From Geodermatophilus siccatus (GTDB taxonomy: Bacteria > Actinomycetota > Actinomycetes > Mycobacteriales > Geodermatophilaceae): 64,000 bases of DNA. A program made the position numbers and the translations under genes. The notes under the pieces are model-generated. The model saw nothing but the letters and a program-made list of their open reading frames with translations, searched no databases and had not been told where the DNA came from. Each line of letters starts with the position of its first letter. Position 1 is the first letter of the stretch. Of the stretch, positions 1-64,000 are shown piece after piece. The DNA lies in NCBI RefSeq assembly GCF_900103785.1, contig NZ_FNHE01000010.1, forward strand, positions 1 to 64,000. Direction: 5' to 3'.

Positions 1-471
1 GGTCCCACCACGGACAACGCGATGACCCGCTCGGAGGAGCGGCTGAACGTGGGCACCCGCACCGAGGAGGTCGGCCGGGCCCGGCTGCGCAAGTACGTGG
101 TCACCGAGAACGTGACCGAGACCGTGCCGGTCTCCCGCGAGGAGGTGCGGGTCGAGCGCGAGCCGATCACCGACGCCAACGTCGGGCAGGCGCTGGACGG
201 CCCGGCGATCTCCGAGGAGGAGCACGAGGTCACCCTGCACGCCGAGCGTCCGGTGGTGGAGAAGGAGGCCGTGCCGGTCGAGCGGGTGCGCCTGGACAAG
301 GAGACCGTCAGCGACTCCGAGCGGGTGTCGGCCGACGTCCGCAAGGAGGAGGTCGAGGTCGACGGCGGCACCGGCGTGACCGGCGGCACCACCGGTGGCG
401 ACGACCGCAGCTTCACCCAGAAGGCCAAGGACGCCCTCGACCGCGACGACGACGGCCGCATCGGCCGCTGA
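1..471 (+). CDS. DUF2382 (YsnF/AvaK-type) protein, C-terminal part
   Basis: The reading frame is open from the first base, so the true start probably lies left of the window; an internal ATG is present at 22. The visible 157 residues are highly charged, with repeated Glu/Arg/Val-rich strands (VVTENV, VPVSREEV, RVEREPI, VEKEAVPVERV) typical of the DUF2382 domain, which is often fused to a PRC-barrel in actinobacterial and cyanobacterial stress proteins. A Gly/Thr linker and a basic/acidic tail (ALDRDDDGRIGR) follow. No catalytic residues are evident. The family is linked to general stress, but its biochemical role is unknown. The stop codon is followed after two bases by a dispersed palindromic element. 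Confidence 0.75.
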   Translation, partial: GPTTDNAMTRSEERLNVGTRTEEVGRARLRKYVVTENVTETVPVSREEVRVEREPITDANVGQALDGPAISEEEHEVTLHAERPVVEKEAVPVERVRLDKETVSDSERVSADVRKEEVEVDGGTGVTGGTTGGDDRSFTQKAKDALDRDDDGRIGR

Positions 472-473
472 CA

Positions 474-552
474 GAGGACCCCCTGCCCCACCGGAGGAGG
501 ACGCCGTCCGCCCCACCCCTCGCGAGCTCGGGGCGGGCCCCTGGACGGGGCC
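474..552 (+). repeat. Stop-anchored palindromic element, copy 1
   Basis: Begins 2 nt after the stop of the DUF2382 gene. A short GAGGACCCC lead is followed by a longer palindrome with core CTCGCGAGCTCGG, closing on GGACGGGGCC. It could form a large hairpin and may end transcription. The following 553-718 is GC-rich with no gene recognised. Confidence 0.6.
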
Positions 553-718
553 GGCGGCGGGACCCTGCAGGGGCCGGGCCGCCCGGCAGGACCGGGCACC
601 AGACGGCGGTGGCCGGCCGAGGACCTGATCCCGGCCGGTCATCTGCCGTTCCCGGGCCGGTGCCAGGTCCACCCGACCGGGCAGGCCGCGTCGGCGGCGG
701 GGGTGGGATGCTCGGGAC

Positions 719-1636
719 GTGAGCGAGACCACGGTGCGGCCGGTGACCGGCGCGGACGGCGGGATCGGCGGCCCCGACGAGCTCGCCGCGGCCCTCGAGG
801 GGACCGGCTACCTGCCCGACGAGGGCCTGGCGACCGCCGCCTACCTGGCCCTGGCCATGCACCGCCCGCTGTTCCTGGAGGGCGAGGCCGGCGTCGGCAA
901 GACCGCGCTGGCCCAGGCGCTGGCGCGGGTCACCGGCCGGCCGCTGTACCGGCTGCAGTGCTACGAGGGCCTGGAAGCCAGCCAGGCGCTCTACGACTGG
1001 GACTTCGGCCGGCAGCTGCTGCACCTGCGCGCCGCCGAGGCCGCACACGCCACCGGCGACACCGAGACGCTGGAGGCCTCTCTCTACGACCGCCGCTTCC
1101 TGCTGGCCCGGCCGCTGCTGCAGGCGCTGGAGGACTCCCCGAGCGTGCTGCTGGTCGACGAGGTCGACCGCGCCGACGACGAGTTCGAGGCATTCCTGCT
1201 CGAGGTCCTCTCCGACTTCACGATCTCCATCCCCGAGCTCGGCACCATCCGCGCGGCCACCCCGCCGCTCGTCGTCCTCACCTCGAACCGCACCCGCGAG
1301 GTGCACGACGCCCTCAAGCGGCGCTGCCTCTACCACTGGCTGCAGCACCCGGACTTCGACCGCGAGGTGGCGATCCTGCGCCGTCGGCTGCCCGACGTGA
1401 CCGAGCAGCTGGCCCGCGAGGTGGCCCGCGCGACGGCGAAGCTGCGCACCCTCGACCTGCTCAAGCCACCCGGCGTCGCCGAGGCGATGGACTGGGCGAC
1501 CGCGCTGCACACCCTCGGCGCCCGGGAGCTGGACCCGGACGTCGCCGCGCGCACCCTCGGCGCGGTGCTGAAGTACCGCGAGGACACCGACCGCGTGCAC
1601 GCCATGGCCCGGGGGGCGCTCTTCGGTGGCGCCTGA
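719..1636 (+). CDS. MoxR-type AAA+ ATPase (CoxD-like)
   Basis: A 305-residue AAA+ ATPase of the MoxR group. The Walker A GEAGVGKT is at about 55-62, Walker B LLVDEVD at 144-150, and a sensor region LTSN near 187-190 is followed by the DALKRR segment. Sequence features (LQCYEGL, LYDWDFG) place it with CoxD of the CO dehydrogenase maturation system and apart from the MoxR at 6703-7596. CoxD-type ATPases work with a VWA partner to remodel an apo-metalloenzyme; that partner is the overlapping next gene, and an XdhC gene follows. GTG start at 719. The target enzyme is not adjacent; form II cox genes at 39.7-43.7 kb are a candidate by inference. Confidence 0.85.
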   Translation: MSETTVRPVTGADGGIGGPDELAAALEGTGYLPDEGLATAAYLALAMHRPLFLEGEAGVGKTALAQALARVTGRPLYRLQCYEGLEASQALYDWDFGRQLLHLRAAEAAHATGDTETLEASLYDRRFLLARPLLQALEDSPSVLLVDEVDRADDEFEAFLLEVLSDFTISIPELGTIRAATPPLVVLTSNRTREVHDALKRRCLYHWLQHPDFDREVAILRRRLPDVTEQLAREVARATAKLRTLDLLKPPGVAEAMDWATALHTLGARELDPDVAARTLGAVLKYREDTDRVHAMARGALFGGA

Positions 1637-2804
1637 AGAAGGACCCCGTCCCCCCCACGCCTCGCAGGCTCGGGAGGAGGGCCGGGACGGGGCCGCCCGC
1701 CCACCCCGGGACGTCGTCGACACGGTGCTGGGCTTCGCGCGCACCCTCCGGGTCGCCGGGGTGGCCGCATCCCCGGACCGGGTCGAGGCGATGCTGGCCG
1801 CCGTCGCGGCGCTCGACGTCCTCGACGCCACCGACGTGTACTGGAGCGGCCGGCTGACGCTGTGCGCGGGCCCGGACGACCTGGAGCGCTACGACGCCGC
1901 CTTCGCCGCGTACTTCGGCGGCGAGACGCCGCGGCCGGTGCCGCCGGCGGCCCAGCAGCGGCAGCGGACGGTCACCACCGCGCCGATGGACCCGGGGGAG
2001 GGGCAGGGGGACGACGAGTCGCCCCCGGACCTCGCCGGCCAGGCCAGCGCCGACGAGGTGCTGCGCCACCGGGACGTCGCCGAGCTGACCGGCGCCGAGC
2101 GCGAGCAGCTGCGCCGGCTGTTCGCGCTGCTGGTCCCCGCCGCGCCGATGCGGCTCTCGCGCCGACGCCGGCCCAGCCCGCACGGCGCCGTCCACGCCTC
2201 CCGCACCGTCCGCCGCGCGCTGCACGACGGCGGCGAGGTCACCCGGCTGCTGCACCGGCGGGCCCGGCCCCGCCCGCGCCGCGTCGTCCTGCTCATCGAC
2301 GTCTCCGGCTCGATGAGCCCCTACGCCGACGCGCTGCTGCGGTTCGCGCACGCCGCGGTCCGGGCCCACCCGGCCGCGACCGAGGTGTTCACCATCGGGA
2401 CCCGGCTGACCCGGGTGACGCGGGAGCTGCGGCTGCGCGACCCCGACAAGGCGCTGGCGGCCAGCGGCTCGGCGATCCCCGACTGGTCCGGCGGCACCCG
2501 GCTCGGCGAGGTGCTCAAGGCATTCCTCGACCGGTGGGGGCAGCGCGGCACCGCCCGCGGCGCGATCGTCGTCGTGTGCAGCGACGGCTGGGAGCGCGGC
2601 GGCACCGACGTGCTCGCCGAGCAGATGGCCCGGCTGCGGCGGCTGGCGCACGCGGTCGTCTGGGTCAACCCGCACAAGGGCCGGGAGGGCTACGAGCCGC
2701 TCACCGGCGGGATGCAGGCGGCGCTGCCGTCGGTGGACCACTTCGTGGCCGGACACAGCCTGGCCGCGTTCCAGCAGCTGGCGGGGGTCATCAGCCGTGC
2801 CTGA
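1626..2804 (+). CDS. VWA domain protein (CoxE-like)
   Basis: A 392-residue protein with a C-terminal VWA domain; the MIDAS metal-binding motif DVSGSMS starts near residue 225. It resembles CoxE, the VWA partner of CoxD in CO dehydrogenase maturation, and its frame overlaps the ATPase gene by 11 nt, suggesting translational coupling. The first 33 residues are encoded by a dispersed palindromic element (1637-1694) and look non-native. The conserved part begins VLGFARTL, so GTG at 1725 is an alternative start. If 1725 is right, the repeat is simply intergenic. The xdhC-type gene follows 74 nt downstream. Confidence 0.8.
   Translation: MAPEEGPRPPHASQAREEGRDGAARPPRDVVDTVLGFARTLRVAGVAASPDRVEAMLAAVAALDVLDATDVYWSGRLTLCAGPDDLERYDAAFAAYFGGETPRPVPPAAQQRQRTVTTAPMDPGEGQGDDESPPDLAGQASADEVLRHRDVAELTGAEREQLRRLFALLVPAAPMRLSRRRRPSPHGAVHASRTVRRALHDGGEVTRLLHRRARPRPRRVVLLIDVSGSMSPYADALLRFAHAAVRAHPAATEVFTIGTRLTRVTRELRLRDPDKALAASGSAIPDWSGGTRLGEVLKAFLDRWGQRGTARGAIVVVCSDGWERGGTDVLAEQMARLRRLAHAVVWVNPHKGREGYEPLTGGMQAALPSVDHFVAGHSLAAFQQLAGVISRA
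1637..1694 (+). repeat. Stop-anchored palindromic element, copy 2 (inside a reading frame)
   Basis: Follows the coxD-type stop directly: GGACCCCGTCC, core CTCGCAGGCTCGG, closing GGACGGGGCC. It lies inside the open frame of the VWA gene, so if GTG 1626 is used the element is translated into residues 4-23. Confidence 0.65.
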
Positions 2805-2844
2805 CGGACCCCCCGGAAGACCTCGTCCAGAGGCCGAAGGGGCC
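2805..2844 (+). repeat. Degenerate stop-anchored element, copy 3
   Basis: Directly after the VWA stop: CGGACCCCCC, then CTCGTCCAG and a closing GGGGCC. The usual CTCGCAGGCTCG core is missing, so this is a decayed or unrelated copy. Confidence 0.3.
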
Positions 2845-2847
2845 ACC

Positions 2848-2886
2848 ATGACCTACCTCCGTGCAAAGGAGCTGTCGGATGCGTGA
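2848..2886 (+). CDS. Possible 12-residue leader ORF before xdhC
   Basis: An ATG frame encodes MTYLRAKELSDA and stops at 2884-2886, overlapping the xdhC-type start codon (2879-2881) in another frame. GAAGGGG lies upstream. The ribosome site AAAGGAG of the next gene lies inside it, so its translation could affect xdhC initiation. No homology is recognised and it may be chance. Confidence 0.2.
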   Translation: MTYLRAKELSDA

Positions 2887-4000
2887 CGTGCTCGAGGACC
2901 TGATCGGCTGGTGGCAGGCGGGCGAGACCGTCGGCATGGGCACGGTGGTGGCCACCTGGCGGTCCGCTCCCCGCCCGGCGGGTGCGTCGATGCTCGTCGG
3001 GCCCGACGGCACCGCCGTGGGCAGCGTCTCCGGCGGCTGCGTCGAGGGCGCGGTCTACGAGGAGGCCAAGGACGTCGTCGAGTCCGGCGTCCCCACCCTC
3101 GAGCGGTACGGCGTCAGCGACGACGACGCCTTCGCCGTGGGGCTGACCTGCGGCGGGATCCTCGACGTCTTCGTCGAGGCGGTGTCGCGGGAGTCCTTCC
3201 CCGAGCTCGGCGAGGTGGCCGAGTCGGTGGCGCGGCACGAGCCGGTCGCCGTCGTCACCTGCGTCGCCGGCCCGGAGGACCGGGTGGGACGGCGGCTGGT
3301 CGTCTGGCCCGACCGCAGCTCGGGCACCCTCGGCCTGCAGCGCCTGGACGACGCCGTCGCCGACGACGCGCGCGGCATGCTGGCCGCCGGCCGCACCGGG
3401 ATGCTGCACGTCGGCCACGACGGCGAGCGCCGCGGTGACGACCTGTCGCTGTTCGTCAACGCCTTCGCGCCGGCCGCCCGGATGGTGGTCTTCGGCGCCA
3501 TCGACTTCGCCGCCGCTGTCGCCCGCGTCGGGGCCTTCCTCGGCTACCGGGTCACCGTGTGCGACGCCCGCCCGGTCTTCGCCACCCCGAAGCGCTTCCC
3601 CGACGCGCACGAGGTCGTCGTCGAGTGGCCGCACCGCTACCTGCAGGCCGAGGTGGACGCCGGCCGGATCGACGAGCGCACCGTGCTGTGCGTGCTCACC
3701 CATGACCCGAAGTTCGACGTCCCGCTGCTGGAGGTCGCGCTGCGGCTGCCGGTCGCCTACGTCGGCGCGATGGGCTCGCGGCGCACGCACGAGGAGCGGC
3801 TGGCCCGGCTGGAGGAGGCGGGGCTGTCGAAGGAGGAGCTGGCGCGGCTCTCCTCCCCGATCGGGCTGGACCTCGGCGCCCGCACGCCCGAGGAGACGGC
3901 CATCTCGATCGCGGCCGAGGTCATCGCCGGCCGCTGGGGCGGCTCGGGGGAGCGGCTCACCGGCACCGAGGGCCCGATCCACCGGACCGCGGACCGCTGA
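2879..4000 (+). CDS. XdhC/CoxF family molybdenum-enzyme maturation protein
   Basis: 373 residues with the two usual parts of the family. An N-terminal XdhC_CoxI domain contains ATWRSAPRPAGASM and SVSGGCVEGAV, and a C-terminal Rossmann domain has MVVFGAIDFAAAVAR and the hallmark YVGAMGSRRTHEER near 295-310. XdhC-type proteins bind or sulfurate molybdenum cofactor and pass it to xanthine dehydrogenase-like enzymes. ATG at 2879 is chosen because AAAGGAG sits 7 nt upstream. With the preceding MoxR and VWA genes it forms a coxD-coxE-coxF-like set, so it probably matures a molybdenum hydroxylase encoded elsewhere. Confidence 0.88.
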   Translation: MRDVLEDLIGWWQAGETVGMGTVVATWRSAPRPAGASMLVGPDGTAVGSVSGGCVEGAVYEEAKDVVESGVPTLERYGVSDDDAFAVGLTCGGILDVFVEAVSRESFPELGEVAESVARHEPVAVVTCVAGPEDRVGRRLVVWPDRSSGTLGLQRLDDAVADDARGMLAAGRTGMLHVGHDGERRGDDLSLFVNAFAPAARMVVFGAIDFAAAVARVGAFLGYRVTVCDARPVFATPKRFPDAHEVVVEWPHRYLQAEVDAGRIDERTVLCVLTHDPKFDVPLLEVALRLPVAYVGAMGSRRTHEERLARLEEAGLSKEELARLSSPIGLDLGARTPEETAISIAAEVIAGRWGGSGERLTGTEGPIHRTADR

Positions 4001-4013
4001 GGCGCCGGCGCGC

Positions 4014-4076
4014 GATCTGCACAGTGGTGGCCATCAGGGCCGTGGTGCCCACCACTGTGCAGATCCCGCATGCGGG
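4014..4076. terminator. Double hairpin after xdhC-type gene
   Basis: Perfect 17-nt arms at 4014-4030 (GATCTGCACAGTGGTGG) and 4049-4065 enclose an 18-nt loop. A perfect 12-nt palindrome, CCCGCATGCGGG, follows at 4065-4076. It probably ends transcription of the coxD-like operon; there is no U-tract. A related double hairpin occurs at 36952-37021. Confidence 0.55.
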
Positions 4077-4087
4077 AGGACCCCTTC

Positions 4088-4119
4088 CATAGCGGATCAG
4101 CGATACCTTTTCCGCTATG
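4088..4119 (+). promoter_or_regulatory. Operator-like dyad overlapping the XRE start codon
   Basis: Inverted 9-nt arms CATAGCGGA (4088-4096) and TCCGCTATG (4111-4119) are separated by 14 nt; the right arm contains the ATG of the XRE gene. The spacer is AT-richer than its surroundings. The position suggests autoregulation by the XRE protein, possibly on a leaderless or near-leaderless transcript. This is inference from symmetry and position only. Confidence 0.5.
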
Positions 4120-4416
4120 CCGGTCGAGCCCCGTCGCAGCGCCTTCCCCGGGCTGGGTGACGCCTCGGCGCGCCGGCACGAGCTGATCGAGCAGCTGGCC
4201 CGCGCCCGCCGGGAGAGCGGGCTGAGTCAGACCGAGCTGGCCGCGCGCATGGGCACCTCGCAGTCCGCCGTCGCCCGGCTGGAGAGCGGCGAGCTCGACG
4301 CGCGGCTGTCGACGCTCGAGCGGTACGCGGCCGCGCTGGGGCGCGCCGTCGACTGGCACGTCCGGCCTCCCGGGTCGTCCACCCGGCCCACCTCCCCGAG
4401 CGAGGAGCCCCCATGA
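4117..4416 (+). CDS. XRE-family helix-turn-helix regulator
   Basis: A 99-residue protein with a central HTH_3 domain: LARARRESGLSQTELAARMGTSQSAVARLESG at about 28-60, followed by LSTLERYAAALGR. N- and C-terminal tails are short and Pro/Ser-rich. The ATG lies inside a dyad that could be its own operator. Its stop overlaps the start of the next, ClpP-like gene (ATGA), so the two are probably co-translated. XRE regulators paired with a small partner protein are common; the partner here looks like a pseudo-protease. No ligand domain is visible. Confidence 0.85.
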   Translation: MPVEPRRSAFPGLGDASARRHELIEQLARARRESGLSQTELAARMGTSQSAVARLESGELDARLSTLERYAAALGRAVDWHVRPPGSSTRPTSPSEEPP

Positions 4417-5081
4417 CCCGACCCACGGGCACGTGGCCGCCCGTCCCGCCCGGCCCCCCCGACCCGCCGTTCCCCCCGGGGCCACCGGAGTGGCCGCGCA
4501 CGCCGTGGCAGCCCCAGCCGCGCCCGCCGGCCCCCGGCCCGGTGTCGGCATCGGCCGCCCTGGTCGTCGGCGGGGAGACCTGGCTCGCCGAACGGCTGCT
4601 CGAACAGCGGGTGGTCACCCTCTCCGGTGAGCTGGACACCGAGGCGGTCAACCGGGCGGTTGCCGAACTGGCGCTGCTCGACGCGACCGGTGACGACCCG
4701 GTCCGGCTCCGGCTCTCCGGGGTGGGCGCCGACCTCGAGGGCGCCCTGACGCTGGTGGACGCACTCGACCTGGTCGGCGTCCCGGTGCACGCGACCAGCC
4801 TGGGCACCCTCAGCGGACCGGCGGTCGCGGTCCTCGCCGTCGCCGACCGGCGGGTCGTCGGCGCGCACGCGATGGTCCGGCTGTGCGAGCCCCGGGCGCC
4901 GCGCGGCGTCCCCGGCCACGAGGTGGAGGCCTGGGCCGCCGAGCACGCACGGCAGCTGCGCCGGCTGCAGGAGCGGGTGGCCGAGGCCTGCGGGCGGTCG
5001 GTCGACGAGGTGGCCGCGGACATGCGCGCCGGGAGGCTGCTCGACGCGGAGGAGGCCCGTGCCTACGGCCTGGTCGACTAG
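4413..5081 (+). CDS. Degenerate ClpP-like protein with Pro-rich N-terminus
   Basis: 222 residues. The first about 45 are dominated by Pro (PPVPPGPPDPPFPPGPP) and look disordered. The rest has the ClpP/crotonase-like order: VVTLSGELD, a strand-helix core, SLGTLSGPAVAVLAVADRR, VRLCEP, and a C-terminal VDEVAADMRAGRLLDAEEARAYGLVD that matches the ClpP ending. By eye the catalytic His position (IHQP in ClpP) reads LCEP here, and the Ser context is altered, so peptidase activity is doubtful. It overlaps the XRE gene by 4 nt, suggesting a regulator-partner role. An active variant protease cannot be excluded. Confidence 0.6.
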   Translation: MTRPTGTWPPVPPGPPDPPFPPGPPEWPRTPWQPQPRPPAPGPVSASAALVVGGETWLAERLLEQRVVTLSGELDTEAVNRAVAELALLDATGDDPVRLRLSGVGADLEGALTLVDALDLVGVPVHATSLGTLSGPAVAVLAVADRRVVGAHAMVRLCEPRAPRGVPGHEVEAWAAEHARQLRRLQERVAEACGRSVDEVAADMRAGRLLDAEEARAYGLVD

Positions 5082-5715
5082 CCCCCTGCCCGGTTCCCGC
5101 CCCGAGCTCGCGAGGGGCGCGGAGGAGGGGGTCCTCTCCCGGTACGACGTCGAGGTCGTGGCGCTGCTGGCCTCGCCCGTGCACCGCTACGACGGCCGAC
5201 CCGCAGGACCCGTCCCGCCGCAGGACGGCGACCGGCGCGCGGCGGTCGAGGTGCGGGCCGGGATCGGCGTGGTCGGGGACCGCTACGCCGGCCGCCCGGC
5301 GCACCGCGACGCCCAGCTGACCGTGCTCGCCGTCGAGGCGCTGGAGGCCGTCGCCGCCGAGACCGGATCCGCCCCGTTCGACCCGCACCTGGCCCGGCGC
5401 ACCGTCGTCCTGCGCGGCGCGGAGGTGGAGGCGCTGCGGGGGCAGCGGTTCACCCTGGACACCGGGTCCGGGCCGGTGCTGCTCGGCGGCGGGCGGCCGG
5501 CCCACCTCTGCGCCTGGATGGACGTCGTCCTGGCACCGGGCGCGCACCGGGCCCTGCGCGGCCGGGGCGGCGTGCGCTGCGCCGCGCTGTCGGACGGCGA
5601 GCTGCGGCTCGGGCCCGCCGTCCTCAGCTCGGCCGTCCCGCTGGACCCGGTGCGGGCCGGGGTAGCGGTCAGCCGAGCAGCGTGCGGACGGCCGCGGGGG
5701 CCTGCGTCGGCTTGA
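5059..5715 (+). CDS. MOSC domain protein
   Basis: 218 residues. From about residue 34 the sequence follows the MOSC fold (ALLASPVHRYDGRP, GVVGDRYAGRPAHRD, RRTVVLRGAEVEALRGQRF, LGGGRPAHLCAWMD, LRGRGGVRCAAL). MOSC domains bind molybdenum cofactor or persulfide sulfur. Here the first Cys of the usual RPCxxC motif is absent (RPAHLC); the second is kept. Residues 8-33 derive from a dispersed palindromic element, so GTG 5158 is an alternative start that would remove them. The 3' end overlaps the convergent VWA gene by 47 nt, so the last residues are antisense to that gene. Confidence 0.7.
   Translation: MPTAWSTSPLPGSRPELARGAEEGVLSRYDVEVVALLASPVHRYDGRPAGPVPPQDGDRRAAVEVRAGIGVVGDRYAGRPAHRDAQLTVLAVEALEAVAAETGSAPFDPHLARRTVVLRGAEVEALRGQRFTLDTGSGPVLLGGGRPAHLCAWMDVVLAPGAHRALRGRGGVRCAALSDGELRLGPAVLSSAVPLDPVRAGVAVSRAACGRPRGPASA
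5082..5137 (-). repeat. Palindromic element, copy 4 (inverted, inside MOSC frame)
   Basis: Follows the ClpP-like stop codon at once. Read on the minus strand it has the usual GGACCCCC lead and core CTCGCGAGCTCGGGG; so it points opposite to the upstream gene, unlike most copies. It is open in the MOSC frame. Confidence 0.55.
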
Positions 5716-6610
5716 GCAGCGGCGCCACCCGGCCGTCACCGGCGGCGGCCAGCGCGGCGCAGTTGGCCACCGACTCCGGCTCCTCCGACAGCGAGAGCAC
5801 GTGCAGGTGCGCGCCGGCGCGGGCCAGCGCCGCCGCGGCCGGCAGCGGGTCGGGGCTGTCGGTGGGCATCCCGTCGGAGAGCAGCAGCACGTCCCGGGCG
5901 GCCGCGCGGGAGCGGGCCAGCTGGGCCGCCGCGGTGCGCAGGCCCTGGTCCAGGTCGGTGGTGCCGCCGCCCTGCAGGTCGAACAGCCGGTCGACGACGG
6001 CGTCCGTGCGCGGGTCGGTGGACAGCGCCCGCAGCACGACCGCCCGCGACCAGAAGGCGACGACGGCCAGCTCGTCCCCGGGCCGCATCCGCTGGGACAG
6101 CGCCGAGGCGGTGAGCACGGCGACCGCGAGCTCGTCGCCTGCGACCGAGCCGGAGGCGTCGACGAGCAGCACGCACGCCCGGCCGGTGGAGCGCCAGCCG
6201 CGGGTGTGCAGGTGCTCGGCCCGCCAGTGCGGCTCGGCGCCGCGTGCGGCGAGGGTCGCGTCCAGGTCGATGTCGCTGCCGGTCTCGTCGCGGCGGGTCA
6301 CCACGCGGCGGGTGCCCGGGCGGTCGGGGACCCCGGCGCGCGGCGTGCCCACCGGCAGCCGGCAGGCCAGCGCCCGCGCGGCGGCCCGCAACGCCGGGTC
6401 GAACGCCCGCCCCATGGCCGTCAGCAGCCGGTTGGCCGCGTCGGGGTCGCGGGCGGTGAGGTCGGCCAGCGCCTCCTCGTCGAGCTCTCCCAGCTGCGGG
6501 GAGACCTGCTGGAACTCGGGGTGGGCCCGGGACAGCTCATCGCGGCCGGCGCGGCGGGCCTGGTGCTGCTTCAGCAGCTGTTCGACGTCGTCGGGGTCCT
6601 CCACGGGCAC
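5669..6610 (-). CDS. VWA domain protein paired with MoxR
   Basis: 313 residues from GTG 6610. An N-terminal helical part (EQLLKQHQARRAGRDELSR, DPDAANRLLTAMGRAF) precedes a VWA domain with MIDAS DASGSV near 151 and DGMPTDSPDP as a later metal-site loop. It is the third gene of a minus-strand series: alcohol dehydrogenase, MoxR, VWA. An upstream in-frame CTG overlaps the MoxR stop as CTGA and would add a 32-residue Pro-rich N-terminus; that start is possible but non-canonical. By analogy with BchI/BchD, NorQ/NorD and CoxD/CoxE it should bind the ATPase and present a client metalloenzyme. Confidence 0.82.
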   Translation of the reverse strand: MPVEDPDDVEQLLKQHQARRAGRDELSRAHPEFQQVSPQLGELDEEALADLTARDPDAANRLLTAMGRAFDPALRAAARALACRLPVGTPRAGVPDRPGTRRVVTRRDETGSDIDLDATLAARGAEPHWRAEHLHTRGWRSTGRACVLLVDASGSVAGDELAVAVLTASALSQRMRPGDELAVVAFWSRAVVLRALSTDPRTDAVVDRLFDLQGGGTTDLDQGLRTAAAQLARSRAAARDVLLLSDGMPTDSPDPLPAAAALARAGAHLHVLSLSEEPESVANCAALAAAGDGRVAPLLKPTQAPAAVRTLLG

Positions 6611-6702
6611 CGGCCGCGGCGGGCGGCGCCCCGGGGGTTCGGTCGGCCCGCCGTCCCCCGGCGGGGGTGGTGGCGGCTCGGGGTCGCCCGGTTCCTCGGG
6701 CG

Positions 6703-7596
6703 TCAGGCTTTTCCCAGCTCCTCACCCGCCCGGCGCCAGATGTCCGCGACGACGTCCTCCACCGGCCGGGTCGCGCCGTCGGCCAGGGTCACCTTGCCGG
6801 TGAGCGCGGCGAGGGCGGCGTCGAGTCCGGTGGTGTCCTCGACGGCCTCGTGCCCGCGGACGGTGGCCAGCTCCAGCGCGATGAGCACCGTGTCCAGGGC
6901 GCCGCGCACCGAGGAGCCGATCCGCAGCTCGGGGTGGTCGCGGGTGATCCGGACCGCCCGCACCGCCTGGGCGACCAGCCCCGCCGGCCCGCCGGTCGCG
7001 GTGGCGACGACGGCCAGCTCGGCCTCCTCGTCCTGGTAGCCCATCGCCACCCGGCAGGAGCGGTCGTACAGCGCCGGCGTCACCCGCGCGGTCCCCACCG
7101 CGTCGAACGGGTTCATGGCGGCGACCAGCCGGAACGTGGGCCGCGCGGTGACCCGGCCGAAGCGCGGCACGTGCATCTCCCGCTCCGACAGCACCCCGAG
7201 GAGCACGTTCATCGTCTCCTCGGGGACCCGGTTGAACTCCTCGACGTAGAGGATCGCGCCGTCGGTCATGGCCCGGGTGAGCGGGCCGGGCACGAAGTTC
7301 TCGGGGCGGTAGTCCTCGGTGAGCACCCGTGAGGCGTCGTGGTGGCCGACCAGCCGGGTGGGGGTGAGCTCGGCGTTGCCCTCGACCAGCACCAGTGGCA
7401 CGCCGGCACCGTCGGCCAGCGAGCGCAGCAGCGTCGTCTTGCCCGTGCCCGGCGGGCCCTCCAGCAGGACGTTGCGGCCGGCCGACAGCGCGGCCGCGAC
7501 GACCTCGGCCTCGCGGATGCGGGCGACCACCCGCTCGCGGGCGACCCGGACCATGCCGGTCACGTCGAGCCGCCGGGCGGTGGTGGTGGTGCTCAC
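6703..7596 (-). CDS. MoxR-type AAA+ ATPase next to NDMA-type alcohol dehydrogenase
   Basis: 297 residues. Walker A GPPGTGKT is near 47-54, Walker B ILYVEEFN near 114-121, and the sensor strand VAAMNPFD near 155-162. It differs from the CoxD-like ATPases at 719 and 21673 (NAELTPTRLVGHHD, SEREMHVPRFG), so it belongs to another MoxR branch. GTG at 7596 is preceded by AGGAGGAG at good spacing. It lies 128 nt downstream of the dehydrogenase, with a strong hairpin between, so the operon link is partial at most. The VWA partner follows. Inferred job: ATP-driven remodelling or metal-site assembly of the dehydrogenase. Confidence 0.85.
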   Translation of the reverse strand: MSTTTTARRLDVTGMVRVARERVVARIREAEVVAAALSAGRNVLLEGPPGTGKTTLLRSLADGAGVPLVLVEGNAELTPTRLVGHHDASRVLTEDYRPENFVPGPLTRAMTDGAILYVEEFNRVPEETMNVLLGVLSEREMHVPRFGRVTARPTFRLVAAMNPFDAVGTARVTPALYDRSCRVAMGYQDEEAELAVVATATGGPAGLVAQAVRAVRITRDHPELRIGSSVRGALDTVLIALELATVRGHEAVEDTTGLDAALAALTGKVTLADGATRPVEDVVADIWRRAGEELGKA

Positions 7597-7627
7597 GACG
7601 GGGCTCCTCCTGGGTGGCGACGTGCGA

Positions 7628-7657
7628 CCGGGGCGCCCCCGCGAGGGGGCGCCCCGG
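7628..7657 (-). terminator. Perfect GC hairpin downstream of alcohol dehydrogenase
   Basis: 13-nt perfect arms (CCGGGGCGCCCCC) close a GCGA tetraloop. It lies between the dehydrogenase 3' end and the moxR start. It has no U-tract. It probably reduces transcription from the strong dehydrogenase gene into the maturation genes. Confidence 0.6.
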
Positions 7658-7667
7658 CCTCGGCCGT

Positions 7668-7724
7668 GGCCCCGTCCAGGGCACCACCCGAGCCTGCGAA
7701 GGGTGGTGAGGACGGGGTCCTCTC
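7668..7724 (-). repeat. Stop-anchored palindromic element, copy 5
   Basis: Directly abuts the dehydrogenase stop codon (7725-7727). Read on the minus strand: GAGGACCCCGTCC, core TTCGCAGGCTCGGG, closing GGACGGGGCC. Same orientation relative to its gene as copies 1, 2 and 6. Confidence 0.65.
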
Positions 7725-8855
7725 TCAGTCGTCGTAGATGATGACGCCGCGGATGTTCTTGCCGGCCTTCATGTCCTCGTAGCCCTGGTTGACGTCGTCG
7801 AGCTTGTACCGGTTGGTGATCAGCTCGTCGAGCTTGAGCTTCCCCTCCTGGTAGAGGCGGAGCATCTTGAGGATGTCGGCGCTCGGGTTCTGGTCGCCGA
7901 ACAGCGCCCCGCGGATCTCCTTGGTGAACAACGCCATCATGCTGGGGTTGATCGGGATGCCCACGTCGGTCAGGTCGCCGAGGCCGGTGATGACGACCCG
8001 CCCGCCCTTGCCGATCGCCTCGAAGGCCTGCGCGACGTGCTCGCCCTTAAGCACCCCGACGGTGATCAGCGCCTTGTCCGCACCCTGTCCGTTGGTGACG
8101 CTGCGCGCGAAGTCGGCGGCCTCCTCGATGCTCTCGAAGGCGTGGGTGGCGCCGACCTCCTGCGCCTTCTCGCGCTTGAAGGCGATCGGGTCGACGGCGA
8201 TGACGTGGCTGGCGCCGGCGTGCGCCGCACCCTGGACGGCGTTGATGCCGATGCCGCCGATGCCCATGACGATCACCGTGTCGCCGGCCTTGACCTCACC
8301 GGCCTGCACCGCGGTGCCCCAGCCGGTGCCCACGCCGCAGCCGGTCAGGCACGCGACGTCGAGCGGGATGTCGTCGGGGATCTTCACCGTGGAGCGGACG
8401 TCGACGGTCGTCACCTCGGCGAAGGTGCCCAGGCCGCACATCTGGCCGACCGGCGTGCCGTCGCTGGTCTGGAAGCGGAAGCTCTCCGCGTCGTCCCAGC
8501 GGGAGCCGATCAGCAGGTTGGCGCCGGAGTCGCAGATGTACTGCTGGCCGTTGGCGCAGTAGCGGCACCGGCCGCAGCCGGGCAGGAACGAGAAGACGAC
8601 GTGGTCGCCCTCCTTGAACCCCGGGGTGCCCGGGCCGACGGCGGTGACGACGCCGGAGCCCTCGTGGCCGCCCAGGAACGGGTAGTGGCCGACCTGCATG
8701 TCGCCGGTGGCGATGTGGTCGTCCGAGTGGCAGAGACCGGACGCCGCCAGCTTGACCTGGAGTTCGCCCTGTCGCGGGTCGTCCGCGACCAGGTCGGTGA
8801 CCTCCCACTTGCCGGGAGCGGAGCGCAGGATCGCGCCGCGGGTGTTCACGGGCAC
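7725..8855 (-). CDS. NDMA-type (mycofactocin-linked) zinc alcohol dehydrogenase
   Basis: 376 residues of the zinc-dependent MDR alcohol dehydrogenase superfamily. The catalytic zinc ligand Cys42 lies in SGLCHSD, with His64-Glu65 in GGHEG; structural zinc Cys94, 97, 100 and 108 are in CGRCRYC and YIC. The nucleotide motif GIGGIG follows. The sequence style (HYPFLGGHEGSG, LLIGSRWDD, CGVGTGWGTAV) matches the NDMA-dependent alcohol dehydrogenases that keep NAD tightly bound and use mycofactocin to re-oxidise it. GTG 8855 is preceded by GAGGAGG. Downstream genes are MoxR and VWA. Its 5' region holds two dyads shared with a divergent monooxygenase promoter. A mycofactocin locus lies 15 kb away. Confidence 0.88.
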   Translation of the reverse strand: MPVNTRGAILRSAPGKWEVTDLVADDPRQGELQVKLAASGLCHSDDHIATGDMQVGHYPFLGGHEGSGVVTAVGPGTPGFKEGDHVVFSFLPGCGRCRYCANGQQYICDSGANLLIGSRWDDAESFRFQTSDGTPVGQMCGLGTFAEVTTVDVRSTVKIPDDIPLDVACLTGCGVGTGWGTAVQAGEVKAGDTVIVMGIGGIGINAVQGAAHAGASHVIAVDPIAFKREKAQEVGATHAFESIEEAADFARSVTNGQGADKALITVGVLKGEHVAQAFEAIGKGGRVVITGLGDLTDVGIPINPSMMALFTKEIRGALFGDQNPSADILKMLRLYQEGKLKLDELITNRYKLDDVNQGYEDMKAGKNIRGVIIYDD

Positions 8856-8894
8856 AGTGACCTCCTCGTCGCCCTCACCGCTGAGGGCCGCCTG

Positions 8895-8969
8895 CATGCA
8901 ACGGTGCATGTCCGTGACCGGCACGTTATGGCGTGGCTCACACCGATGGGAAGGCGGGTGCAACGTTGC
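8895..8969. promoter_or_regulatory. Divergent promoter region with two dyads
   Basis: Between the alcohol dehydrogenase (minus) and the monooxygenase (plus). One dyad is CATGCA-N4-TGCATG at 8895-8910; the other is a perfect GCAACGTTGC at 8960-8969. The longer 10-mer TGCAACGTTG (8959-8968) recurs at 39498-39507 before the cox genes. Likely operator sites; the regulator is unknown. Confidence 0.45.
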
Positions 8970-9006
8970 CGCTACCCCGCCGTCCGCGGGCTGCGAGAGT
9001 GACCCC

Positions 9007-10452
9007 GTGTCGGGAGCCCCGGTGGTCGTCGTCGGCGCCGGTCCCGTGGGCCTGACCGCGGCCCTGCTGCTGGCCCGTCGCGGGCTGCCGGTGCAGGTCC
9101 TGGAGCGGCGGTCGGCGCCCTACGGGCAGCCCCGCGCGGTGCACCTGGACGACGAGGCCCTGCGCGCGCTCGCAGACGCCGGGGTCGCCCAGGGCTTCCT
9201 CGCGCTCAGCCGCCCCATGCGGGGGCTGCGGCTGCTCGACGGGAGCCACCGGGTGCTCGCCGAGTTCGCCCGCGCCTCGTCGTCCGGACCGCACGGCTGG
9301 CCGCAGGGGTCGATGTTCTCCCAGCCCGACCTCGAGGAGCTGCTGCTGGCCGCCGTCCGCCGGGAGCCGCTCGTCGAGCTGCACACCGGCTGCGAGCTCG
9401 TGGGGCTGGCCCGGGACGGGGGCGTGACGCTGGACGTGCTCGACCGGGCCTCCGGCGCGCGCTCGCGGGTGCGCGCCGCCGCGGTGCTCGGCTGCGACGG
9501 GGCGAACAGCACGGTGCGGCGCCTGGTCGGGGCGCGCATGCGCGACCTGGGGCGTCCCGACCGCTGGCTGGTGGCCGACCTGCGCTCCGCTCAGCCGCTG
9601 CCGCTGTGGCCCGGGGTGCACCAGGTCTGCGACCCGCACCGGGCGGCGACCGCGATGCCGGTGTCCGGGGACCGCTACCGCTTCGAGTTCCGGCTGCTGC
9701 CCGGCGAGACCCGCGAGGACGTGGTCGCCCGGCTGCCCGCGCTGCTGGCCCCGTACGGCGCGGCGGACGCCGAGGTGGAGCGGGTCGCCGAGTACGTCTA
9801 CCGGGCCCAGGTGGCCGACCGCTGGCGCTCGGGGAGGGTGCTGCTCGCCGGCGACGCCGCACACCTGACCCCGCCGTTCATCGGGCAGGGGCTGGGGCTC
9901 GGGCTGCGCGACGTCCACCAGCTGGCCTGGAAGCTGGCCGCCGTCCTGGCCGGGACGGCGGCCGAGCGGCTGCTGGACACCCACCAGGCCGAGCGCGAAC
10001 CCCACGCGCGGGCGATGGTGCGGCTGGCGCTGCTGCTCGGCCGGCTGATGACCGGCGGCGGCCGCGGGGCCGCGGTGCTGCGCCGCGCGGTGCTGGCGGG
10101 CGTGCGCCGGGTGCCCGCCGTGGCCCGCTTCGCCACCGACAGCCGCACCCCGCCGCTGCGCCGCGGGCCGCTGGTGGTGCGCCGCGGCCGGGCCGGACGG
10201 CGGCTGGCCGGTTCACTGCTGCCGAGGGCCGCCGTGGTGCTCGACGGCCGGACGGTGCCGGTGGACGACGTCCTCGGCCCCGGGACGGCGCGGCTGCGGC
10301 TGCTGCTCCCCGGTCGGCTGGCGGTGCGCCCTGCGGGGGGCGGCGAGGTCGAGGTGGCCGACGCCGACGGCGGGCTCAGCGGGTGGCTGCGCGGGGCCGG
10401 GGCGGTCGCCGTCGTCGTCCGGCCGGACCGGATCGTCCTCTCGGCGTCCTGA
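9007..10452 (+). CDS. FAD-dependent aromatic-ring-type monooxygenase
   Basis: 481 residues of the FAD_binding_3 (MhpA/PheA) class. The N-terminal dinucleotide motif VVVVGAGPVGLTAALLLARRG is at 6-26. A conserved substrate/flavin segment (LGCDGANSTVRRLVGA) and the second FAD motif LLAGDAAHLTPPFIGQGLGLGLRD are near 275-300. The final 100 residues resemble the thioredoxin-like C-domain of phenol hydroxylases, without clear catalytic Cys. Family enzymes hydroxylate phenolics or similar substrates using NAD(P)H and O2; the substrate here cannot be told. GTG 9007 lies just before the flavin motif. It is divergent from the alcohol dehydrogenase, with shared regulatory space. Confidence 0.82.
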   Translation: MSGAPVVVVGAGPVGLTAALLLARRGLPVQVLERRSAPYGQPRAVHLDDEALRALADAGVAQGFLALSRPMRGLRLLDGSHRVLAEFARASSSGPHGWPQGSMFSQPDLEELLLAAVRREPLVELHTGCELVGLARDGGVTLDVLDRASGARSRVRAAAVLGCDGANSTVRRLVGARMRDLGRPDRWLVADLRSAQPLPLWPGVHQVCDPHRAATAMPVSGDRYRFEFRLLPGETREDVVARLPALLAPYGAADAEVERVAEYVYRAQVADRWRSGRVLLAGDAAHLTPPFIGQGLGLGLRDVHQLAWKLAAVLAGTAAERLLDTHQAEREPHARAMVRLALLLGRLMTGGGRGAAVLRRAVLAGVRRVPAVARFATDSRTPPLRRGPLVVRRGRAGRRLAGSLLPRAAVVLDGRTVPVDDVLGPGTARLRLLLPGRLAVRPAGGGEVEVADADGGLSGWLRGAGAVAVVVRPDRIVLSAS

Positions 10453-10489
10453 GCCGCGTGGGCCCCCGGCTGCCGGGTACGACCGGCAC

Positions 10490-10702
10490 ATGCAGATCGA
10501 CAAGAACCAGATCCTCGAACTCCTCCGCAGCCAGGGCGACGACGCCAAGGCGCAGCAGGCCGACCAGGAGCTGCCCGGCACCGTCGACACCGACCAGCAC
10601 GCCGGCATCCTCGAGAAGCTGGGCCTCTCGCCCATGGACCTGATCAGCAAGCTCGGCGGCGGTGGCGGCGGCGGGCTGGGCGGCCTCCTCGGCGGCCGCT
10701 GA
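10490..10702 (+). CDS. Small conserved-looking protein with Gly-rich tail
   Basis: 70 residues: an acidic helical head (KNQILELLRSQGDDAKAQQADQELP), a middle DTDQHAGILEKLGLSPMDLISKL, and a Gly/Leu tail. It lies 37 nt after the monooxygenase and ends at a strong hairpin. I have seen similar small actinobacterial proteins annotated as hypothetical; no function is known to me. The codon use and intact frame support a real gene. Confidence 0.7.
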   Translation: MQIDKNQILELLRSQGDDAKAQQADQELPGTVDTDQHAGILEKLGLSPMDLISKLGGGGGGGLGGLLGGR

Positions 10703-10711
10703 CCTCGTGTG

Positions 10712-10760
10712 TGCGCACGGGCGGCCCGGTCCCGCTGCGGGACGGGGCCGCTCGTGCGCA
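10712..10760 (+). terminator. Long hairpin after small protein gene
   Basis: 23-nt arms (TGCGCACGGGCGGCCCGGTCCCG and its near-complement) with two mismatches enclose a 3-nt loop. It starts 10 nt after the stop and is the most stable hairpin seen in the window; probable rho-independent-like stop without a U-tract. Confidence 0.65.
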
Positions 10761-10819
10761 ACGGCCCCGACCTGGGGACCGCGCTGCGTGCACGCACCGC
10801 GACGCGGCATGCTGCCCGG

Positions 10820-12049
10820 GTGAGCTACGACGTCGCCGCCGTCCGCGCCTGCTTCCCCGCCCTGCGTGCGGGAGCCGCCCACTTCGACGGCCCCGGCGGC
10901 TCCCAGGTGCCCGAGTCGGTGGCCGCCGCGGTGGCGGCCACCCTCACCTCGCCGATCGCCAACCGCGGGCGGGTCACCCAGGCCGAGCGCACCGCCGACG
11001 ACGTCGTCCTGGCCGCGCGGCAGGCGATCGCCGACCTCGTCGCCGGCGACCCCGGCGGGGTGGTGTTCGGCCGCAGCACGACCCAGCTGACCTACGACCT
11101 GTCCCGCACGCTGTCCGCCGGCTGGGGCCCGGGCGACGAGGTCGTGGTGACCCGCCTGGACCACGACGCCAACGTCCGCCCGTGGGTGCAGGCCGCGGCC
11201 GCCCGCGGGGCGACCGTGCGCTGGGCGGAGTTCGACCCGGCCACCGGCGAGCTCGCCCCCGAGGCGGTCGGGCGGGTCCTCTCCGACCGCACCCGGCTGG
11301 TCGCCGTCACCGGCGCCTCCAACCTCATCGGCACCCGGCCGGACGTCGCGGCGATCAGCGCGCTCGCCCACGACGCCGGCGCCCTCACCCACGTCGACGG
11401 CGTGCACCTCACCGCGCACGCCGCGGTGGACGTCCGCGCGCTCGGCGCCGACCTCTACGCCTGCTCGCCGTACAAGTTCCTCGGCCCGCACCTGGGCTGC
11501 GTCGTCGCGGACCCCGCCCTGCTGGGGAGACTGCACCCCGACAAGCTGCTGCCCTCCACCGACGCCGTCCCCGAGCGCTTCGAGCTGGGCACGCTGCCCT
11601 ACGAGCTGCTGGCCGGCACCACCGCCGCGGTGGACTTCCTCGCCGGGCTGGGTGGCCTCGCCGGCAGGGCCGGCGACGGCGGCCCGGAGAGTGACCGCCG
11701 CGCCCGGCTGGAGGCCGGGATGGCGGCGCTCGAGGAGCACGAGGACCGGCTGCGGGAGCGCATCGAGGACGGCGTCCGCGCGCTGCCCGGCGTCACCGTC
11801 TGGTCCCGGGCGGCCCGCCGCACGCCCACCCTGCTGCTCACCTTCGACGGTCGCGACGCCGCCGACGCGTACCGGTTCCTCGCCGAGCGCGGGGTCAACG
11901 CGCCCGCCGGGTCCTTCTACGCGATCGAGGCCTCCCGCCACCTCGGGCTCGGCGACACCGGCGGCCTGCGGGTGGGGCTCGCGCCCTACAACGACGACGA
12001 GGACGTCGACCGGCTGCTCGCGGGGTTGGGGGAGTGGCTCGACGGCTGA
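10820..12049 (+). CDS. Cysteine-desulfurase-like PLP enzyme (class V aminotransferase fold)
   Basis: 409 residues from GTG 10820. Fold-type I PLP enzyme of the class V group: YFDGPGGS-like start (HFDGPGGSQVP), phosphate-binding GRSTTQL near 85, HVDGVHLTAH with the PLP Asp, and the Schiff-base Lys in SPYKFLGPHLG near 220. It matches the cysteine desulfurase-like subfamily typified by Vibrio VC1184, whose substrate is not established; it lacks the obvious active-site Cys loop of IscS. It stands alone between a hairpin and a palindromic element. Supply of sulfur to cofactors (for instance molybdenum cofactor sulfuration) would fit the neighbourhood but is speculation. Confidence 0.8.
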   Translation: MSYDVAAVRACFPALRAGAAHFDGPGGSQVPESVAAAVAATLTSPIANRGRVTQAERTADDVVLAARQAIADLVAGDPGGVVFGRSTTQLTYDLSRTLSAGWGPGDEVVVTRLDHDANVRPWVQAAAARGATVRWAEFDPATGELAPEAVGRVLSDRTRLVAVTGASNLIGTRPDVAAISALAHDAGALTHVDGVHLTAHAAVDVRALGADLYACSPYKFLGPHLGCVVADPALLGRLHPDKLLPSTDAVPERFELGTLPYELLAGTTAAVDFLAGLGGLAGRAGDGGPESDRRARLEAGMAALEEHEDRLRERIEDGVRALPGVTVWSRAARRTPTLLLTFDGRDAADAYRFLAERGVNAPAGSFYAIEASRHLGLGDTGGLRVGLAPYNDDEDVDRLLAGLGEWLDG

Positions 12050-12131
12050 GGAAGGACCCTCCTGCCCCGCCACAGGAGGACCCCGTCCTCCTCACCGCTC
12101 GCAGGCTCGCGGTGAGCCTCTGGACGGGGCC
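12050..12131 (+). repeat. Stop-anchored palindromic element, copy 6 (composite)
   Basis: Starts at the base after the stop. A partial unit (AAGGACCCTCCTGCCCC) is followed by a full unit: GAGGACCCCGTCC, core CTCGCAGGCTCGCGG and closing GGACGGGGCC. This is the best example of the consensus in the window. Confidence 0.7.
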
Positions 12132-12144
12132 ACGGCGAGGGCCG

Positions 12145-12197
12145 GGTTGCATCGCACGCAACCGAACCGTGTGACAGCGGTCACCGGCGGGTTAGTC
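12145..12197 (+). promoter_or_regulatory. Promoter/operator region of the iron alcohol dehydrogenase
   Basis: GGTTGC-N7-GCAACC dyad at 12145-12163, then TGTGA-N6-TCACC at 12170-12185, which matches the CRP/GlxR-type consensus at nine of ten arm positions. A TAGTCT -10-like hexamer lies at about 12192-12197. The ribosome site GGAGG precedes GTG 12229. This suggests catabolite control plus a second regulator; inference only. Confidence 0.45.
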
Positions 12198-12228
12198 TGA
12201 CGGCACCGCCGAGAGCCCGGAGGTCGTC

Positions 12229-13482
12229 GTGCCCGCTGCCGTGCGCACCCCGAGCGGGGCGACGACGACCACCGCCATCCCGGCCCGGTCCGCGTCCCCC
12301 GACGGTGTCGCGGTGCACCCGACCCCGGCCGTCGCCACGTTCACCAAGTACCTGGTGCCCGAGGTCGTCTTCGGCTGGGGCTCGCTGTCCGAGGCCGGCT
12401 GGGCCGCCCGGAGGTTGGGGGCGCAGCGGCCGTTCGTGGTCACCGACGCCGGTCTGGTGCAGGCCGGCTGGTGGGCCGAGCTCGCCGGCCACCTCGCCGA
12501 GGCCGGGCTGCGCGCGACCGTCTGGCAGGAGCTCACCCCGAACCCCAAGGACCACGAGGTCGCCGCCGGTGTGCAGCGCTACCTGGACAGCGGGTGCGAC
12601 GTCATCGTCGGCCTCGGCGGCGGCTCGGTCATCGACGCGGCCAAGGCGATCGCGGTCGTGGCGAGCAACGGCGGGCAGATCCTCGACTACGAGGGCGTCG
12701 ACAAGGTCACCGCGGCGATCCCGCCGACCGTGATGTGCCCCAGCACCGCCGGCACCGGCGCCGACGTCTCGCAGTTCGCCGTCATCACCGACACCACCCG
12801 CCGGCTCAAGGCCACCCTGATCGGCCGGGCGCTGGTGCCCGACATCTCGATCACCGACCCGCGGCTGCTCACCACGATGCCCGACGACCTCGCCGCCGCG
12901 ACCGGCCTGGACGCGCTGACCCACGGCATCGAGGCGTTCGTCTCCCGGGCGTCCGGCCCGCTCACCGACGTGCACGCGCTGCACGCCATCGAGCTGATCT
13001 GCAGCTCGCTGCGCGGCACCCTCGACCGGCCGGAGGACCCCGCCGCGCACACCGCGATGGCCCAGGCCAGCCTCGAGGCGGGGCTGGCCTTCACCAACGC
13101 GATCCTCGGCGCCACCCACGCCATGAGCCACCAGGTCGGCGGGCTGCTCGACCTGCCCCACGGCGTCGTCAACGGCGTCCTGCTGCCGCACGTCATCCGG
13201 TTCAACGCGCGCAGTGCGCCGGACCGGTTCGTCCCCATCGCGCGGGCCATGGGCATCGACGTCACGGGGCTGCCGGCCGACGTCGCCGCCGAGGAGGCCG
13301 CCGAGGCCGTCGGCCGGCTGGCCGCGGACCTGGGCTGCCCGCGCGGGCTGGCCGAGCTCGGCGTGCGCGAGACCGACATCGAGACCCTCGCCGTCACCAC
13401 CCTCGGCGACGCGTGCCTGTCGACCAACCCCCGCGACGCCGACTCCACCGACATCGCCGCGCTGTTCCGCGCGGCCCTGTGA
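12229..13482 (+). CDS. Iron-containing alcohol dehydrogenase
   Basis: 417 residues, group III iron-type dehydrogenase. The nucleotide motif GLGGGSVIDAAKA is near 127-139. Metal ligands are in TGLDALTHGIEAF (Asp, His) and HAMSHQVGGLLDLPHG (two His). The first about 35 residues are a low-complexity extension (ATTTTAIPARSASPDG), so a later start is possible, though GTG 12229 has a good ribosome site. It is followed 10 nt later by a histidine kinase and an overlapping response regulator, so all three are probably one operon. Related ErcA-like dehydrogenases in pseudomonads sit in alcohol-sensing regulatory circuits, so this protein may be catalytic or sensory. Confidence 0.85.
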   Translation: MPAAVRTPSGATTTTAIPARSASPDGVAVHPTPAVATFTKYLVPEVVFGWGSLSEAGWAARRLGAQRPFVVTDAGLVQAGWWAELAGHLAEAGLRATVWQELTPNPKDHEVAAGVQRYLDSGCDVIVGLGGGSVIDAAKAIAVVASNGGQILDYEGVDKVTAAIPPTVMCPSTAGTGADVSQFAVITDTTRRLKATLIGRALVPDISITDPRLLTTMPDDLAAATGLDALTHGIEAFVSRASGPLTDVHALHAIELICSSLRGTLDRPEDPAAHTAMAQASLEAGLAFTNAILGATHAMSHQVGGLLDLPHGVVNGVLLPHVIRFNARSAPDRFVPIARAMGIDVTGLPADVAAEEAAEAVGRLAADLGCPRGLAELGVRETDIETLAVTTLGDACLSTNPRDADSTDIAALFRAAL

Positions 13483-13492
13483 CCCGCCGCTG

Positions 13493-14812
13493 ATGCGCGC
13501 ACCCGACATCTCCGAGCTCACCGGGCTGCGCTCGTCCAAGCCGAGTTGGTACGCCGAGTACCGGCAGACCGTCGACGACCTCGACCGCGCGCTGGGCTCG
13601 CTGGAGCACATCGCCGGCGTCCTCTCGGCCACCGGGCAGGGCGCCCAGGCGCTCTGCCGGGCGGTCGTCGACGCCACCGCGGAGCACCTCGGCGAGCCGT
13701 GGGCCGTGCTGGCGCTGTCCGGGACGGCGCTGCCGCTCGCCCGCCCGCGGCTGCTCGGCCGCGGCCCGTCGGGGGTCGGGGTGGGCCACCTGGCGCTGCT
13801 GCCGGAGGTGGTGCGCCGCCCGGTCACCGAGGCGCTGGAGGCCGACGCCGTCGAGCCGTGGCAGACCGCGGACGGCGCGGTCGTCGTCCCCCTGGTGGTC
13901 GACGGCGAGCCGGTCGGCGCGCTGGTCGCCTGCGGCGGGCCCCGGCGGACGGCGACCGCCGCGGACCTGGCCATCCTGCGGATCGCGGCCAACCAGTCGG
14001 CGGTCGCGCTGCTCTCGGACCACCTGCTGGCGCGGTCGGAGGGGCTGCGCCGGCAGACCGAGGAGCTCTACGCGCAGGCCGAGCAGCGGGCCCGCGACCT
14101 CGCCGACCGGCACGAGCAGCTGGCCGAGGCCGAGCGGCGGCTGGACGTCGCCGCGCAGCGCGAGGCGGTGGACGCCGAGCGGCACCGGATCGCCCGCGAG
14201 CTGCACGACAGCGTGGCCCAGCACGTGCTCTCGGCGGGGATGACGATCGAGTGGTGCCGGCCGGAGGTGGCCCACCACAGCGAGGTCTACGAGCGGCTCG
14301 GGCACGCCAAGGCGCTGACCCGCGAGGCGGTGGAGCGGCTGCGCGGCGCCATCCACGCGCTCTCCTCCGACGGCCACGGGGACGGTGACGGGCTGCCCGC
14401 GCTGCTGGGCCGGCTCTCCGACGTCGCCCCGGTGCCGGGCCTGGCCGTCGCCGTCCGGGTGGAGGGGCGCCCGCGCGAGCTGCCCCCGGAGGTCGAGCAC
14501 TCGCTGTTCCGGATCGCCTCGGAGTGCCTGTTCAACACCGCCCGGCACGCGCAGGCCACCCGGAGCACCGTGCGGCTGGCCTACCGGTCCGACGAGCTGC
14601 GGCTCTCGGTCGCCGACGACGGCTGCGGCGACCCCGACGTGCTGCGCCGGGCGCTGCGGGCCTCGGGACGCCGGGACGACGGGTACCACCGCGGGCTGGG
14701 CAACATCGCCTCCCGCTGCCGGGAGATGGGGGCGACGGTGCGGATCACGCGGGCCCGGATGGGCGGGGTGCGGGTGGAGGTCCGGATGCCGTGGGACGCC
14801 GTCGATGGCTGA
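13493..14812 (+). CDS. GAF-domain sensor histidine kinase (NarL-type partner)
   Basis: 439 residues without membrane segments. A GAF-like domain occupies about 45-180 (LCRAVVDATAEHLGEPWAVLALS, VVVPLVVDGEPVGALVACGG), then a coiled-coil (RRQTEELYAQAEQRARDLADRHEQLAEAERRL). A HisKA_3 dimerisation helix follows with phospho-His238 in ELHDSVAQHVL, and a HATPase domain with N-box ECLFNTARHAQAT and G-box HRGLGNIASR. It should sense a soluble cue and phosphorylate the response regulator whose gene overlaps by 8 nt. Its position after an alcohol dehydrogenase suggests an alcohol- or aldehyde-related signal. Confidence 0.9.
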   Translation: MRAPDISELTGLRSSKPSWYAEYRQTVDDLDRALGSLEHIAGVLSATGQGAQALCRAVVDATAEHLGEPWAVLALSGTALPLARPRLLGRGPSGVGVGHLALLPEVVRRPVTEALEADAVEPWQTADGAVVVPLVVDGEPVGALVACGGPRRTATAADLAILRIAANQSAVALLSDHLLARSEGLRRQTEELYAQAEQRARDLADRHEQLAEAERRLDVAAQREAVDAERHRIARELHDSVAQHVLSAGMTIEWCRPEVAHHSEVYERLGHAKALTREAVERLRGAIHALSSDGHGDGDGLPALLGRLSDVAPVPGLAVAVRVEGRPRELPPEVEHSLFRIASECLFNTARHAQATRSTVRLAYRSDELRLSVADDGCGDPDVLRRALRASGRRDDGYHRGLGNIASRCREMGATVRITRARMGGVRVEVRMPWDAVDG

Positions 14813-15473
14813 GCGCACCGCGGAGACCATCCGGCTGGTCATCGTCGACGACCACGCGATCGTCCGGCAGGGGCTGCGCTCGATCCTGGAGCGCGAGCCC
14901 GACATCGAGGTGGTCGGCGAGGCGGCGTCCGCCGGGGAGGCGCTGGACCTGGTGGCCGCCAGCCGCCCGCACATCGTGCTGCTCGACCTGAAGCTCTCGG
15001 CCGGCTCCGACGTGGCCGGCCTGGCCCTGTGCGGGCAGCTCACCGCCGCGACACCGGCCCCCGGCGTCCTGGTGGTGACGACCTTCCTCGACCAGCAGCT
15101 GGTGCTCGAGGCGATCCAGCGCGGCGCCCGCGGCTACGTGCTCAAGGACGTCGACGCGGTCGCGCTGGTCGCGGCGATCCGGGCGGTGCGCCGCGGGGAG
15201 AGCGCCTTCGACAGCCACAGCGCGACGATGGTGGTGCGCTCGCTGGCCGCCCCCGCGCCGTCCCCCGTGGCCCCCGCCGGTCCGGGCCTCACCGCGCGCG
15301 AGCGCGAGGTGCTCACCCTGCTGGCGCGCGGGCTGTCCAACGAGGCGATCGGCAGGGAGCTCTACATCTCGGCGACGACGGCGAAGTTCCACGTCGGCAA
15401 CGTGATGCGCAAGCTGGCGGTCTCCCGCCGCGCGGAGGCCGTCTACGCCGGGTCCAAGTTGGGGCTCATCTGA
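14805..15473 (+). CDS. LuxR/NarL-family response regulator
   Basis: 222 residues. A receiver domain with acidic pair Asp15-Asp16, phospho-acceptor Asp61 (VLLDLKL) and Lys near 111 (YVLKDV) is followed by an Ala/Pro linker. The C-terminal LuxR HTH reads LTAREREVLTLLARGLSNEAIGRELYIS. ATG 14805 overlaps the kinase gene. It is likely phosphorylated by that kinase to control the alcohol dehydrogenase operon or other mycofactocin-linked dehydrogenases; target sites are not evident. 109 nt of intergenic sequence follow before the aldo/keto reductase promoter. Confidence 0.92.
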   Translation: MAERTAETIRLVIVDDHAIVRQGLRSILEREPDIEVVGEAASAGEALDLVAASRPHIVLLDLKLSAGSDVAGLALCGQLTAATPAPGVLVVTTFLDQQLVLEAIQRGARGYVLKDVDAVALVAAIRAVRRGESAFDSHSATMVVRSLAAPAPSPVAPAGPGLTAREREVLTLLARGLSNEAIGRELYISATTAKFHVGNVMRKLAVSRRAEAVYAGSKLGLI

Positions 15474-15546
15474 CCCGACACGCGCAGGACACGCCGCGGC
15501 CGCCCCACGTCCCGTGACGGCCGCGCCGGGAGGCGCACCGGACCCG

Positions 15547-15574
15547 TTGACCGGGAGACCTCCGCCCCTAGGTT
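15547..15574 (+). promoter_or_regulatory. Candidate sigma-70-type promoter for aldo/keto reductase
   Basis: TTGACC at 15547-15552 and TAGGTT at 15569-15574 with 16-nt spacing. The ATG lies 9 nt further on, so the transcript would be leaderless or nearly so, as is common in actinobacteria. Confidence 0.45.
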
Positions 15575-15582
15575 TGCGCGGC

Positions 15583-16566
15583 ATGACGACGACTGCAGCG
15601 GGCTCCGGGCAGGTCACCCTCGGCGACCGGACCGTGCACCGGGTGGGCTTCGGCGGCATGAAGCTCTCCGGGCCGCGGTTCCTCGGGCCACCGGCCGACC
15701 GGGAGGCGGCGCTCGCCGTCCTGCGCCGGGCCGTCGAGCTGGGCGTGACCCACGTCGACACCAGCGGCCTGTACGGCCCGCACGTCGTGAACGACCTGAT
15801 CAGGGAGGCGCTGCACCCCTATCCCGAGGACCTGGTGATCGTCACGCGGGTCGGCGCCCGCCGGACGCCGGAGGGGGGCTGGGAGGAGGCGCTCGGCGCG
15901 GACGAGCTGCGCCGGTCGGTGGAGGAGGAGTGCGAGCACCTCGGCCTCGACGCGCTGCACGTGGCCAACCTGCGGATGCCGGGACTCGGCGAGCCGGAGG
16001 AGGGCTCCCTCGCCGAGCCGTTCGAGGCGCTGGCGCGGCTGCAGCAGGAGGGGCTGGTCCACGGCCTCGGGGTCAGCCACATCACCGGCCGGCAGGTCGC
16101 GGAGGCGCGGGGCATCGCGCCGCTGGCCTGCGTGCAGAACCACTACAACCTGATCCACCGCACGGACGACGGCCTGGTGGCGGAGCTGGCGCGGGAGGGG
16201 ATCGCCTACACGGCGCTGGAGGGCGTCTCCTACACGTCGTTCTTCCCGATGGGCGAGATGGGCCCGGCGCAGTCCGAGGTGCTGGGGGCGGTCGCGCAAC
16301 GGGTCGGCGCGAGCCCGCTGCAGGTGGCGATGGCCTGGCTGCTGGCCCGCTCGCCCAACGTGCTGCTCATCCCCGGCGCCACCACGGTGGCGGAGCTGGA
16401 GCAGGCCCTCGCGGCGGCCGAGGTGGTGCTCGGCCCCGACGACATCGCGGAGCTGGACCGCATCGAGGGCATGGGCGGACCTCCTCCCGCGCCGGCGTGG
16501 GGCGGTGGCGGCCCGGGCGGCCGGCCCCCGTGGGGCGGGGGCCCGGGCGGTCGGCCGCCCGCGTGA
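15583..16566 (+). CDS. Aldo/keto reductase
   Basis: 327 residues of the AKR TIM-barrel family. Catalytic Asp/Tyr are in HVDTSGLYGPHVVN near 46-60 and the barrel strand DALHVANLRMPG near 125; the cofactor region LLIPGATTVAELEQAL is near 262. It lacks the usual Lys-Pro-His context in a clear form (VTRVGAR, VANLRMP), but resembles the oxidoreductase subgroup of Streptomyces-type AKRs. The final 25 residues are Gly/Pro repeats (GGGGPGGRPPWGGG) and likely disordered. ATG 15583 follows a promoter-like sequence and starts just before the VTLG strand. The natural substrate is unknown; aldehyde removal would suit the dehydrogenase-rich region. Confidence 0.85.
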   Translation: MTTTAAGSGQVTLGDRTVHRVGFGGMKLSGPRFLGPPADREAALAVLRRAVELGVTHVDTSGLYGPHVVNDLIREALHPYPEDLVIVTRVGARRTPEGGWEEALGADELRRSVEEECEHLGLDALHVANLRMPGLGEPEEGSLAEPFEALARLQQEGLVHGLGVSHITGRQVAEARGIAPLACVQNHYNLIHRTDDGLVAELAREGIAYTALEGVSYTSFFPMGEMGPAQSEVLGAVAQRVGASPLQVAMAWLLARSPNVLLIPGATTVAELEQALAAAEVVLGPDDIAELDRIEGMGGPPPAPAWGGGGPGGRPPWGGGPGGRPPA

Positions 16567-16570
16567 CCCG

Positions 16571-16596
16571 GCGGCCATCTCCGCGGAGATGGCCGC
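16571..16596. terminator. Perfect 26-nt palindrome
   Basis: GCGGCCATCTCCG followed by its exact complement, starting 4 nt after the reductase stop. A closely related 22-nt palindrome is at 23365-23386. It could be a terminator hairpin or a dimeric-protein site upstream of the GH15 gene. Confidence 0.5.
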
Positions 16597-16626
16597 TGCG
16601 ACCGGCAGAGGACGGAGGAACAGCCG

Positions 16627-18849
16627 GTGTTCTCCAGGGACGTGCTCCACGGCAGGCGCCCGGCGCGTGCGCTCCTCGGCGGGGCCGCCGTCGCCGGTGT
16701 CCTCGTCCTCGGTGGCGGCGGGGTGGCCGGGCTCGGTGTCGCCGCGGCGCAGGCAGCGCCGCCGGCGCCGGGGCAACCCGGCGTGGCGGCGACCTGGGCA
16801 CCGGGGGACAAGGACGGGTTCGGCACCGCGATCGGTGCCCTGGACAGCACGGTCTGGTACACCCTCGAGGACGGCACGCTCAGCGAGGTCTTCGCCCCGC
16901 GGATCGACACGCAGAGTTCCCGGGACACCCAGTTCGTCGTCACCGACGGCGCCACCTTCGCCGAGCGCGAGGACGAGGCGACCGAGTCCGTCGTCGAGCT
17001 GGTCGACCCCCGTGCCCTCGTCTACCGGCAGGTCAACACCGCGACCAGCGGCCGCTACCGCATCACCAAGACCTACACCACCGACCCCGACCGGGCCGCG
17101 GTGCTCGTCGACGTCCGCTTCGAGTCCCTCGACGGGCAGCCGTACCAGGTGTACGTGCTGCACGACGTCGGACTGGGCCTGAACGCCAACGACGACACCG
17201 GGCGCTCGGCGGACGGCCGGCTGCTGGCCACCGACGGTGCGTTGAGCAGCGCCGTCACCGCCACGGGCGGTCTCACCGACACCTCCAGCGGGTACCTGGA
17301 GCGCAGCGACGGCTGGACCGACCTGAGGGACGACTTCGTCCTCGACGACCTCTGGGACGCGCCGACCCCCGGCAACGTCGCCCAGATCGGGCGGACCGGC
17401 CTCACCGGTCTGGACGGCGGGCAGCAGCTGACCCTGGCCCTCGGCTTCGGGACGACGGAGGACGACGCCGCGCAGGCCGCCGGCCAGGCGCTGGACCGGG
17501 GCTTCGACGCCGCCCTGCAGGCCTACACCGAGGGCTGGCACGCCTACCTCGACGGCCTCGCCCCGGTACCCGCCAGCGCCGCGCAGTGGCGCACGGAGTA
17601 CCAGGTCTCGGCGATGGTGATCGCGGCGTCGGAGGACAAGACCGTCCGCGGCGGCTTCGTCGCCTCCCCCGGTCGGCCGTGGGCGTGGGCCGACGAGCTG
17701 CAGCAGTTCCCCGTCTACCACGCCGTCTGGTCGCGCGACCTGTACCAGCACGCGACCGCGCTGATCGCCATGGGCGACGTCGCGGCCGCCGACCGGGCCC
17801 TGGACCACCTGTGGACGGTGCAGCAGCGCCCCGACGGGTCGTTCCCGCAGAACGCGCGGCTCGACGGGGAGCCGGTCTTCGGCGGGCTGCAGATGGACGA
17901 GGTCGCCCTGCCGATCGTGCTCGCCTGGCAGCTCGGCCGCACCGGGCCGGCGGACTGGGAGCGGGTGCGGCTCTCGGCGGACTTCCTGGTGGCCGAGGGG
18001 CCGGCGACGGGGCAGGAGCGGTGGGAGAACCTGGGCGGGTACTCGCCGAACACCATCGCCGCGGAGATCGCCGGCCTGGTCACCGCCGCCGACATCGCCC
18101 GCGCCAACGGCGACGGCGCCCGGGCGGACACCTACCTCGCCACGGCCGACGAGTGGCGCGCGGGCCTGGCGGAGTGGACGGTGACCACCACCGGCCCGCT
18201 GTCGTCCGAGCCGTACTTCCTGCGGATCACCGCCGACGGGGACGCCGACGCCGGCACGCAGATCCAGATCGCGGACGGCGGCCCGCTGGTCGACCAGCGC
18301 GAGGTGCTCGACCCGAGCTTCCTGGACCTGGTCCGGCTCGGGGTCCTGCCGGCCGACGACCCGGTCGTCACCACCACGCTGCGCCTGGTCGACGAGCAGC
18401 TGGCCTACGACGCCCTCAACGGCCGGTTCTGGCACCGGGCGAGCTTCGACGGGTACGGGGAGCGGCCCGACGGCACCCAGTGGGAACCGGTGGACCCGGG
18501 CTCGCGGGAGACCATCGGCCGCGGCTGGCCGCTGCTGACCGGGGAGCGCGGCGAGTACGAGGTGGCCCTCGGTGGCGAAGCCGCCGAGAGCACCCAGGAG
18601 CGGCTGGACACGATGGCCCGCTCGGCCGACGACGAGTCGCTGTTCATGGCCGAGCAGGTGTGGGACGACCAGCTGCCGTCGGCCGAGGGCACGGAGTTCG
18701 TGCCGGGGGAGCCGACGTCCTCGGCGACGCCGCTGTCCTGGACCCACGCCGGCTTCGTCCGGCTGGCCCACGCCATCGACGCCGGCCGTCCCGTGGACAC
18801 CCCGTCCGTCGTGGCCTGCCACTTCGGGACGTCGCTCTGCCAGGAATGA
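16627..18849 (+). CDS. Secreted GH15 glucodextranase/glucoamylase-like enzyme
   Basis: 740 residues. A Sec-type signal peptide (RPARALLGGAAVAGVLVLGGGGVAG, cleavage near AQAAP) is followed by a glucodextranase N-terminal beta-domain (WYTLEDGTLSEVFAPRID). A GH15 (alpha/alpha)6 barrel follows, with VWSRDLYQHATALIAMG, LGGYSPNTIAAEIAGLVTA and ETIGRGWPLLTGERGEYE; the likely acid/base Glu residues lie near 650-665 and in the later EQVWDD segment. Family enzymes hydrolyse alpha-1,6 or alpha-1,4 glucans from the non-reducing end. GTG 16627 has GGAGGAA upstream. It stands alone and is convergent with the VWA gene; no polysaccharide cluster surrounds it. Confidence 0.85.
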   Translation: MFSRDVLHGRRPARALLGGAAVAGVLVLGGGGVAGLGVAAAQAAPPAPGQPGVAATWAPGDKDGFGTAIGALDSTVWYTLEDGTLSEVFAPRIDTQSSRDTQFVVTDGATFAEREDEATESVVELVDPRALVYRQVNTATSGRYRITKTYTTDPDRAAVLVDVRFESLDGQPYQVYVLHDVGLGLNANDDTGRSADGRLLATDGALSSAVTATGGLTDTSSGYLERSDGWTDLRDDFVLDDLWDAPTPGNVAQIGRTGLTGLDGGQQLTLALGFGTTEDDAAQAAGQALDRGFDAALQAYTEGWHAYLDGLAPVPASAAQWRTEYQVSAMVIAASEDKTVRGGFVASPGRPWAWADELQQFPVYHAVWSRDLYQHATALIAMGDVAAADRALDHLWTVQQRPDGSFPQNARLDGEPVFGGLQMDEVALPIVLAWQLGRTGPADWERVRLSADFLVAEGPATGQERWENLGGYSPNTIAAEIAGLVTAADIARANGDGARADTYLATADEWRAGLAEWTVTTTGPLSSEPYFLRITADGDADAGTQIQIADGGPLVDQREVLDPSFLDLVRLGVLPADDPVVTTTLRLVDEQLAYDALNGRFWHRASFDGYGERPDGTQWEPVDPGSRETIGRGWPLLTGERGEYEVALGGEAAESTQERLDTMARSADDESLFMAEQVWDDQLPSAEGTEFVPGEPTSSATPLSWTHAGFVRLAHAIDAGRPVDTPSVVACHFGTSLCQE

Positions 18850-18855
18850 CGGGTC

Positions 18856-18912
18856 GGCCCCCTGCAGGGTCCCGCCACGAGCCTGCGAGTGACGGGGGGC
18901 AGGGGGTCTTCC
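18856..18912 (-). repeat. Stop-anchored palindromic element, copy 7
   Basis: Ends one base before the VWA stop codon (18913). On the minus strand: GAAGACCCCCTGCC, core CTCGCAGGCTCG, closing GGGGGCC. It fills the space between convergent genes. Confidence 0.6.
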
Positions 18913-20424
18913 TCAGCGGGAGGAGGCGCGGGTGACGACGTCGGTCGCCCAGCTCTCCAGCCCCGAGTGGTCGCGGATGACCTCGACCCGGTCGCAGCTC
19001 TCCGCGTAGGCCGGCAGGTCGCAGCCGCCCAGCGCCCACGAGTAGCGCGGCTCCGGGGTCAGCCAGATCGTCTCGCGCACCCGGCGGGTCAGGTCGGCGA
19101 AGACGTCCAGCCGGGGGGCGTTGCCGTTGCCCCGGCCGTCGCCGAGCACCAGCAGCGTCGAGCGGCGGGTGAACGCGCCGGAGTGGTCGGCGGCGAGCGT
19201 GGCGAACACCGCGCCGTAGTCGCTGGAGGCGTCCACGTCGATGACGTCGCCGCCGAAGACCAGGCCCAGGGCGTGCTCCAGCGGGTGCTCGTCGAACAGG
19301 TCGGTGATCTCGACGACGTCGTCCACGAACGCGAAGGTGCGCACCTGCGCGAACAGGTCCTGCAGCGCGTGGACGACGTGCAGCGTGAACCGCGCCGTCG
19401 TCCGCACCGACAGGCTGACGTCGGCGACCACGACCAGCCGCGGCTTGTCCTCGGCGAGCCGGGTGGTGACGGGCCGGAAGGGGACTCCGTCGTAGCGCAG
19501 GTTGCGCCGCATCGTGCGGGCGACGTCGACCCGCCCGCGCGGGGACTGCCGCTTCTTGTGCGTCAGACCGCCGTGCAGCGAGGTGGCCAGCCGGCGCAGC
19601 GACTCCTCGATCCGCGCCCGCTCGGCCTCGGTCACCTTCTCCACCGGCGCGCGGGCCAGCTCGCGCTCCTCGACGGCGACGTCGGTCATCTCGGCGAGCT
19701 TCTGCAGGTGCGCGGCGAGCAGCTCGGGGAGGTCCTCGATGACGCCGGCGAGCTGGCGCCGCAGCGCCTCGGCCACCTCGGGGTCCAGGTCGCCGACCGG
19801 GTCGGCCAGCCAGTCCCGCAGCGCCTGCTGCTGGGCCACCGACAGCTCCAGGTCCAGCTGGGTGCCCCCGCCGCGCACCAGGTCGCCGGGCAGGCCGGGG
19901 TCGTGCAGCCGCGACACCTCCAGCTGCACCTTCTGAGCGTCGTCCGCCGGCCCGCCGCGGCTCTCCGAGGACAGCACGATCTGCTGGGTCAGGGAGGCCA
20001 GGTCGACCTTGTTGGCCTCCTGGTGCAGGTTGTACTGCGCCGCGAGGTCCTCGGGCTTGAAGAACTCCTTGATGTCGACCGGCTTGCCGTGGCTGTGCCC
20101 CTCCTGCACGTCGGCGGCGGGGTCCGGCGACCAGGTCATCCGCTGCAGCTCGCCGGTGTCGGCCAGGTCGTCGTGGGCGTGCCCGTGCCCCTCGTCCGCG
20201 TCGACCACCGCCCGCAGGCCGAAGAAGCGGGCGAAGGTGTCGGCGAAGACCTCGGCGTCCCGGCGGTCCTTGAGCAGCGCCGCGCCGAGCGCGGCCTCCA
20301 GCGCGAGCCGGTCGCTCACCCCGACCGCGGCCGCGGCGTCGAAGGCGTCGATCGCCTCCGCCGTCGAGATCCGCATCCCGCGCAGTCGCAGCAGCCGGAC
20401 GAAACGGTGCAGGGCCCCCTCCAC
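18913..20424 (-). CDS. VWA domain protein (CoxE-like) of the methanol dehydrogenase module
   Basis: 503 residues from GTG 20424, whose codon is separated from the upstream MoxR stop by one base. An N-terminal helical domain (VEGALHRFVRLLRLRGMRIS) leads to two short His clusters (EGHGHAHDD, EGHSHG), a charged middle, and a C-terminal VWA domain with a MIDAS variant DVSLSV near 335 and DGRGNGN later. The third MIDAS-motif residue is Leu rather than Gly. It is the partner of the His-tailed MoxR upstream, and both follow an Mno-type dehydrogenase on the same strand. The His clusters in both partners suggest metal handling. Confidence 0.82.
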   Translation of the reverse strand: MEGALHRFVRLLRLRGMRISTAEAIDAFDAAAAVGVSDRLALEAALGAALLKDRRDAEVFADTFARFFGLRAVVDADEGHGHAHDDLADTGELQRMTWSPDPAADVQEGHSHGKPVDIKEFFKPEDLAAQYNLHQEANKVDLASLTQQIVLSSESRGGPADDAQKVQLEVSRLHDPGLPGDLVRGGGTQLDLELSVAQQQALRDWLADPVGDLDPEVAEALRRQLAGVIEDLPELLAAHLQKLAEMTDVAVEERELARAPVEKVTEAERARIEESLRRLATSLHGGLTHKKRQSPRGRVDVARTMRRNLRYDGVPFRPVTTRLAEDKPRLVVVADVSLSVRTTARFTLHVVHALQDLFAQVRTFAFVDDVVEITDLFDEHPLEHALGLVFGGDVIDVDASSDYGAVFATLAADHSGAFTRRSTLLVLGDGRGNGNAPRLDVFADLTRRVRETIWLTPEPRYSWALGGCDLPAYAESCDRVEVIRDHSGLESWATDVVTRASSR

Positions 20425-20425
20425 C

Positions 20426-21673
20426 TCAGACCGGCCGCCGTCGCGTGCCGCCCCCGCGGTTGGGGGCGAACGAGCGGGCACCCTGGCCGGCGCGGACCTG
20501 GCGCGGGGGAGCCGGCGTCCCGGACTCGGTCGGCGCCTGCTGGCCGTAGTAGTTCTCGTCGTGCCGGCCCGGCCGGTCCTTCGCCGCGCGCGCCCGGCGG
20601 CCGTCGTCCTCGTGGTCGTGGTCGTGGTCATGGGAGTGCCCGCCGTGGGTGTGCGCCCCGTGCGAGTGGGGATGCCCGTGCGCGTGGTCGTGCCCGTGCC
20701 CCAGGGACTCGGGCACCGTCGCGTTCGGGTCGACCAGCCGGGGCAGCGCCTCGCGGGAGCGCTGCACGTCGCGCTCGTACTTGGCGACGACGGAGACGGT
20801 GTCGCCGAGCACCCCGGCGTCCAGCTCGCTCACGCCCAGGACGGCGAGGGTGCGGGCCCAGTCGATCGTCTCGGAGATGCTCGGGGCCTTGCGCAGGTCT
20901 AGGCCGCGCAGCCCGCGGACGATCTCGACCAGCCGCTGCGCCGCCGCGTCGTCCAGGCCGGTCTGCTTCGAGCGCAGGATCTCCAGCTCGCGGTCGGCGT
21001 CGGGGTACTCGAGGAACAGGTGCAGGCAGCGGCGCTTGAGCGCTGCCGAGAGGTCGCGGGTGTTGTTCGAGGTCAGGACGACGTAGGGCGGCGCCTTGGC
21101 GACGAACGTGCCGATCTCGGGCACCGACACCTGGTACTCCGCGAGCATCTCCAGCAGCACCGCCTCCAGGGCCTCGTCGGCGCGGTCGACCTCGTCGACC
21201 AGCAGAACGACCGGCTCCTCGGAGCGGACCGCCTCCAGCAGCGGGCGCGGGGCGAGGAATCGCTCGTTGAAGAACGCGCTGTCCGCGCCGGCGATCCGGT
21301 CGACGGCGTCCGCCAGGGTGGAGGTGTCCTCCAGCAGCTCGGCCGCCTTGTCCCGCAGGATCTGCGTGTAGAGCAGCTGCTTGCCGTAGTCCCACTCGTA
21401 GAGGGCCTTGGTCTCGTCCTGCCCCTCGTAGCACTGCAGGCGCAGCAGCCTGCGCCCGGTGGCGGCGGCCAGCGTCTTGGCCAGCTCGGTCTTGCCGACG
21501 CCGGCCGGGCCCTCCAGCAGCAGCGGCTTGGCCAGGCGGGACATCACGAAGGTCGTCGTCGCCAGCCGCCGGTCGGCGATGTAGCCGTGCTCGGCGAAGG
21601 CGCGGGCGACGTCGTCGGGGGAGGTGAAGTCGGAGGTGGGGACGGCGTCGGCGGGCACGGGCTGGACGGTCAC
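20426..21673 (-). CDS. MoxR-type AAA+ ATPase with His-rich tail
   Basis: 415 residues. AAA+ core at 20-310: Walker A GPAGVGKT (55-62), Walker B LLVDEVD (157-163), sensor LTSNNT (200-205) and SAALKRR. It is close to the CoxD-like ATPase at 719. A C-terminal extension carries 14 His within residues 326-354, mixed with Asp, Gly and Ser, then a basic tail ending GGGTRRRPV. His tails of this type bind Zn, Ni or Co in metallochaperones; none is usual for MoxR ATPases to my knowledge. GTG 21673 follows GAGGAG and overlaps the stop of a repeat-encoded mini-ORF. Inferred role: metal delivery or activation of the neighbouring Mno-type enzyme. Confidence 0.87.
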   Translation of the reverse strand: MTVQPVPADAVPTSDFTSPDDVARAFAEHGYIADRRLATTTFVMSRLAKPLLLEGPAGVGKTELAKTLAAATGRRLLRLQCYEGQDETKALYEWDYGKQLLYTQILRDKAAELLEDTSTLADAVDRIAGADSAFFNERFLAPRPLLEAVRSEEPVVLLVDEVDRADEALEAVLLEMLAEYQVSVPEIGTFVAKAPPYVVLTSNNTRDLSAALKRRCLHLFLEYPDADRELEILRSKQTGLDDAAAQRLVEIVRGLRGLDLRKAPSISETIDWARTLAVLGVSELDAGVLGDTVSVVAKYERDVQRSREALPRLVDPNATVPESLGHGHDHAHGHPHSHGAHTHGGHSHDHDHDHEDDGRRARAAKDRPGRHDENYYGQQAPTESGTPAPPRQVRAGQGARSFAPNRGGGTRRRPV

Positions 21674-21750
21674 GCGTTCTCCTCGCTGGCGCTCGTCGTC
21701 CGCGCGCCCAGGGGTGCTGTGTCTCCGGGTGACCTCGCGAGCTCGGTCAC
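21670..21750 (-). CDS. Repeat-encoded mini-ORF A, coupled to moxR
   Basis: A 26-residue frame (MTELARSPGDTAPLGARTT...) whose TGA overlaps the GTG of moxR as GTGA. It is one unit of a 77-nt tandem duplication. GAGGAG precedes its own GTG. It may act as a coupling cistron rather than a functional peptide. Confidence 0.3.
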   Translation of the reverse strand: MTELARSPGDTAPLGARTTSASEENA

Positions 21751-21829
21751 GGGTTCTCCTCGCTGGCGCTCGTCGTCCGCGCGCCCAGGGGTGCTGTGTC
21801 TCCGGGTGACCTCGCGAGCTCGGTCACGG
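21676..21829 (-). repeat. 77-nt tandem duplication before moxR
   Basis: Two apparently identical 77-nt copies at 21676-21752 and 21753-21829. Each contains a ribosome site GAGGAG, a GTG start, and the palindromic GTGACC...GGTCAC. The unit length equals 27 codons minus the 4-nt GTGA overlap, so the chain of coupled frames is preserved. Confidence 0.85.
21747..21827 (-). CDS. Repeat-encoded mini-ORF B, coupled to mini-ORF A
   Basis: Same 26-residue frame as mini-ORF A except the last residue (Pro instead of Ala). Its TGA overlaps the GTG of mini-ORF A. It lies 65 nt downstream of the methanol dehydrogenase stop codon. Confidence 0.3.
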   Translation of the reverse strand: MTELARSPGDTAPLGARTTSASEENP

Positions 21830-21892
21830 GCTCCTCGTCGGGAGGGTGGGGCGGGGTGAGCAGGCGGCGCACCCCGCCCCACCGGGGTCGGA

Positions 21893-23185
21893 TCAGCTGA
21901 GGAGGTCGTCCAGGTCGCCGTTCATGCAGTGCTCGACCACCGGGCGGACGGTCTCGAACGTGCACTCCTTGGCGTTGCCCGGGGTGCAGGCGTCGCCGAG
22001 GACGTGGTTGGTGATGCGGTCGACGTCGGTGTCGTCGCCCTTGATCACCGAGGCGTTCTCGTAGAACTTGGTCGGGCCCTGGCCCAGCCGGTTCTTCGAG
22101 TAGCTGTCCTGGGTGACGTCGGTGAACTTCTCCGGGATGCCGACGTCGCGCAGCAGTCGGATCGCGGCGGCCAGCGCCGCGTCGGCGGCCTGGGGGGCGG
22201 TCATGCCGTGGGTGTCGACCCCCATGGCCTCGGCGATGTCGGCGAAGCGCTGGTACTGGGTGGGCATGTTGAACGCCCACACGCGGGGCAGCGCGATGGC
22301 GTTGTTCAGGCCGTGGTGGGTGTCGTAGAAGGCGCTCACCGCGTGGCTGATCGAGTGGATGATGCCGAGGCCGCCGGAGTTGAACGCCTGGGCGGCGATG
22401 TACTGCGCGTACATCATCCCCTCGCGGCCGGCGAGGTCCTGGCCGTTCCACACCGCCTGGCGCAGGTGCTCCGAGGTGAGCTTGATGGCGTACAGCGCGT
22501 TGCCCAGGGAGGGCTGGAAGTTCAGCCGGGAGACGTAGGGCTCGCTGGCGTGCGCCAGGACGTCGAAGCCGCACTGCGCGGTGTAGTCGATCGGGCAGTC
22601 GTAGTAGAGGACCGGGTCGTCGATCGCCAGCGTCGTCACCGAGGTGTCGTCGAACGCCACGTACTTGTGCGGGTTGTCCGGGTCGGTCGTGGTGTCGGTG
22701 ATGACGTAGGCCCAGCTGGTCTCCGAGCCGGTGCCGGCCGTGGTGGAGACGGCGATGTGCGGCGGGTTCCTCGGGTTCTCCGACTGGTTGAAGCCCTCGA
22801 ACTCGTTGACGCTGCGGCCGTCGTGGGCCACCGAGATCCGCGCGCCCTTGCAGGCGTCGTGGCTGGAGCCGCCGCCGATGGAGACGAAGCTGTCGCACTC
22901 GTTCTCCTGGTACAGCGCCACGGCGTCCATGACGTTGTAGTCCTTGGGGTTCGACTCGACCTTGTCGTAGACCACGACATCGAGGCCGTGGTACTTCATC
23001 GACTCGGCGATCTTGTGGACGACGTCCGTGCCGCGCAGGCCCGACGTCATGATCAGCGTCCGCTTGAAGCCCAGCTTGAGGGCCTCCGGGCCGATGATCT
23101 CGTGCGCGCCGGGGCCCATCAGGGCCCGCGGGAACGGGTGGAACTCCTTGATCGGGAAGGGCTTGAGGAGTTCTTCGACCTTCAT
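21893..23185 (-). CDS. mno: Mno-type NDMA-dependent methanol dehydrogenase
   Basis: 430 residues, close in length and sequence style to the methanol:NDMA oxidoreductases of Mycobacterium and Amycolatopsis (group III iron-type dehydrogenases, decameric, metal-containing, with tightly bound NADPH). Cofactor motif SIGGGSSHDACKG near 98-110; metal-ligand region CGFDVLAHASEPYVS near 203-217 and HSISHAVSAFYDTHHGLNNAIALPRV near 275-300. Enzymes of this class need mycofactocin to turn over in vivo. It heads a minus-strand series with MoxR and VWA and lies 0.9 kb from mftA, back to back with mftR. ATG 23185 has only a weak AAGGA ribosome site. Physiological substrates could be methanol or other short alcohols. 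Confidence 0.9.
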   Translation of the reverse strand: MKVEELLKPFPIKEFHPFPRALMGPGAHEIIGPEALKLGFKRTLIMTSGLRGTDVVHKIAESMKYHGLDVVVYDKVESNPKDYNVMDAVALYQENECDSFVSIGGGSSHDACKGARISVAHDGRSVNEFEGFNQSENPRNPPHIAVSTTAGTGSETSWAYVITDTTTDPDNPHKYVAFDDTSVTTLAIDDPVLYYDCPIDYTAQCGFDVLAHASEPYVSRLNFQPSLGNALYAIKLTSEHLRQAVWNGQDLAGREGMMYAQYIAAQAFNSGGLGIIHSISHAVSAFYDTHHGLNNAIALPRVWAFNMPTQYQRFADIAEAMGVDTHGMTAPQAADAALAAAIRLLRDVGIPEKFTDVTQDSYSKNRLGQGPTKFYENASVIKGDDTDVDRITNHVLGDACTPGNAKECTFETVRPVVEHCMNGDLDDLLS

Positions 23186-23311
23186 GGCGGGGTCCTTCCT
23201 GCCTGCCTGCGGGGAGCCGTCGGCGCGGACGGTATGAGCGGCGTTCCCCCTCGCGGCAGGGGCGGACGGGAGGAACCGGCCGTCCGGAGGAGCAGGTCGG
23301 CCCGCCCGGTG

Positions 23312-23386
23312 AGGTGCACCTGCCCGACCGGGCAGGGGAAGGACGCCGTCGCGGCCATGTCCGCGGCCATGTCCGCGGAGATGGCC
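23312..23386. promoter_or_regulatory. Palindromes in the mno upstream region
   Basis: AGGTGCACCT (23312-23321), CCTGCCC-GACC-GGGCAGG (23319-23336) and a 22-nt near-perfect palindrome (23365-23386, one mismatch) related to 16571-16596; GGCCATGTCCGC is repeated directly before it. The last may end mftR transcription; the first two are operator candidates for mno. Confidence 0.4.
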
Positions 23387-23395
23387 GGGAGGGTG

Positions 23396-23995
23396 TCAAC
23401 CGGTCGGCGTGCGCAGGCCGGGGAAGCCCAGGGCCAGCTGGTCGAAGGCCGCGTGCAGGGCGGCGGCCAGCGTCGTCGTCCCGTCGGCCAGCCAGACCTC
23501 GAACGCGGTCGTCGCGGCCGCGCGGGTGGTGGTCGCGACCAGCCGGGGGAGCAGTGCTCCCGGGGACTGGCCGGTGCGGCGGGCGACGTGCTCGGCGACC
23601 ACCCGGTCGACGTCGGCGTAGCGGACCTGCGAGTGGGCCTGCAGCGCCGGCTCGCCGAGGATGAGCGCCATCCGCTGTCGCAGGGTCGGCAGGTCCTCGG
23701 CGGCGTAGTCGTTCACCTCGACGTAGGCCGCGCAGATCGAGGCGAGCACCGGCTGGTCGTCGCGGGTGGCCGCCAGGAGTGCCTCCAGCCGGGCGACGTG
23801 CGCCTCGAACTCGCCCCAGACCGCGTCGGCCTTGGTGGCGAAGCAGCGGAAGAACGTGCGCCGGCTGATCCCCGCGGCGTCGGCGATCTCGTCGGCGGTG
23901 ACCTGCTCGAAGCCGGTCCGCGTGAACAGCTCCAGGGCCGCCTGCTGGACGCGGGCGCGGGTGTCGCCGCGCACGTCCGCGGGCGCCTCGGTCAC
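23396..23995 (-). CDS. mftR: TetR-family mycofactocin regulator
   Basis: 199 residues from GTG 23995 (GTG 24013 would add six). TetR HTH: RARVQQAALELFTRTGFEQVTADEIADAAGISRRTFFRCFATKAD near 12-55, with the FFRCF variant often seen in the mycofactocin-linked TetR group. The ligand domain is about 140 residues, ending GFPGLRTPTG. It is divergent from mftA, which is the usual placement of mftR. MftR of mycobacteria represses the mft operon and is released by long-chain acyl-CoA; whether this one shares that ligand is unknown. Weak ribosome site ATGGGG precedes 23995. Confidence 0.85.
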   Translation of the reverse strand: MTEAPADVRGDTRARVQQAALELFTRTGFEQVTADEIADAAGISRRTFFRCFATKADAVWGEFEAHVARLEALLAATRDDQPVLASICAAYVEVNDYAAEDLPTLRQRMALILGEPALQAHSQVRYADVDRVVAEHVARRTGQSPGALLPRLVATTTRAAATTAFEVWLADGTTTLAAALHAAFDQLALGFPGLRTPTG

Positions 23996-24058
23996 GGCCC
24001 CATCTTGCGTCACGGACACGCGGGGGACGGCGCGCCGCGGCGACAGACCGGTGTTGCC

Positions 24059-24118
24059 GGTGGCACTCGGTGTCACTAACGTCCCCGCCACCCCGTAATC
24101 CAGATCACAGGAGGCGCC
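24059..24118 (+). promoter_or_regulatory. mftA leader and candidate MftR site
   Basis: GGTGGCAC (24059-24066) and GGTGTCAC (24069-24076) form a direct repeat of 10-nt period in the mftR-mftA intergenic region, a plausible place for a TetR-type operator. AGGAGG at 24110-24114 is a strong ribosome site for mftA GTG 24119. Confidence 0.4.
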
Positions 24119-24244
24119 GTGCCCGAGAACGACGACACGCAGGCCGTGAGCAGCCGGGAGGCGGCCCCCGCGGTCGAGGAGGCCCTGGTCGAGGAGTCCC
24201 TCGTCGAGGAGGTCTCGATCGACGGCATGTGCGGGGTGTACTGA
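24119..24244 (+). CDS. mftA: Mycofactocin precursor peptide
   Basis: 41 residues: an acidic leader (EEALVEESLVEEVS) and the invariant C-terminus IDGMCGVY, whose last Val40-Tyr41 become the redox-active core after decarboxylation and cyclisation by MftC and cleavage by MftE. GTG start with AGGAGG four bases upstream. Too short for routine gene callers, but the C-terminal signature is decisive. It is divergent from mftR and overlaps the likely start of mftB. Confidence 0.97.
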   Translation: MPENDDTQAVSSREAAPAVEEALVEESLVEEVSIDGMCGVY

Positions 24245-24615
24245 TCGACACCCCCGTCGCGGCGCCGGCCGAGCAGGTGCGCGAGGCCGGCGCCGCCCTC
24301 CTCCCGGGCTCGGTCGCCGCCGCGCCCGCCCCCATCGCTGACTTCGACCCGTCGTTGCCCTGGCGGCGGGCCCGTTCCGTGGCCCTGCGCCCGGAGCCCT
24401 TCGGCGCGCTGGTCTACCACTTCGGGAACCGGAAGCTCTCCTTCCTGAAGTCGAAGACGCTGGTCCGGGTCGTGGAGACCCTCGCCGACCACCCCACCGC
24501 CTCGGCCACGCTGGCCGCCTGCGAGGTGCCCGAGGCCCAGCGCCCGGCGTACCTGAAGGCGCTGGCGGACCTCGCCCGCTCGCAGATGATCGAACGCCGG
24601 GAGCCCTCCGCATGA
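24229..24615 (+). CDS. mftB: Mycofactocin RRE chaperone
   Basis: 128 residues from GTG 24229, which overlaps the end of mftA by 16 nt; an in-frame CTG at 24241, part of the mftA stop (CTGA), is an alternative. The conserved core VALRPEPFGALVYHFGNRKLSFLKSKTLVRVVETLADHP near 45-85 is the PqqD-like RiPP recognition element that binds the MftA leader and presents it to MftC. The first about 40 residues are Ala-rich and less conserved. The stop overlaps mftC by 4 nt. Confidence 0.92.
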   Translation: MRGVLIDTPVAAPAEQVREAGAALLPGSVAAAPAPIADFDPSLPWRRARSVALRPEPFGALVYHFGNRKLSFLKSKTLVRVVETLADHPTASATLAACEVPEAQRPAYLKALADLARSQMIERREPSA

Positions 24616-25853
24616 CTGCTGTCCTGCCGTCCCGTCCCGCCGGCGAACGCCCCACCGGCGGGCGCCTGATCGACCAGTTCGAGTACGGGCTGGACGCGCC
24701 GATCTGCCTGACCTGGGAGCTCACGTACGCCTGCAACCTGGCGTGCGCGCACTGCCTGTCCTCGTCGGGACGGCGGGACCCGCGTGAGCTGTCCACCGCC
24801 GAGGCCGAGGCGGTGATCGACGAGCTGCATCGGATGCAGGTGTTCTACGTCAACGTCGGCGGCGGCGAGCCGACCGTCCGGCCGGACTTCTGGCACCTGC
24901 TGGACTACGCCATCGGCCACGACGTCGGCGTCAAGTTCTCCACCAACGGCGTCAAGCTCGACCGGGCCCGCGCCGAGCAGCTGGCCCGCACCGACTACGT
25001 CGACGTCCAGATCTCCCTCGACGGCGCGACCGCCGAGGTCAACGACCGGGTCCGCGGCACCGGCTCGTACGCCACCGCCGTCCGCGCGCTGGAGAACCTG
25101 GCCGAGGCGGGGATGAAGGACTTCAAGGTCTCCGTCGTCGTCACCCGGGAGAACGTCTCCCAGCTCGACGAGTTCAGGGCGCTCACCGACCGCTACGGCG
25201 CCCAGCTGCGCATCACCCGGCTGCGCCCGTCGGGCCGCGGCGCCGACGTCTGGGACGAGCTGCACCCCACGCAGGCCCAGCAGCGCGAGCTCTACTCCTG
25301 GCTCCTGGCCAACGGCGAGGAGGTGCTCACCGGCGACTCGTTCTTCCACCTGTCGGCCTACGGCGAGGCCCTGCCCGGCCTGAACCTGTGCGGCGCCGGT
25401 CGCGTGGTCTGCCTGATCGACCCGGTGGGCGACGTCTACGCCTGCCCGTTCGCCATCCACGAGCAGTTCCTCGCCGGCAACGTGCGCGACGGGGGCGGCT
25501 TCCAGCGGGTCTGGCAGCAGTCGGACCTGTTCCAGGACCTGCGCAGCCCCCAGACCGGTGGCGCCTGCACCAGGTGCGCGCACTTCGACGCCTGCCGGGG
25601 CGGCTGCATGGCGGCCAAGTTCTTCACCGGCCTGCCGTTGGACGGACCCGACCCCGAGTGCGTGCAGGGGTACGGCGAGTCGGCCCTGGCCGCCCGCGAC
25701 GCCGACCTGGTCACGCCGCGCAGCCACCTCGACCACTCGCACAAGGGCCCGGTCCGCGGCCAGCCGACCCTGCTCGGCATGCCGTCGATCCCGAGGGTGG
25801 CTCCGGCCAAGATGTGCGACGAGTCGCCGCTGGCCGGGCTCGAGCTGCGCTGA
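24612..25853 (+). CDS. mftC: Mycofactocin radical SAM maturase
   Basis: 413 residues. The radical SAM cluster motif CNLACAHC gives Cys41, Cys45, Cys48; VNVGGGEPT follows near 78. C-terminal SPASM/twitch cysteines occur in LCGAGRVVC, YACPF, and CTRCAHFDACRGGC. MftC decarboxylates the C-terminal Tyr of MftA and then links it to Val. ATG 24612 overlaps the mftB stop. The following flavoprotein gene begins inside its 3' end. The usual next gene, mftD, is not here. Confidence 0.97.
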   Translation: MTAVLPSRPAGERPTGGRLIDQFEYGLDAPICLTWELTYACNLACAHCLSSSGRRDPRELSTAEAEAVIDELHRMQVFYVNVGGGEPTVRPDFWHLLDYAIGHDVGVKFSTNGVKLDRARAEQLARTDYVDVQISLDGATAEVNDRVRGTGSYATAVRALENLAEAGMKDFKVSVVVTRENVSQLDEFRALTDRYGAQLRITRLRPSGRGADVWDELHPTQAQQRELYSWLLANGEEVLTGDSFFHLSAYGEALPGLNLCGAGRVVCLIDPVGDVYACPFAIHEQFLAGNVRDGGGFQRVWQQSDLFQDLRSPQTGGACTRCAHFDACRGGCMAAKFFTGLPLDGPDPECVQGYGESALAARDADLVTPRSHLDHSHKGPVRGQPTLLGMPSIPRVAPAKMCDESPLAGLELR

Positions 25854-27676
25854 CGGGACTGCTCGACCCGCTGGTCCTGGCGGGCCGGACGGCGCCCTCC
25901 CGGGTGCTGTTCGGCCCGCACGAGACCAACCTGGGCCGCGGGCGGGCGCTCTCGGAGCGGCACGTCGCCTACTACGCCCGCCGGGCCGCGGGCGGCTGCG
26001 GCGTCGTGGTCACCGAGACCGCGTCGGTGCACGGGAGCGACTGGCCCTACGAGCGGGCGCCGCTGGCCGCCGACTGTGGCCCGGGCTGGGCGGACGTCGT
26101 CGCCGCCTGCCGCCCGCACGGCGCGCTGGTGCTCGCCTCGCTCGGGCACACCGGCGCGCAGGGCAGCTCCGGGCACGCGCAGACCGCGCTGTGGGCGCCG
26201 TCCGCGGTGCCCGACGTCGTCACCCGCGAGGTGCCGGTGGCGATGGAGCAGCCGGAGATCGACGCGCTGGTCGCGGGCTCCGCGGCGGGCGCCCGGATCG
26301 CGGTCGGCGCCGGTGTGGACGGCGTGGAGGTCGACGCCGGCCCGCGCTCGCTGCTGCGGCAGTTCGCCTCCGGCCTGACCAACCACCGGGCCGACGGGTA
26401 CGGCGCCGACCGGCTGCGGCTGCTGCGCGAGGTGCTCGCCGCCGTCCGCGCGGAGCTGGGCCCCGGGCGGGCGCTCGCGCTGCGCCTCTCCTGCGACGAG
26501 GAGGCGCCCTGGGCCGGGATCACGCCCGACCTGGCTGTCGGGCACGTCCGTGAGCTCGCGCCGCTGGTCGACCTGCTCGTCGTCGTGCGCGGCAGCGGGC
26601 CGGCGCCCTCGGCGTACCGGCCCGACGGGCACACCGCGCCCGGGTTCAACACCGACCTCACCCGCTCCGTGCGGGCGGCCGCCGGCGGGACGCCGGTCGT
26701 GCTCCAGGGCTCGGTCGTGGACGTCGCCGCCGCGCAGCGAGCGCTGGACGACGGGGTCGCCGACGCCGTGGAGATGACCCGCGCGCAGATCGCCGACGCC
26801 GAGCTGGTGCGCCGGGCGCGGGCCGGCGTCCGGGTGCGGCCCTGCACCCTGTGCAACCAGGCCTGCCAGGTGCGCGACGTCCGCAACCCGCTGGTCAGCT
26901 GCGTCGCCGACCCGTCCGACGAGGGCGCCCTCGCCGCCGGCGCCGGCCGGCGGGTGACGGTCGTCGGCGGCGGGCCGGCCGGGCTGGAGGCCGCGCGGGT
27001 GCTCGCGTCCGCGGGCGCCGAGGTCCGGCTGGTGGAGCGCACCGGCCGGCTCGGTGGGGCGCTGCGGCTGGTCGCCGCGCTGCCCGGGCGGGCGCGCTTC
27101 GCCGACCTCGCCGACTGGCTGGCCGGGGAGGTGGCGCGGCTGGGGGTGCGGGTCGAGCTGGGGACGACCGCGGAGGGCGGGGACGTCGTCGCGACGGGCG
27201 CTCACCGGCCCCCGGGTGGGAGCGCCGCCGACGTGCTGGCCGGCGCGGAGCTGCCGCCCGGCCCGGTGGTGGTGCACGACCCGGTCGGCGGGCCGGTCGG
27301 CGTGGGGGTGGCCGAGCTGCTCGCCGCGGCGGGCCGCGAGGTCACGCTGGTGACCCCGGACGCGGTGGTCGGCGAGCGGCTCGGCGGCGACCTGGCGCCG
27401 GCCGGCGCCCGGCTGGCGCGGGCGGGGGTGCGGCGGGAGACGTCGTCCCGGCTGCGCTCGGCCGGCGGCGGGGTCGCGGTGCTGGCCGACCGCTGGACGG
27501 GGGAGGAGCGCACCGTGCCGTGCGCCGTCGTCGTCGACGCGGGCCCCGGCCTGCCGGGCGACGTCCCCCCGGGGGTGCCGGCCGCCGGGGACGTCGTCGC
27601 GCCGCGCACCGTGCTCGAGGCGGTGCTCGAGGGGCGGCGCGCGGCGCGGGCGCTGCTCGCCGCGCCGCCGCGCTAG
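25814..27676 (+). CDS. Mycofactocin-associated OYE/FadH-like flavoprotein (first)
   Basis: About 620 residues: an N-terminal TIM-barrel old-yellow-enzyme domain (LLDPLVLAGRTAPSRVLFGPHETN), the 4Fe-4S motif C-x2-C-x3-C-x11-C (CTLCNQAC ... SC) and a C-terminal FAD/NAD domain with VTVVGGGPAGLEAA. Such FadH-like oxidoreductases are known to accompany mycofactocin genes; their substrate is unknown, and electron transfer to or from the cofactor is an obvious possibility. The start is uncertain: GTG 25814 overlaps mftC by 40 nt, while an in-frame CTG at 25850 forms CTGA with the mftC stop. A second, divergent paralogue is at 30796. Confidence 0.85.
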   Translation: MRRVAAGRARAALTGLLDPLVLAGRTAPSRVLFGPHETNLGRGRALSERHVAYYARRAAGGCGVVVTETASVHGSDWPYERAPLAADCGPGWADVVAACRPHGALVLASLGHTGAQGSSGHAQTALWAPSAVPDVVTREVPVAMEQPEIDALVAGSAAGARIAVGAGVDGVEVDAGPRSLLRQFASGLTNHRADGYGADRLRLLREVLAAVRAELGPGRALALRLSCDEEAPWAGITPDLAVGHVRELAPLVDLLVVVRGSGPAPSAYRPDGHTAPGFNTDLTRSVRAAAGGTPVVLQGSVVDVAAAQRALDDGVADAVEMTRAQIADAELVRRARAGVRVRPCTLCNQACQVRDVRNPLVSCVADPSDEGALAAGAGRRVTVVGGGPAGLEAARVLASAGAEVRLVERTGRLGGALRLVAALPGRARFADLADWLAGEVARLGVRVELGTTAEGGDVVATGAHRPPGGSAADVLAGAELPPGPVVVHDPVGGPVGVGVAELLAAAGREVTLVTPDAVVGERLGGDLAPAGARLARAGVRRETSSRLRSAGGGVAVLADRWTGEERTVPCAVVVDAGPGLPGDVPPGVPAAGDVVAPRTVLEAVLEGRRAARALLAAPPR

Positions 27677-27849
27677 CGGGGCAGCACGACCAGGGCCGCG
27701 CGGTCGGACGGCAGCAGGTCGGCCACGGTCAGCGTGGCGAGGAAGGCGAGCAGGACGGCGATGGTGAGCAGCGGGCACCTCCGAGGGGACGCCGTCCACG
27801 GTGGCGCGGCCGGCTGGAGGCCCGGTGCGGACCGGCTGGGAGCCGGCTG

Positions 27850-28329
27850 TCAGAGGTCGACGACCTTCTTCTCACCCGTGTCGGGCTGGTCGCCGGTGAC
27901 CTTGGCCTTCACGAAGCTGTACGCGGTCGCCAGCCGGTTGCCGGGGCTGTCCCAGTACTCGGCGGAGTCGCCGTCGACCTTGACCAGCACGACCGACGGG
28001 TCCTCCGGGCCCTGCGGCAGCCAGGCCTCGACGCCGCTGTTCCACAGCTCCTTCTTCTTGGCGACGTCGGCGACGACGACGGCCTCACCGGTGAGGGAGA
28101 CCCAGGTGCCGCCCGAGCCCACGCCGACGTTGACCTGCGGCGAGCGCGAGATGTGGGTCAGCCACTCGGCGCTCTGCTCGGCGAAGAACCACAGGTCGCC
28201 GTCGAACTCCACCTCCTGCAGCGCCATGGGACGGCTGGTCAGCTTGCCCTCGGGCGTGGTGGTGGTGAGGAAGCCGAACTTCTGCCCCTTGATCAGCTCG
28301 GCGACCTTGCGGGTGTCCTCGGCGCTCAT
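27850..28329 (-). CDS. Pyridoxamine 5'-phosphate oxidase-like (general stress 26 type) protein
   Basis: 159 residues of the FMN-binding split-barrel superfamily: KFGFLTTTTPEGKLTSRPMALQEVEFDGDLWFFAEQSAEW near 16-55 and a later VVLVKVDGDSAEYWDSPG. Members bind FMN, F420 or heme; the short GSP26-like branch is linked to stress. ATG 28329 begins MSAEDTRK. It is the first gene of the block that separates the two halves of the mycofactocin locus and is convergent with the first OYE gene. No functional link to mycofactocin is evident, although a flavin/F420 enzyme here is noteworthy. Confidence 0.82.
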   Translation of the reverse strand: MSAEDTRKVAELIKGQKFGFLTTTTPEGKLTSRPMALQEVEFDGDLWFFAEQSAEWLTHISRSPQVNVGVGSGGTWVSLTGEAVVVADVAKKKELWNSGVEAWLPQGPEDPSVVLVKVDGDSAEYWDSPGNRLATAYSFVKAKVTGDQPDTGEKKVVDL

Positions 28330-28527
28330 GGGGGTCCTCTCGGAGTGCGCGATCAGGTGTCGCCCGACTCCTGCCCACGGCCGTCGGCGCTGACACACGC
28401 CCGCCACGCCGCCGACGACGTGTCAGCGGACAGCGCGAGCCTCGGCTGTCAAGGCGCGTGTCGTATCTGTGGACGAGCTATTGACCTGCGGATTCATCGT
28501 GAGGCCGCGTCCTCGGCGCGCTAGGAT

Positions 28528-28543
28528 TCGAACGCGTGATCGA
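28528..28543 (+). promoter_or_regulatory. LexA/SOS-like box
   Basis: TCGAACGCGTGATCGA matches the actinobacterial LexA palindrome TCGAAC-N4-GTTCGA at 10 of 12 arm positions. It lies 17 nt before GTG 28560 of the DUF222-HNH gene. LexA boxes before 13E12-type DUF222 genes are known in mycobacteria. Confidence 0.6.
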
Positions 28544-28559
28544 TCCGGCGGGAGGTGTC

Positions 28560-29785
28560 GTGGACGAGCTGTTCGCCTCCCTCGACGCCTTGGCCGCCGA
28601 GGACCTGGCACCGTTGTTCGGCCCGGCGCTGCTGGAGCGGCTGCGGCCGCTGTTGGTGGCGCAGAACCGGCTCGCCGCCGAGGTCGCCCGCACGGTGCGC
28701 GCGTGTGAGGTGTCAGGTGCCGCGGAGGTCGACGGGCTCAAGACCATGGGCCCCTGGCTGCGCGGGCACGGGCACCTGTCGGCCGCGGAGGCGGCGCGGG
28801 TGGTGCGCCCCGGCCGCGCGCTGGCGCACCTGCCGGCGATGGCCGCCGCCTTCGCCGCCGGGCAGGTGACCGGTGAGCAGGTGGCGGCCATCGCCGGGTG
28901 GCCGAGCCCGAGCCCCTGACCCGGGCGGCGGCGCAGGAGGTGGAGCTGGCCGTGGTCGACGCGCTGCTGACCGGCGTGGCGGTTGCGGCTCCGTGTGCCG
29001 ACGTGGCGAAGGCGGTGGCCCACTACCTGGACCGGCTCGATACTGACGGCCCGGAGCCCGATCCGACTGAGGGCCGCCGGCTCGTCATCGCGAAGCACGC
29101 GGACAGGTCGGTCAGCGGCCGCTTCGACCTCGACACCGTGGGCGGGGAGAGGCTGCAGGCGGCGCTGGAGTCCCTCGTCCAGGCCGGCCGCTGTGCCGCC
29201 GATGAGCGCACACGAGCGCAGCGGCTGGCCGACGCGCTGGTGCAGCTGTGCGACAACCAGCTGGCCGCCGGCACCCTGCCGACGCTGCGCGGGCACAAGC
29301 CGCAGGTCATCGTGACGCTCGGCATCGAGGACCTGGTCGACCCGGCCACCGGCCGCGGCGCGGCCAAGACCGGCTTTGGGGCGGCCATCTCCGCGGCGCG
29401 GGCCCGCTGGCTGGCCTGCGACGGGCAGGTCACTCGGATCGTGCTGGGCCCGGACGGGGTGCCGCTGGAGCACGGCCGCACGGTGCGGCTGTTCCCCGCC
29501 CACGTGCGCCGCGCCGCGGAGCTGCGCGACGGCGGCTGCGTGTTCGCCGGCTGTTCGGCGCCGACCTGGTGGTGCGACGTCCACCATGTGCTGGCCTGGG
29601 TCGACGGCGGAGCGACCGACCTGGCCAACGCCGCGCTGCTGTGCGAGCGGCACCACACCAAGGTCCACCACGGCTCCCGGGTCGAGCGACGACCCGACGG
29701 GCGATGGCGCACCTGGCGACCCGACGGCACCGAGATCCGCACCGGCCCGGGCCGCACCGGGCCACCCCTGGCCAGCGCCGCCTGA
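28560..29785 (+). pseudogene. DUF222/13E12-type HNH endonuclease, frameshifted
   Basis: Two frames together give one family-length protein of about 410 residues. The first (28560-28919) has the DUF222 start (VDELFASLDALAAEDLAPLF) and runs off in WPSPSP. The second, open from about 28896 to 29785, resumes with the family sequence and ends in an HNH nuclease (LRDGGCVFAGC, CDVHHVLAWVDGG, NAALLCERHHTKVHH). One base is missing near 28886-28896, in GCCGGGTGGCC, where the family expects an extra base. Either a recent pseudogene or an assembly error. GTG 28560 has GGGAGG upstream. Such genes are multicopy and linked to DNA damage. Confidence 0.85.
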
Positions 29786-29893
29786 CCCCGCACCCACGAC
29801 CACACCCCGGCCGGCAGCCGACCGACGCCCACCCCCGGGCACGGTCCGCTGCCGGCTGCCGGCTGCCGGCGCGCGGGAGGGCTCCCGAGGACC

Positions 29894-30271
29894 TCACCGT
29901 CCGTCGAGGTAGCGCCAGGCACCGTCCTCACGGAGGAAGCGGCTGACCTCGTGCTGGCTGCCCGTCTCGCCCTCGTGCCGGTACCAGGCCCGGAACTCCA
30001 CCGTGCCCTCCGCGGCGAGCAACCCGCCGTCGCTGGTGGCGAGCACGTCGAGGCCGGTCCAGCGCACGGTCGGGTCGAGCTCCAGCGACGGCGGGCGCGT
30101 CGAGGGGTGCCAGGTGGCGAGCAGGTATGCCGGGTCGCCCACGGCGAAGGCGCTGTACCGCGAGCGCATCAGCTGCTCGGCGGTCGCCGCCGTCGCGGTG
30201 CCGTCGTGCAGCCGGCCGCAGCACTCGGCGTAGGGCAGGCCGGTCCCGCAGGGGCAGCGTCGAGGGGCCAT
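29894..30271 (-). CDS. YchJ-family SEC-C motif protein
   Basis: 125 residues. The N-terminal SEC-C zinc motif is CPCGTGLPYAECCGR, followed by the YchJ domain: QLMRSRYSAFAVGDPAYLLATWHPSTRP and WYRHEGETGSQHEVSRFLREDGAWRYLDG. ATG 30271 begins just before the zinc motif. Function is unknown; the SEC-C motif is shared with SecA. It appears to be a stand-alone housekeeping gene inside the interrupted mycofactocin locus. Confidence 0.88.
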   Translation of the reverse strand: MAPRRCPCGTGLPYAECCGRLHDGTATAATAEQLMRSRYSAFAVGDPAYLLATWHPSTRPPSLELDPTVRWTGLDVLATSDGGLLAAEGTVEFRAWYRHEGETGSQHEVSRFLREDGAWRYLDGR

Positions 30272-30296
30272 GCCCGCGAGTCTCCGCCGGCCGCGC

Positions 30297-30728
30297 TCAG
30301 CACTCGACCCCGTCCTCGGTGGTGCCCACGTGCAGGCAGTCGAGGGCGGCGGCGAACTCACTGCGCTGCGCTCTCGTCAGCGCCCCCGGCTCGAACCGGA
30401 CGACGATCCAGCCGGACAGGTAGGCCTCCCCGGCGAAGCGGCGGGCCACGGCGATGGCGTCGTCCCGGTCCGCGAACCGGTACATCGTGAGCGTGTCCGA
30501 CCGGACCGCCTGCCGGCACGGGAGGTCGCCGCCGCACAGCTCGTCCGTCGCCCACCGGGCGTTCGGCATGGCGGTCCGCGCCCAGCTGTCCCCGGGCTCC
30601 ACCCAGGCGCCGAGGTCGATGTCCCGACGGGGGTCGCTGGTCACGACGAACGCGGCCGCCGCGACCAGCGCGGCGACCACGACCCCAGCGACTCCCCACA
30701 CGGTCCGCCGGACCCCCCGCGTCGCCAT
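30297..30728 (-). CDS. Membrane-anchored hypothetical protein
   Basis: 143 residues. One N-terminal transmembrane helix (VWGVAGVVVAALVAAAAFVV) leads to an extracytoplasmic domain with four Cys (LCGGDLPC, DCLHVG, VEC end) that could form disulfides. No domain is recognised. ATG 30728 starts MATRGVRR. It lies 25 nt upstream of the YchJ gene on the same strand and is divergent from the second OYE gene, with 67 nt between. Confidence 0.65.
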   Translation of the reverse strand: MATRGVRRTVWGVAGVVVAALVAAAAFVVTSDPRRDIDLGAWVEPGDSWARTAMPNARWATDELCGGDLPCRQAVRSDTLTMYRFADRDDAIAVARRFAGEAYLSGWIVVRFEPGALTRAQRSEFAAALDCLHVGTTEDGVEC

Positions 30729-30795
30729 CGGCACATCATGACCGCGCCGGACGTGTTCCCCTGCTGTGCGCCGGCCGACCGCGGAGGGAGACCAC

Positions 30796-32721
30796 GTGCG
30801 ACACCTGTCTGCGCCGCTGCGGGTCGGGCCGGTGACGCTGCCCAACCGGCTGGTCTTCCCGGCCCACCTGACGAACTACGCCGTCGACGGCCGGTTCACC
30901 GAGCGGCACGCCGCCTACTACGCGGCCCGCGCGGCCGGCGGGGCCGGGCTGGTCGTCACCGAGGAGCTCTCGACCGACCCCGCCGACCGGCCCTACGAGA
31001 AGCTCGTCCACGGCTGCGACCCCGACGCCCTGCCCGGCATGCGGCTCGTCGCCGACGCCGTCCACGCGCACGGCGTGCCGGTGTTCGCCCAGCTCAACCA
31101 CAACGGCGGGCAGTCGGACTCGCTGCACACCCGCACGCCGGTCCTCGCGCCGTCCCCGGTGCCCGACCCGCTGTTCCGCGAGGTCCCGCGCGAGGCGAGC
31201 ACCGCCGACCTGGCCCGGCTGGTCGCCGGCTACGCCGACGTCGCCGCCCGCTGTGCCGCCGCCGGGTTCGACGGCGTCGAGGTCCAGGCCTCGCAGTCCT
31301 CGCTGGTCCGGCAGTTCCTCTCCCGCGCCACCAACCTGCGCACCGACCGCTACGGCGGCCCGCTCGAGTCCCGCGCCCGCTTCCTCGTCGAGGTGCTCAC
31401 CGCCGTCCGGGAGGCGCTGGGGCCCGGCCGCGCGCTCGGCGTCCGGCTGGCCGACGAGGAGGGCCGCGACGGCGGGACGACGCTCGCCGAGGCGGTGGCC
31501 ACCGCGAGGCTGCTCGTCGAGCGCGGGCTCGTCGACTCCGTCAGCACCACCGTGGGCGTCGCGACGGCGACCCTCGACCGCGTCGTCCCGCCGATGACCA
31601 CCCCGCCCGGCTACGCCCGCTACCTCTCCGCGGCGATCCGGGCCGCCGTCGACGTCCCGGTGATCGGCGTCGGCCGCTTCCTCACCCCCGCGCAGGCCGA
31701 GCGCGCGCTGGCGATGAGCGACTGCGACCTGGTCGGCGCCGTCCGCGCGCAGATCGCCGACCCCGAGTTCGCCGCCAAGGCGCTGACCGGGCGCGACGGC
31801 GAGGTCCGCCGCTGCCTGGGCTGCAACCAGGAGTGCGTCGGCCGCGTGGGCCTGAACCGGCCGCTGGGCTGCGTGACCAACCCGCGCGCCGGCCGCGAGG
31901 CGCCGCTGCCGGCACCGGAGCGCCGCCGCCGGGTGCTCGTCGTCGGCGGCGGACCGGCAGGGCTCCGCGCCGCCGCCACCGCCGCCGCCCGCGGCCACGC
32001 GGTCACCGTCTGGGAGCAGGCGACCGACACCGGCGGCGCGATCCGGGTCGCGGCGTCCGCCCCGGGCCGCGAGGGGCTGCGCCCGCTGGTCGACGACCTC
32101 GCCGCCGAGTGCGCCCGGACGGGGGTGGCGGTGCGCACCGGCGTGCGCGCCACCGTCGAGGCGGTGCGGGCGGAGGCGCCGGACGTCGTCGTCCTCGCCA
32201 CCGGCGCCCGCCCGCTGCGGCCGGACTGGGCGGGGGACGGCGACCGGGTGGTCGACGTCCGGGACGTGCTCACCGGCGCGGCCGACCCGGCCGGCGCCGT
32301 CCTGGTGGTCGACGACCTCGGCGCCGCCGCGGCGACCTCGGTCGCCGAGCTGCTCGCCGCGCGCGGCTGCACGGTCGAGGTGGTGACGGCGGCGCTGGTC
32401 GTCGGCCAGGACCTCGGCCTCACCCTCGACCGGCCCGGGTGGGAGCGGCGGGCCGCGGCTCTCGGCATCCGGCGGACGACGGAGCGGCTGGTCACCGCCG
32501 TCGACGGCCGCGCCGTGCGGCTGCTGCACCACCCGACCGGCGCGGTCGAGGAGCGCACCGTCGACTGGCTGGTCGTCGCCACCGCGCCGCGGGCGGACGA
32601 CGGGCTGTGGCACGCGCTGCGCGACAGCGGCCTGGAGGTGCACCGGGTCGGCGACTGCCTCGCCCCGCGCAGGGCCGGCGCGGCCACCCTGGACGGGGAC
32701 CGGGTGGGCCGGGCGGTCTGA
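30796..32721 (+). CDS. Mycofactocin-associated OYE/FadH-like flavoprotein (second)
   Basis: 641 residues with the layout of FadH and trimethylamine dehydrogenase: an OYE barrel (LSAPLRVGPVTLPNRLVFPAHLTNYA), FMN/substrate residues in AQLNHNGGQ, cluster motif C-x2-C-x3-C-x11-C (CLGCNQEC ... GC), and a Rossmann domain starting VLVVGGGPAGLRAA near 377. GTG 30796 has GGAGGGAG upstream. It is only loosely similar to the paralogue at 25814, so the two may act on different partners. mftE follows within 5 nt, making one operon with the isochorismatase-like gene, mftF and the GAF regulator. Confidence 0.87.
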   Translation: MRHLSAPLRVGPVTLPNRLVFPAHLTNYAVDGRFTERHAAYYAARAAGGAGLVVTEELSTDPADRPYEKLVHGCDPDALPGMRLVADAVHAHGVPVFAQLNHNGGQSDSLHTRTPVLAPSPVPDPLFREVPREASTADLARLVAGYADVAARCAAAGFDGVEVQASQSSLVRQFLSRATNLRTDRYGGPLESRARFLVEVLTAVREALGPGRALGVRLADEEGRDGGTTLAEAVATARLLVERGLVDSVSTTVGVATATLDRVVPPMTTPPGYARYLSAAIRAAVDVPVIGVGRFLTPAQAERALAMSDCDLVGAVRAQIADPEFAAKALTGRDGEVRRCLGCNQECVGRVGLNRPLGCVTNPRAGREAPLPAPERRRRVLVVGGGPAGLRAAATAAARGHAVTVWEQATDTGGAIRVAASAPGREGLRPLVDDLAAECARTGVAVRTGVRATVEAVRAEAPDVVVLATGARPLRPDWAGDGDRVVDVRDVLTGAADPAGAVLVVDDLGAAAATSVAELLAARGCTVEVVTAALVVGQDLGLTLDRPGWERRAAALGIRRTTERLVTAVDGRAVRLLHHPTGAVEERTVDWLVVATAPRADDGLWHALRDSGLEVHRVGDCLAPRRAGAATLDGDRVGRAV

Positions 32722-32726
32722 CTACC

Positions 32727-33449
32727 GTGGCACCGGTGACCGACGCCGTCCCGAGAACGAGGCTCGCCGGCGCCACCTGGCCCGACCTGCCCGAGCGCCC
32801 GCTGCTGCTGGTGCCGCTCGGCGCCGTCGAGCAGCACGGCCACCACCTGCCGCTGGCCACCGACACCACGGTCGCCTGCGCGGTCGCCGAGGCCGCCGTC
32901 GACGACCTGGACGGCGCCCTGCTCGCCCCCGCACTGGCCTACGGCGCCAGCGGCGAGCACGAGGACTTCCCCGGCACCGTCTCGATCGGCACCGAGGCGC
33001 TGACCGGGCTGCTCGTCGAGTACGGCCGCTCGGCGTGCCGCTGGGTCGGGCGGCTGGTGCTGGTCAACGGCCACGGCGGCAACCTCGACGCGCTGCGCAC
33101 GGCCGGCGCGCAGCTGCGGGCCGAGGGCCGCGAGGTCGCCTGGTTCCCGTGCGGCGCTGCCGGCGCCGACGCGCACGCCGGGCGCACCGAGACCTCACTG
33201 ATGTTGCACGTGGAACCAGAGGAGGTCCGCGAGGACCGGGCGGTGGCGGGGGAGACCGCACCGATCGACGAGCTGCTGCCCCGGCTGCGCGCCGAGGGGG
33301 TGCGCGCGGTCAGCCCGACCGGGGTGCTCGGCGACCCCGCCGGGGCGTCGGCGGAGGAGGGCGCGGAGCTGCTCGCCGGGATGGCCGGGCGGCTGACCGC
33401 CGCCGTCCGGGCGTGGGACGTCGACCCCGCCGGCCGGCTGCGCGGCTGA
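32727..33449 (+). CDS. mftE: Mycofactocin precursor peptidase (creatininase family)
   Basis: 240 residues. Metal-binding pattern of the creatininase family: VEQHGHHLPLATDT supplies Glu35, His37 and Asp46; NGHGGN near 112 supplies another His; and a late Glu lies in AGRTETSLML. MftE cuts the modified MftA to release the Val-Tyr-derived core. GTG 32727 is used; GTG 32736 is equally possible. In the absence of mftD, the next biosynthetic gene here is mftF, after an inserted hydrolase gene. Confidence 0.92.
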   Translation: MAPVTDAVPRTRLAGATWPDLPERPLLLVPLGAVEQHGHHLPLATDTTVACAVAEAAVDDLDGALLAPALAYGASGEHEDFPGTVSIGTEALTGLLVEYGRSACRWVGRLVLVNGHGGNLDALRTAGAQLRAEGREVAWFPCGAAGADAHAGRTETSLMLHVEPEEVREDRAVAGETAPIDELLPRLRAEGVRAVSPTGVLGDPAGASAEEGAELLAGMAGRLTAAVRAWDVDPAGRLRG

Positions 33450-33487
33450 CGGAACCGCGCCGACCACCCCGGGCTATCGTCCGACGC

Positions 33488-34030
33488 ATGGGGTCCCCGT
33501 CCGGTTGGCTGGTCGTCGTCGACTACCAGGAGGTCTTCCGCGATCCGACCTCCCCGTGGACGACGCCGCGCTTCGACGAGATCCGGCCGCGCCTCCGCTC
33601 GCTGGTCGAGGCCTTCGGCGACCGCGTCGTCTTCACCCGCTTCGTCGTCCCGGACGAGCCGACCGGTGCGTGGGCCGACTACTACGCCAAGTACGACTAC
33701 TTCACGCAGGACCACGCCATCCCGCTGTTCCAGCTCTCCGAGGACCCGGGCGACCGCCCCGTCGTCGACGCGCCGACCTTCGGCAAGTGGGTCCCCGCCG
33801 TCGCCGAGCTGGTCGGCGACGGCCCGGTCGTCGTCGCCGGGGTGGCCACCGACTGCTGCGTGCTCTCCACCGTGCTGCCCGCGGCGGACGCCGGTGTGCT
33901 GGTCCGGGTGGTCTCCGACGCCTGCGCCGGCGCGGACGACGAGGCGCACGACGACACCATGCGGATCCTCGGCTGCTACGCCCCGCTGGTCGAGGTCACC
34001 ACGACCGCCGAGGTCCTGGCCGGGGCATGA
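33488..34030 (+). CDS. Isochorismatase-like cysteine hydrolase in the mycofactocin operon
   Basis: 180 residues. The cysteine-hydrolase triad is visible: Asp12 (VVVDYQEVF), Lys100 (FGKW) and Cys124 (TDCCVLST), with the cis-peptide segment GVAT. Family members hydrolyse amides (nicotinamidase, N-carbamoylsarcosine amidase) or vinyl ethers. ATG 33488 follows mftE by 38 nt, and its stop overlaps mftF as ATGA, so it is firmly within the operon. The C-terminal Cys and acidic patch (DACAGADDEAHDDT) are usual for the family. It could act on the peptide fragment, on a cofactor derivative or on an unrelated amide; not a standard mft gene. Confidence 0.85.
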   Translation: MGSPSGWLVVVDYQEVFRDPTSPWTTPRFDEIRPRLRSLVEAFGDRVVFTRFVVPDEPTGAWADYYAKYDYFTQDHAIPLFQLSEDPGDRPVVDAPTFGKWVPAVAELVGDGPVVVAGVATDCCVLSTVLPAADAGVLVRVVSDACAGADDEAHDDTMRILGCYAPLVEVTTTAEVLAGA

Positions 34031-35565
34031 GCGGGGGGCTCGCGGTCGCCGCACCCCCGCCCGACCGGCTCCCCGACGGCACCGCCGTCCGCCTCGATGC
34101 CCGCGTCCGCTCCCGGGACGGGGGGACGACGCTGCTCGGCGGCTCCCCGCTGCGGCTGCTGCGCCTGCACCCCCGCGCCCGTGACCTGCTGCGCACCGAC
34201 CGGCTCGTCGTCCGGGACGCGACCACCGCCGCCCTCGCCGCCCGGCTGCTCGACGCCGGTCTCGCCCACCCCGAGCCGGACGGCGACCCGGTGGGGGAGC
34301 TGACCGTCGTCGTCCCGGTCAAGGACCGCCCGGCCGAGCTGGCACGGCTGCTCACCGCGCTGCGCGCCGACCCCGACACCGCCGCCGTCCCGGTGCTCGT
34401 GGTGGACGACGGCTCCGCCGACCCGGCCGCGGTGACCGCCGTGGCCGGCCGGCACGGCGCCCGGGTGCTGCGGCACGCCACCGCCCGCGGCCCGGCCGCC
34501 GCCCGCAACGCCGGCCTGCGCGCGGCGAGCACCCCGCTCGTGGCGTTCCTCGACTCCGACTGCGTGCCGCTGGCGGGCTGGTCCGGGCCGCTGGTGCGGC
34601 TTCCCGCCGACCCGCGGCTGGCGCTGGTGGCGCCCCGGATCACCGCGCTCCCGTCGGACGGCGGCGGCTGGGTGGCGCCGTACGAGGCCACGGTCAGCGC
34701 GCTGGACATGGGGCCCGACCCGGCGCCGGTCGCCCCGGGGACGGCGGTGTCCTACCTGCCCAGCGCCGCGATGGTGGCCCGCCGGGACGCCCTCGGCGAC
34801 GGCTTCGACGAGTCGATGCGGGTCGCCGAGGACGTCGACCTGGTGTGGCGGCTGGTCGCGGCCGGCTGGCGGGTGCGCTACGAGCCGTCGGCCGCCGTCG
34901 CCCACGAGCACCGGGCGGCGACCGGGGAGTGGCTGCGCCGCCGCGCCTTCTACGGCACCGGCGCCGCGCTGCTGGCCGCGCGGCACGGGGCCGCCGTCGC
35001 TCCCGTCGTGCTCTCGCCGTGGTCGGCGGCGGCCTGGGCGCTGGCGCTGACCGGACGCCGCTCCGGCGCGCTGGGCTGCGCCGCGGTGCTGGCCGTCGCC
35101 ACCGCCCGCCTGGCGCCCCGGCTGGCCCGGCCCGGGCAGCGCGCACCGGTCGGGCTGGCGGCGGTGCTCGTCGTGCGGGGCAGCGCCGCGGCGGGCAGGA
35201 CGCTGGCGCGCAGCGTCACCCGCCACCACTGGCCGCTGGCCCTGGTCGCGGCTGCGGTCTCCCGCCGGGCCCGCCGTCTCGCCGCGGCGGCCGCCGTCGC
35301 CGACGCCGTCCTCGCCTGGTGGCCGCACCGGCGCCGGGTCGGTCTGCTGCGCTTCGCCGCCGGCCGGCGCCTCGAGGACCTCGCCTACGGCGCCGGTCTG
35401 TGGGCCGGCGCGCTGCGGGCGGGGGACCCGCGGGCGCTGCTGCCCGCCCGGCCTGCACCGATACCTCCTCCGAACCGGTTGGGCACCACCGGTTCCCTGG
35501 TGGAATCGCGTGGGAGCGGTCACGATGGGCGGACGATGGACCCGAGCCCGCGGACGACGCCGTGA
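34027..35565 (+). CDS. mftF: Mycofactocin glycosyltransferase
   Basis: 512 residues. N-terminal region of about 85 residues typical of MftF (LRLLRLHPRARDLLRTDRLVVRD), then a GT2 domain with VVVPVKDRPAELARLLTAL, VVDDGSAD, the DxD-like FLDSDCVP and EDVDLVWRL, followed by hydrophobic helices (AAAWALALTG, AAVLVVRGSAAAG). MftF adds a beta-1,4-glucan chain to the cofactor. The start overlaps the isochorismatase-like gene. The last about 35 residues (NRLGTTGSLVESRG...) look non-conserved. The stop overlaps the GAF regulator start as GTGA. Confidence 0.92.
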   Translation: MSGGLAVAAPPPDRLPDGTAVRLDARVRSRDGGTTLLGGSPLRLLRLHPRARDLLRTDRLVVRDATTAALAARLLDAGLAHPEPDGDPVGELTVVVPVKDRPAELARLLTALRADPDTAAVPVLVVDDGSADPAAVTAVAGRHGARVLRHATARGPAAARNAGLRAASTPLVAFLDSDCVPLAGWSGPLVRLPADPRLALVAPRITALPSDGGGWVAPYEATVSALDMGPDPAPVAPGTAVSYLPSAAMVARRDALGDGFDESMRVAEDVDLVWRLVAAGWRVRYEPSAAVAHEHRAATGEWLRRRAFYGTGAALLAARHGAAVAPVVLSPWSAAAWALALTGRRSGALGCAAVLAVATARLAPRLARPGQRAPVGLAAVLVVRGSAAAGRTLARSVTRHHWPLALVAAAVSRRARRLAAAAAVADAVLAWWPHRRRVGLLRFAAGRRLEDLAYGAGLWAGALRAGDPRALLPARPAPIPPPNRLGTTGSLVESRGSGHDGRTMDPSPRTTP

Positions 35566-36893
35566 CGACGATGAACCCGTGGGTCGCGCTGCCCGACGGC
35601 CGGCCCGACCCCGCGCACACCCGGCGGCTGCGCGCCGCGCACGAGGCACTCGTCACCAGCTCCGGCCCCGCCGCGCCGGACCTGGTGCGCGCCGTCGTCT
35701 GGGACTCCTGGCAGCGCAGTCTCGCCGGCGGCGTCGACCCCGACGGCGCCGCCCCGCCGGTCGACCTGCTCGACGACGAGCTGCTGGCCTACCGCGCCGC
35801 CCACCCGCTGGCGCCGGCGCTGCCGGTGATCCGTAGGCTGCTGGTCGAGGACGCCGAGGCCGACCGGATGATCGTCGCGGTCACCGACGCCGACGGCCGG
35901 ATGCTGTGGGTCGAGGGCGACCGGCAGCTGCGGGCACGCGCCGAGGCGATGCACTTCGTCGAGGGCGCCCGGTGGTCCGAGGACGTCGCCGGCACCAACG
36001 CCCCCGGCACCGCGCTGGCCCTCGACCACGCCGTCCAGATCTACGGCAGCGAGCACTACCGCCGCCCGGTGCAGCCGTGGAGCTGCTCGGCCGCGCCGGT
36101 GCACCACCCGGTCACCGGTGTGCTGCTGGGCGCCATCGACGTCACCGGCGGCGACCACGTGGCCAGCCCGCAGGTGCTCACCCTCGTCCGTGCCACGGTC
36201 GCCGCCGTCGAGGCCGAGCTGCGCTGGCTGCACCGCGAGGACGCCGCCCGGCCGGCGGCCCCGGCGCCCCGCCCGGCCGCCCGCCCCGTCCCGCGGCTGG
36301 AGGTGCTCGGCCGCGAGCGCGCCCGGCTGCAGCTGCCGTCGGGCCCCGCTGAGCTCTCGCTGCGCCACTCCGAGCTGCTGCTCCTGCTCGCCGAGGCGGC
36401 GGCCGGCGGCGGTGGGCGCACGGCCGAGCAGCTGGCCGCGGAGTGCCACGCCGGCGACGCGGCCGCCGTGACCGTCCGGGCCGAGCTGTCCCGGCTGCGC
36501 CGGCTGGTCGGCGCCCACCTGCTCGGCTCCCGCCCCTACCGGCTGACCGGCCCGCTGGAGACCGACCTGGACCAGGTGCGCCGGCTGCTCGCGCGCGGCG
36601 CCGTCGGCCCGGCGCTCGAGCGGTACCCGGGCGCCGTGCTGCCCCGCTCGTCGGCGCCCGGTGTGGTCGCCGCCCGCGACCGGCTGTCCGCGGCGCTGCG
36701 GCAGGCCGTGCTCGCCGCCCGCCGTCCCGAGCTGCTGCTGCGCTACACGCGGCTGCCCGAGGCCCAGCACGACGCCGCGGTGTGGCAGGCCTGCCTGGAG
36801 ACCCTGCCGCCCGGCGCCCCGAGCCGCCCGGCCGTCGCCGCGCACCTGCACCGGCTGCGCCGGGTCCCGCGCGGCCCGCTGCGCCTGCACTGA
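35562..36893 (+). CDS. GAF-domain HTH regulator (AcoR-like N-terminus, no AAA domain)
   Basis: 443 residues. N-terminal segment LVRAVVWDSWQRSLAGGVDPD and a GAF domain (IRRLLVEDAEADRMIVAVTDADGRML, WSEDVAGTNAPGTALALDHAVQIYGSEHYRRPVQPWSCSAAPV) match AcoR-type sensors. There is no sigma-54 AAA+ domain; instead, after a Pro/Ala linker, there is a winged-helix-like C-terminus (RTAEQLAAECHAGDAAAVTVRAELSRLRRLVG). Regulators of this kind often control alcohol or aldehyde dehydrogenase genes in actinobacteria. GTG 35562 overlaps mftF; ATG 35571 is an alternative. It probably links cofactor synthesis to substrate sensing. Confidence 0.8.
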   Translation: MTTMNPWVALPDGRPDPAHTRRLRAAHEALVTSSGPAAPDLVRAVVWDSWQRSLAGGVDPDGAAPPVDLLDDELLAYRAAHPLAPALPVIRRLLVEDAEADRMIVAVTDADGRMLWVEGDRQLRARAEAMHFVEGARWSEDVAGTNAPGTALALDHAVQIYGSEHYRRPVQPWSCSAAPVHHPVTGVLLGAIDVTGGDHVASPQVLTLVRATVAAVEAELRWLHREDAARPAAPAPRPAARPVPRLEVLGRERARLQLPSGPAELSLRHSELLLLLAEAAAGGGGRTAEQLAAECHAGDAAAVTVRAELSRLRRLVGAHLLGSRPYRLTGPLETDLDQVRRLLARGAVGPALERYPGAVLPRSSAPGVVAARDRLSAALRQAVLAARRPELLLRYTRLPEAQHDAAVWQACLETLPPGAPSRPAVAAHLHRLRRVPRGPLRLH

Positions 36894-36943
36894 ACGAGGA
36901 CCCCCTGCCCCACCGCTCGCAGGCTCACGGCGAGAGGTGACCC
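36894..36943 (+). repeat. Stop-anchored palindromic element, copy 8
   Basis: Follows the GAF regulator stop by 3 nt: GAGGACCCCCTGCCCC, core CTCGCAGGCTCACGG. The right arm is shortened. Confidence 0.55.
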
Positions 36944-36951
36944 GACGTCCC

Positions 36952-37021
36952 GTGCACCGATGGTGGTCTCCGGCCCCCCGGACACCACCATCAGTGCACA
37001 CCCCGCGGACGAGCCGCGGGG
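36952..37021. terminator. Double hairpin between mycofactocin locus and MFS gene
   Basis: 22-nt arms (36952-36973 and 36978-36999, two mismatches, CCCC loop) built on GTGCACCGATGGTGGT, then a second hairpin CCCCGCGG-N5-CCGCGGGG at 37001-37021. The design matches the pair at 4014-4076. Likely the end of the mft operon. Confidence 0.55.
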
Positions 37022-37093
37022 TCGGGGCCGCGACGGGACCTGCCGGTGGGCCGGCGGGAATGCGGCCGCGGTGGGCCGCCTTGCCTCTTCCAC

Positions 37094-38323
37094 GTGACTG
37101 CAGCGCCCGACGTCCCCCAGCTCAGCACCCGGTGGGTCGTCGCCGCGGTCGTCGCCCTCGCGCTGGGCGGCTTCGCCATCGGCACGACCGAGTTCGTGAC
37201 CATGGGCGTGCTGCCGGAGATCGCAGAGGGCGTCGGGGTCGACATCCCCACCGCCGGCCACGTCATCTCCGCCTACGCGCTCGGCGTGGTCGTGGGCGCC
37301 CCGGTCATCGCCGCGCTCGGCGCCCGGCTGCCGCGGCGGGGACTGCTGGTCGGCCTCGTGGTCGCGTTCCTCCTCGGCAACCTCGGCAGCGCGCTGGCCG
37401 TCGGGCCCTCCTCGCTGCTGCTCGCCCGCTTCCTCAGCGGGCTGCCGCACGGCGCGTACTTCGGGGTGGCCTCGCTCGTGGCCGCCTCGCTGGTGCGGGC
37501 CGAGCTGCGGGGCCGGGCGGTCAGCTCGGTCATGCTCGGCCTGGCGGTGGCCAACCTGGCCGGGGTCCCGGCGGCGACCTGGCTCGGGCAGACGCTGGGC
37601 TGGCGCGCGGCCTACTGGGCGGTCGTCGTCCTCGCCGTCGCCACCGTGCTGGCCGTTCTGGCGTTCGTGCCGTCCGCGCCCGGCCGGAGCGAGGTCACGA
37701 TCGCCACCGAGCTCACCGCGCTGCGGCGTCCGCAGGTGCTGCTGACCCTGCTGGTCGGCACGGTCGGCTTCGGCGGCATGTTCGCCGTCTACAGCTACGT
37801 CTCGCCGCTCAGCACGGAGGAGGCCGGCCTGCCGCGCGGGGCGGTGCCGTGGGTGCTGCTGGTCTTCGGCGTCGGCGGCGTCCTGGGGACGGCGCTCGGC
37901 GGCCGGCTCGCCGACCTCGCGCTGTTCCGCTCGCTGGTCGGGGCGATGGGCACCATGGGCCTGCTGCTGGCGCTGGTGGCGCTCGTCGCCGGCTGGGCGC
38001 CGGCGCTGCTGGTCATCCTCTTCCTGCTCTCGGCGACCGCCTCGGTGCTGGTGGTGACCCTGCAGCTGCGGCTGATGGAGGTCGCCGGCGAGGCGCAGAT
38101 GCTGGGCGCCGCGCTCAACCACTCGGCGCTCAACGCCGCCAACGCCCTCGGCGCCTGGCTGGGGGGCGTGGTCATCGCGGCCGGCCTGGGCTGGACCGCG
38201 CCGGCCGCCGTCGGCGCCGCGCTGGCCGCGGTCGGGCTCGTCGCGCTGACCGCCTCGGCGCTGCTGCGCCGTCGTGAGCAGCGGACCGGGCCGGTGCGGA
38301 CGGCGCCCGCACCGGCCCGGTGA
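37094..38323 (+). CDS. MFS exporter (DHA1/AraJ-CmlA type)
   Basis: 409 residues with 12 predicted membrane helices. The N-terminal signature LGGFAIGTTEFVTMGVLPEIAEGVGVDIPTAGHVISAYALGVVVGAPVIAAL is characteristic of the AraJ/SotB/Cmx group of drug or sugar-efflux MFS proteins, and a second helix pair has GMFAVYSYVSPLSTEEAGLP. GTG 37094 starts just before the first helix. The substrate cannot be told. It stands alone, between the mft terminator and a convergent iron-binding protein gene. Confidence 0.87.
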   Translation: MTAAPDVPQLSTRWVVAAVVALALGGFAIGTTEFVTMGVLPEIAEGVGVDIPTAGHVISAYALGVVVGAPVIAALGARLPRRGLLVGLVVAFLLGNLGSALAVGPSSLLLARFLSGLPHGAYFGVASLVAASLVRAELRGRAVSSVMLGLAVANLAGVPAATWLGQTLGWRAAYWAVVVLAVATVLAVLAFVPSAPGRSEVTIATELTALRRPQVLLTLLVGTVGFGGMFAVYSYVSPLSTEEAGLPRGAVPWVLLVFGVGGVLGTALGGRLADLALFRSLVGAMGTMGLLLALVALVAGWAPALLVILFLLSATASVLVVTLQLRLMEVAGEAQMLGAALNHSALNAANALGAWLGGVVIAAGLGWTAPAAVGAALAAVGLVALTASALLRRREQRTGPVRTAPAPAR

Positions 38324-38332
38324 CGCTCGGGG

Positions 38333-38393
38333 GCGGCCCCTCTGCGGGGGCCCGCCGCGAGCCTCCGAGCGGTGGGGGCAGGGGGTCCTCCTG
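38333..38393 (-). repeat. Stop-anchored palindromic element, copy 9
   Basis: Abuts the stop codon of the iron-binding protein gene (38394-38396). Minus strand: GGAGGACCCCCTGCCCCC, core CTCGGAGGCTCGCGGCGGG, closing GGGGCC. Confidence 0.6.
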
Positions 38394-39395
38394 CTAACCG
38401 AGGGTGTCGGCGAACAGCGGGACGGCGTTCTCCAGCGCGTACCGGGTGCCCAGCGCCGAGCCGCTGGAGAAGGCGTTGACCAGCGTCTGGTCCTCCAGCA
38501 CCAGGGCGTTGCCCTGCTGCACCGAGGGCAGCGACTGCCACAGCGGGTTGCCGGTGATCTGCGACGCGTCGACGAAGATCGGGAAGACCACGGTGAGGGG
38601 CGCGTCGAGCAGCGGGACCTGCTCCTCGCTGATCGAGACGAAGAAGTTCTCCCCGGCCAGGTCCTGGACGGCCGCCTTGTTCGTGAAGCCCAGCGCCTCC
38701 ATGAAGTCGACGCGGGTGTCGCCGCGGACGTAGGCGCCGAAGCCCTCGGAGGTGTAGGCGCCGACGGCGACCTCGGTACCGTCGAACTCCGGGTGGGCCG
38801 CCGCGGCCGCGGTGAACTGCTGCTCGACCTCGACCTGCAGCTCGTCGGCCTGCTCCTCCCGGCCCAGCGCATGGCCGACCAGGTCCAGCTGCTGCTGCCA
38901 GGTGGTCTGGTACGGGCCGACCCCCTCGGGCTGGCCGACGGTCGGCGCGATGGAGCTGAGCGCGTCGTAGCGCTCCTGCGTGGCGGGGGAGCGGGTGTCC
39001 AGGATGAGGTCGGGCTGCAGCGCGGCGACCGCCTCGAGGCTCGGCTCGAGCGTCTCGATGATCTCCGGTGCCTCGTCGTAGCGCCCCTCGGCCCACGGGC
39101 CGACGCCCTCGCCGCCGAAGGCCAGCCAGTCGCTGGCGCCCACCGGCTGGACGCCCAGCGCCAGCGCGGTCTCGGCGTCCGACCAGCCGAGGGCCACGAC
39201 CCGCTCAGGCTCCTCCGGGACCTCGACGTCGCCGAAGGCCGTCTCGACGGAGACCGGGAAGGCGCCGCCGGAGCCCGAGGGGCTGCTGGACGCGGCGGTC
39301 CCCCCGGAGGACCCTGCGTCGCCGGAGCCGCAACCGGCGACGAGGACGGTGGTGGCGAGCAGGGTGGCGCCGCGCAGGAACGGGCGAACGGACAT
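38394..39395 (-). CDS. Iron-siderophore ABC transporter substrate-binding lipoprotein
   Basis: 333 residues. Lipoprotein signal with lipobox VAGC (Cys22), a Ser/Gly-rich linker, then a FecB/FhuD-type fold: FGDVEVPEEPERVVALGWSDAETALALGVQPVGASD near 55-90, LQPDLILDTRSPATQERYDALSSIAPTV, and a C-terminal DASQITGNPLWQSLPSVQQGNALVLED. It binds ferric siderophore outside the membrane and hands it to an ABC permease that is not in this window. A strong IdeR/DtxR-like box lies 15 nt before the ATG, so it should be iron-repressed. Confidence 0.9.
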   Translation of the reverse strand: MSVRPFLRGATLLATTVLVAGCGSGDAGSSGGTAASSSPSGSGGAFPVSVETAFGDVEVPEEPERVVALGWSDAETALALGVQPVGASDWLAFGGEGVGPWAEGRYDEAPEIIETLEPSLEAVAALQPDLILDTRSPATQERYDALSSIAPTVGQPEGVGPYQTTWQQQLDLVGHALGREEQADELQVEVEQQFTAAAAAHPEFDGTEVAVGAYTSEGFGAYVRGDTRVDFMEALGFTNKAAVQDLAGENFFVSISEEQVPLLDAPLTVVFPIFVDASQITGNPLWQSLPSVQQGNALVLEDQTLVNAFSSGSALGTRYALENAVPLFADTLG

Positions 39396-39409
39396 GAGCT
39401 TCCCTTCGA

Positions 39410-39428
39410 GTAGGTGAGGCTCACCTAA
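39410..39428 (-). promoter_or_regulatory. IdeR/DtxR-type iron box (siderophore-binding protein gene)
   Basis: GTAGGTGAGGCTCACCTAA contains the perfect dyad TAGGTGAG-G-CTCACCTA and matches the TWAGGTWAGSCTWACCTWA consensus at 16 of 19 positions. It lies directly before the iron-binding protein start, where bound repressor would block transcription. Confidence 0.8.
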
Positions 39429-39712
39429 CTACGTCGTCCTGGAGCCGCTCCAGCCGGGTCCGCGCACCGGTGCCCACCGGAGTCGCTGCAACGCCCCTGC
39501 AACGTTGGCCGCACGCCGCAGAAACGGAGATGCGTCCGCGGATCCGCCGCACAAGCGGAGGATCACGACCCTCCAGTCCGCTGGTGCGGTGTTCCCTGCG
39601 CGCGACGTCCTCAGGTAAGCGTGGCCTAAGTCACGTGCTCCTCGACACACTCGCCGCAGGTGGGGCTGTTGCCCGGCACCACGCGTGACCCCTGCAGAGG
39701 AGCGGAGGAACG
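39429..39712. other. Intergenic region before coxS
   Basis: Together with the iron boxes this makes a 317-nt gap between divergent genes. It holds a TGCAACG direct repeat ending in TGCAACGTTG (39498-39507), identical to the 10-mer before the alcohol dehydrogenase at 8959-8968, and the second iron-box-like site. GGAGGA at 39704-39709 is the coxS ribosome site. No gene recognised. Confidence 0.5.
39611..39629 (+). promoter_or_regulatory. Second IdeR/DtxR-like box, upstream of coxS
   Basis: TCAGGTAAGCGTGGCCTAA matches the IdeR/DtxR consensus at 15 of 19 positions, but its dyad is weaker than the site at 39410. It lies 84 nt before coxS and 216 nt from the iron-binding protein gene, so it could place the Fe-S-containing cox operon under iron control. 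Confidence 0.4.
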
Positions 39713-40243
39713 GTGACCCAGATCAACGTGCGGGTGGACGGGGTGACGTACACCGACGACGTCGAACCCCGGACGCTGCTGGTGCACTACCTGAGGGAGC
39801 AGCTGGGGAAGGTCGGCACCGTCATCGGGTGCGACACCAGCAACTGCGGCGCGTGCACCGTCCACCTGGACGGCGCGGCCGTGAAGTCCTGCACCGTGCT
39901 GGCCGTCCAGGCCGACGGCGGTGAGGTGACGACCATCGAGGGGCTGGCGCCGAACGGCGGCCTGCACCCGGTGCAGAAGGCGTTCCACGAGATGCACGGC
40001 CTGCAGTGCGGGTACTGCACACCGGGGATGATCATGGCCTCGGTCGACCTGCTCAAGGAGAACCCGGACCCGAGCGACACCGAGGTCCGCGAGGGCATCG
40101 AGGGCAACCTCTGCCGCTGCACCGGTTACCAGAACATCGTCCGCGCGGTGCAGCAGGCCGCCGGCGAGATGCGCGGCGCCGGCTCCGTCTCCCCGGCCGA
40201 GGTCGACACCGCGGCCGCTCCGCACGTGGTGGGCCAGGCATGA
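39713..40243 (+). CDS. coxS: CO dehydrogenase-family small (2Fe-2S) subunit
   Basis: 176 residues. Plant-type 2Fe-2S cluster Cys40, 45, 48 and 60 ([16 protein letters not shown]) and the second, helical cluster Cys99, 102, 134 and 136 ([18 protein letters not shown]). This subunit passes electrons from the molybdenum site to the FAD subunit. GTG 39713 has GGAGGA upstream. The stop overlaps the large subunit gene as ATGA. The last about 25 residues are a variable tail. Confidence 0.93.
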
Positions 40244-42735
40244 CCGCCGTCGAGGACCGGGCCACCGCCGAGGCGCCGGAGCGCGAGGTCGGCAAGGCCC
40301 GCCGCCGCAAGGAGGACGCCCGGCTGATCACCGGCCGGACCACCTGGACCGACAACACGGTGCTGCCCGGCATGCTGCACCTGGCCGTCGTCCGCAGCCC
40401 CGTGGCGCACGCGAAGATCAGCTCGATCGACGTCAGTGCCGCCCAGGAGGCCCCGGGCGTCATCGCCGTCCTCACCGGGCGGGACGTGGCCGACGAGCAG
40501 GGCTCGATCCCGTGCGCCTGGCCGGTCACCCCCGACATGGTCAACCCCGGCCACCCGTCGATCGCCGTGGACGAGGTCAACCACGTCGGCGAGGCCGTCG
40601 CGGTCATCGTGGCGCGCAGCAAGGCCGCCGCGCAGGACGCCGTCGAGCTGGTGGACGTCGACTACGACCTGCTGCCCGCGGTGCTGGACATGGAGGAGGC
40701 GGTCGCCGAGGGCGCCCAGCTGACCCACGACCACCTCGAGTCCAACCGCAGCTTCCACTTCGTCTTCGAGTCCGGGGACGCCGGCACCGGCCAGCACACC
40801 GACGAGGCGTTCCGCGACGCCGAGGTCGTGGTCAGCCGCCGGTTCGTGCAGCAGCGGCTGATCCCGGCGTTCATGGAGCCCCGCTCGGTCGTCGTCCAGC
40901 CGCAGGGCGACAACTACACGATGTGGTCCTCGACCCAGGTGCCGCACATCCTGCGGATCATGCTGGCGATGGTCACCGGGGTGCCCGAGCACAAGCTGCG
41001 GGTGGTCGCCCCCGACGTCGGCGGCGGCTTCGGCGGCAAGCTGCAGGTCACCCCCGAGGAGGTCATCAGCCTGCTCGTGGCCCGCCGGCTCGGGAAGCCG
41101 GTCAAGTGGACCGAGACCCGCAGCGAGTCGCTGATGACGGCCCACCACGGCCGTGACCAGATCCAGTACATCGACATCGCCGCCGACCGCGAGGGCAACG
41201 TCAAGGGCCTGCGCTGCCGGATCCTCGCCGACATGGGCGCCTACCTGCGCCTGGTCAGCCCGGGCGTCCCGGTGCTGGGTGCGTTCATGTTCAACGGCAT
41301 CTACAAGTTCCCGGCCTACCGCTTCGAGTGCGACGGCATCTTCACCAACAAGACGCCCACCGACGCCTACCGCGGCGCCGGGCGCCCCGAGGCGACCTTC
41401 GCCATCGAGCGGATCATGGACGAGCTCGCCGTCGAGCTCGGCATGGACCCGCTGGAGCTGCGCCGCAGGAACTGGATCCGGGCCGAGGAGTTCCCGTTCA
41501 CCTCGGTGGCCGGGATGACCTACGACAGCGGCGACTACGAGACCGCGACCCAGAAGGCGCTGGAGCTGCTCGGCTACGACGAGCTGCGCGCGGAGCAGCG
41601 CCGCCGACGGGAGTCGAACGACCCGGTGCAGCTCGGCATCGGCGTCTCCACCTTCACCGAGATGTGCGGTCTGGCGCCCTCCCGGGTGCTCGGCTCGCTG
41701 TCCTACGGCGCCGGCGGTTGGGAGCACGCCTCCATCCGGATGCTCCCGACCGGCAAGGTCGAGGTGGTCAGCGGGGCGACCCCGCACGGCCAGGGTCACG
41801 AGACCGCGTGGAGCCAGCTGGTCGCCGACCGGCTCGGGGTGCCGTTCGAGGACATCGAGGTGCTGCACGGCGACACCTCGATCTCGCCGCGCGGGCTGGA
41901 CACCTACGGGTCCCGGTCGCTCGTGGTCGGCGGGGCCGCGGTCGTCAACGCGGCCGAGAAGGTCGTGGCGAAGGCCCGCAGGGTCGCCGCGCACCTGCTC
42001 GAGGCGAGCGAGGACGACCTCGACTTCTCCGGCGGGAAGTTCTCCGTCCGCGGCACCCCGGGCGCGGAGGTCTCCATCCAGGAGATCGCGCTGGCCACGT
42101 TCGCGGCGCACAACTTCCCCGAGGGCGTGGAGCCCTCGATCGACGCGGACGCGACCTTCGACCCGGAGAACTTCTCCTTCCCGCACGGCACGCACCTCTG
42201 CGCCATGGAGGTCGACACCGAGACCGGCATGGTGAAGATCCGCAAGTACGCCTGCGTGGACGACGTCGGCACGATCGTCAACCCGCTCATCGTCGAGGGG
42301 CAGATCCACGGCGGGCTGGCGCAGGGCATCGCGCAGGCGCTGTTCGAGGAGGCCGTGTACGACGCCGACGGCAACCTCACCACCGGCACCTTCGTCGACT
42401 ACCTGGTGCCCTCGGCGGCCGACCTGCCGCACTTCGACACCGGCAACACGGTGCACGAGGCCCCGGGCAACCCGATCGGCGCGAAGGGGGTCGGCGAGGC
42501 CGGCACCATCGCGAGCACGCCGGCCGTGGTCAACGCCGCGCTGGACGCCGTCCGGCACCTCGGGGTGCGCGACATCCGGATGCCGCTGACCCCCGAACGG
42601 GTCTGGCGGGCCATCCACGGCGGTGGGGACGGCGGCGACCGCGCCACCGCCGGCACCAACGCGTACGGCGGGGCGCAGACCGAGACCACCGCCGGCGTCT
42701 CCACCCCCCAGTCCGCGCTCGGAGGTGACCGGTGA
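40240..42735 (+). CDS. coxL: Form II CO dehydrogenase-like large (molybdenum) subunit
   Basis: 831 residues of the xanthine dehydrogenase large-subunit family. The active-site loop reads AYRGAGR at about 376-382, the form II signature, and not AYxCSFR of true form I CO dehydrogenase, so there is no Cys for the Mo-Cu cluster. The Moco-contact GGGFGGK is near 264, and the catalytic Glu753 is in GVGEAG. Form II enzymes have uncertain substrates; purines, aldehydes, nicotinate-like rings or CO have been considered. It overlaps coxS by 4 nt and is followed by coxM and coxG. The C-terminal 40 residues are Gly/Thr-rich and variable. Confidence 0.92.
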
Positions 42736-42793
42736 TCCCGCCGAGGCGACAGGGGAGACGAGCCGTGACCGGTGACGACGAAGGAGTCGAGCC

Positions 42794-43651
42794 ATGATCC
42801 CCGCTGCGTTCGAGTACGCCCGCCCGACGAGCATCGACGAGGCCCTGCAGGCCATCGCCGACGGCGGGGACGACGTGAAGGTCCTGGCCGGCGGCCAGTC
42901 GCTGATCCCGGTCATGCGGCTGCGGCTGGCCGCGCCGGAGACGGTGGTCGACCTGGGCCGGGTCGCCGAGCTGCGCGGCGTCCGGGACGACGGCGACGCC
43001 ATCGTCATCGGGGCCATGACGACGCACCACGACGTCATGACCGACCCGCTGGTGCAGCAGCACGCCCCGCTCATCGCCGAGGCGACCGAGACGGTGGCCG
43101 ACCGGCAGGTGCGGGCCCGCGGCACCTTCGGCGGGGCCCTGGTCCACGCCGACCCCGCGGGCGACCTGCCGGCGGTGGCCCTCGCCCTGGACGCGGAGTT
43201 CGTCATCGCCGGCCTCCAGGGACGGCGGACCGTGCCGGCGGCGGACTTCTTCGTCGACTACCTGACCACCGCCGTGGAGGAGGGGGAGCTGCTCGTCGAG
43301 GTCCGCGTCCCCAAGCTGGCCGGTGAGTGGGGCATGCGCTACGAGAAGTTCAACCGCGTGGCGCAGGCGTGGTCGATCGTGGCGGTGGCCGCGGTCGTCC
43401 GGCGGGAGGACGGGCACATCGCCGAGGCCCGGATCGGGCTGACCAACATGGGCACCACGCCGCTGCGGGCGACCGCGGCGGAGGCCGCACTGGCCGGTGC
43501 CGAGGCCACGCCCGAGGCGATCGCCGCGGCGGCCCGGTCGGCCGCCGAGGGGACCTCCCCGAGCAGCGACCTCAACGCCCAGGCGGACTACCGGGAGCAC
43601 CTGGCGCAGGTGCTGACTCGTCGCGCGGTGACCGCCGCCGCGGGGCTGTAG
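42794..43651 (+). CDS. coxM: CO dehydrogenase-family medium (FAD) subunit
   Basis: 285 residues. FAD-binding signatures AGGQSLIPVMRLR near 36-48 and TFGGALVHADPAGDLPA near 110-126, with the C-terminal CO dehydrogenase flavoprotein domain after. It transfers electrons from CoxS to an external acceptor. ATG 42794 lies 58 nt after coxL. Gene order S-L-M differs from the M-S-L order of Oligotropha form I genes and is common in form II clusters. Confidence 0.92.
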   Translation: MIPAAFEYARPTSIDEALQAIADGGDDVKVLAGGQSLIPVMRLRLAAPETVVDLGRVAELRGVRDDGDAIVIGAMTTHHDVMTDPLVQQHAPLIAEATETVADRQVRARGTFGGALVHADPAGDLPAVALALDAEFVIAGLQGRRTVPAADFFVDYLTTAVEEGELLVEVRVPKLAGEWGMRYEKFNRVAQAWSIVAVAAVVRREDGHIAEARIGLTNMGTTPLRATAAEAALAGAEATPEAIAAAARSAAEGTSPSSDLNAQADYREHLAQVLTRRAVTAAAGL

Positions 43652-43748
43652 CGTCGGTCCACCCCTCGGAACCCGCTCGACCGACTCGGCCGGCCCGCCC
43701 TCGTCCGGGGGCGGACCGGCCGAGCTCCGTACCCCAGGAGGTAGCACC

Positions 43749-44642
43749 GTGCAGTTGGAGAACTCGTTCACCGTCCCCGTGCCGATCGACGAAGCCTGGC
43801 GGGTGCTGCTGGACATCGAGCGGATCGCGCCGTGCATGCCGGGCGCCGCCCTGGACTCGGTCACCGGTGACGACTTCACCGGCCGGGTCAAGGTCAAGCT
43901 CGGCCCGATCAACCTGACCTACCAGGGCAAGGCCTCGTTCGTCGAGAAGGACGAGGCGGCGCACAAGGCGGTCATCGACGGCCGCGGCAAGGACCAGCGC
44001 GGCAACGGCACCGCGGCCGCGCTCATCACCGCCCAGCTCAAGGCGGAGGGCGACACCACGCGGGTCGACGTCCTGACCGACCTGAACATCACCGGCCGCC
44101 CGGCCCAGTTCGGCCGCGGCGTCATGACCGACGTCGGCAACAAGCTGCTCGGCCAGTTCGCCGACAAGCTCGCCGCCCAGCTGGGTGCCGGCGACGCGGG
44201 TGCGACGGCAGCGGCCGCGCCCGCGGAGGAGACGCCGACGCAGAAGGTCGCGGCCACGGCGGCAGGTGCCGCCGGGGAGGTCGCCGCCTCGGTGGAGCAG
44301 GTGCCGGGGGACAACGCCGTGGCCGAGCGGACCCGCACGACCGCGGCGGCGGCGCGGGAGACCGCGACGGCGGCCTCGGACCGGGCGTCGGGCGGCGACA
44401 CCGCCCCGGCCGCGGGCGACACCGCGCCGGCCGCCGTCATCCCGAGCCCGCCGCCGGCCGGGACGACGACCCCGGCGGCCCCGGCCGCGCGGACCACGAG
44501 TCCCAAGCACGCCGAGCCCGAGCCGATCGACCTGCTCGAGGTCGCCGGCGGGGCCGCGCTGACCCGCTACGCGGCGCCGCTGGCCGGTGCCGCGGCGCTG
44601 CTGCTGGTCATCACGCTGGTCGTGCGGCGCCGGCGCCGCTGA
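43749..44642 (+). CDS. coxG: CoxG-like SRPBCC protein with C-terminal membrane anchor
   Basis: 297 residues. The SRPBCC/CoxG domain covers about 1-145 (FTVPVPIDEAWRVLLDIERIAPCMPGAALD, KVKLGPINLTYQGKASF, GRGVMTDVGNKLLGQFADKLAAQL). A long Ala/Thr/Pro linker leads to one C-terminal helix (YAAPLAGAAALLLVITLVV) and a basic end. CoxG is thought to recruit CO dehydrogenase to the membrane, which this architecture supports. GTG 43749 follows AGGAGGT. Its 3' end overlaps the convergent hydrolase gene by 32 nt. Confidence 0.88.
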   Translation: MQLENSFTVPVPIDEAWRVLLDIERIAPCMPGAALDSVTGDDFTGRVKVKLGPINLTYQGKASFVEKDEAAHKAVIDGRGKDQRGNGTAAALITAQLKAEGDTTRVDVLTDLNITGRPAQFGRGVMTDVGNKLLGQFADKLAAQLGAGDAGATAAAAPAEETPTQKVAATAAGAAGEVAASVEQVPGDNAVAERTRTTAAAARETATAASDRASGGDTAPAAGDTAPAAVIPSPPPAGTTTPAAPAARTTSPKHAEPEPIDLLEVAGGAALTRYAAPLAGAAALLLVITLVVRRRRR

Positions 44643-45288
44643 CGGTCGCGGGGTCGCCGGGGTCCGCCCCGGCGACCCCGGCCAGCCAGTCGACGGCGGC
44701 CAGGGCGACCACGTCCGGGCTGCGCGTCAGTGCGTGGTCGCCGGGGACGGCGTAGAGCGAGGCGCCCGGCCGTCCGGTCAGCACCGCGGCGAGCTCGTCC
44801 GGGCGGCCGAACGCGTCCCGCTCGCCCTGCACGACGCCCAGCGGCACCTCCACGGCGGTCAGCTCGTCGGCGCGGCTGCGCTCGGGCCGGCCCGGCGGGT
44901 GCAGGGGGAACGCCAGGCACAGCACGCCGTCGGCCCCGAGCGTCGCCGCCGTCCGGCAGGCCACCCGGGCGCCGGCGCTGCGACCGCCGACCACCAGCGG
45001 CCCGCTCAGCCGGTCGTCGTCCCGCAGGGTGCCGAGCACCGCCGTCCAGCCCTCGTCCAGCCGGGGCGGCGCGGGCGCGATGCGCCTGCCCGCCACCCGC
45101 CAGGGCTGCTCGACGCCCAGCACCCGCCAGCCGGCCGCGGCGGCGCCGGCGGTGACCGCGGTCAGGTCGGCCGACCCGAGGCCCCCGCCCGCACCGTGAC
45201 CGAGCACCAGCGTGCCGACGACGGCGCCCGCGGGTTCGGTGGCGGTGACCCGCGCCGGGCCGAGCGGGGTCTCGACCTCCCGGGTCAC
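44611..45288 (-). CDS. Alpha/beta hydrolase (Tex30/KANL3-type)
   Basis: 225 residues. Oxyanion segment LVLGHGAGGGLGSADL, nucleophile elbow GGRSAGARVA near 97-105, and a late GDHALTR supplying His. Members resemble dienelactone hydrolases, but substrates are unknown. GTG 45288 overlaps the HAD gene stop (GTGA); DedA, HAD and this gene form one minus-strand operon. Confidence 0.82.
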   Translation of the reverse strand: MTREVETPLGPARVTATEPAGAVVGTLVLGHGAGGGLGSADLTAVTAGAAAAGWRVLGVEQPWRVAGRRIAPAPPRLDEGWTAVLGTLRDDDRLSGPLVVGGRSAGARVACRTAATLGADGVLCLAFPLHPPGRPERSRADELTAVEVPLGVVQGERDAFGRPDELAAVLTGRPGASLYAVPGDHALTRSPDVVALAAVDWLAGVAGADPGDPATVSGAGAARPA

Positions 45289-45980
45289 GCCGGGGGCAGC
45301 GCGAGCAGCGCGTCGACCGCGCCGGCGAGGTCGCCGGCCACCAGCGCGGCGGGGTCGTACACGGCCGGGTAGACGCGCTCGGTGCGCGGGAACCAGGCCG
45401 CGGTCAGGCCGGCCCGCAGCGCGCCGTGGACGTCCCAGCCGTGCGACGCGACCAACGCCAGCCGGGCCGGCTCGACGTCGCAGACCCCGGCCGCCCAGAG
45501 GTAGACCTCGCGGGCCGGCTTCCACGCCCGGATCACCTCGCTGGACAGCGAGCGCTCCACCAGCGGGCTCACGCCACCGCGCTCCAGCCCCGCCTCGGCG
45601 ACGCCGGGGGAGCCGTGGGTCAGCGTCACCACGCGCACGCCGGCCTCGACCAGCCGGCGCAGCGCGGGCTCGACGTCGGGGTGCGGGGCGAGCTCCAGGA
45701 AGGCGTCGGCCACCCGGGATCGGTCGGCGTCCCCCAGGTCGGTGGCCTGGGCGAGGGCCGCGTCGAACGCCTCGCGGAACCGGCACCAGGTGCCGGCCGT
45801 GGCGGCGGCGAAGCCGGTGAGCAGGGTGCGCGAGAAGACCGCGGGCAGCAGGTCGGCCGGCTGCCCGAGCTCGACCAGTGCGGCGCGCACCGGGCCGAGG
45901 TCGAGCAGCGTCTCGTTGACGTCGAAGGCGACGACGCTGGGGCGGGCGGGGGGCACGGAGCCGGGGCGCAGCGCGCTCAC
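45285..45980 (-). CDS. HAD-superfamily haloacid dehalogenase-type II protein
   Basis: 231 residues. HAD motif I FDVNETLLDL (nucleophile Asp20), motif II VVTLTHGS, Lys in RAWKPAREVY, and motif IV ASHGWDVHGALRAG. The pattern fits type II 2-haloacid dehalogenases; actual substrates of actinobacterial copies are often unknown. It is joined to the neighbours by GTGA overlaps on both sides (DedA upstream, hydrolase downstream). Confidence 0.85.
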   Translation of the reverse strand: MSALRPGSVPPARPSVVAFDVNETLLDLGPVRAALVELGQPADLLPAVFSRTLLTGFAAATAGTWCRFREAFDAALAQATDLGDADRSRVADAFLELAPHPDVEPALRRLVEAGVRVVTLTHGSPGVAEAGLERGGVSPLVERSLSSEVIRAWKPAREVYLWAAGVCDVEPARLALVASHGWDVHGALRAGLTAAWFPRTERVYPAVYDPAALVAGDLAGAVDALLALPPA

Positions 45981-46651
45981 GCCGGCCGGCTCTCGTCGGT
46001 GCCGGCGCGACGGGCCTGCCGGTGCCGGCGCACGTCCCGCCAGCGCTTGTGGACCAGGTAGCCGATCCCCAGCGCGAACGCGGCCACGACGGCGTAGTCG
46101 AGGTAGTGCAGGTTCTGCTGCACGAAGTCGCCGGCCGCGACACCCAGGCCGATGAGCACGCTGTTCCAGATCAGGCTGCCGGCGGCGGAGTACAGGACGA
46201 ACTGGGCGAGCGGCATGCGCACGACCCCCGCGGGCACGGAGATGAAGCTGCGCACGATCGGCACCATCCGGCCGAAGAACACCGCCGAGCGCCCGTGCCG
46301 CTCGAACCAGGCGAAGGTCTTGTCGACGTCCTCGGTCTCCACCAGCGGCAGCCGGTCGAGGAAGGCGTGCGAGCGGCGGGGGCCCAGCGCCCGGCCCACG
46401 TAGTAGAAGAAGACCGCGCCCAGGATCGACCCGAGGGTCGCGCACAGGACCACCGGGACGATGTCCAGCCGGCCGTCGTTGATGAGCACCCCGGCCAGGC
46501 CCAGCACCGCCTCGCTGGGGATGGGCGGGATGACCGTCTCCAGCAGGATGGCGAAGCCGACGCCCACCGCGCCCAGCCGCTCCACCATGTCGAGCAGGAA
46601 GCCGGTGATGCCGCCCTGGTCGGAGGAGGCCGCGGCGGCGAGGAAGGACAT
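45977..46651 (-). CDS. DedA-family membrane protein
   Basis: 224 residues with several hydrophobic segments. The family signature is clear: LLETVIPPIPSEAVLGLAGVL near 37-57, YYVGRALG, and FFGRMVPIVRSFISVPAGVVRMPLAQFVLYSAAGS near 122-155. DedA proteins act in membrane lipid (undecaprenyl phosphate or phosphatidylethanolamine) flipping and proton-motive-force homeostasis. First gene of the three-gene minus operon; divergent from the amidohydrolase with 64 nt between. Confidence 0.9.
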   Translation of the reverse strand: MSFLAAAASSDQGGITGFLLDMVERLGAVGVGFAILLETVIPPIPSEAVLGLAGVLINDGRLDIVPVVLCATLGSILGAVFFYYVGRALGPRRSHAFLDRLPLVETEDVDKTFAWFERHGRSAVFFGRMVPIVRSFISVPAGVVRMPLAQFVLYSAAGSLIWNSVLIGLGVAAGDFVQQNLHYLDYAVVAAFALGIGYLVHKRWRDVRRHRQARRAGTDESRPA

Positions 46652-46715
46652 GCGCCCCACGGTAACGGCGCGCTCTGGGCGGCACCTGGCAGCCGCGGGG
46701 GTAGGTTCGCCACCC

Positions 46716-48020
46716 ATGCGGCAGCGCTTCACCGCCCGGGCCGTCGTCGTCGGGGACCGCGCCGGCACCGTCGTGCCCGACGCCGCGGTCGACGTCGAGG
46801 ACGGCACGCTCACCTGGGTCGGCCCGGCCGCCGACGCGCCGGACGCCGGGGACGCCGAGGTCGTCGCCGTCCCCGGGGTGCTGCTGCCGGGGCTGGTGAA
46901 CGCCCACTCGCACGCGCCGATGGTGCTGTTCCGCGGGCAGGCCGAGGGGCTGCCGCTGGCGCGCTGGCTGCGCGAGGTGATCTGGCCGCGGGAGGCGCGG
47001 CTGACCCCCGAGGACGTCGAGGTGGCGATGACCGCGGCCTCGGTGGAGATGCTGCGCGGCGGGGTCACCACCAGCGTCGAGATGTACTTCTCGCCCGAGC
47101 GGATCGCGGCCGCCGTCGGCCGCACCGGTGCCCGCGCGGTAGTCGCCACCCCGCTGCTGCCGCTGCCCGGGATGCCGCCGCTGGCCCAGCAGCTGGCCGA
47201 GGCGGTGACGCTGGCGACCTCCGTGCCCGGCGACGGGGCCGTCGAGTACGGCATCGGCCCGCACGCGGCCTACACGCTGCCGCTGCCGGTGCTGCGCGAC
47301 GCCGCGGCCGCCGCCCGGGAGCACGGCCTGCTGCTGCACCTGCACGTCGCCGAGACCGCAGGCGAGGGCGCGGACCTGCTGGCGACCCACGGGCTGTCGG
47401 TGCCCGCCCTGCTGGCCGCGCACGACGTCCTGGGCGGCCGGGTGCTGGCCGCGCACAGCGTGCACGTCGACGACGGCGACCTGGAGCTGTGGCGGGAGTA
47501 CGACGTGGCGGTGGCGCACTGCCCCGCGAGCAACGCGAAGCTGGCCAGCGGGATCGCGCCGGTGCGGGCGCTGCTCGACCGCGGCGTCCGGGTGGGGCTG
47601 GGCACCGACGGGCCGGCGTCCAACGACGGGCTGGACCTGCTGGCCGACGTCCGGCTGGCCGCGGGCCTGGCCCGGCTCCGTGAGGGCTCGGCCACCGCGC
47701 TGACCGCCGCCGAGGCGTTCTGGCTGGCCACCGGCGGGGCCGCCGACGCGATCGGCCGCCCGGACCTCGGCCAGGTCGCCGTCGGCCGCCGGGCGGACCT
47801 GGTGCACGTCGACACCCGCGACCTGGCCTTCGAGCCCGTTCTCGACCCGGTGGACCTGCTCACCCACCTGGTCTGGTCGGGCACCTCGCAGCTGGTGCGC
47901 GACACCTGGATCGGCGGGCGGCAGGTCGTGCGCGACGGCGTCTGCACCACGGTGGACGCCGAGGCGCTGCGCGCCGACGTCGCCGAACGAGCCGCACGGC
48001 TGGCTGGGCGCGCAGGCTGA
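46716..48020 (+). CDS. Amidohydrolase of the TRZ/ATZ (MtaD/SsnA-like) group
   Basis: 434 residues. Metal ligands in NAHSHAPMVLFRG, LHLHVAETAGEG, AHSVHVDDGD and GTDGPASNDGLDLL. This composition matches 5-methylthioadenosine/S-adenosylhomocysteine deaminases and related hydrolases that deaminate purine-like substrates. ATG 46716 begins MRQRFTARAVVV, which fits the beta-sandwich start. It stands alone. Substrate assignment from sequence alone is not safe. Confidence 0.87.
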   Translation: MRQRFTARAVVVGDRAGTVVPDAAVDVEDGTLTWVGPAADAPDAGDAEVVAVPGVLLPGLVNAHSHAPMVLFRGQAEGLPLARWLREVIWPREARLTPEDVEVAMTAASVEMLRGGVTTSVEMYFSPERIAAAVGRTGARAVVATPLLPLPGMPPLAQQLAEAVTLATSVPGDGAVEYGIGPHAAYTLPLPVLRDAAAAAREHGLLLHLHVAETAGEGADLLATHGLSVPALLAAHDVLGGRVLAAHSVHVDDGDLELWREYDVAVAHCPASNAKLASGIAPVRALLDRGVRVGLGTDGPASNDGLDLLADVRLAAGLARLREGSATALTAAEAFWLATGGAADAIGRPDLGQVAVGRRADLVHVDTRDLAFEPVLDPVDLLTHLVWSGTSQLVRDTWIGGRQVVRDGVCTTVDAEALRADVAERAARLAGRAG

Positions 48021-48118
48021 CCGACACGGGCGCCCCGGTCGCGGGTGGTGAGCCGCCTGCGCTGGTCGGGCCGCGGCGCGGGGGGCGGAGCCCTCCCGGT
48101 GCGGTGCGACGGTAGGGC

Positions 48119-48979
48119 TCAGTGCCCGTGGGGGACGGCACCTGGCTGCGGTCGCGGTCCGGAGGACCGCAGTGAGATCGTCTCGCCGCGGGTGACCGCT
48201 CGGATCTCGCCCGGTGCGCGCCGGGCGGCCACCTCGCGGACGAAGTCGCCCAGCGGCGAGGCGAACCGGTCGTAGTCGTCGTAGTGCACCGGCACGGTGA
48301 CCGGCGGCTTGAGCAGCTCGACGAGATCGGCACCCTGCCGGCCGTCCATGGTCACGGTGAAGCCGAGCGCCTTGGTGCCGCCCAGGTGCGGGATGACGAC
48401 GTCCAGCGGGCCGCAGCGCTCGAGCACCTCGCCGAGCTCGGGGCGGAAGACGGTGTCGCCGCTGATGTAGCCCCGCCAGGACACCTCGCCGTCCCGCACC
48501 AGCTCCAGCACGCTGCCCATCACCGGCGGCAGCAGCTTGGCGACGGGCTGGGGGCCGTGGACGCCGGGGACCGAGGTGATCCGCAGCGTGGCGCCGTCGC
48601 GGCTCAGCTCGTGCCGCTGCCAGGGGGTGAGGTCGACGGTCTCCCGGAAACCGCGCCGGCCCAGCGCGCGGGCGGCGGCCCGGGTCGTGATCACCGGGGT
48701 GCCGCGGTCGAGGGTGCGGGTGGCGATGCGGTCCCAGTGGTCGGCGTGCAGGTGCGACAGCAGGATGGAGTCCAGCGCCGGCAGCTGGGTGGGCTGCAGC
48801 GCGGGCTCGGTGAGCCGCTTGGTCCACAGCCCCTTGCCGAGGTAGGCGCGCTGCCCGCGGTGCAGGAAGTTCGGGTCGGTCAGCAGCGTGAAGGGCCCGA
48901 GTCGCAGCAGCGTGGTGGCGTTCCCGCCGAAGGTGAGCGTGACGTCGTCGGCAGGGGACGGCGGGGAGGGCGCGGCCAT
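48119..48979 (-). CDS. Metallo-beta-lactamase-fold hydrolase (UlaG/NAPE-PLD-like)
   Basis: 286 residues. The metal motif HLHADHWD is at 76-83, later ligands are in GVHGP and SGDTVF, and a terminal VHYDDYDRFASP supplies the last His. The start TFGGNATTLLRLGPFTLLTDPNFLHRGQ is typical of the UlaG/YtnP-like branch. A lactonase, phosphodiesterase or similar role is possible. It sits alone, convergent with the amidohydrolase gene. Confidence 0.85.
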   Translation of the reverse strand: MAAPSPPSPADDVTLTFGGNATTLLRLGPFTLLTDPNFLHRGQRAYLGKGLWTKRLTEPALQPTQLPALDSILLSHLHADHWDRIATRTLDRGTPVITTRAAARALGRRGFRETVDLTPWQRHELSRDGATLRITSVPGVHGPQPVAKLLPPVMGSVLELVRDGEVSWRGYISGDTVFRPELGEVLERCGPLDVVIPHLGGTKALGFTVTMDGRQGADLVELLKPPVTVPVHYDDYDRFASPLGDFVREVAARRAPGEIRAVTRGETISLRSSGPRPQPGAVPHGH

Positions 48980-49036
48980 GTGCTGGCGTCTACCCCGGTC
49001 GTCTCGCGGCCACGCCGTCCGGAGCCGGCGGCCGGG

Positions 49037-49363
49037 TCAGCCCCCGGGGCGCTCCCACCCGTGGTCCCCGCAGGCCCGCAGGAAGTTCGCGCCCGCCTCG
49101 ACGACCGCGGCGTAGTCGAGGTCCTCCTCCCGGGTGTCCCGGAACCGCACGTAGGGGTCGGTCAGCGGTGTCGAGTCCGACCGCCCGAGCAGGTCGCCGA
49201 CCCGCTCGGTGACCTCGGCCCGCCGGTCGGCCGGGCTGCCCGCGTCCATCCAGGCGGACACGGCGTCGCACGCCTCGGTGGACGGCCGGTCCAGCCCGCC
49301 GCCCGCGCAGGCGGCGAGGGCGAGGGCCGCCGCCGGGACGGCCCAGATCCGGCGTCGGGGCAC
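49037..49363 (-). CDS. Small lipoprotein, unknown function
   Basis: 108 residues from GTG 49363. A signal peptide with lipobox LAAC (Cys19) precedes a mostly helical domain with two further Cys (STEACDAVSAW, LRACGDHGW). No family recognised. It is transcribed away from tldD, with 90 nt between, and lies 57 nt upstream of the metallo-beta-lactamase gene on the same strand. Confidence 0.7.
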   Translation of the reverse strand: MPRRRIWAVPAAALALAACAGGGLDRPSTEACDAVSAWMDAGSPADRRAEVTERVGDLLGRSDSTPLTDPYVRFRDTREEDLDYAAVVEAGANFLRACGDHGWERPGG

Positions 49364-49453
49364 CCGGCGAGGCTAGTGGCGCCGGTGCCCGACCGGGTGC
49401 CGGGCCCTCGGACCCGCCGTGGACCGGGTCGCCCGCGCTGGTAGACAGGGGCG

Positions 49454-50968
49454 GTGGCTGCCTCCCGCGACGTGGACGCGTCCTTCCTCGCCCTCCCGCT
49501 CTCCGCGCTGACCGACGCCGCGCTCACCCGGGCCCTCGACCTCGGCTGCGAGCACGCCGACCTGCGGGTGGAGCGGATCCGCACCCAGTCGATCAGCCTG
49601 CGCGACGCCCGGCTGGAGTCGCTGGCCGACGGCGAGGACCTCGGCCTGGCCGTGCGCGTGGTGTACGAGGGCACCTGGGGGTTCGCCGCGGGCGTCGTCC
49701 TCACCGCGGCGGAGGCCGTGCGGCTCGCCGAGGAGGCGGTCGCCGTCGCGCAGGTGTCGGCGGCGGTCAACAGCGACCGCGTCGAGCTCGCGCCCGAGCC
49801 GGCGTACCCCGACGCGGTCTGGGTGTCCGACTACGACGTCGACCCGTTCGAGGTGCCCGACGCGGAGAAGACCGGGCTGCTCACCGAGCTGTCCGAGCAG
49901 CTGCTGGCCGCCGACGGCGTCGAGCACGTGCAGGCGGTCTGCCAGGCGGTGAAGGAGCAGAAGTACTACGCCGACACCGCCGGCACGCGCACGCGCCAGC
50001 AGCGGGTGCGCATCCACCCCGACCTCACCGCGCTCACCGTCGACCGCTCCACCGGCGCGTTCGAGAGCATGCGCACCGTCGCGCCGCCGGCCGGCCGCGG
50101 CTGGGAGTACCTGACCGGCACCGGCTGGGACTGGCGCGGCGAGATCGCCGAGATCCCCGAGCTGCTGCGCGAGAAGACTAAGGCGCCGTCGGTGCAGGCG
50201 GGGCGCTACGACCTCGTCGTCGACCCGTCGAACCTGTGGCTGACCATCCACGAGTCCATCGGCCACGCCACCGAGCTGGACCGGGCGCTGGGCTACGAGG
50301 CCGCCTACGCCGGCACCTCGTTCGCCACCGTCGACCAGCTGGGCACGCTCCGCTACGGCTCCGAGATCATGAACGTCACCGGCGACCGCACCGCCCCGTA
50401 CGGGCTCTCCACGATCGGCTGGGACGACGAGGGCGTCGCCGGGCAGCGGTGGGACATCATCAGGGACGGCGTGCTGGTCGGCTACCAGGTCGACCGGAAC
50501 ACCGCGCGGATGGGCGGCATGACGCGCTCCAACGGCTGCGCCTTCGCCGACTCGCCGCAGCACACGCCGGTGCAGCGGATGGCCAACGTCTCGCTGCAGC
50601 CGGCCCCCGACGGCCCCTCGACCGCCGATGTCATAGCCGGCGTCGAGCGCGGGATCTACGTGGTCGGCGACAAGAGCTGGTCGATCGACATGCAGCGCTA
50701 CAACTTCCAGTTCACCGGCCAGCGCTTCTACCGGATCGAGGGCGGGCAGCTCGCCGGGCAGCTGCGCGACGTGGCCTACCAGGCGACGACGACGGACTTC
50801 TGGGGCTCGATGCGCGTCATCGGGGGCCCGCAGACGTACCTGCTCGGCGGCGCCTTCAACTGCGGCAAGGCCCAGCCCGGGCAGGTCGCCCCGGTCAGCC
50901 ACGGCTGCCCGGTGGCGCTGTTCGAGAACGTGAACATCCTGAACACCGTGCAGGAGGCCGGGCGATGA
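49454..50968 (+). CDS. tldD: TldD metallopeptidase subunit
   Basis: 504 residues. The zinc motif HESIGHATELD (HExxxH at 266-271) defines the catalytic subunit of the TldD/TldE peptidase, which cleaves unfolded or leader peptides inside its barrel (microcin B17 maturation and CcdA degradation in E. coli). GTG 49454. The partner tldE follows after a repeat-encoded mini-ORF with ATGA overlaps at both ends. A link to mycofactocin trimming is conceivable but MftE already covers that step. Confidence 0.93.
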   Translation: MAASRDVDASFLALPLSALTDAALTRALDLGCEHADLRVERIRTQSISLRDARLESLADGEDLGLAVRVVYEGTWGFAAGVVLTAAEAVRLAEEAVAVAQVSAAVNSDRVELAPEPAYPDAVWVSDYDVDPFEVPDAEKTGLLTELSEQLLAADGVEHVQAVCQAVKEQKYYADTAGTRTRQQRVRIHPDLTALTVDRSTGAFESMRTVAPPAGRGWEYLTGTGWDWRGEIAEIPELLREKTKAPSVQAGRYDLVVDPSNLWLTIHESIGHATELDRALGYEAAYAGTSFATVDQLGTLRYGSEIMNVTGDRTAPYGLSTIGWDDEGVAGQRWDIIRDGVLVGYQVDRNTARMGGMTRSNGCAFADSPQHTPVQRMANVSLQPAPDGPSTADVIAGVERGIYVVGDKSWSIDMQRYNFQFTGQRFYRIEGGQLAGQLRDVAYQATTTDFWGSMRVIGGPQTYLLGGAFNCGKAQPGQVAPVSHGCPVALFENVNILNTVQEAGR

Positions 50969-51072
50969 GCGGCGCGAGCGCCAGCGAGCGGGCTGTGAGC
51001 ATCGCAGCGAGCGCCAGCGAGCGGGCTGTGAGCATCGCAGCGAGCGTCAGCGAGCGAGGAGCGGGACGATGA
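50965..51072 (+). CDS. Repeat-encoded mini-ORF bridging tldD and tldE
   Basis: 35 residues with an 11-residue repeat (SASERAVSIAA twice, then a partial copy). Its ATG overlaps the tldD stop and its TGA overlaps the tldE ATG, so ribosomes could pass from one subunit gene to the other without leaving. Probably a coupling device; a function for the peptide is not implied. Confidence 0.35.
   Translation: MSGASASERAVSIAASASERAVSIAASVSERGAGR
50974..51065 (+). repeat. 33-nt tandem repeat between tldD and tldE
   Basis: Copies at 50974-51006 and 51007-51039 are identical, and a partial third copy runs to 51065. The unit begins GCGAGCGCCAGCGAGCGGG and is a multiple of three, so copy-number change would keep the mini-ORF frame. 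Confidence 0.85.
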
Positions 51073-52460
51073 GTTCGTGGTCGCGTCCGCAGGACGTCGT
51101 CGAGAAGGCGCTGGCCGCCTCCACCGCCGACGAGCAGGTCGCCTTCGTGGTGGAGAGCTCCGAGGCGAACCTGCGCTGGGCGAAGAACAGCCTCACCACG
51201 AACGGCTCGATGCGCTCCCGGCAGGTCGTCGTCGTCTCGTTCGTCGACGGTGGGGCCGGGATGGCGGCCGGCACGGTGGCGCGCACCGGCAGCCCGGACG
51301 TCGAGGAGCTGGTGGCCGCCAGCGAGCAGGCCGCCCGCGACGCCGGCCCGGCCGAGGACGCCGTCCCGCTGGTCAGCGAGGCGCCGCCCGGCGCCGGTGA
51401 CTGGGACGCCGACCCCGCGGAGACCTCGATCGGCGTCTTCCGCGACTTCGCGCCCGCGCTGGGGCAGGCCTTCGGCGGCGCCCGCGACCGCGACGAGCTG
51501 CTCTTCGGTTACGCCGAGCACGCCATGGCCACCACCTACCTGGGGACGTCGACCGGGCTGCGGCTGCGGCACGACCAGCCCAGCGGCCGGGTGGAGCTGA
51601 ACGGCAAGAGCGGCGACATGAGCCGCTCGGTGTGGGCCGGCGTCGGCACCCGGGACTTCACCGACGTCTCGGTGGCCGACCTGGTCGCCGACGTGCAGCG
51701 CAAGCTCGGCTGGTCGCAGCGGCGGGTCGAGCTGCCCGCCGGGCGCTACGAGACGCTGCTGCCGCCCTCGGCGGTCAGCGACCTGATGATCTACGCCTAC
51801 TGGACGATGGAGGCCCGCGACGCCGACGAGGGCCGCAACGTCTACGCCCGGCCCGGCGGCGGCAACCGCGTCGGCGAGCGGCTGGCCGCCCTGCCGCTGA
51901 CGCTGCGCAGCGACCCGTTCGAGCCCGGCCTGGAGGCCTGCCCGTTCCAGGTGGTCAGCGGCTCGTCGGGCATGGCATCGGTGTTCGACAACGGCATGGC
52001 GACGCCGGCGGTCGAGTGGATCTCCGGCGGCGTGCTGGCCAACCTGATCCGGCCGCGGGCCTGGGCGCTGAGGACCACCGCGCCGGCCACGGCCGCCGTC
52101 GACAACCTGGTCCTCGAGCAGCCGGGCGCCACGGCGTCCCTCGACGAGATGGTCGCCGGCACCGAGCGCGGGCTGCTGCTGTCCACGCTCTGGTACATCC
52201 GCGAGGTCGACCCGCAGACGCTGCTGCTCACCGGGCTCACCCGCGACGGCGTGTTCCTGGTCGAGGGCGGGGAGGTGACCGGCGCGGTGAACAACTTCCG
52301 GTTCAACGAGTCGCCGGTCGACCTCCTCGGCCGGATCACCCAGGCCGGTCGCACCGAGCGCACCCTGCCGCGCGAGTGGAACGACTGGTTCACCCGCGCC
52401 GCGATGCCCGCTGTGCGCGTGCCGGACTTCAACATGAGCTCGGTGTCGCCCGCCAGCTGA
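51069..52460 (+). CDS. tldE: TldE/PmbA peptidase partner subunit
   Basis: 463 residues of the PmbA/TldE family: N-terminal [36 protein letters not shown], a middle [25 protein letters not shown], and C-terminal [31 protein letters not shown]. It lacks a zinc motif and pairs with TldD to form the active peptidase. ATG 51069 overlaps the mini-ORF stop, with GAGGAG just upstream. Confidence 0.92.
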
Positions 52461-52568
52461 GGGAGGACCCGGCCCCTCGCAGGTCCCGCCGCGAGCGGGC
52501 GAGCGGTGGGGGTCCAGGGGTCCGTCTCCCACCCCTCGCCGGCTCGGGGCGGTGCCCTGGACGGGGCC
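52461..52568 (+). repeat. Stop-anchored palindromic element, copy 10 (two units)
   Basis: Begins at the base after the tldE stop. The first unit has GGAGGACCC and core GCGAGCGGGCGAGCGG; the second has core CTCGCCGGCTCGGGG and closes on GGACGGGGCC. The remaining 52569-52800 holds no recognised gene; GGGGAGGGGAGGG before 52801 is a ribosome site. Confidence 0.6.
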
Positions 52569-52800
52569 GCGTGCGCGAGGGGCGGCTGTGACCGGTGGGG
52601 CGGAGCGACCGGTCCGTCACGCTCCGCCCGCCTGGCATCGTGACGTTCTGCGTTCGGTCACCTACCGTCTGTCTCGCGGGACCGGGGACGCTCGACTTCA
52701 CCACCCCCGCGCGCACGCCGAAACGTGCACCGAGCGGAACGAGGCTCCGCTCGCCAACGGACGGGCTCCGGCACAGCCGGACCGGGGAGGGGAGGGTCCC

Positions 52801-53103
52801 GTGACCAGGACTCAGAAGCCGTCGGTCTTCCAGGTCGGCAGGGTGTGGGACGACGGGCACGCCGTCGTGGTCTCCGGCTGGGGTCTGGGCCTGTGCGCCT
52901 CGGCCTGCGCCTGCCACCGCCACCCCTCCACCGGTAGCCTGGCGATCGCCGAGGACCAGACCCGGGGCCTGCTCGGCCTGGTGAGCCACCGCGAGGACGG
53001 CTGCGACTGCTGCGAGCCGTGGACCGCCGTCGAGCTCTCCGCCATCGTCCGGGACCTGCGGGTGGTCGCCGACCTCGACGCCCCCGAGCCGCTCGCCGGC
53101 TGA
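52801..53103 (+). CDS. Cys-rich small protein, unknown function
   Basis: 100 residues from GTG 52801. Two cysteine clusters, LCASACACHRH near 38-48 and DGCDCCEPW near 74-82, could bind a metal or Fe-S cluster; other parts are FQVGRVWDDGHAVVVSGWG and AIVRDLRVVADLD. I do not recognise the family. It sits between two palindromic elements and forms its own transcription unit. The reading frame, ribosome site and conserved-looking Cys support a real gene. Confidence 0.65.
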   Translation: MTRTQKPSVFQVGRVWDDGHAVVVSGWGLGLCASACACHRHPSTGSLAIAEDQTRGLLGLVSHREDGCDCCEPWTAVELSAIVRDLRVVADLDAPEPLAG

Positions 53104-53184
53104 CTGAGGACCACCTCTCCCCCCTTGAAGGACCCCCGTGCCCCCCGCCACTCGCAGGCTCGCGGCGGGACCCCGCACGGGGGC
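53104..53184 (+). repeat. Stop-anchored palindromic element, copy 11
   Basis: After the Cys-rich gene stop: GAGGACCACC, then AAGGACCCCCGTGCCCC, core CTCGCAGGCTCGCGG, closing GCACGGGGGCC. A partial unit precedes the full one, as in copy 6. Confidence 0.6.
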
Positions 53185-53310
53185 CGACGGGGCCGACGAG
53201 GCCTGCGGGACCCGGAGAGGTGGCCGTTCCAGCACGTTCCCCGACCCGGCTCCGCACCTGCGGGGCCGGGTCGCGGTTCCTCCGCACGCCTCCCCGGGTA
53301 GGGCCGTCCC

Positions 53311-53799
53311 ATGCTGGGACGTGCTGCCCTCCGAGGTGCCCTCGCCGGTCTGGCCGGCACCGCGGCCATGACGCTGGCCGAGCAGGTCGAGCAGTCGGTG
53401 ACCCGCCGCCCGGACTCCTATGTGCCCGGGCGCACCCTGACCGCGCTGACCACCCGCCGCCGCCTGCCGGGGTCCGCGCGCCCGCTCGTGCGCAACCACC
53501 TCATGCACTGGGGCACCGGCGCGCTCGTCGGCGCCCTGCGCGGCGTGTGGTCGGCCAGCGGGCTGCGCGGTTGGCGCGCCTCGGCCTGGCACACCTCGGT
53601 CCGGCTGGCCACCGACCAGACCCTGGAGAACGCCACCGGCGTCGGCGCGCCGCCGTGGACGTGGTCGCGCCGCGACCAGGTCGTCGACATCGGCGGCAAG
53701 GCCGTCTACTCCTTCGTGACCGGCGCGGTGGCCGACCGGCTGGTCCCCCTCGCGCCCGACCGCACCTCGTCGGGCTCCGCTCCGCCCCGTCGCCGGTAG
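53311..53799 (+). CDS. Conserved-looking hypothetical protein
   Basis: 162 residues. A hydrophobic N-terminal helix (AALRGALAGLAGTAAMTLAEQVE) and a second Gly/Ala-rich stretch (HWGTGALVGALRGVW) suggest membrane association; the C-terminus has RRDQVVDIGGKAVYSFVTGAVADRLV. No family recognised with confidence. ATG 53311. No operon partner: a palindromic element lies upstream and a secreted peptidase gene follows after 178 nt. Confidence 0.6.
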   Translation: MLGRAALRGALAGLAGTAAMTLAEQVEQSVTRRPDSYVPGRTLTALTTRRRLPGSARPLVRNHLMHWGTGALVGALRGVWSASGLRGWRASAWHTSVRLATDQTLENATGVGAPPWTWSRRDQVVDIGGKAVYSFVTGAVADRLVPLAPDRTSSGSAPPRRR

Positions 53800-53977
53800 C
53801 CGGTCCTCCCGCGTCGCACGGGACCCCCGGTGCCGCTGTGACGACTGAGGTGCGCGCCGCGGTCGGCGGCCCGCGCGCCACCCCCTACCCCTTGGCGTCG
53901 TGTCCTTACCGTGCGTGCACACGTGCATGGAACACCGCTCACTTCCCGGGGCGGGGCGCGGCGAGAGGGGGCCGGAC

Positions 53978-54985
53978 ATGGGCCACAACCGGACGACGAG
54001 TCGACGCTGGTCGCGCGCCGCCCTGGCCGCCACCGCCACCGTCGCCGTGCTGCTGACCCCGGCGACCGCGAGCGCCGCCCCGGCGTCCGCGGAGGAGGCT
54101 CAGCGGCTGGTCGCCGAGACCAGCAAGCAGCTGGCCACCCTCGACGAGCAGGTCCGCGAGGCCGAGCTGACGGTGGCCGCGCAGCAGCAGACCGCGGCCG
54201 ATGCCGCCGCGCGGGCGTCCCAGGCCGAGGCCGTGCTCGCCGGCTACGGCCCGCAGCTGGCGGCCATCGCGCAGAGCGCCGGCACGACGCAGTCCCGGAT
54301 GGCCGCGTTCCTGACGTCGGACTCCGCGGCGGACGTCGTCCAGCAGATGACCACGCTGGACCTCATCGCCGCGCACACCGAGGGCCTGCTGGCCGAGGTG
54401 TCGGTCGCGCAGCGCACCGCCGAGCAGGCCCGGGCCGACGCCGACGCCGCCGCCGCGCAGGCCACCGCGTCGCTCGACGAGCTCCAGCGCCAGCGGGCCG
54501 AGGTGCAGGCGCGTCAGCAGCAGTACGAGAGCGACTACGCGAGCCTCTCGGCCGCCGCGCAGGCCGCCGTCCGCACCGCGATTGCCGGCCCGGCACTGAC
54601 CGCCGACGTCGGGGCGGTCGTGGCCGCCGCGCCCAGCGGGGACGTCGGCGCCGTCCTCGAGGCCGCGCTCGCGCAGGTCGGAGACCCCTACGTCTGGGGC
54701 GGCAGCGGCCCCGACGGCTTCGACTGCTCGGGTCTGACCAGCTACGCCTACGCCGCCGCCGGTGTCTCCCTGCCGCACTCCAGCCGCGCCCAGTCGCGGA
54801 TGGGCACGGCGGTCTCCCGCAGCGAGCTGCAGCCCGGTGACCTGGTGTTCTTCGGCTCGCCCGTCTACCACGTCGGCATCTACGTCGGGAGCGGGAAGAT
54901 GGTGCACGCCCGCACCTTCAACCAGCCGGTGGCCGTGACCAGCGTGGACATCGGCGACTACGTCGGGGCGCGCCGCATCCTCTGA
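53978..54985 (+). CDS. Secreted NlpC/P60 cell-wall peptidase
   Basis: 335 residues. Signal peptide ending ASA at about 33, then a long coiled-coil (AQRLVAETSKQLATLDEQVREAELTVAAQQQ to about 205) as in RipA/PcsB-type hydrolases, and a C-terminal NlpC/P60 domain with catalytic Cys250 (FDCSGLTSYAY) and His298 (VYHVGIYVG). It cleaves D-Glu-meso-DAP linkages in peptidoglycan and may take part in cell separation. ATG 53978 has GAGAGGGGG upstream. Confidence 0.9.
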   Translation: MGHNRTTSRRWSRAALAATATVAVLLTPATASAAPASAEEAQRLVAETSKQLATLDEQVREAELTVAAQQQTAADAAARASQAEAVLAGYGPQLAAIAQSAGTTQSRMAAFLTSDSAADVVQQMTTLDLIAAHTEGLLAEVSVAQRTAEQARADADAAAAQATASLDELQRQRAEVQARQQQYESDYASLSAAAQAAVRTAIAGPALTADVGAVVAAAPSGDVGAVLEAALAQVGDPYVWGGSGPDGFDCSGLTSYAYAAAGVSLPHSSRAQSRMGTAVSRSELQPGDLVFFGSPVYHVGIYVGSGKMVHARTFNQPVAVTSVDIGDYVGARRIL

Positions 54986-55014
54986 GGACGGGGTCCTCCC
55001 ACGCAGGGGGCCGG
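54986..55014 (-). repeat. Partial palindromic element, copy 12
   Basis: GGACGGGGTCCTCC directly after the peptidase stop, then CGCAGGGGGCC. Only the outer arm is left, inverted relative to the upstream gene. Confidence 0.35.
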
Positions 55015-55050
55015 CGCCCGACCGGGGCGGGAGCCGTAGCGTCGCGCGCC

Positions 55051-56526
55051 GTGACCGCGCCCGCGGAGTCCCCGCCCACCCTGCGCCCCGATGCGATCGG
55101 GTTCGGCGACGCCCTCGTCGTCGGCCTGGCCGCGACCTCCCCCGCCTACTCGCTCGCCGCGGTGATCGGGCCGGTCGTGGCCCTGGTCGGCGTCCACGCC
55201 CCCGGCGTCCTGCTCGCCTCGTTCGTGCCGATGCTGCTGATCGCGGCCGCGTTCGCCGCGCTCGACCGGGCCGACCCCGACTGCGGGACGACGTTCTCCT
55301 GGGTCACCCGGGCGATGGGCCCGTGGGCCGGCTGGATCGGCGGCTGGGCGATCGCGATGACCGGCGTCCTGGTGGTGGGGTCGCTGGCGGAGGTCGGCGT
55401 CCGCTCCACCCTGCTCGCGGTCGGGCTGGACGGCTGGGAGTCCTCGACGCCGGTCGTCCTGGGGCTGACCGTGCTGCTCGTCCTGGTCATGGCGGCGCTG
55501 TGCGTGCTCGGCACGGAGCTGTCCGCGCGGGTGCAGAACGGGCTGATCGTCGCGCAGACGCTGGCGCTGGCGGTGTTCGCCGTCGTGGCGCTGGCACGCG
55601 GGCTGCGCGGGGACAGCCCGTTCGGCGCGCTGACGCCGGAGTGGTCCTGGCTGGACCCGCTCGGGGCGGGCGGCCCGGCGCTGACCGGCGGGCTGCTGCT
55701 CGGGGTCTTCGCGTACTGGGGCTGGGAGTCGGCGGTCAACCTGACCGAGGAGACGCGCGGGGGCGCCGCCGGCCGCGCCGCGGTGCTCTCGACCGTCGTC
55801 CTGCTGCTGACCTACCTCGGGGTCGCCGTCGCCGTCGTCTGCTTCGCCGGGACCAGCTGGCTGGCGGAGAACGCCGACGAGGAGGAGGCGGTCTTCGCGC
55901 TGCTCTCCGAGCGGGTGCTCGGCGGCTGGGACTGGGTGGTGCTGCTCGCCGTCGCCACCTCGGCGATCGCCTCCACCCAGACGACGATCATCCCGGCGTC
56001 CCGCACCGGGCTGTCGATGGCCCGGCGCGCCGCGCTGCCCGCCCGGTTCGGGTCGATCTCGCCGCGCCACCGGACGCCGGACGTCTCCACCTGGTGGGTC
56101 GCCGGCATCGCGGTGGTCTGGTACCTCGGCGTCAGCGCGCTGTCGGAGAACGCGCTGTTCGACTCGATCACCGCGCTCTCGCTGCTCATCGCGCTGTACT
56201 ACGCGATGACCGGCATCGCCTGCGCCGTGTACTTCCGCCGGCGCCTGACCCGCAGTCTGCGCGACCTGCTGCTGCTCGGCGTCGGGCCGCTGGCCGGTGC
56301 GGGGATGCTGGTCTGGCTGCTCGTGCTCTCGGTGCGCGACCTCGCCGACCCGGCGAACAGCTACACCGGCGCGGCCTGGCTGGGGCTCGGGCCGCCGCTG
56401 GTCATCGGCGTGGCGATCATGGCCGCGGGCGTCGTCCTCATGCTGCTGTGGCGACGGCGCGACGCGCGGTTCTGGGCCGAGCGACCGCAGGTCAGCAGGG
56501 ACGCCGTCCCTCCGCGAGCGTCGTGA
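55051..56526 (+). CDS. APC-family amino acid permease
   Basis: 491 residues with about 12 membrane helices. The N-terminal signature GFGDALVVGLAATSPAYSLAAVIGPVVALVG near 18-48 and the pattern GTTFSWVTRAMGPWAGWIGGWAI are typical of APC transporters. A long loop LAENADEEEAVFALLSERVLGG lies outside or between helices 7 and 8. The cytoplasmic end is basic. Substrate unknown; amino acids or polyamines are usual. GTG 55051; single gene. Confidence 0.87.
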   Translation: MTAPAESPPTLRPDAIGFGDALVVGLAATSPAYSLAAVIGPVVALVGVHAPGVLLASFVPMLLIAAAFAALDRADPDCGTTFSWVTRAMGPWAGWIGGWAIAMTGVLVVGSLAEVGVRSTLLAVGLDGWESSTPVVLGLTVLLVLVMAALCVLGTELSARVQNGLIVAQTLALAVFAVVALARGLRGDSPFGALTPEWSWLDPLGAGGPALTGGLLLGVFAYWGWESAVNLTEETRGGAAGRAAVLSTVVLLLTYLGVAVAVVCFAGTSWLAENADEEEAVFALLSERVLGGWDWVVLLAVATSAIASTQTTIIPASRTGLSMARRAALPARFGSISPRHRTPDVSTWWVAGIAVVWYLGVSALSENALFDSITALSLLIALYYAMTGIACAVYFRRRLTRSLRDLLLLGVGPLAGAGMLVWLLVLSVRDLADPANSYTGAAWLGLGPPLVIGVAIMAAGVVLMLLWRRRDARFWAERPQVSRDAVPPRAS

Positions 56527-56529
56527 CGC

Positions 56530-56591
56530 TCCGGCCCTCCGGGCAGGGGCCCGCCGCGGGCGTGCGAGCGGTGGGGGCAGGAGGGTCCTCC
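56530..56591 (-). repeat. Palindromic element, copy 13, abutting YdeI remnant
   Basis: Minus strand: GGAGGACCCTCCTGCCCCC, core CTCGCACGCCCGCGGCGGG, closing GGAGGGCC. It begins where YdeI homology ends, so it may have been involved in the loss of that 3' end. Confidence 0.5.
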
Positions 56592-56924
56592 AGGTGGCGG
56601 TTGCGGCCGTCGAGGGCGTCGACGGCCTGCTGGGCGGCGGGCTCGGCGGCGAGGTCGTCGGGGACGGTCGTCGTGGCCGGGCCCGCGCAGGGGTGATGCG
56701 CTGCAGGCGGGAGGGTCCGCCCAGGCGCTGCGACCTCCCGTCGGTCCAGCCGGAGCAGAGCACCGACTCGACCCGTCGGGCGTAGGTCACCGAGGGGACG
56801 CGGAGCCCTGCTCGGCCAGCCGCACGTACGGCCCGGGCGCCGTCGCGTGCCCGGCGTCCAGCCACTCCTCCCGCGCGGCCCGGTCGGGGAAGGCCGGCAC
56901 CGGCAGGTCGGTCGGCAGCGTCAC
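56592..56924 (-). pseudogene. YdeI-type (OmpD-associated/DUF1801-like) gene remnant
   Basis: The minus strand encodes three YdeI pieces in shifting frames. LPTDLPVPAFPDRAAREEWLDAGHATAPGPYVRLAEQGS comes from GTG 56924. PSVTYARRVESVLCSGWTDGRSQRLGGPSRLQRITPARAR follows after a one-base loss near 56795. Then, after loss of about 50 codons, VPDDLAAEPAAQQAVDALDGRNRHL. The 3' end is replaced by a palindromic element. The intact family protein is about 190 residues. This is a true decayed gene and explains most of the 500-nt gap between the permease and the gamma-carbonic anhydrase gene. Confidence 0.75.
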
Positions 56925-57026
56925 GGCGGCCGTCCTGGCGGCGGCCGGCGTCGCGGTCCACGGTCGCCGACGCCGCGGTGCATCCGGCGGGTGCGACCGC
57001 GACGCGCCTGTGCTGTGCTGTCGCCC

Positions 57027-57605
57027 GTGGCCGAGAACTACATCGCCGAGTTGCCGTTCGGGTCCCCGCGCATCGACGGCGAGGCCTTCGTCGCGCCGAC
57101 GGCCGTGGTGGTCGGTGCCGTGACGATGGGCCCGCGGTCCAGCATCTGGTACGGCGCGGTCGCGCGCGCCGACGCCGAGGTGATCGAGATCGGCGAGGGC
57201 TCCAACATCCAGGACGGCTGCACCCTGCACTCCGACCCCGGATTCCCCCTCGTCGTGGGCCGCGGGGTGACCGTCGGGCACCGCGTGGTCCTGCACGGCG
57301 CGCGCATCGACGACGACGTCCTGGTGGGCATGGGCAGCGTCGTCATGAACGGCGCGCACATCGGCTCGGGCTCGATCGTCGCCGCCGGCGCCGTCGTCAC
57401 CCAGGGCACGCAGGTGCCGCCGGGCTCGCTCGTCGCCGGCGTCCCCGCCAAGGTCATCCGGCAGGCCCGGGACGAGGACCTGCAGCACATCCGCGGCAAC
57501 GCAGCCAGCTACACCGAGCGGCTGGACGGTGCCCGCAAGGTGCGCCCGGTCGTCCGCACCCCGCTCCCGCCGGCCGGGCAGACGCCCGGCGACGCGATGG
57601 ACTAG
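57027..57605 (+). CDS. Gamma-carbonic anhydrase-like hexapeptide protein (YrdA type)
   Basis: 192 residues. A left-handed beta-helix of hexapeptide repeats (VAPTAVVVGAVTMGPRSSIWYGAVARADAEVIEIGEGSNIQDGCTLH) carries zinc-type His in CTLHSDPG, TVGHRVVLHG. The C-terminal helix (RDEDLQHIRGNAASYTERL) is typical. Catalytic activity of this branch is often unproven. GTG 57027 starts the conserved part. The next gene begins 79 nt later. Confidence 0.88.
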   Translation: MAENYIAELPFGSPRIDGEAFVAPTAVVVGAVTMGPRSSIWYGAVARADAEVIEIGEGSNIQDGCTLHSDPGFPLVVGRGVTVGHRVVLHGARIDDDVLVGMGSVVMNGAHIGSGSIVAAGAVVTQGTQVPPGSLVAGVPAKVIRQARDEDLQHIRGNAASYTERLDGARKVRPVVRTPLPPAGQTPGDAMD

Positions 57606-57684
57606 GCAGACGGCGGCAGCGCGAACCAGACGGCCCGACCGGGCCACCGGGGACGTGCCGAGCGGTCTGGGGCAGGCTGCCCGG

Positions 57685-58713
57685 GTGCGTGCACTCGTGT
57701 TCGAGTCCTTCGGCGGCCCGCTGACCGTGCAGGACGTCCCCGCTCCCGACCCGGCGCCCGGCGGTGTCGTCGTCCGGGTGGGCGCCAGCGGCCTCTGCCG
57801 CAGCGACTGGCACGCCTGGCAGGGCCACGACCCGGACGTCGTCCTGCCGCACGTGCCCGGCCACGAGCTGGCCGGCACCGTCGCCGCCGTCGGGGCCGAC
57901 GTCCGGCGCTGGCGGGTGGGCGACCGCGTCACCGTCCCGTTCGTGAACGCCTGCGGCCGCTGCGCGCAGTGCGCCGCCGGCGAGCACCAGGTGTGCACCC
58001 GGCAGACCCAGCCCGGGTTCACGCACTGGGGCTCGATGGCCGAGTACGTCGCGCTCGACGCCGCCGACGTCAACCTGGTCGCGCTGCCCGACGGGCTGGA
58101 CGCCGTCACGGCCGCGAGCCTGGGCTGCCGGTTCGCCACCGCCTTCCGCGCGGTGGCGCAGGTCGCGCGGGTCCGGCCCGGTGAGTGGGTCGCCGTGCAC
58201 GGCTGCGGCGGGGTGGGGCTCTCGGCGGTGCAGGTGGCCGTCGCCGCGGGCGCCCGGGTGGTCGCCGTCGACGTCTCCCCGGCGGCACTGCGGCTCGCCG
58301 CCGCCAACGGCGCCGAGCACGCGGTGGACGGCGGCGGCGGCGTCCCGGCCACCGTCGCCGAGCTCACCGGTGGAGGAGCGCACGTCTCCCTCGACGCCCT
58401 CGGCGCGGCCGTGACCTGCGAGAACTCGATCCGGTCGCTGCGGCCGCGGGGCCGGCACGTGCAGGTCGGGCTGCTGCCGCCGGCGCAGGGGCGGCCCGAG
58501 GTGCCCATGGACCTCGTCGTCGCCCGCGAGCTGCAGGTGCTGGGCAGCCACGGGATGGCCGCGCACGCCTATCCCGAGCTGCTCGGTCTCATCGCCGCCG
58601 GCCGGCTGCGGCCGCAGGCCCTGGTCACCCGGGAGCTCGGTCTCGACGAGGCCGGTGCCGCGCTGGCCGCGGTCGGCCGGGGCCCCGGCATCGCGGTGGT
58701 GACGGGCTCGTAG
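57685..58713 (+). CDS. Zinc-dependent alcohol dehydrogenase (ordinary MDR type)
   Basis: 342 residues. Catalytic zinc Cys38 (SGLCRSDWH) and His60-Glu61 (PGHE); structural zinc cysteines in CGRCAQCAAGEHQVC; nucleotide motif CGGVGLSAVQ near 172. It is clearly different from the NDMA-type enzyme at 7725 and belongs to the general NAD(P)-dependent MDR group. GTG 57685 is the only start that fits. It is unlikely to depend on mycofactocin. Stand-alone gene, convergent with an ABC transporter operon. Confidence 0.88.
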   Translation: MRALVFESFGGPLTVQDVPAPDPAPGGVVVRVGASGLCRSDWHAWQGHDPDVVLPHVPGHELAGTVAAVGADVRRWRVGDRVTVPFVNACGRCAQCAAGEHQVCTRQTQPGFTHWGSMAEYVALDAADVNLVALPDGLDAVTAASLGCRFATAFRAVAQVARVRPGEWVAVHGCGGVGLSAVQVAVAAGARVVAVDVSPAALRLAAANGAEHAVDGGGGVPATVAELTGGGAHVSLDALGAAVTCENSIRSLRPRGRHVQVGLLPPAQGRPEVPMDLVVARELQVLGSHGMAAHAYPELLGLIAAGRLRPQALVTRELGLDEAGAALAAVGRGPGIAVVTGS

Positions 58714-58724
58714 CGCCCCGGCTC

Positions 58725-59498
58725 CTAGAGGACCTTGGAGAGGAACGCCTGGGTGCGCGGGTGCTGGGGGTCGGTGAGCACCCGGCGCGGGTCGCCGGCC
58801 TCGACCACCACGCCGTCGTCCATGAAGACGAGGGAGTCACCGACCTCGCGGGCGAAGCCCATCTCGTGGGTGACGACGACCATCGTCATGCCCGACTCGG
58901 CGAGCCCCCGCATGACGTCGAGGACCTCGCCGACCAGCTCCGGGTCCAGCGCCGAGGTCGGCTCGTCGAAGAGCATGAGCTTGGGCTCCATCGCCAGGGC
59001 CCGGGCGATCGCCACCCGCTGCTGCTGGCCGCCGGAGAGCTGGTTCGGGTAGTTGTGCACCCGCTCCCCGAGACCCACCCGCTCCAGCAGCTCGACGCCG
59101 CGGGCGCGGGCCTCCTCCCGGCGGACCCCCTTCACCCCGACCGGCGCCTCGACGACGTTCTCCAGGGCGGTCATGTGCGGGAAGAGGTTGAACCGCTGGA
59201 AGACCATGCCGATGTCCCGGCGCTGCGCGGCCACCTCCCGGTCCCGCAGCTCGTGCAGCTTGCCGCCCCGTTCCCGGTAGCCGACGAGGTGCCCGTCGAC
59301 CCAGAGCCGGCCGGCGTCGATCTTCTCCAGGTGGTTGATGCAGCGCAGGAAGGTCGACTTGCCCGAGCCGGAGGGGCCGATGACGCAGACCACCTCGCCC
59401 GGCGCGACCTCCAGGTCGATGCCCTTGAGGACCTCCACGTGGCCGAAGGACTTGCGCACGCCCTCGGCCCGGACCATCGCGGCCCCGTCCCCGGTCAC
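58725..59498 (-). CDS. Polar amino acid ABC transporter ATPase
   Basis: 257 residues. Walker [10 protein letters not shown] near 47-55, Q-loop [13 protein letters not shown] signature LSGGQQQR, Walker [14 protein letters not shown], and H-loop [11 protein letters not shown]: the GlnQ/HisP pattern. GTG 59498 overlaps the permease stop (GTGA); ATG 59477 is an alternative just before RAEGVRKSF. Last gene of the operon. Confidence 0.92.
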
Positions 59499-60460
59499 TT
59501 CTGGCTCCCGACGTCGGCGGCCCGGCGGGCGGCCCGCTGCGCGCGGGTCTCGGTGGCGCCGAAGCCGCGGCTGAACCGCTTCTCCAGGAAGTACTGGCCG
59601 ATCATGAGCAGGCTGGTCAGCGCCAGGTACCAGAGGATCGAGGCGACGGCCATCGGGATGATCTGGAAGGTCCGGGAGCCGATCGCCCGCAGCTGGAAGT
59701 TCAGCTCGGTGGTCACCGGTACCGCGATGAGCAGCGAGGTGTCCTTGAGCATCGCGATCGTCTCGTTGCCGGTGGGCGGGATGATCACCCGCATCGCCTG
59801 CGGGAGCACGATCCGGCGCATCGTGCGGCCGCGGCTCATGCCGAGCGCGTGCGCCGCCTCGGCCTGGCCCGGGTCGACCGACTGGATGCCGGCCCGGACG
59901 ATCTCGGCCATGTAGGCGCCCTCGGACAACGCCAGGCCCAGCAGGCCGGCGGTGAAGCCGACGAAGATCTCGTTGCCGTCGAAGCCGAACAACCGCCAGT
60001 CGGCCTGGAACCCGAGCAGGTCCATCAGCTGCCGGTCGAACGGGAAGCCGAACTCGTAGCGCGCGTAGAGCGCGCCGAGGTTGGCGATGAAGAACAGCAG
60101 CACGATGCGGGGGATCGCGCGGAAGAACCAGATGTAGGTCCACGCCGCGCCCGAGACGACCGGGTTCGGCGACAGCCGCATCACCGCGAGGACGATGCCG
60201 AGCAGCACGCCCAGCACCATGGCCGCGACCGTCATCACCAGGGTGGTCCGCGCCCCGCGGAGCACCGCGGGCGTGAACATGTTGTCGAGCATGAAGTCCC
60301 ACTGGAACACCGGGTTGGTGGCCAGCATGTGGACGAACATGGCCGCCAGCACGGCGATGACGGCGGCGGCGACCCATCGGCCCGGGTGCCGGACCGGCAC
60401 CGCGCGGATCTGCTCGGGCGGTGCCGGCCGGGCCGTCGTGTCGGGCGCCTCCGCGGCCAT
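59495..60460 (-). CDS. Polar amino acid ABC transporter permease
   Basis: 321 residues of the HisM/GlnP family: N-terminal cytoplasmic tail, membrane helices ([42 protein letters not shown]), and the ATPase-contact EAA loop [24 protein letters not shown] near 215-238. A single permease gene suggests a homodimer. It lies 18 nt after the binding-protein gene and overlaps the ATPase gene. Confidence 0.92.
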
Positions 60461-60478
60461 GGTGGGGAGTCCTCCGGG

Positions 60479-61420
60479 TCAGCCGACGGTGGGGTCGACC
60501 GTCGGGTCGTCGATGGCGCCGTCCTGCACGCCCCACCGCTCGAGGACCTGGGTGTAGGTGCCGTCGTCGATCAGCGCCTGCACGGCGTCGCGGACCGCCT
60601 GCGCGAAGTCGGCCTGGTCCTGCGGGAGCACGTAGCCGTAGGGCGCCGAGTCGTAGATGTCGCCGAGGAGCTCCAGCTGCCCGTTGGTCTGCGCGACGGC
60701 GTAGGCCATGACCGGCGAGTCGGCCAGGACGGCGGCGTCGCGGCCGGAGACGACCGCGGCCGTGGCGTCGCTCTGCGCGTCGTACTGGTCGATCGTGATC
60801 GGCTCCTGCCCGGCGGTCTCGCACGCCTGGGAGCGGGCGGTGATGTCGTCGACCTGCACGGTGCCGCGCTGCACGGCGATGGACAGCCCGCAGGCGTTGT
60901 CGGGGTCCACGCCGTCCGGGTTGCCGGCGCGGGTGGCCCACTGGGTGCCGGCGTCGAAGTAGCTGACCATGGTGGCCTGCTCGAGGCGCTCGGGGTTGAT
61001 CGTGAACGACGAGACGCCCACCTCGTACCGGCCCGAGCCCACGCCGGCGATGATCGAGTCGAACGGCGCGGTCTCGAACTGCGCGTCCAGGCCCAGCTTC
61101 TGCGCGACCAGCTCGAACAGGTCGACGTCGAAGCCGATGATCGTCTGGCCGTCCTCGGCGAGGAACTCGCTGGGCGCGTAGGTGCTGTCGCTGCCCACGG
61201 TGATCACCCCGTCCTCGGCGACGGCCGGGGGGACCCGCGCGGCGAGCGCGTCGTCCGCCGCGACGCTCGGCAGCGGCTCGCCGGTGTCCGGTGCGCCTCC
61301 CGCGCCGGTGCTCCCGCCGGTGTCGCCGGAGTCGCCCCCGCATCCGGCGAGGACGAGGGTGAGGCCGGCGACGGCCGCGACGGCGGCCCGTCCACGCCGG
61401 GTCAGGGATCGGTCAGCCAC
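60479..61420 (-). CDS. Amino acid ABC transporter substrate-binding lipoprotein
   Basis: 313 residues from GTG 61420 with GGAGGGA upstream. Lipobox LAGC (Cys27), a Gly/Ser linker, then an SBP type 3 domain: [41 protein letters not shown] and [26 protein letters not shown]. First gene of the minus operon with permease and ATPase. The ligand is likely a polar amino acid or its relative. Confidence 0.92.
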
Positions 61421-61535
61421 GTGTTCTCCCTCCACGGGGCCTCGCGGACGACGAGGCACGGGATGCCGATCCTGCCCTGTGCGCGCCCGGTGCGGCACGG
61501 CCAGGGTGCCCACACCGGTGCGGCGGTGGCACCGG

Positions 61536-62027
61536 TCACGGCGTCGGGGAGGCCGCCGTCGTCCGCGGCGGCGGAGCGGGGGCCTCCGTGGTCGTCGGCT
61601 GGAGCGTGGTCGTCGGCTGGACCGTCGTCGTCGGCGTCCGTCCCGGCGACTCCCCGGCCGGCCCGCTCTCCTCCGTCGGCGACGGCGCGGTCGTCGGTTC
61701 CGTGGTGGGGGCCGTCGTCGGGGCCGTCGTGGTGGGTCCGGGGGTCTGGGTCGGCTCCGCGGGTCCGGGAGTCGCCGGAGCCGACGTCACCGGCGTCTGC
61801 ACCGTCGACCCCGACGTCGGCCCGGCGGGCGGGTCCGGCGGGCGGACGTAGAGGTAGAGGACGTAGAGCCCCACGAACAGCAGCGCCAGGACGACGGTCG
61901 AGGTGCGCGCGCGGCCGAGGTGGTGCGGCACCGCCGTCCACCAGCGGCGCGGCGCGGGCGGCGGCGCGGTGCTCACCGACGGCTCGCGGGTCGGCTCGCC
62001 GGGGCCGTTGGTCTCCGGGGTGGTCAC
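61536..62027 (-). CDS. Single-pass membrane protein with Thr/Pro-rich tail
   Basis: 163 residues: a cytoplasmic N-terminus, one helix (STVVLALLFVGLYVLYLYV near 43-61) and an extracellular tail dominated by Thr, Pro and Ala (PTTTAPTTAPTTEPTTAPSP) that could span the wall or be O-glycosylated. GTG 62027 overlaps the MscS stop as GTGA, so it is a co-translated partner of the channel. No domain is recognised. Confidence 0.7.
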   Translation of the reverse strand: MTTPETNGPGEPTREPSVSTAPPPAPRRWWTAVPHHLGRARTSTVVLALLFVGLYVLYLYVRPPDPPAGPTSGSTVQTPVTSAPATPGPAEPTQTPGPTTTAPTTAPTTEPTTAPSPTEESGPAGESPGRTPTTTVQPTTTLQPTTTEAPAPPPRTTAASPTP

Positions 62028-62917
62028 CGGGCGCCGTCCGAGGAGGGGGAGAGCCCACCGGTCGGCGCGCCCGCCGTCGGCGCGGGGACGTTGAGACCGG
62101 CCTGGCGGAAGGCCTGGACGACGCGGGCGCGCAGGTCGCGGCCGACCTCGAACTGCTTGCCGGGCAGCGTGCGGGCCACCATCCGGACGTTGACCTGCTC
62201 GAGGTCGAGGGTCTCGACGCCCATCACGCTGGGCGTGTCGAGCAGCAGCGGGCGCAGCCGCTGGTCGCGGAAGGCCTCCGCGCCGACCTCCCTGAGGATG
62301 TCGTTGACCCGGCTGACGTCCAGCGTCGTCGGCACCGGCACGTCGACGACCGCGCGCGCCCAGTCGCGGGAGAGGTTGACGACCTTCACGATCTGCCCGT
62401 TGGGCAGGGTGATCACCTCGCCGTTGGGGGAGCGCAGCCGGGTGACCCGCAGCGTGACGTCCTCGATCGTGCCCTCGGCCGGGTCCCCGCCCCCGACCAC
62501 CGTGATGGAGACGACGTCGCCGAAGCCGTACTGCCGCTCGGTGATGATGAAGAAGCCCGCCAGCACGTCACCGACGACCCGTTGTGCGCCGAAGCCCAGC
62601 CCGACGCCCAGCACGGTCGCCGGCGCCACCAGCCCGCCGATCGGGATGCCCGCCCGGTCCAGGACGGCGAAGACGGCGATCGCGTAGACGAGCACGACCA
62701 GCGTCCAGGTGATCACCTGGGTCAGCGAGTGCCGGTGCTTGGCGGCCTCGGAGCGCACCAGGGCGTCGCCGCCGGTCGCGCGGGCGTCGATGCGGTCGGT
62801 GATCTTCTCGCCGACCCAGGCGACGAACCGGGCCAGCAGGACCGACCCCAGGACGATGAGGGCGATGGGCAGCCCACGCCCGGCGAGCCAGGTCAGCAGC
62901 GGATCGAGCAGTGCCAT
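62024..62917 (-). CDS. MscS-family mechanosensitive channel
   Basis: 297 residues. Three hydrophobic helices; the pore-lining third helix and beta domain are seen as APATVLGVGLGFGAQRVVGDVLAGFFIITERQYGFGDVV near 95-133, then VEDVTLRVTRLRSPNGEVITLPNGQIV-like sequence, which is the hallmark of the family. ATG 62917. It opens under hypo-osmotic shock. The downstream Thr/Pro-rich membrane gene overlaps its stop. Confidence 0.92.
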   Translation of the reverse strand: MALLDPLLTWLAGRGLPIALIVLGSVLLARFVAWVGEKITDRIDARATGGDALVRSEAAKHRHSLTQVITWTLVVLVYAIAVFAVLDRAGIPIGGLVAPATVLGVGLGFGAQRVVGDVLAGFFIITERQYGFGDVVSITVVGGGDPAEGTIEDVTLRVTRLRSPNGEVITLPNGQIVKVVNLSRDWARAVVDVPVPTTLDVSRVNDILREVGAEAFRDQRLRPLLLDTPSVMGVETLDLEQVNVRMVARTLPGKQFEVGRDLRARVVQAFRQAGLNVPAPTAGAPTGGLSPSSDGAR

Positions 62918-62961
62918 CGCGCTCCAGCCTCCCCAACCGATCCCGGCAGCGCCAGCACCGG

Positions 62962-63765
62962 TCAGCGCGGCGCGACGAACAGGGCCTGCGCCGAGCGGCC
63001 GATCGGGCCGGTGGCGTCGTGGAGGTCGGCGAAGCACTGCCCGGCGCCGGCCGGCCCGATCGTGGTGGTGGCGTCGACGCCCAGCCACTCCCCGGCCGGC
63101 GGGCGCACCAGGGCGACGGTGAGGTCGACGTTGGCGAACGTGGCCCGCTGCCAGTCCAGGACGGCGGAGATGCCGCTGGCCGCGTCGGTCATCACCAGCA
63201 GGTGCTGCAGCGGGCTCATCGGCTCGCCCTCGACCAGCGTGCACAGCGCCCGGGTCCACGCGGCCGCCGGGCCGGGCGCGTTGAACGAGCCGTGCACGAA
63301 GCGCCAGTCCAGCGCCCGGTGGTAGGCGACGTCGGTGGTGAAGAAGGCCGCCGTCTCGGGGTGGCTCTCCTCCGGCCCGGGCATCGGGACGCCGGCCTGC
63401 GGCGTCCCCTCGACCGCGGAGCTGCGCATCCGCCAGGCGGTCAGCCTCATCAGCGGCCGCTCGCGGTCGGCGGAGGAGGAGCCCGCGCTGAGCACCGCCT
63501 CCACCAGCTCGATCCGCCGTCCCGGCCGCAGCAGCCGGGCGCCGACCTGCACCCGGCCCACCGGCACCGGCGCGAGGATGTCGAAGGCCAGCCGCACGGT
63601 CTGCCCGTCGGGGATCCCGGTGACCCGCTCGGCCTCGCGGGCCAGCAGGGCCGCGACCGGCCCGGCGTGCTGCAGCCCCGGGTCCCACGGCCCGATGGTG
63701 AGGTCGGTGGCGACGAAGCCGTCGCCGTCGGGCAGGTAGAGGGCGGTGGGCAGGCCGGCGGTCAC
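62962..63765 (-). CDS. Acyl-CoA thioesterase-like protein (double hotdog)
   Basis: 267 residues from GTG 63765. Two hotdog halves: ATDLTIGPWDPGLQHAGPVAALLAREAERV near 18-47 and HGSFNAPGPAAAWTRALCTLVEGEPMSPLQHLLVMTDAASG near 165-205. The layout matches TesB-like thioesterase-family proteins of actinobacteria (ACOT_3 type), acting on acyl-CoA in lipid metabolism. It lies 44 nt upstream of mscS on the same strand. Confidence 0.82.
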   Translation of the reverse strand: MTAGLPTALYLPDGDGFVATDLTIGPWDPGLQHAGPVAALLAREAERVTGIPDGQTVRLAFDILAPVPVGRVQVGARLLRPGRRIELVEAVLSAGSSSADRERPLMRLTAWRMRSSAVEGTPQAGVPMPGPEESHPETAAFFTTDVAYHRALDWRFVHGSFNAPGPAAAWTRALCTLVEGEPMSPLQHLLVMTDAASGISAVLDWQRATFANVDLTVALVRPPAGEWLGVDATTTIGPAGAGQCFADLHDATGPIGRSAQALFVAPR

Positions 63766-63788
63766 GGGTGCCGAGTCTGCCGCCGCGG

Positions 63789-63998
63789 TCAGCCGCCCGA
63801 GCGGCGGGTCTCCCACACCGCGAACGCCGTCCACCCGGCGGCGGCGACCGCGGCGACCACCCACAGCCAGCGCAGTGACGACCCGGTCGGGTTGGCCATC
63901 ACCAGCAGGACGGCGACCACCAGCACCGCCCCCGCCAGGGGTGGCGTGCGCAACAGGGTGCCCAGGGTGTCGGGTCCGGGCACGGTGATGAACACCAC
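63789..63998 (-). CDS. Small membrane protein, possibly incomplete
   Basis: 69 residues from an ATG two bases inside the window edge. Two hydrophobic helices (LAGAVLVVAVLLVMAN, RWLWVVAAVAAAGWTAFAVW) and a short basic tail. The true start may lie outside the window. No family recognised; it ends 23 nt before the thioesterase gene on the same strand. Confidence 0.55.
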   Translation of the reverse strand: MVFITVPGPDTLGTLLRTPPLAGAVLVVAVLLVMANPTGSSLRWLWVVAAVAAAGWTAFAVWETRRSGG

Positions 63999-64000
63999 CA

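Follow-up and report, generated by a model that had tools for sequence, protein, structure and literature searches.

Paired MoxR ATPase and VWA protein genes behind mycofactocin-linked dehydrogenases of unlike fold: candidate ATP-driven activators in Actinomycetota

The window, by which we mean the whole 64,000-nucleotide stretch analysed from contig NZ_FNHE01000010.1 of Geodermatophilus siccatus, contains two gene series in which a dehydrogenase is followed on the same strand by a MoxR-type ATPase and then by a VWA protein (Table 1). This order, first noticed in a first-pass annotation whose coordinates we confirm, holds both for a zinc-dependent NDMA-type alcohol dehydrogenase (ADH) and for the methanol dehydrogenase Mno, the folds of which are unlike (PF08240/PF00107 versus PF00465). 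A third MoxR gene is present together with genes for a VWA_CoxE-type protein and an XdhC family protein, and the window also encodes the mycofactocin maturase MftC. The ATPase behind the zinc ADH is here termed MoxR-N, a label of our own that is distinct from the M. tuberculosis gene called MoxR1, and its VWA partner VWA-N. As the same annotation had held, the two series derive their ATPases from separate branches: MoxR-N and the Mno-linked MoxR share 27.8% identity over 216 residues, the latter being nearer to the XdhC-linked MoxR (45% identity), and the MoxR tree agrees. The Mno-linked pair already has names in NCBIfam, MadB (NF047784) and MadC (NF047783), whose origin was not found in the literature searched. 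The proteins of the window match these families and show the same order behind Mno, but fall below both cut-offs, and the MoxR-N/VWA-N pair lies outside them: MoxR-N scores 61 bits against NF047784 (cut-off 475) and VWA-N gives no match to NF047783 at an E-value of 0.001. The match of the window's MadC to its family begins at residue 76, so that the true start is probably near 20406. In the zinc ADH Cys42, His64, Cys173 and Cys94/97/100/108 are all present, and their division into ligands of a catalytic and a structural zinc is presumably that of horse ADH.

Table 1. Dehydrogenase, MoxR, VWA and mycofactocin-related features of the window
Feature	Coordinates	Strand	Basis
Zinc NDMA-type alcohol dehydrogenase	7725..8855	-	TIGR03989, NCBIfam, 585 bits (cut-off 440); longest ORF reaches 8963
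MoxR-N, AAA+ ATPase of the zinc-ADH arm	6703..7596	-	AAA_5, 101 bits
VWA-N, partner of MoxR-N	5669..6610	-	Pfam VWA; intact MIDAS D151, S153, S155, T218, D246
Mno, NDMA-dependent methanol dehydrogenase, Fe-ADH fold	21893..23185	-	TIGR04266, 684 bits (cut-off 625)
MadB-type MoxR ATPase of the Mno arm	20426..21673	-	NF047784, 374 bits (under cut-off 475)
Histidine-rich tail of MadB, residues 325-354	20612..20701	-	14 His in 30 residues; coordinates derived from residue numbers
MadC-type VWA protein	18913..20631	-	NF047783, 258 bits (under cut-off 600); VWA_CoxE, 112 bits
Third MoxR, CoxD-like	719..1636	+	MadB model NF047784, 266 bits (under cut-off 475); 45% identity with the window's MadB
Third VWA protein, CoxE-like	1626..2804	+	VWA_CoxE, 175 bits; MadC model NF047783, 74 bits (under cut-off 600)
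XdhC family protein	2861..4000	+	XdhC_C, 149 bits; XdhC_CoxI, 130 bits
Mycofactocin radical SAM maturase MftC	24612..25853	+	TIGR03962, 653 bits (cut-off 265)
Mycofactocin-system OYE family oxidoreductase 2	30766..32721	+	TIGR03997, 963 bits (cut-off 793)

The GPPGT.K motif and the EE pair are invariant in alignments of MoxR-N, which thus has the Walker A and B motifs of an AAA+ ATPase, and its AlphaFold2 model (pLDDT 92) has NorQ and CbbQ as its nearest solved folds. All five MIDAS residues of VWA-N are retained in 63 of the 64 aligned rows of at least 200 residues, and its AlphaFold2 model matches VWA domains, as expected of a MoxR-associated VWA protein. NorD has a finger that enters the AAA+ pore, and VWA-N was compared with it for such an element. 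In a Foldseek search with VWA-N the chains at ranks 4 and 6 were from NorD and aligned over 266-270 columns at an rmsd near 9, compared with about 160-215 columns for most other chains listed; in a second structural search NorD was absent among the best 50 rows listed. A fusion of MoxR-N with VWA-N occurs in 5 of 21 survey sets and 11 of 66 named sets.

To survey the phylum we used 296 Actinomycetota genomes, taking MftC as the marker of mycofactocin. MoxR-N was found in 29 of them, namely 25 of the 46 with MftC and 4 of the 250 without it (Fisher p = 9e-20), and these four have the lowest MoxR-N scores (249-314 bits versus at least 368 elsewhere). The enrichment that the first-pass annotation had expected with mftA is thus borne out with MftC in its place. 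Among the 49 named genomes searched MftC was recovered in 43 and not seen in 6; within the window's own bacterial order it accompanies MoxR-N in 33 of 34 genomes.

The 25 survey genomes with MftC contain 30 MoxR-N genes, and every one lies behind a dehydrogenase of the mycofactocin class: 22 behind a TIGR03989 ADH and 8 behind a mycofactocin-coupled SDR, two of the latter being the second member of a tandem MoxR pair. At 68 named MoxR-N loci the upstream gene encodes a zinc ADH in 37 cases, a TIGR03971 SDR in 12, a TIGR04504 SDR in 2 and an ordinary SDR in 2, the remainder being cut by contig ends (2) or of other kinds (13), and a VWA gene adjoins MoxR-N in 65. These assignments are upheld by family models: ten of ten other cassette ADHs tested exceed the TIGR03989 cut-off, the upstream SDRs exceed that of TIGR03971 in three tested sets (7/7, 10/10 and 9/9), and four of six upstream SDRs exceed that of TIGR04504, the other two (L240 and L245) being ordinary SDRs. 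Hence the partner range of MoxR-N extends beyond what the first-pass annotation had described by two SDR subfamilies. In five of the eight SDR cases of the window's order there is a gap of about 0.9 kb, which tells against the activator role proposed below. Overall, the dehydrogenase-MoxR-VWA arrangement is far beyond chance and recurs across the phylum at about 50% protein identity.

One might suppose that the pair does nothing directly to the dehydrogenase and that common regulation or descent alone accounts for the shared operon. Such a view could draw on two sets of exceptions, which also count against the activator role proposed below: the 13 of 68 named loci where a mycofactocin-class dehydrogenase is not directly upstream, and the 9 of 36 loci read in the window's order with neither an NDMA zinc ADH nor a mycofactocin SDR alongside (two of them behind OYE_1 and seven behind other or unnamed genes); at L152 and L153 OYE_1 immediately precedes MoxR-N with no SDR in between. 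Against this stand the 30 of 30 survey genes mentioned above and the retention of the order at about 50% identity, in two genomes even at a distance of over 1 Mb from mftC, and we regard this explanation as scarcely credible. The same two genomes (G351 and G198), whose SDR-MoxR-VWA sets lie at that distance, also weaken the idea that the SDR link is a by-product of crowding in the mft cluster. MftC was absent from the stretch read at 7 of the 12 named TIGR03971 loci, some of these stretches being short; pointing towards crowding, an MftD-like gene is present at L239 and a homologue of the ORF adjoining MftC at L256 and L264.

The pair is not universal and is dispensable in places, as is evident from a single family, ten genomes of which carry 32 NDMA ADHs between them but lack MoxR-N altogether; in the survey as a whole 51 of 76 NDMA ADHs have no MoxR-N alongside. 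The claim that mycofactocin-linked dehydrogenases have dedicated MoxR-VWA partners is upheld by neighbourhood and co-occurrence, but not as a general rule. On the MoxR tree, where 63 of 95 rows bear a partner label, 2 changes suffice to explain the labels, which is the minimum for three of them, in what was a quick search with SH-aLRT support only and a long-branch warning. On the ADH tree, likewise a quick search with SH-aLRT support only, the cassette label needs 13 changes (21 on average after shuffling), at least 11 of them imposed by supported branches, and we rejected the notion that they form a single clade. Also rejected was E233 of the zinc ADH as an acidic docking signature: the residue occurs in 21 of 25 cassette versus 8 of 51 lone ADHs of the survey, but kinship-controlled pairs gave p values of 0.06-0.125 and the difference was not repeated in the named loci (E in 23 of 37 direct versus 4 of 6 lone ADHs).

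The tight tie of MoxR-N to MftC genomes, with many cassettes within a few kb of mftC, would fit a handover device that docks the dehydrogenase to mycofactocin or the next electron carrier and lets electrons out of the buried NADH. We consider this very unlikely, as many NDMA ADHs of MftC genomes are without the pair, electron transfer would not obviously require an ATP motor, and the Mno arm is seen apart from mycofactocin. Of 13 cases, 12 have MadB behind a Mno or Mno-like gene, and four of these are in genomes without MftC, indicating that the MadB/MadC pair does not need mycofactocin; these four sets also limit the claim of dedicated partners for mycofactocin-linked enzymes.

The first-pass annotation had further offered two shared purposes of the pairs. 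One of them, opening of the enzyme to let its nicotinamide reach mycofactocin, is conjectural; the other is metal loading. If metal loading applied throughout, both lineages would put the metal into the active site of the dehydrogenase or exchange it there, in the way that NorQ/NorD serves an iron enzyme; Mno and the zinc ADH both belong to metal-binding families, and one MoxR-N/VWA-N pair (L146) lies directly behind the zinc-uptake gene znuA. For the Mno arm metal loading is credible by virtue of the histidine-rich tails of five out of ten MadB proteins (the other five having no tail), and smaller patches, with at least 5 His per 30 residues, occur in six of ten MadC proteins. For the zinc-ADH arm it is not supported. 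SDRs have a metal-free fold and are served by the same MoxR-N family, which rules out zinc loading as the task common to these pairs; no difference in zinc ligands exists between the 25 cassette and 51 lone ADHs; and neither MoxR-N (first 330 residues) nor VWA-N has a histidine-rich stretch, with at most 4 His per 30 residues. Metal loading by both lineages is accordingly unlikely.

Nicotinoproteins are enzymes that hold NAD permanently and, judging by their families, the dehydrogenases of the window would be of this kind. Based on gene order, co-occurrence, the way the partners fall on the tree, a motor and a MIDAS with their residues intact, the NorQ/CbbQ-like fold and the histidine tails, we propose, with about an even chance of the whole being right, that such enzymes have dedicated activators powered by ATP, drawn from two unrelated MoxR-VWA lineages; that the proteins bind physically, that they pull, and that the cargo is NAD or metal is what we infer from these features. 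The MoxR-N/VWA-N pair probably opens a closed NAD site. Here the MoxR hexamer would drive its VWA-N partner, the MIDAS of which would grip an acidic patch of the dehydrogenase and pull the site open, so that NAD could enter or a dead-end complex with NADH be reset, an action that would resemble that of CbbQ/CbbO on Rubisco. A single ancestral MoxR-N module may have been retargeted from the zinc ADH to the two SDR subfamilies. MadB/MadC would be a machine of the same type that probably supplies Mno with its metal or renews it, in some lineages aided by the histidine-rich tails. More tentatively, and with somewhat less than even confidence, we suggest that MoxR-N/VWA-N is an activase for a cofactor class, an ATP-driven opener of NAD sites whose clients are chosen by permanent NAD and mycofactocin use rather than by fold or metal, and which has switched between dehydrogenases of unrelated fold. 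A chaperone that aids folding or oligomer assembly with no action on a cofactor would also account for the lack of regard for fold and metal, and PMC3893208 describes MoxR ATPases as chaperone-like. This would leave unexplained why ordinary ADHs and SDRs are so rare as partners: an ordinary SDR is upstream in only 2 of the 68 named loci, and the window's own genome has 43 ADH-like matches, some being two pieces of one gene. We deem a chaperone role quite unlikely.

Thus many makers of mycofactocin place a MoxR and a VWA gene directly behind putatively dependent dehydrogenases, irrespective of fold; these enzymes may need an activation step, driven by energy, that has so far gone undescribed. 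Among the matches listed in the literature searched on MoxR/VWA, mycofactocin and MadB/MadC there was no link of MoxR or VWA proteins to mycofactocin. How NAD enters, and is reset inside, enzymes that retain it is in our judgement an open question of mycofactocin biochemistry. It becomes testable with one dedicated ATP motor behind three nicotinoprotein families (the zinc ADH and the two SDR subfamilies) and another behind Mno. The pair may help to account for the difficulty of assaying such enzymes in isolation and, should the proposal be true, the client list of MoxR-VWA systems, so far made up of metal enzymes and Rubisco, would come to include an entire cofactor class.

These pairs are reminiscent of several characterized systems. 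NorQ/NorD likewise comprises a MoxR AAA+ protein and a MIDAS-bearing VWA protein encoded with their target, and in structure MoxR-N is matched best by NorQ (TM 0.73/0.84), at about 26% identity. Its target, unlike the partly metal-free ones of MoxR-N, is a membrane iron enzyme, nitric oxide reductase, for which NorQD is required in iron insertion according to passages of PMC13036017 and PMC9976466. The Rubisco activase CbbQ/CbbO is again a MoxR-VWA pair encoded with its enzyme, with CbbQ as a top fold match of MoxR-N, and part of PMC5437159 reports several such pairs in one genome, tied to different Rubisco forms. There the target is Rubisco and a sugar phosphate is removed, whereas MoxR-N/VWA-N would act on a set of dehydrogenases with NAD as the presumed cargo. 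CoxD and CoxE, as described in PMC3471820 and PMC4240915, serve the molybdenum enzyme CO dehydrogenase and not NAD-holding dehydrogenases. The set at 719-4000 resembles CoxD/CoxE with XdhC, and of the two other ATPases in the window MadB is its nearer relative.

The window, which comprises the first 64 kb of its contig in a genome totalling 5.2 Mb, encodes two dehydrogenases of unrelated folds, namely a zinc NDMA-type alcohol dehydrogenase (ADH) and the NDMA-dependent methanol dehydrogenase Mno, accompanied respectively by the MoxR-VWA pairs MoxR-N/VWA-N and MadB/MadC (see the table). MoxR-N and VWA-N are our own labels, and MoxR-N is distinct from the M. tuberculosis gene MoxR1; the window's MoxR-N and its G. 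sabuli counterpart share 96% identity. MoxR-N and MadB of the window share 27.8% identity over 216 residues, the MoxR at 719-1636 is 45% identical to MadB, and in a tree of 95 MoxR proteins MadB groups with CoxD-like rows, distant from MoxR-N. As the two thus belong to separate lineages, the claim of the first-pass annotation that the two arrangements are not a simple duplication was borne out.

Features of the window and of surveyed loci (L-handles)
Record	Coordinates	Strand	Feature
Window		minus	Zinc NDMA-type ADH (TIGR03989, 585 bits); MoxR then VWA downstream, same strand
Window		minus	Mno (TIGR04266, 684 bits); MoxR then VWA downstream, same strand
Window	719-4000		Third MoxR-VWA pair, with XdhC
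Window	12229-14812		ErcA-like Fe-ADH and adjoining MadS-type sensor kinase
Window	24612-25853		MftC, mycofactocin radical SAM maturase
Window	40006-43651		Molybdenum hydroxylase, large and FAD subunits
L146	5009-8403		MoxR-N/VWA-N pair with ZnuA-type gene
L154	5995-7824		MoxR-VWA single frame
L156	5995-7824		MoxR-VWA single frame
L182	6626-8420		Tandem MoxR-N genes
L183	6533-8298		Tandem MoxR-N genes
L193	3939-7167		Tandem MadC-type genes
L261	5968-7661		Peptococcaceae MoxR-VWA relative

Profiles for TIGR03989, MftC, MoxR-N and TIGR04266 were each run over 296 Actinomycetota genomes (minimum completeness of 90 requested), a set taken as identical for all four since the same genome handles recur. 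MftC is present in 46 genomes, and the NDMA ADH in 43, every one of them among these 46. MoxR-N was detected in 29 genomes, 25 of which also have MftC, i.e. in 25/46 genomes with MftC versus 4/250 without it (Fisher p = 9e-20, which is only a guide as the genomes are related; the 25 span 10 families). The four lowest MoxR-N scores come from the four MftC-negative genomes, where two of the relatives adjoin molybdenum-hydroxylase genes and two have no dehydrogenase of this class nearby. The 25 MftC-positive genomes contain 30 MoxR-N genes, 22 behind an NDMA ADH and 8 behind a mycofactocin short-chain-type dehydrogenase (SDR), which belongs to TIGR03971 in six cases (genomes G400 and G409, plus G351 and G198, in both of which two MoxR genes stand in tandem) and to TIGR04504 in two (G388, G244). 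At two loci, L182 and L183, two tandem MoxR-N genes precede one VWA gene and follow two or three mycofactocin SDRs; their products possibly form a mixed hexamer.

Approximately 6 kb (or up to the contig end) was examined on each side of 75 TIGR03989 genes, giving 76 ADHs with that of the window. MoxR-N lies directly downstream of 22; it follows a pair of ADHs in the case of a further 3, each the leading member of its pair; and 51 are without it. In one family (f8, probably Mycobacteriaceae as inferred from gene content) ten genomes encode 32 NDMA ADHs, and none of the ten gave a match to the MoxR-N profile. The 51 lone ADHs, 32 of them in this family, count against the proposed reading of such pairs as dedicated activators of these dehydrogenases.

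In a profile scan of the contigs of named genomes with the MoxR alignment, the best 80 loci, some of which share a genome (L205 and L264), comprised 68 of the MoxR-N family and 12 distant ones. Directly upstream of MoxR-N in the 68 we found a zinc ADH in 37, a TIGR03971 SDR in 12 (all HMM-checked), a TIGR04504 SDR in 2 and an ordinary SDR in 2 (L240, L245); 2 are cut by contig ends, and 13 have other genes upstream, with no dehydrogenase of this class adjoining the pair. A VWA gene adjoins MoxR-N in 65 of the 68. MftC was found in 43 of the 49 named genomes searched (50 of the 68 loci being submitted), the exceptions being those of L222, L228, L236, L238, L261 and L263, whose completeness is not stated. 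In L261 the MoxR-VWA relative comes after genes for mono- and dimethylamine methyltransferases, possibly another client class. A record titled Bifidobacterium breve MAG (L207), a label that looks doubtful, has a mycofactocin SDR with MoxR-N, and MftC in the genome.

Within the window's own order MoxR-N occurs in 34 of 150 genomes (44 matches), and neighbourhoods were examined for 36 of the matches. A zinc ADH is directly upstream of 17, the window's own included, and adjoins on the opposite strand in 2; a TIGR03971 SDR is upstream of 8 (with a gap of about 0.9 kb in 5), and OYE_1 immediately upstream of 2. Seven loci have none of these neighbours (L041, with short flanks only, L146, L148, L154, L156, L163 and L164). 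The pairs with no dehydrogenase of this class beside them, 9/36 here and 13/68 among the named loci, likewise count against dedicated activation. MftC is found in 33 of the 34 MoxR-N genomes, and therefore the link to mycofactocin genomes persists even where a dehydrogenase neighbour is missing; the sole exception, G068, carries the ADH cassette.

Partner labels cover 63 of the 95 rows of the MoxR tree, and with unlabelled rows excluded the labels zinc ADH, SDR subfamily 1 and SDR subfamily 2 need two changes, the minimum for three. In contrast, the cassette is scattered across the ADH tree. Given these two patterns, the simplest reading would be a single ancestral helper module that was handed twice to another dehydrogenase fold and was often lost. 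The Walker A motif is GPPGTSK in 16/17 rows of the SDR-1 group and GPPGTGK in 40/42 of the zinc-ADH group. A candidate ADH docking residue was rejected as a cassette signature when replication failed. The predicted structure of MoxR-N (pLDDT 92) finds NorQ and CbbQ as its best solved matches; that of VWA-N scores 88.7, and all five MIDAS residues are kept in 63/64 VWA-N rows (rows below 200 residues excluded). MoxR-N and VWA-N occupy a single open reading frame in 5/21 survey sets and 11/66 named sets. At L154 and L156 both matches fall within one 609-aa frame that lacks a neighbouring dehydrogenase of this class; a response regulator is the next gene in L154.

From its gene neighbours MoxR-N is predicted to serve zinc ADHs and SDRs alike. 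As the SDR fold is metal-free, and cassette ADHs carry the same zinc ligands as lone ones, a zinc-related job is not common to the MoxR-N family. Passages of PMC3023750 and PMC5264612 describe what the client families share, namely the link to mycofactocin and a non-exchangeable NAD, demonstrated for some members. Passages on related machines propose that ATP-driven VWA movement in NorQD opens the target for iron insertion (PMC13036017, PMC9976466), and describe release of Rubisco from bound sugar phosphate by CbbQO (PMC5437159). Unlike the NorQD target, the partners of MoxR-N include SDRs as well as zinc ADHs. In L146 the pair immediately follows a zinc-uptake gene, the only hint of a metal link seen in the MoxR-N arm.

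The Mno arm differs in its histidine-rich stretches: tails with 11 to 14 histidines in 30 residues in 5/10 MadB proteins, and patches of 5 to 8 per 30 residues in 6/10 MadC proteins. In VWA-N, and in the first 330 residues of MoxR-N, the count stays at 4 or fewer per 30. This difference makes metal delivery by MadBC credible, although half of the MadB proteins are without the tail. TIGR04266 gave 13 Mno-like matches in 12 of the 296 genomes, with MadB directly behind 12 (the contig ends at the thirteenth, in G299) and MadC next in all 10 loci with a long enough flank, window included. Five Mno-like genes score below the family cut-off, and their genomes have no MftC match above 115 bits; MadB is present at 4 of the five, with MadC within the examined stretch at 2 of these. 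L193 has two tandem MadC-type genes after a single Mno-MadB.

The Mno-linked pair is already known to curators as the NCBIfam families MadB and MadC, whose cut-offs the window's proteins score below. The available passages of five mycofactocin papers (PMC3023750, PMC11778925, PMC5264612, PMC6529628, PMC11166783) make no mention of a MoxR-VWA pair, the one ATPase mention, in PMC11778925, being in a transport context. In a search that did not reach many subscription papers, the one paper naming both MoxR and mycofactocin is unrelated by title and opening of the abstract; the link may possibly have been noticed elsewhere.

The window's molybdenum hydroxylase resembles CO-dehydrogenase and glyceraldehyde dehydrogenase, with scores below cut-offs, and may be served by the CoxD/CoxE/XdhC-like genes at 719-4000. 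The ErcA-like Fe-ADH (470 bits) and the MadS-type kinase (440 bits) likewise score below cut-off, and homologues of both adjoin Mno-MadB-MadC in L189, L191 and L195. By analogy with ErcA of the Pseudomonas alcohol-sensing unit, they perhaps constitute such a unit.
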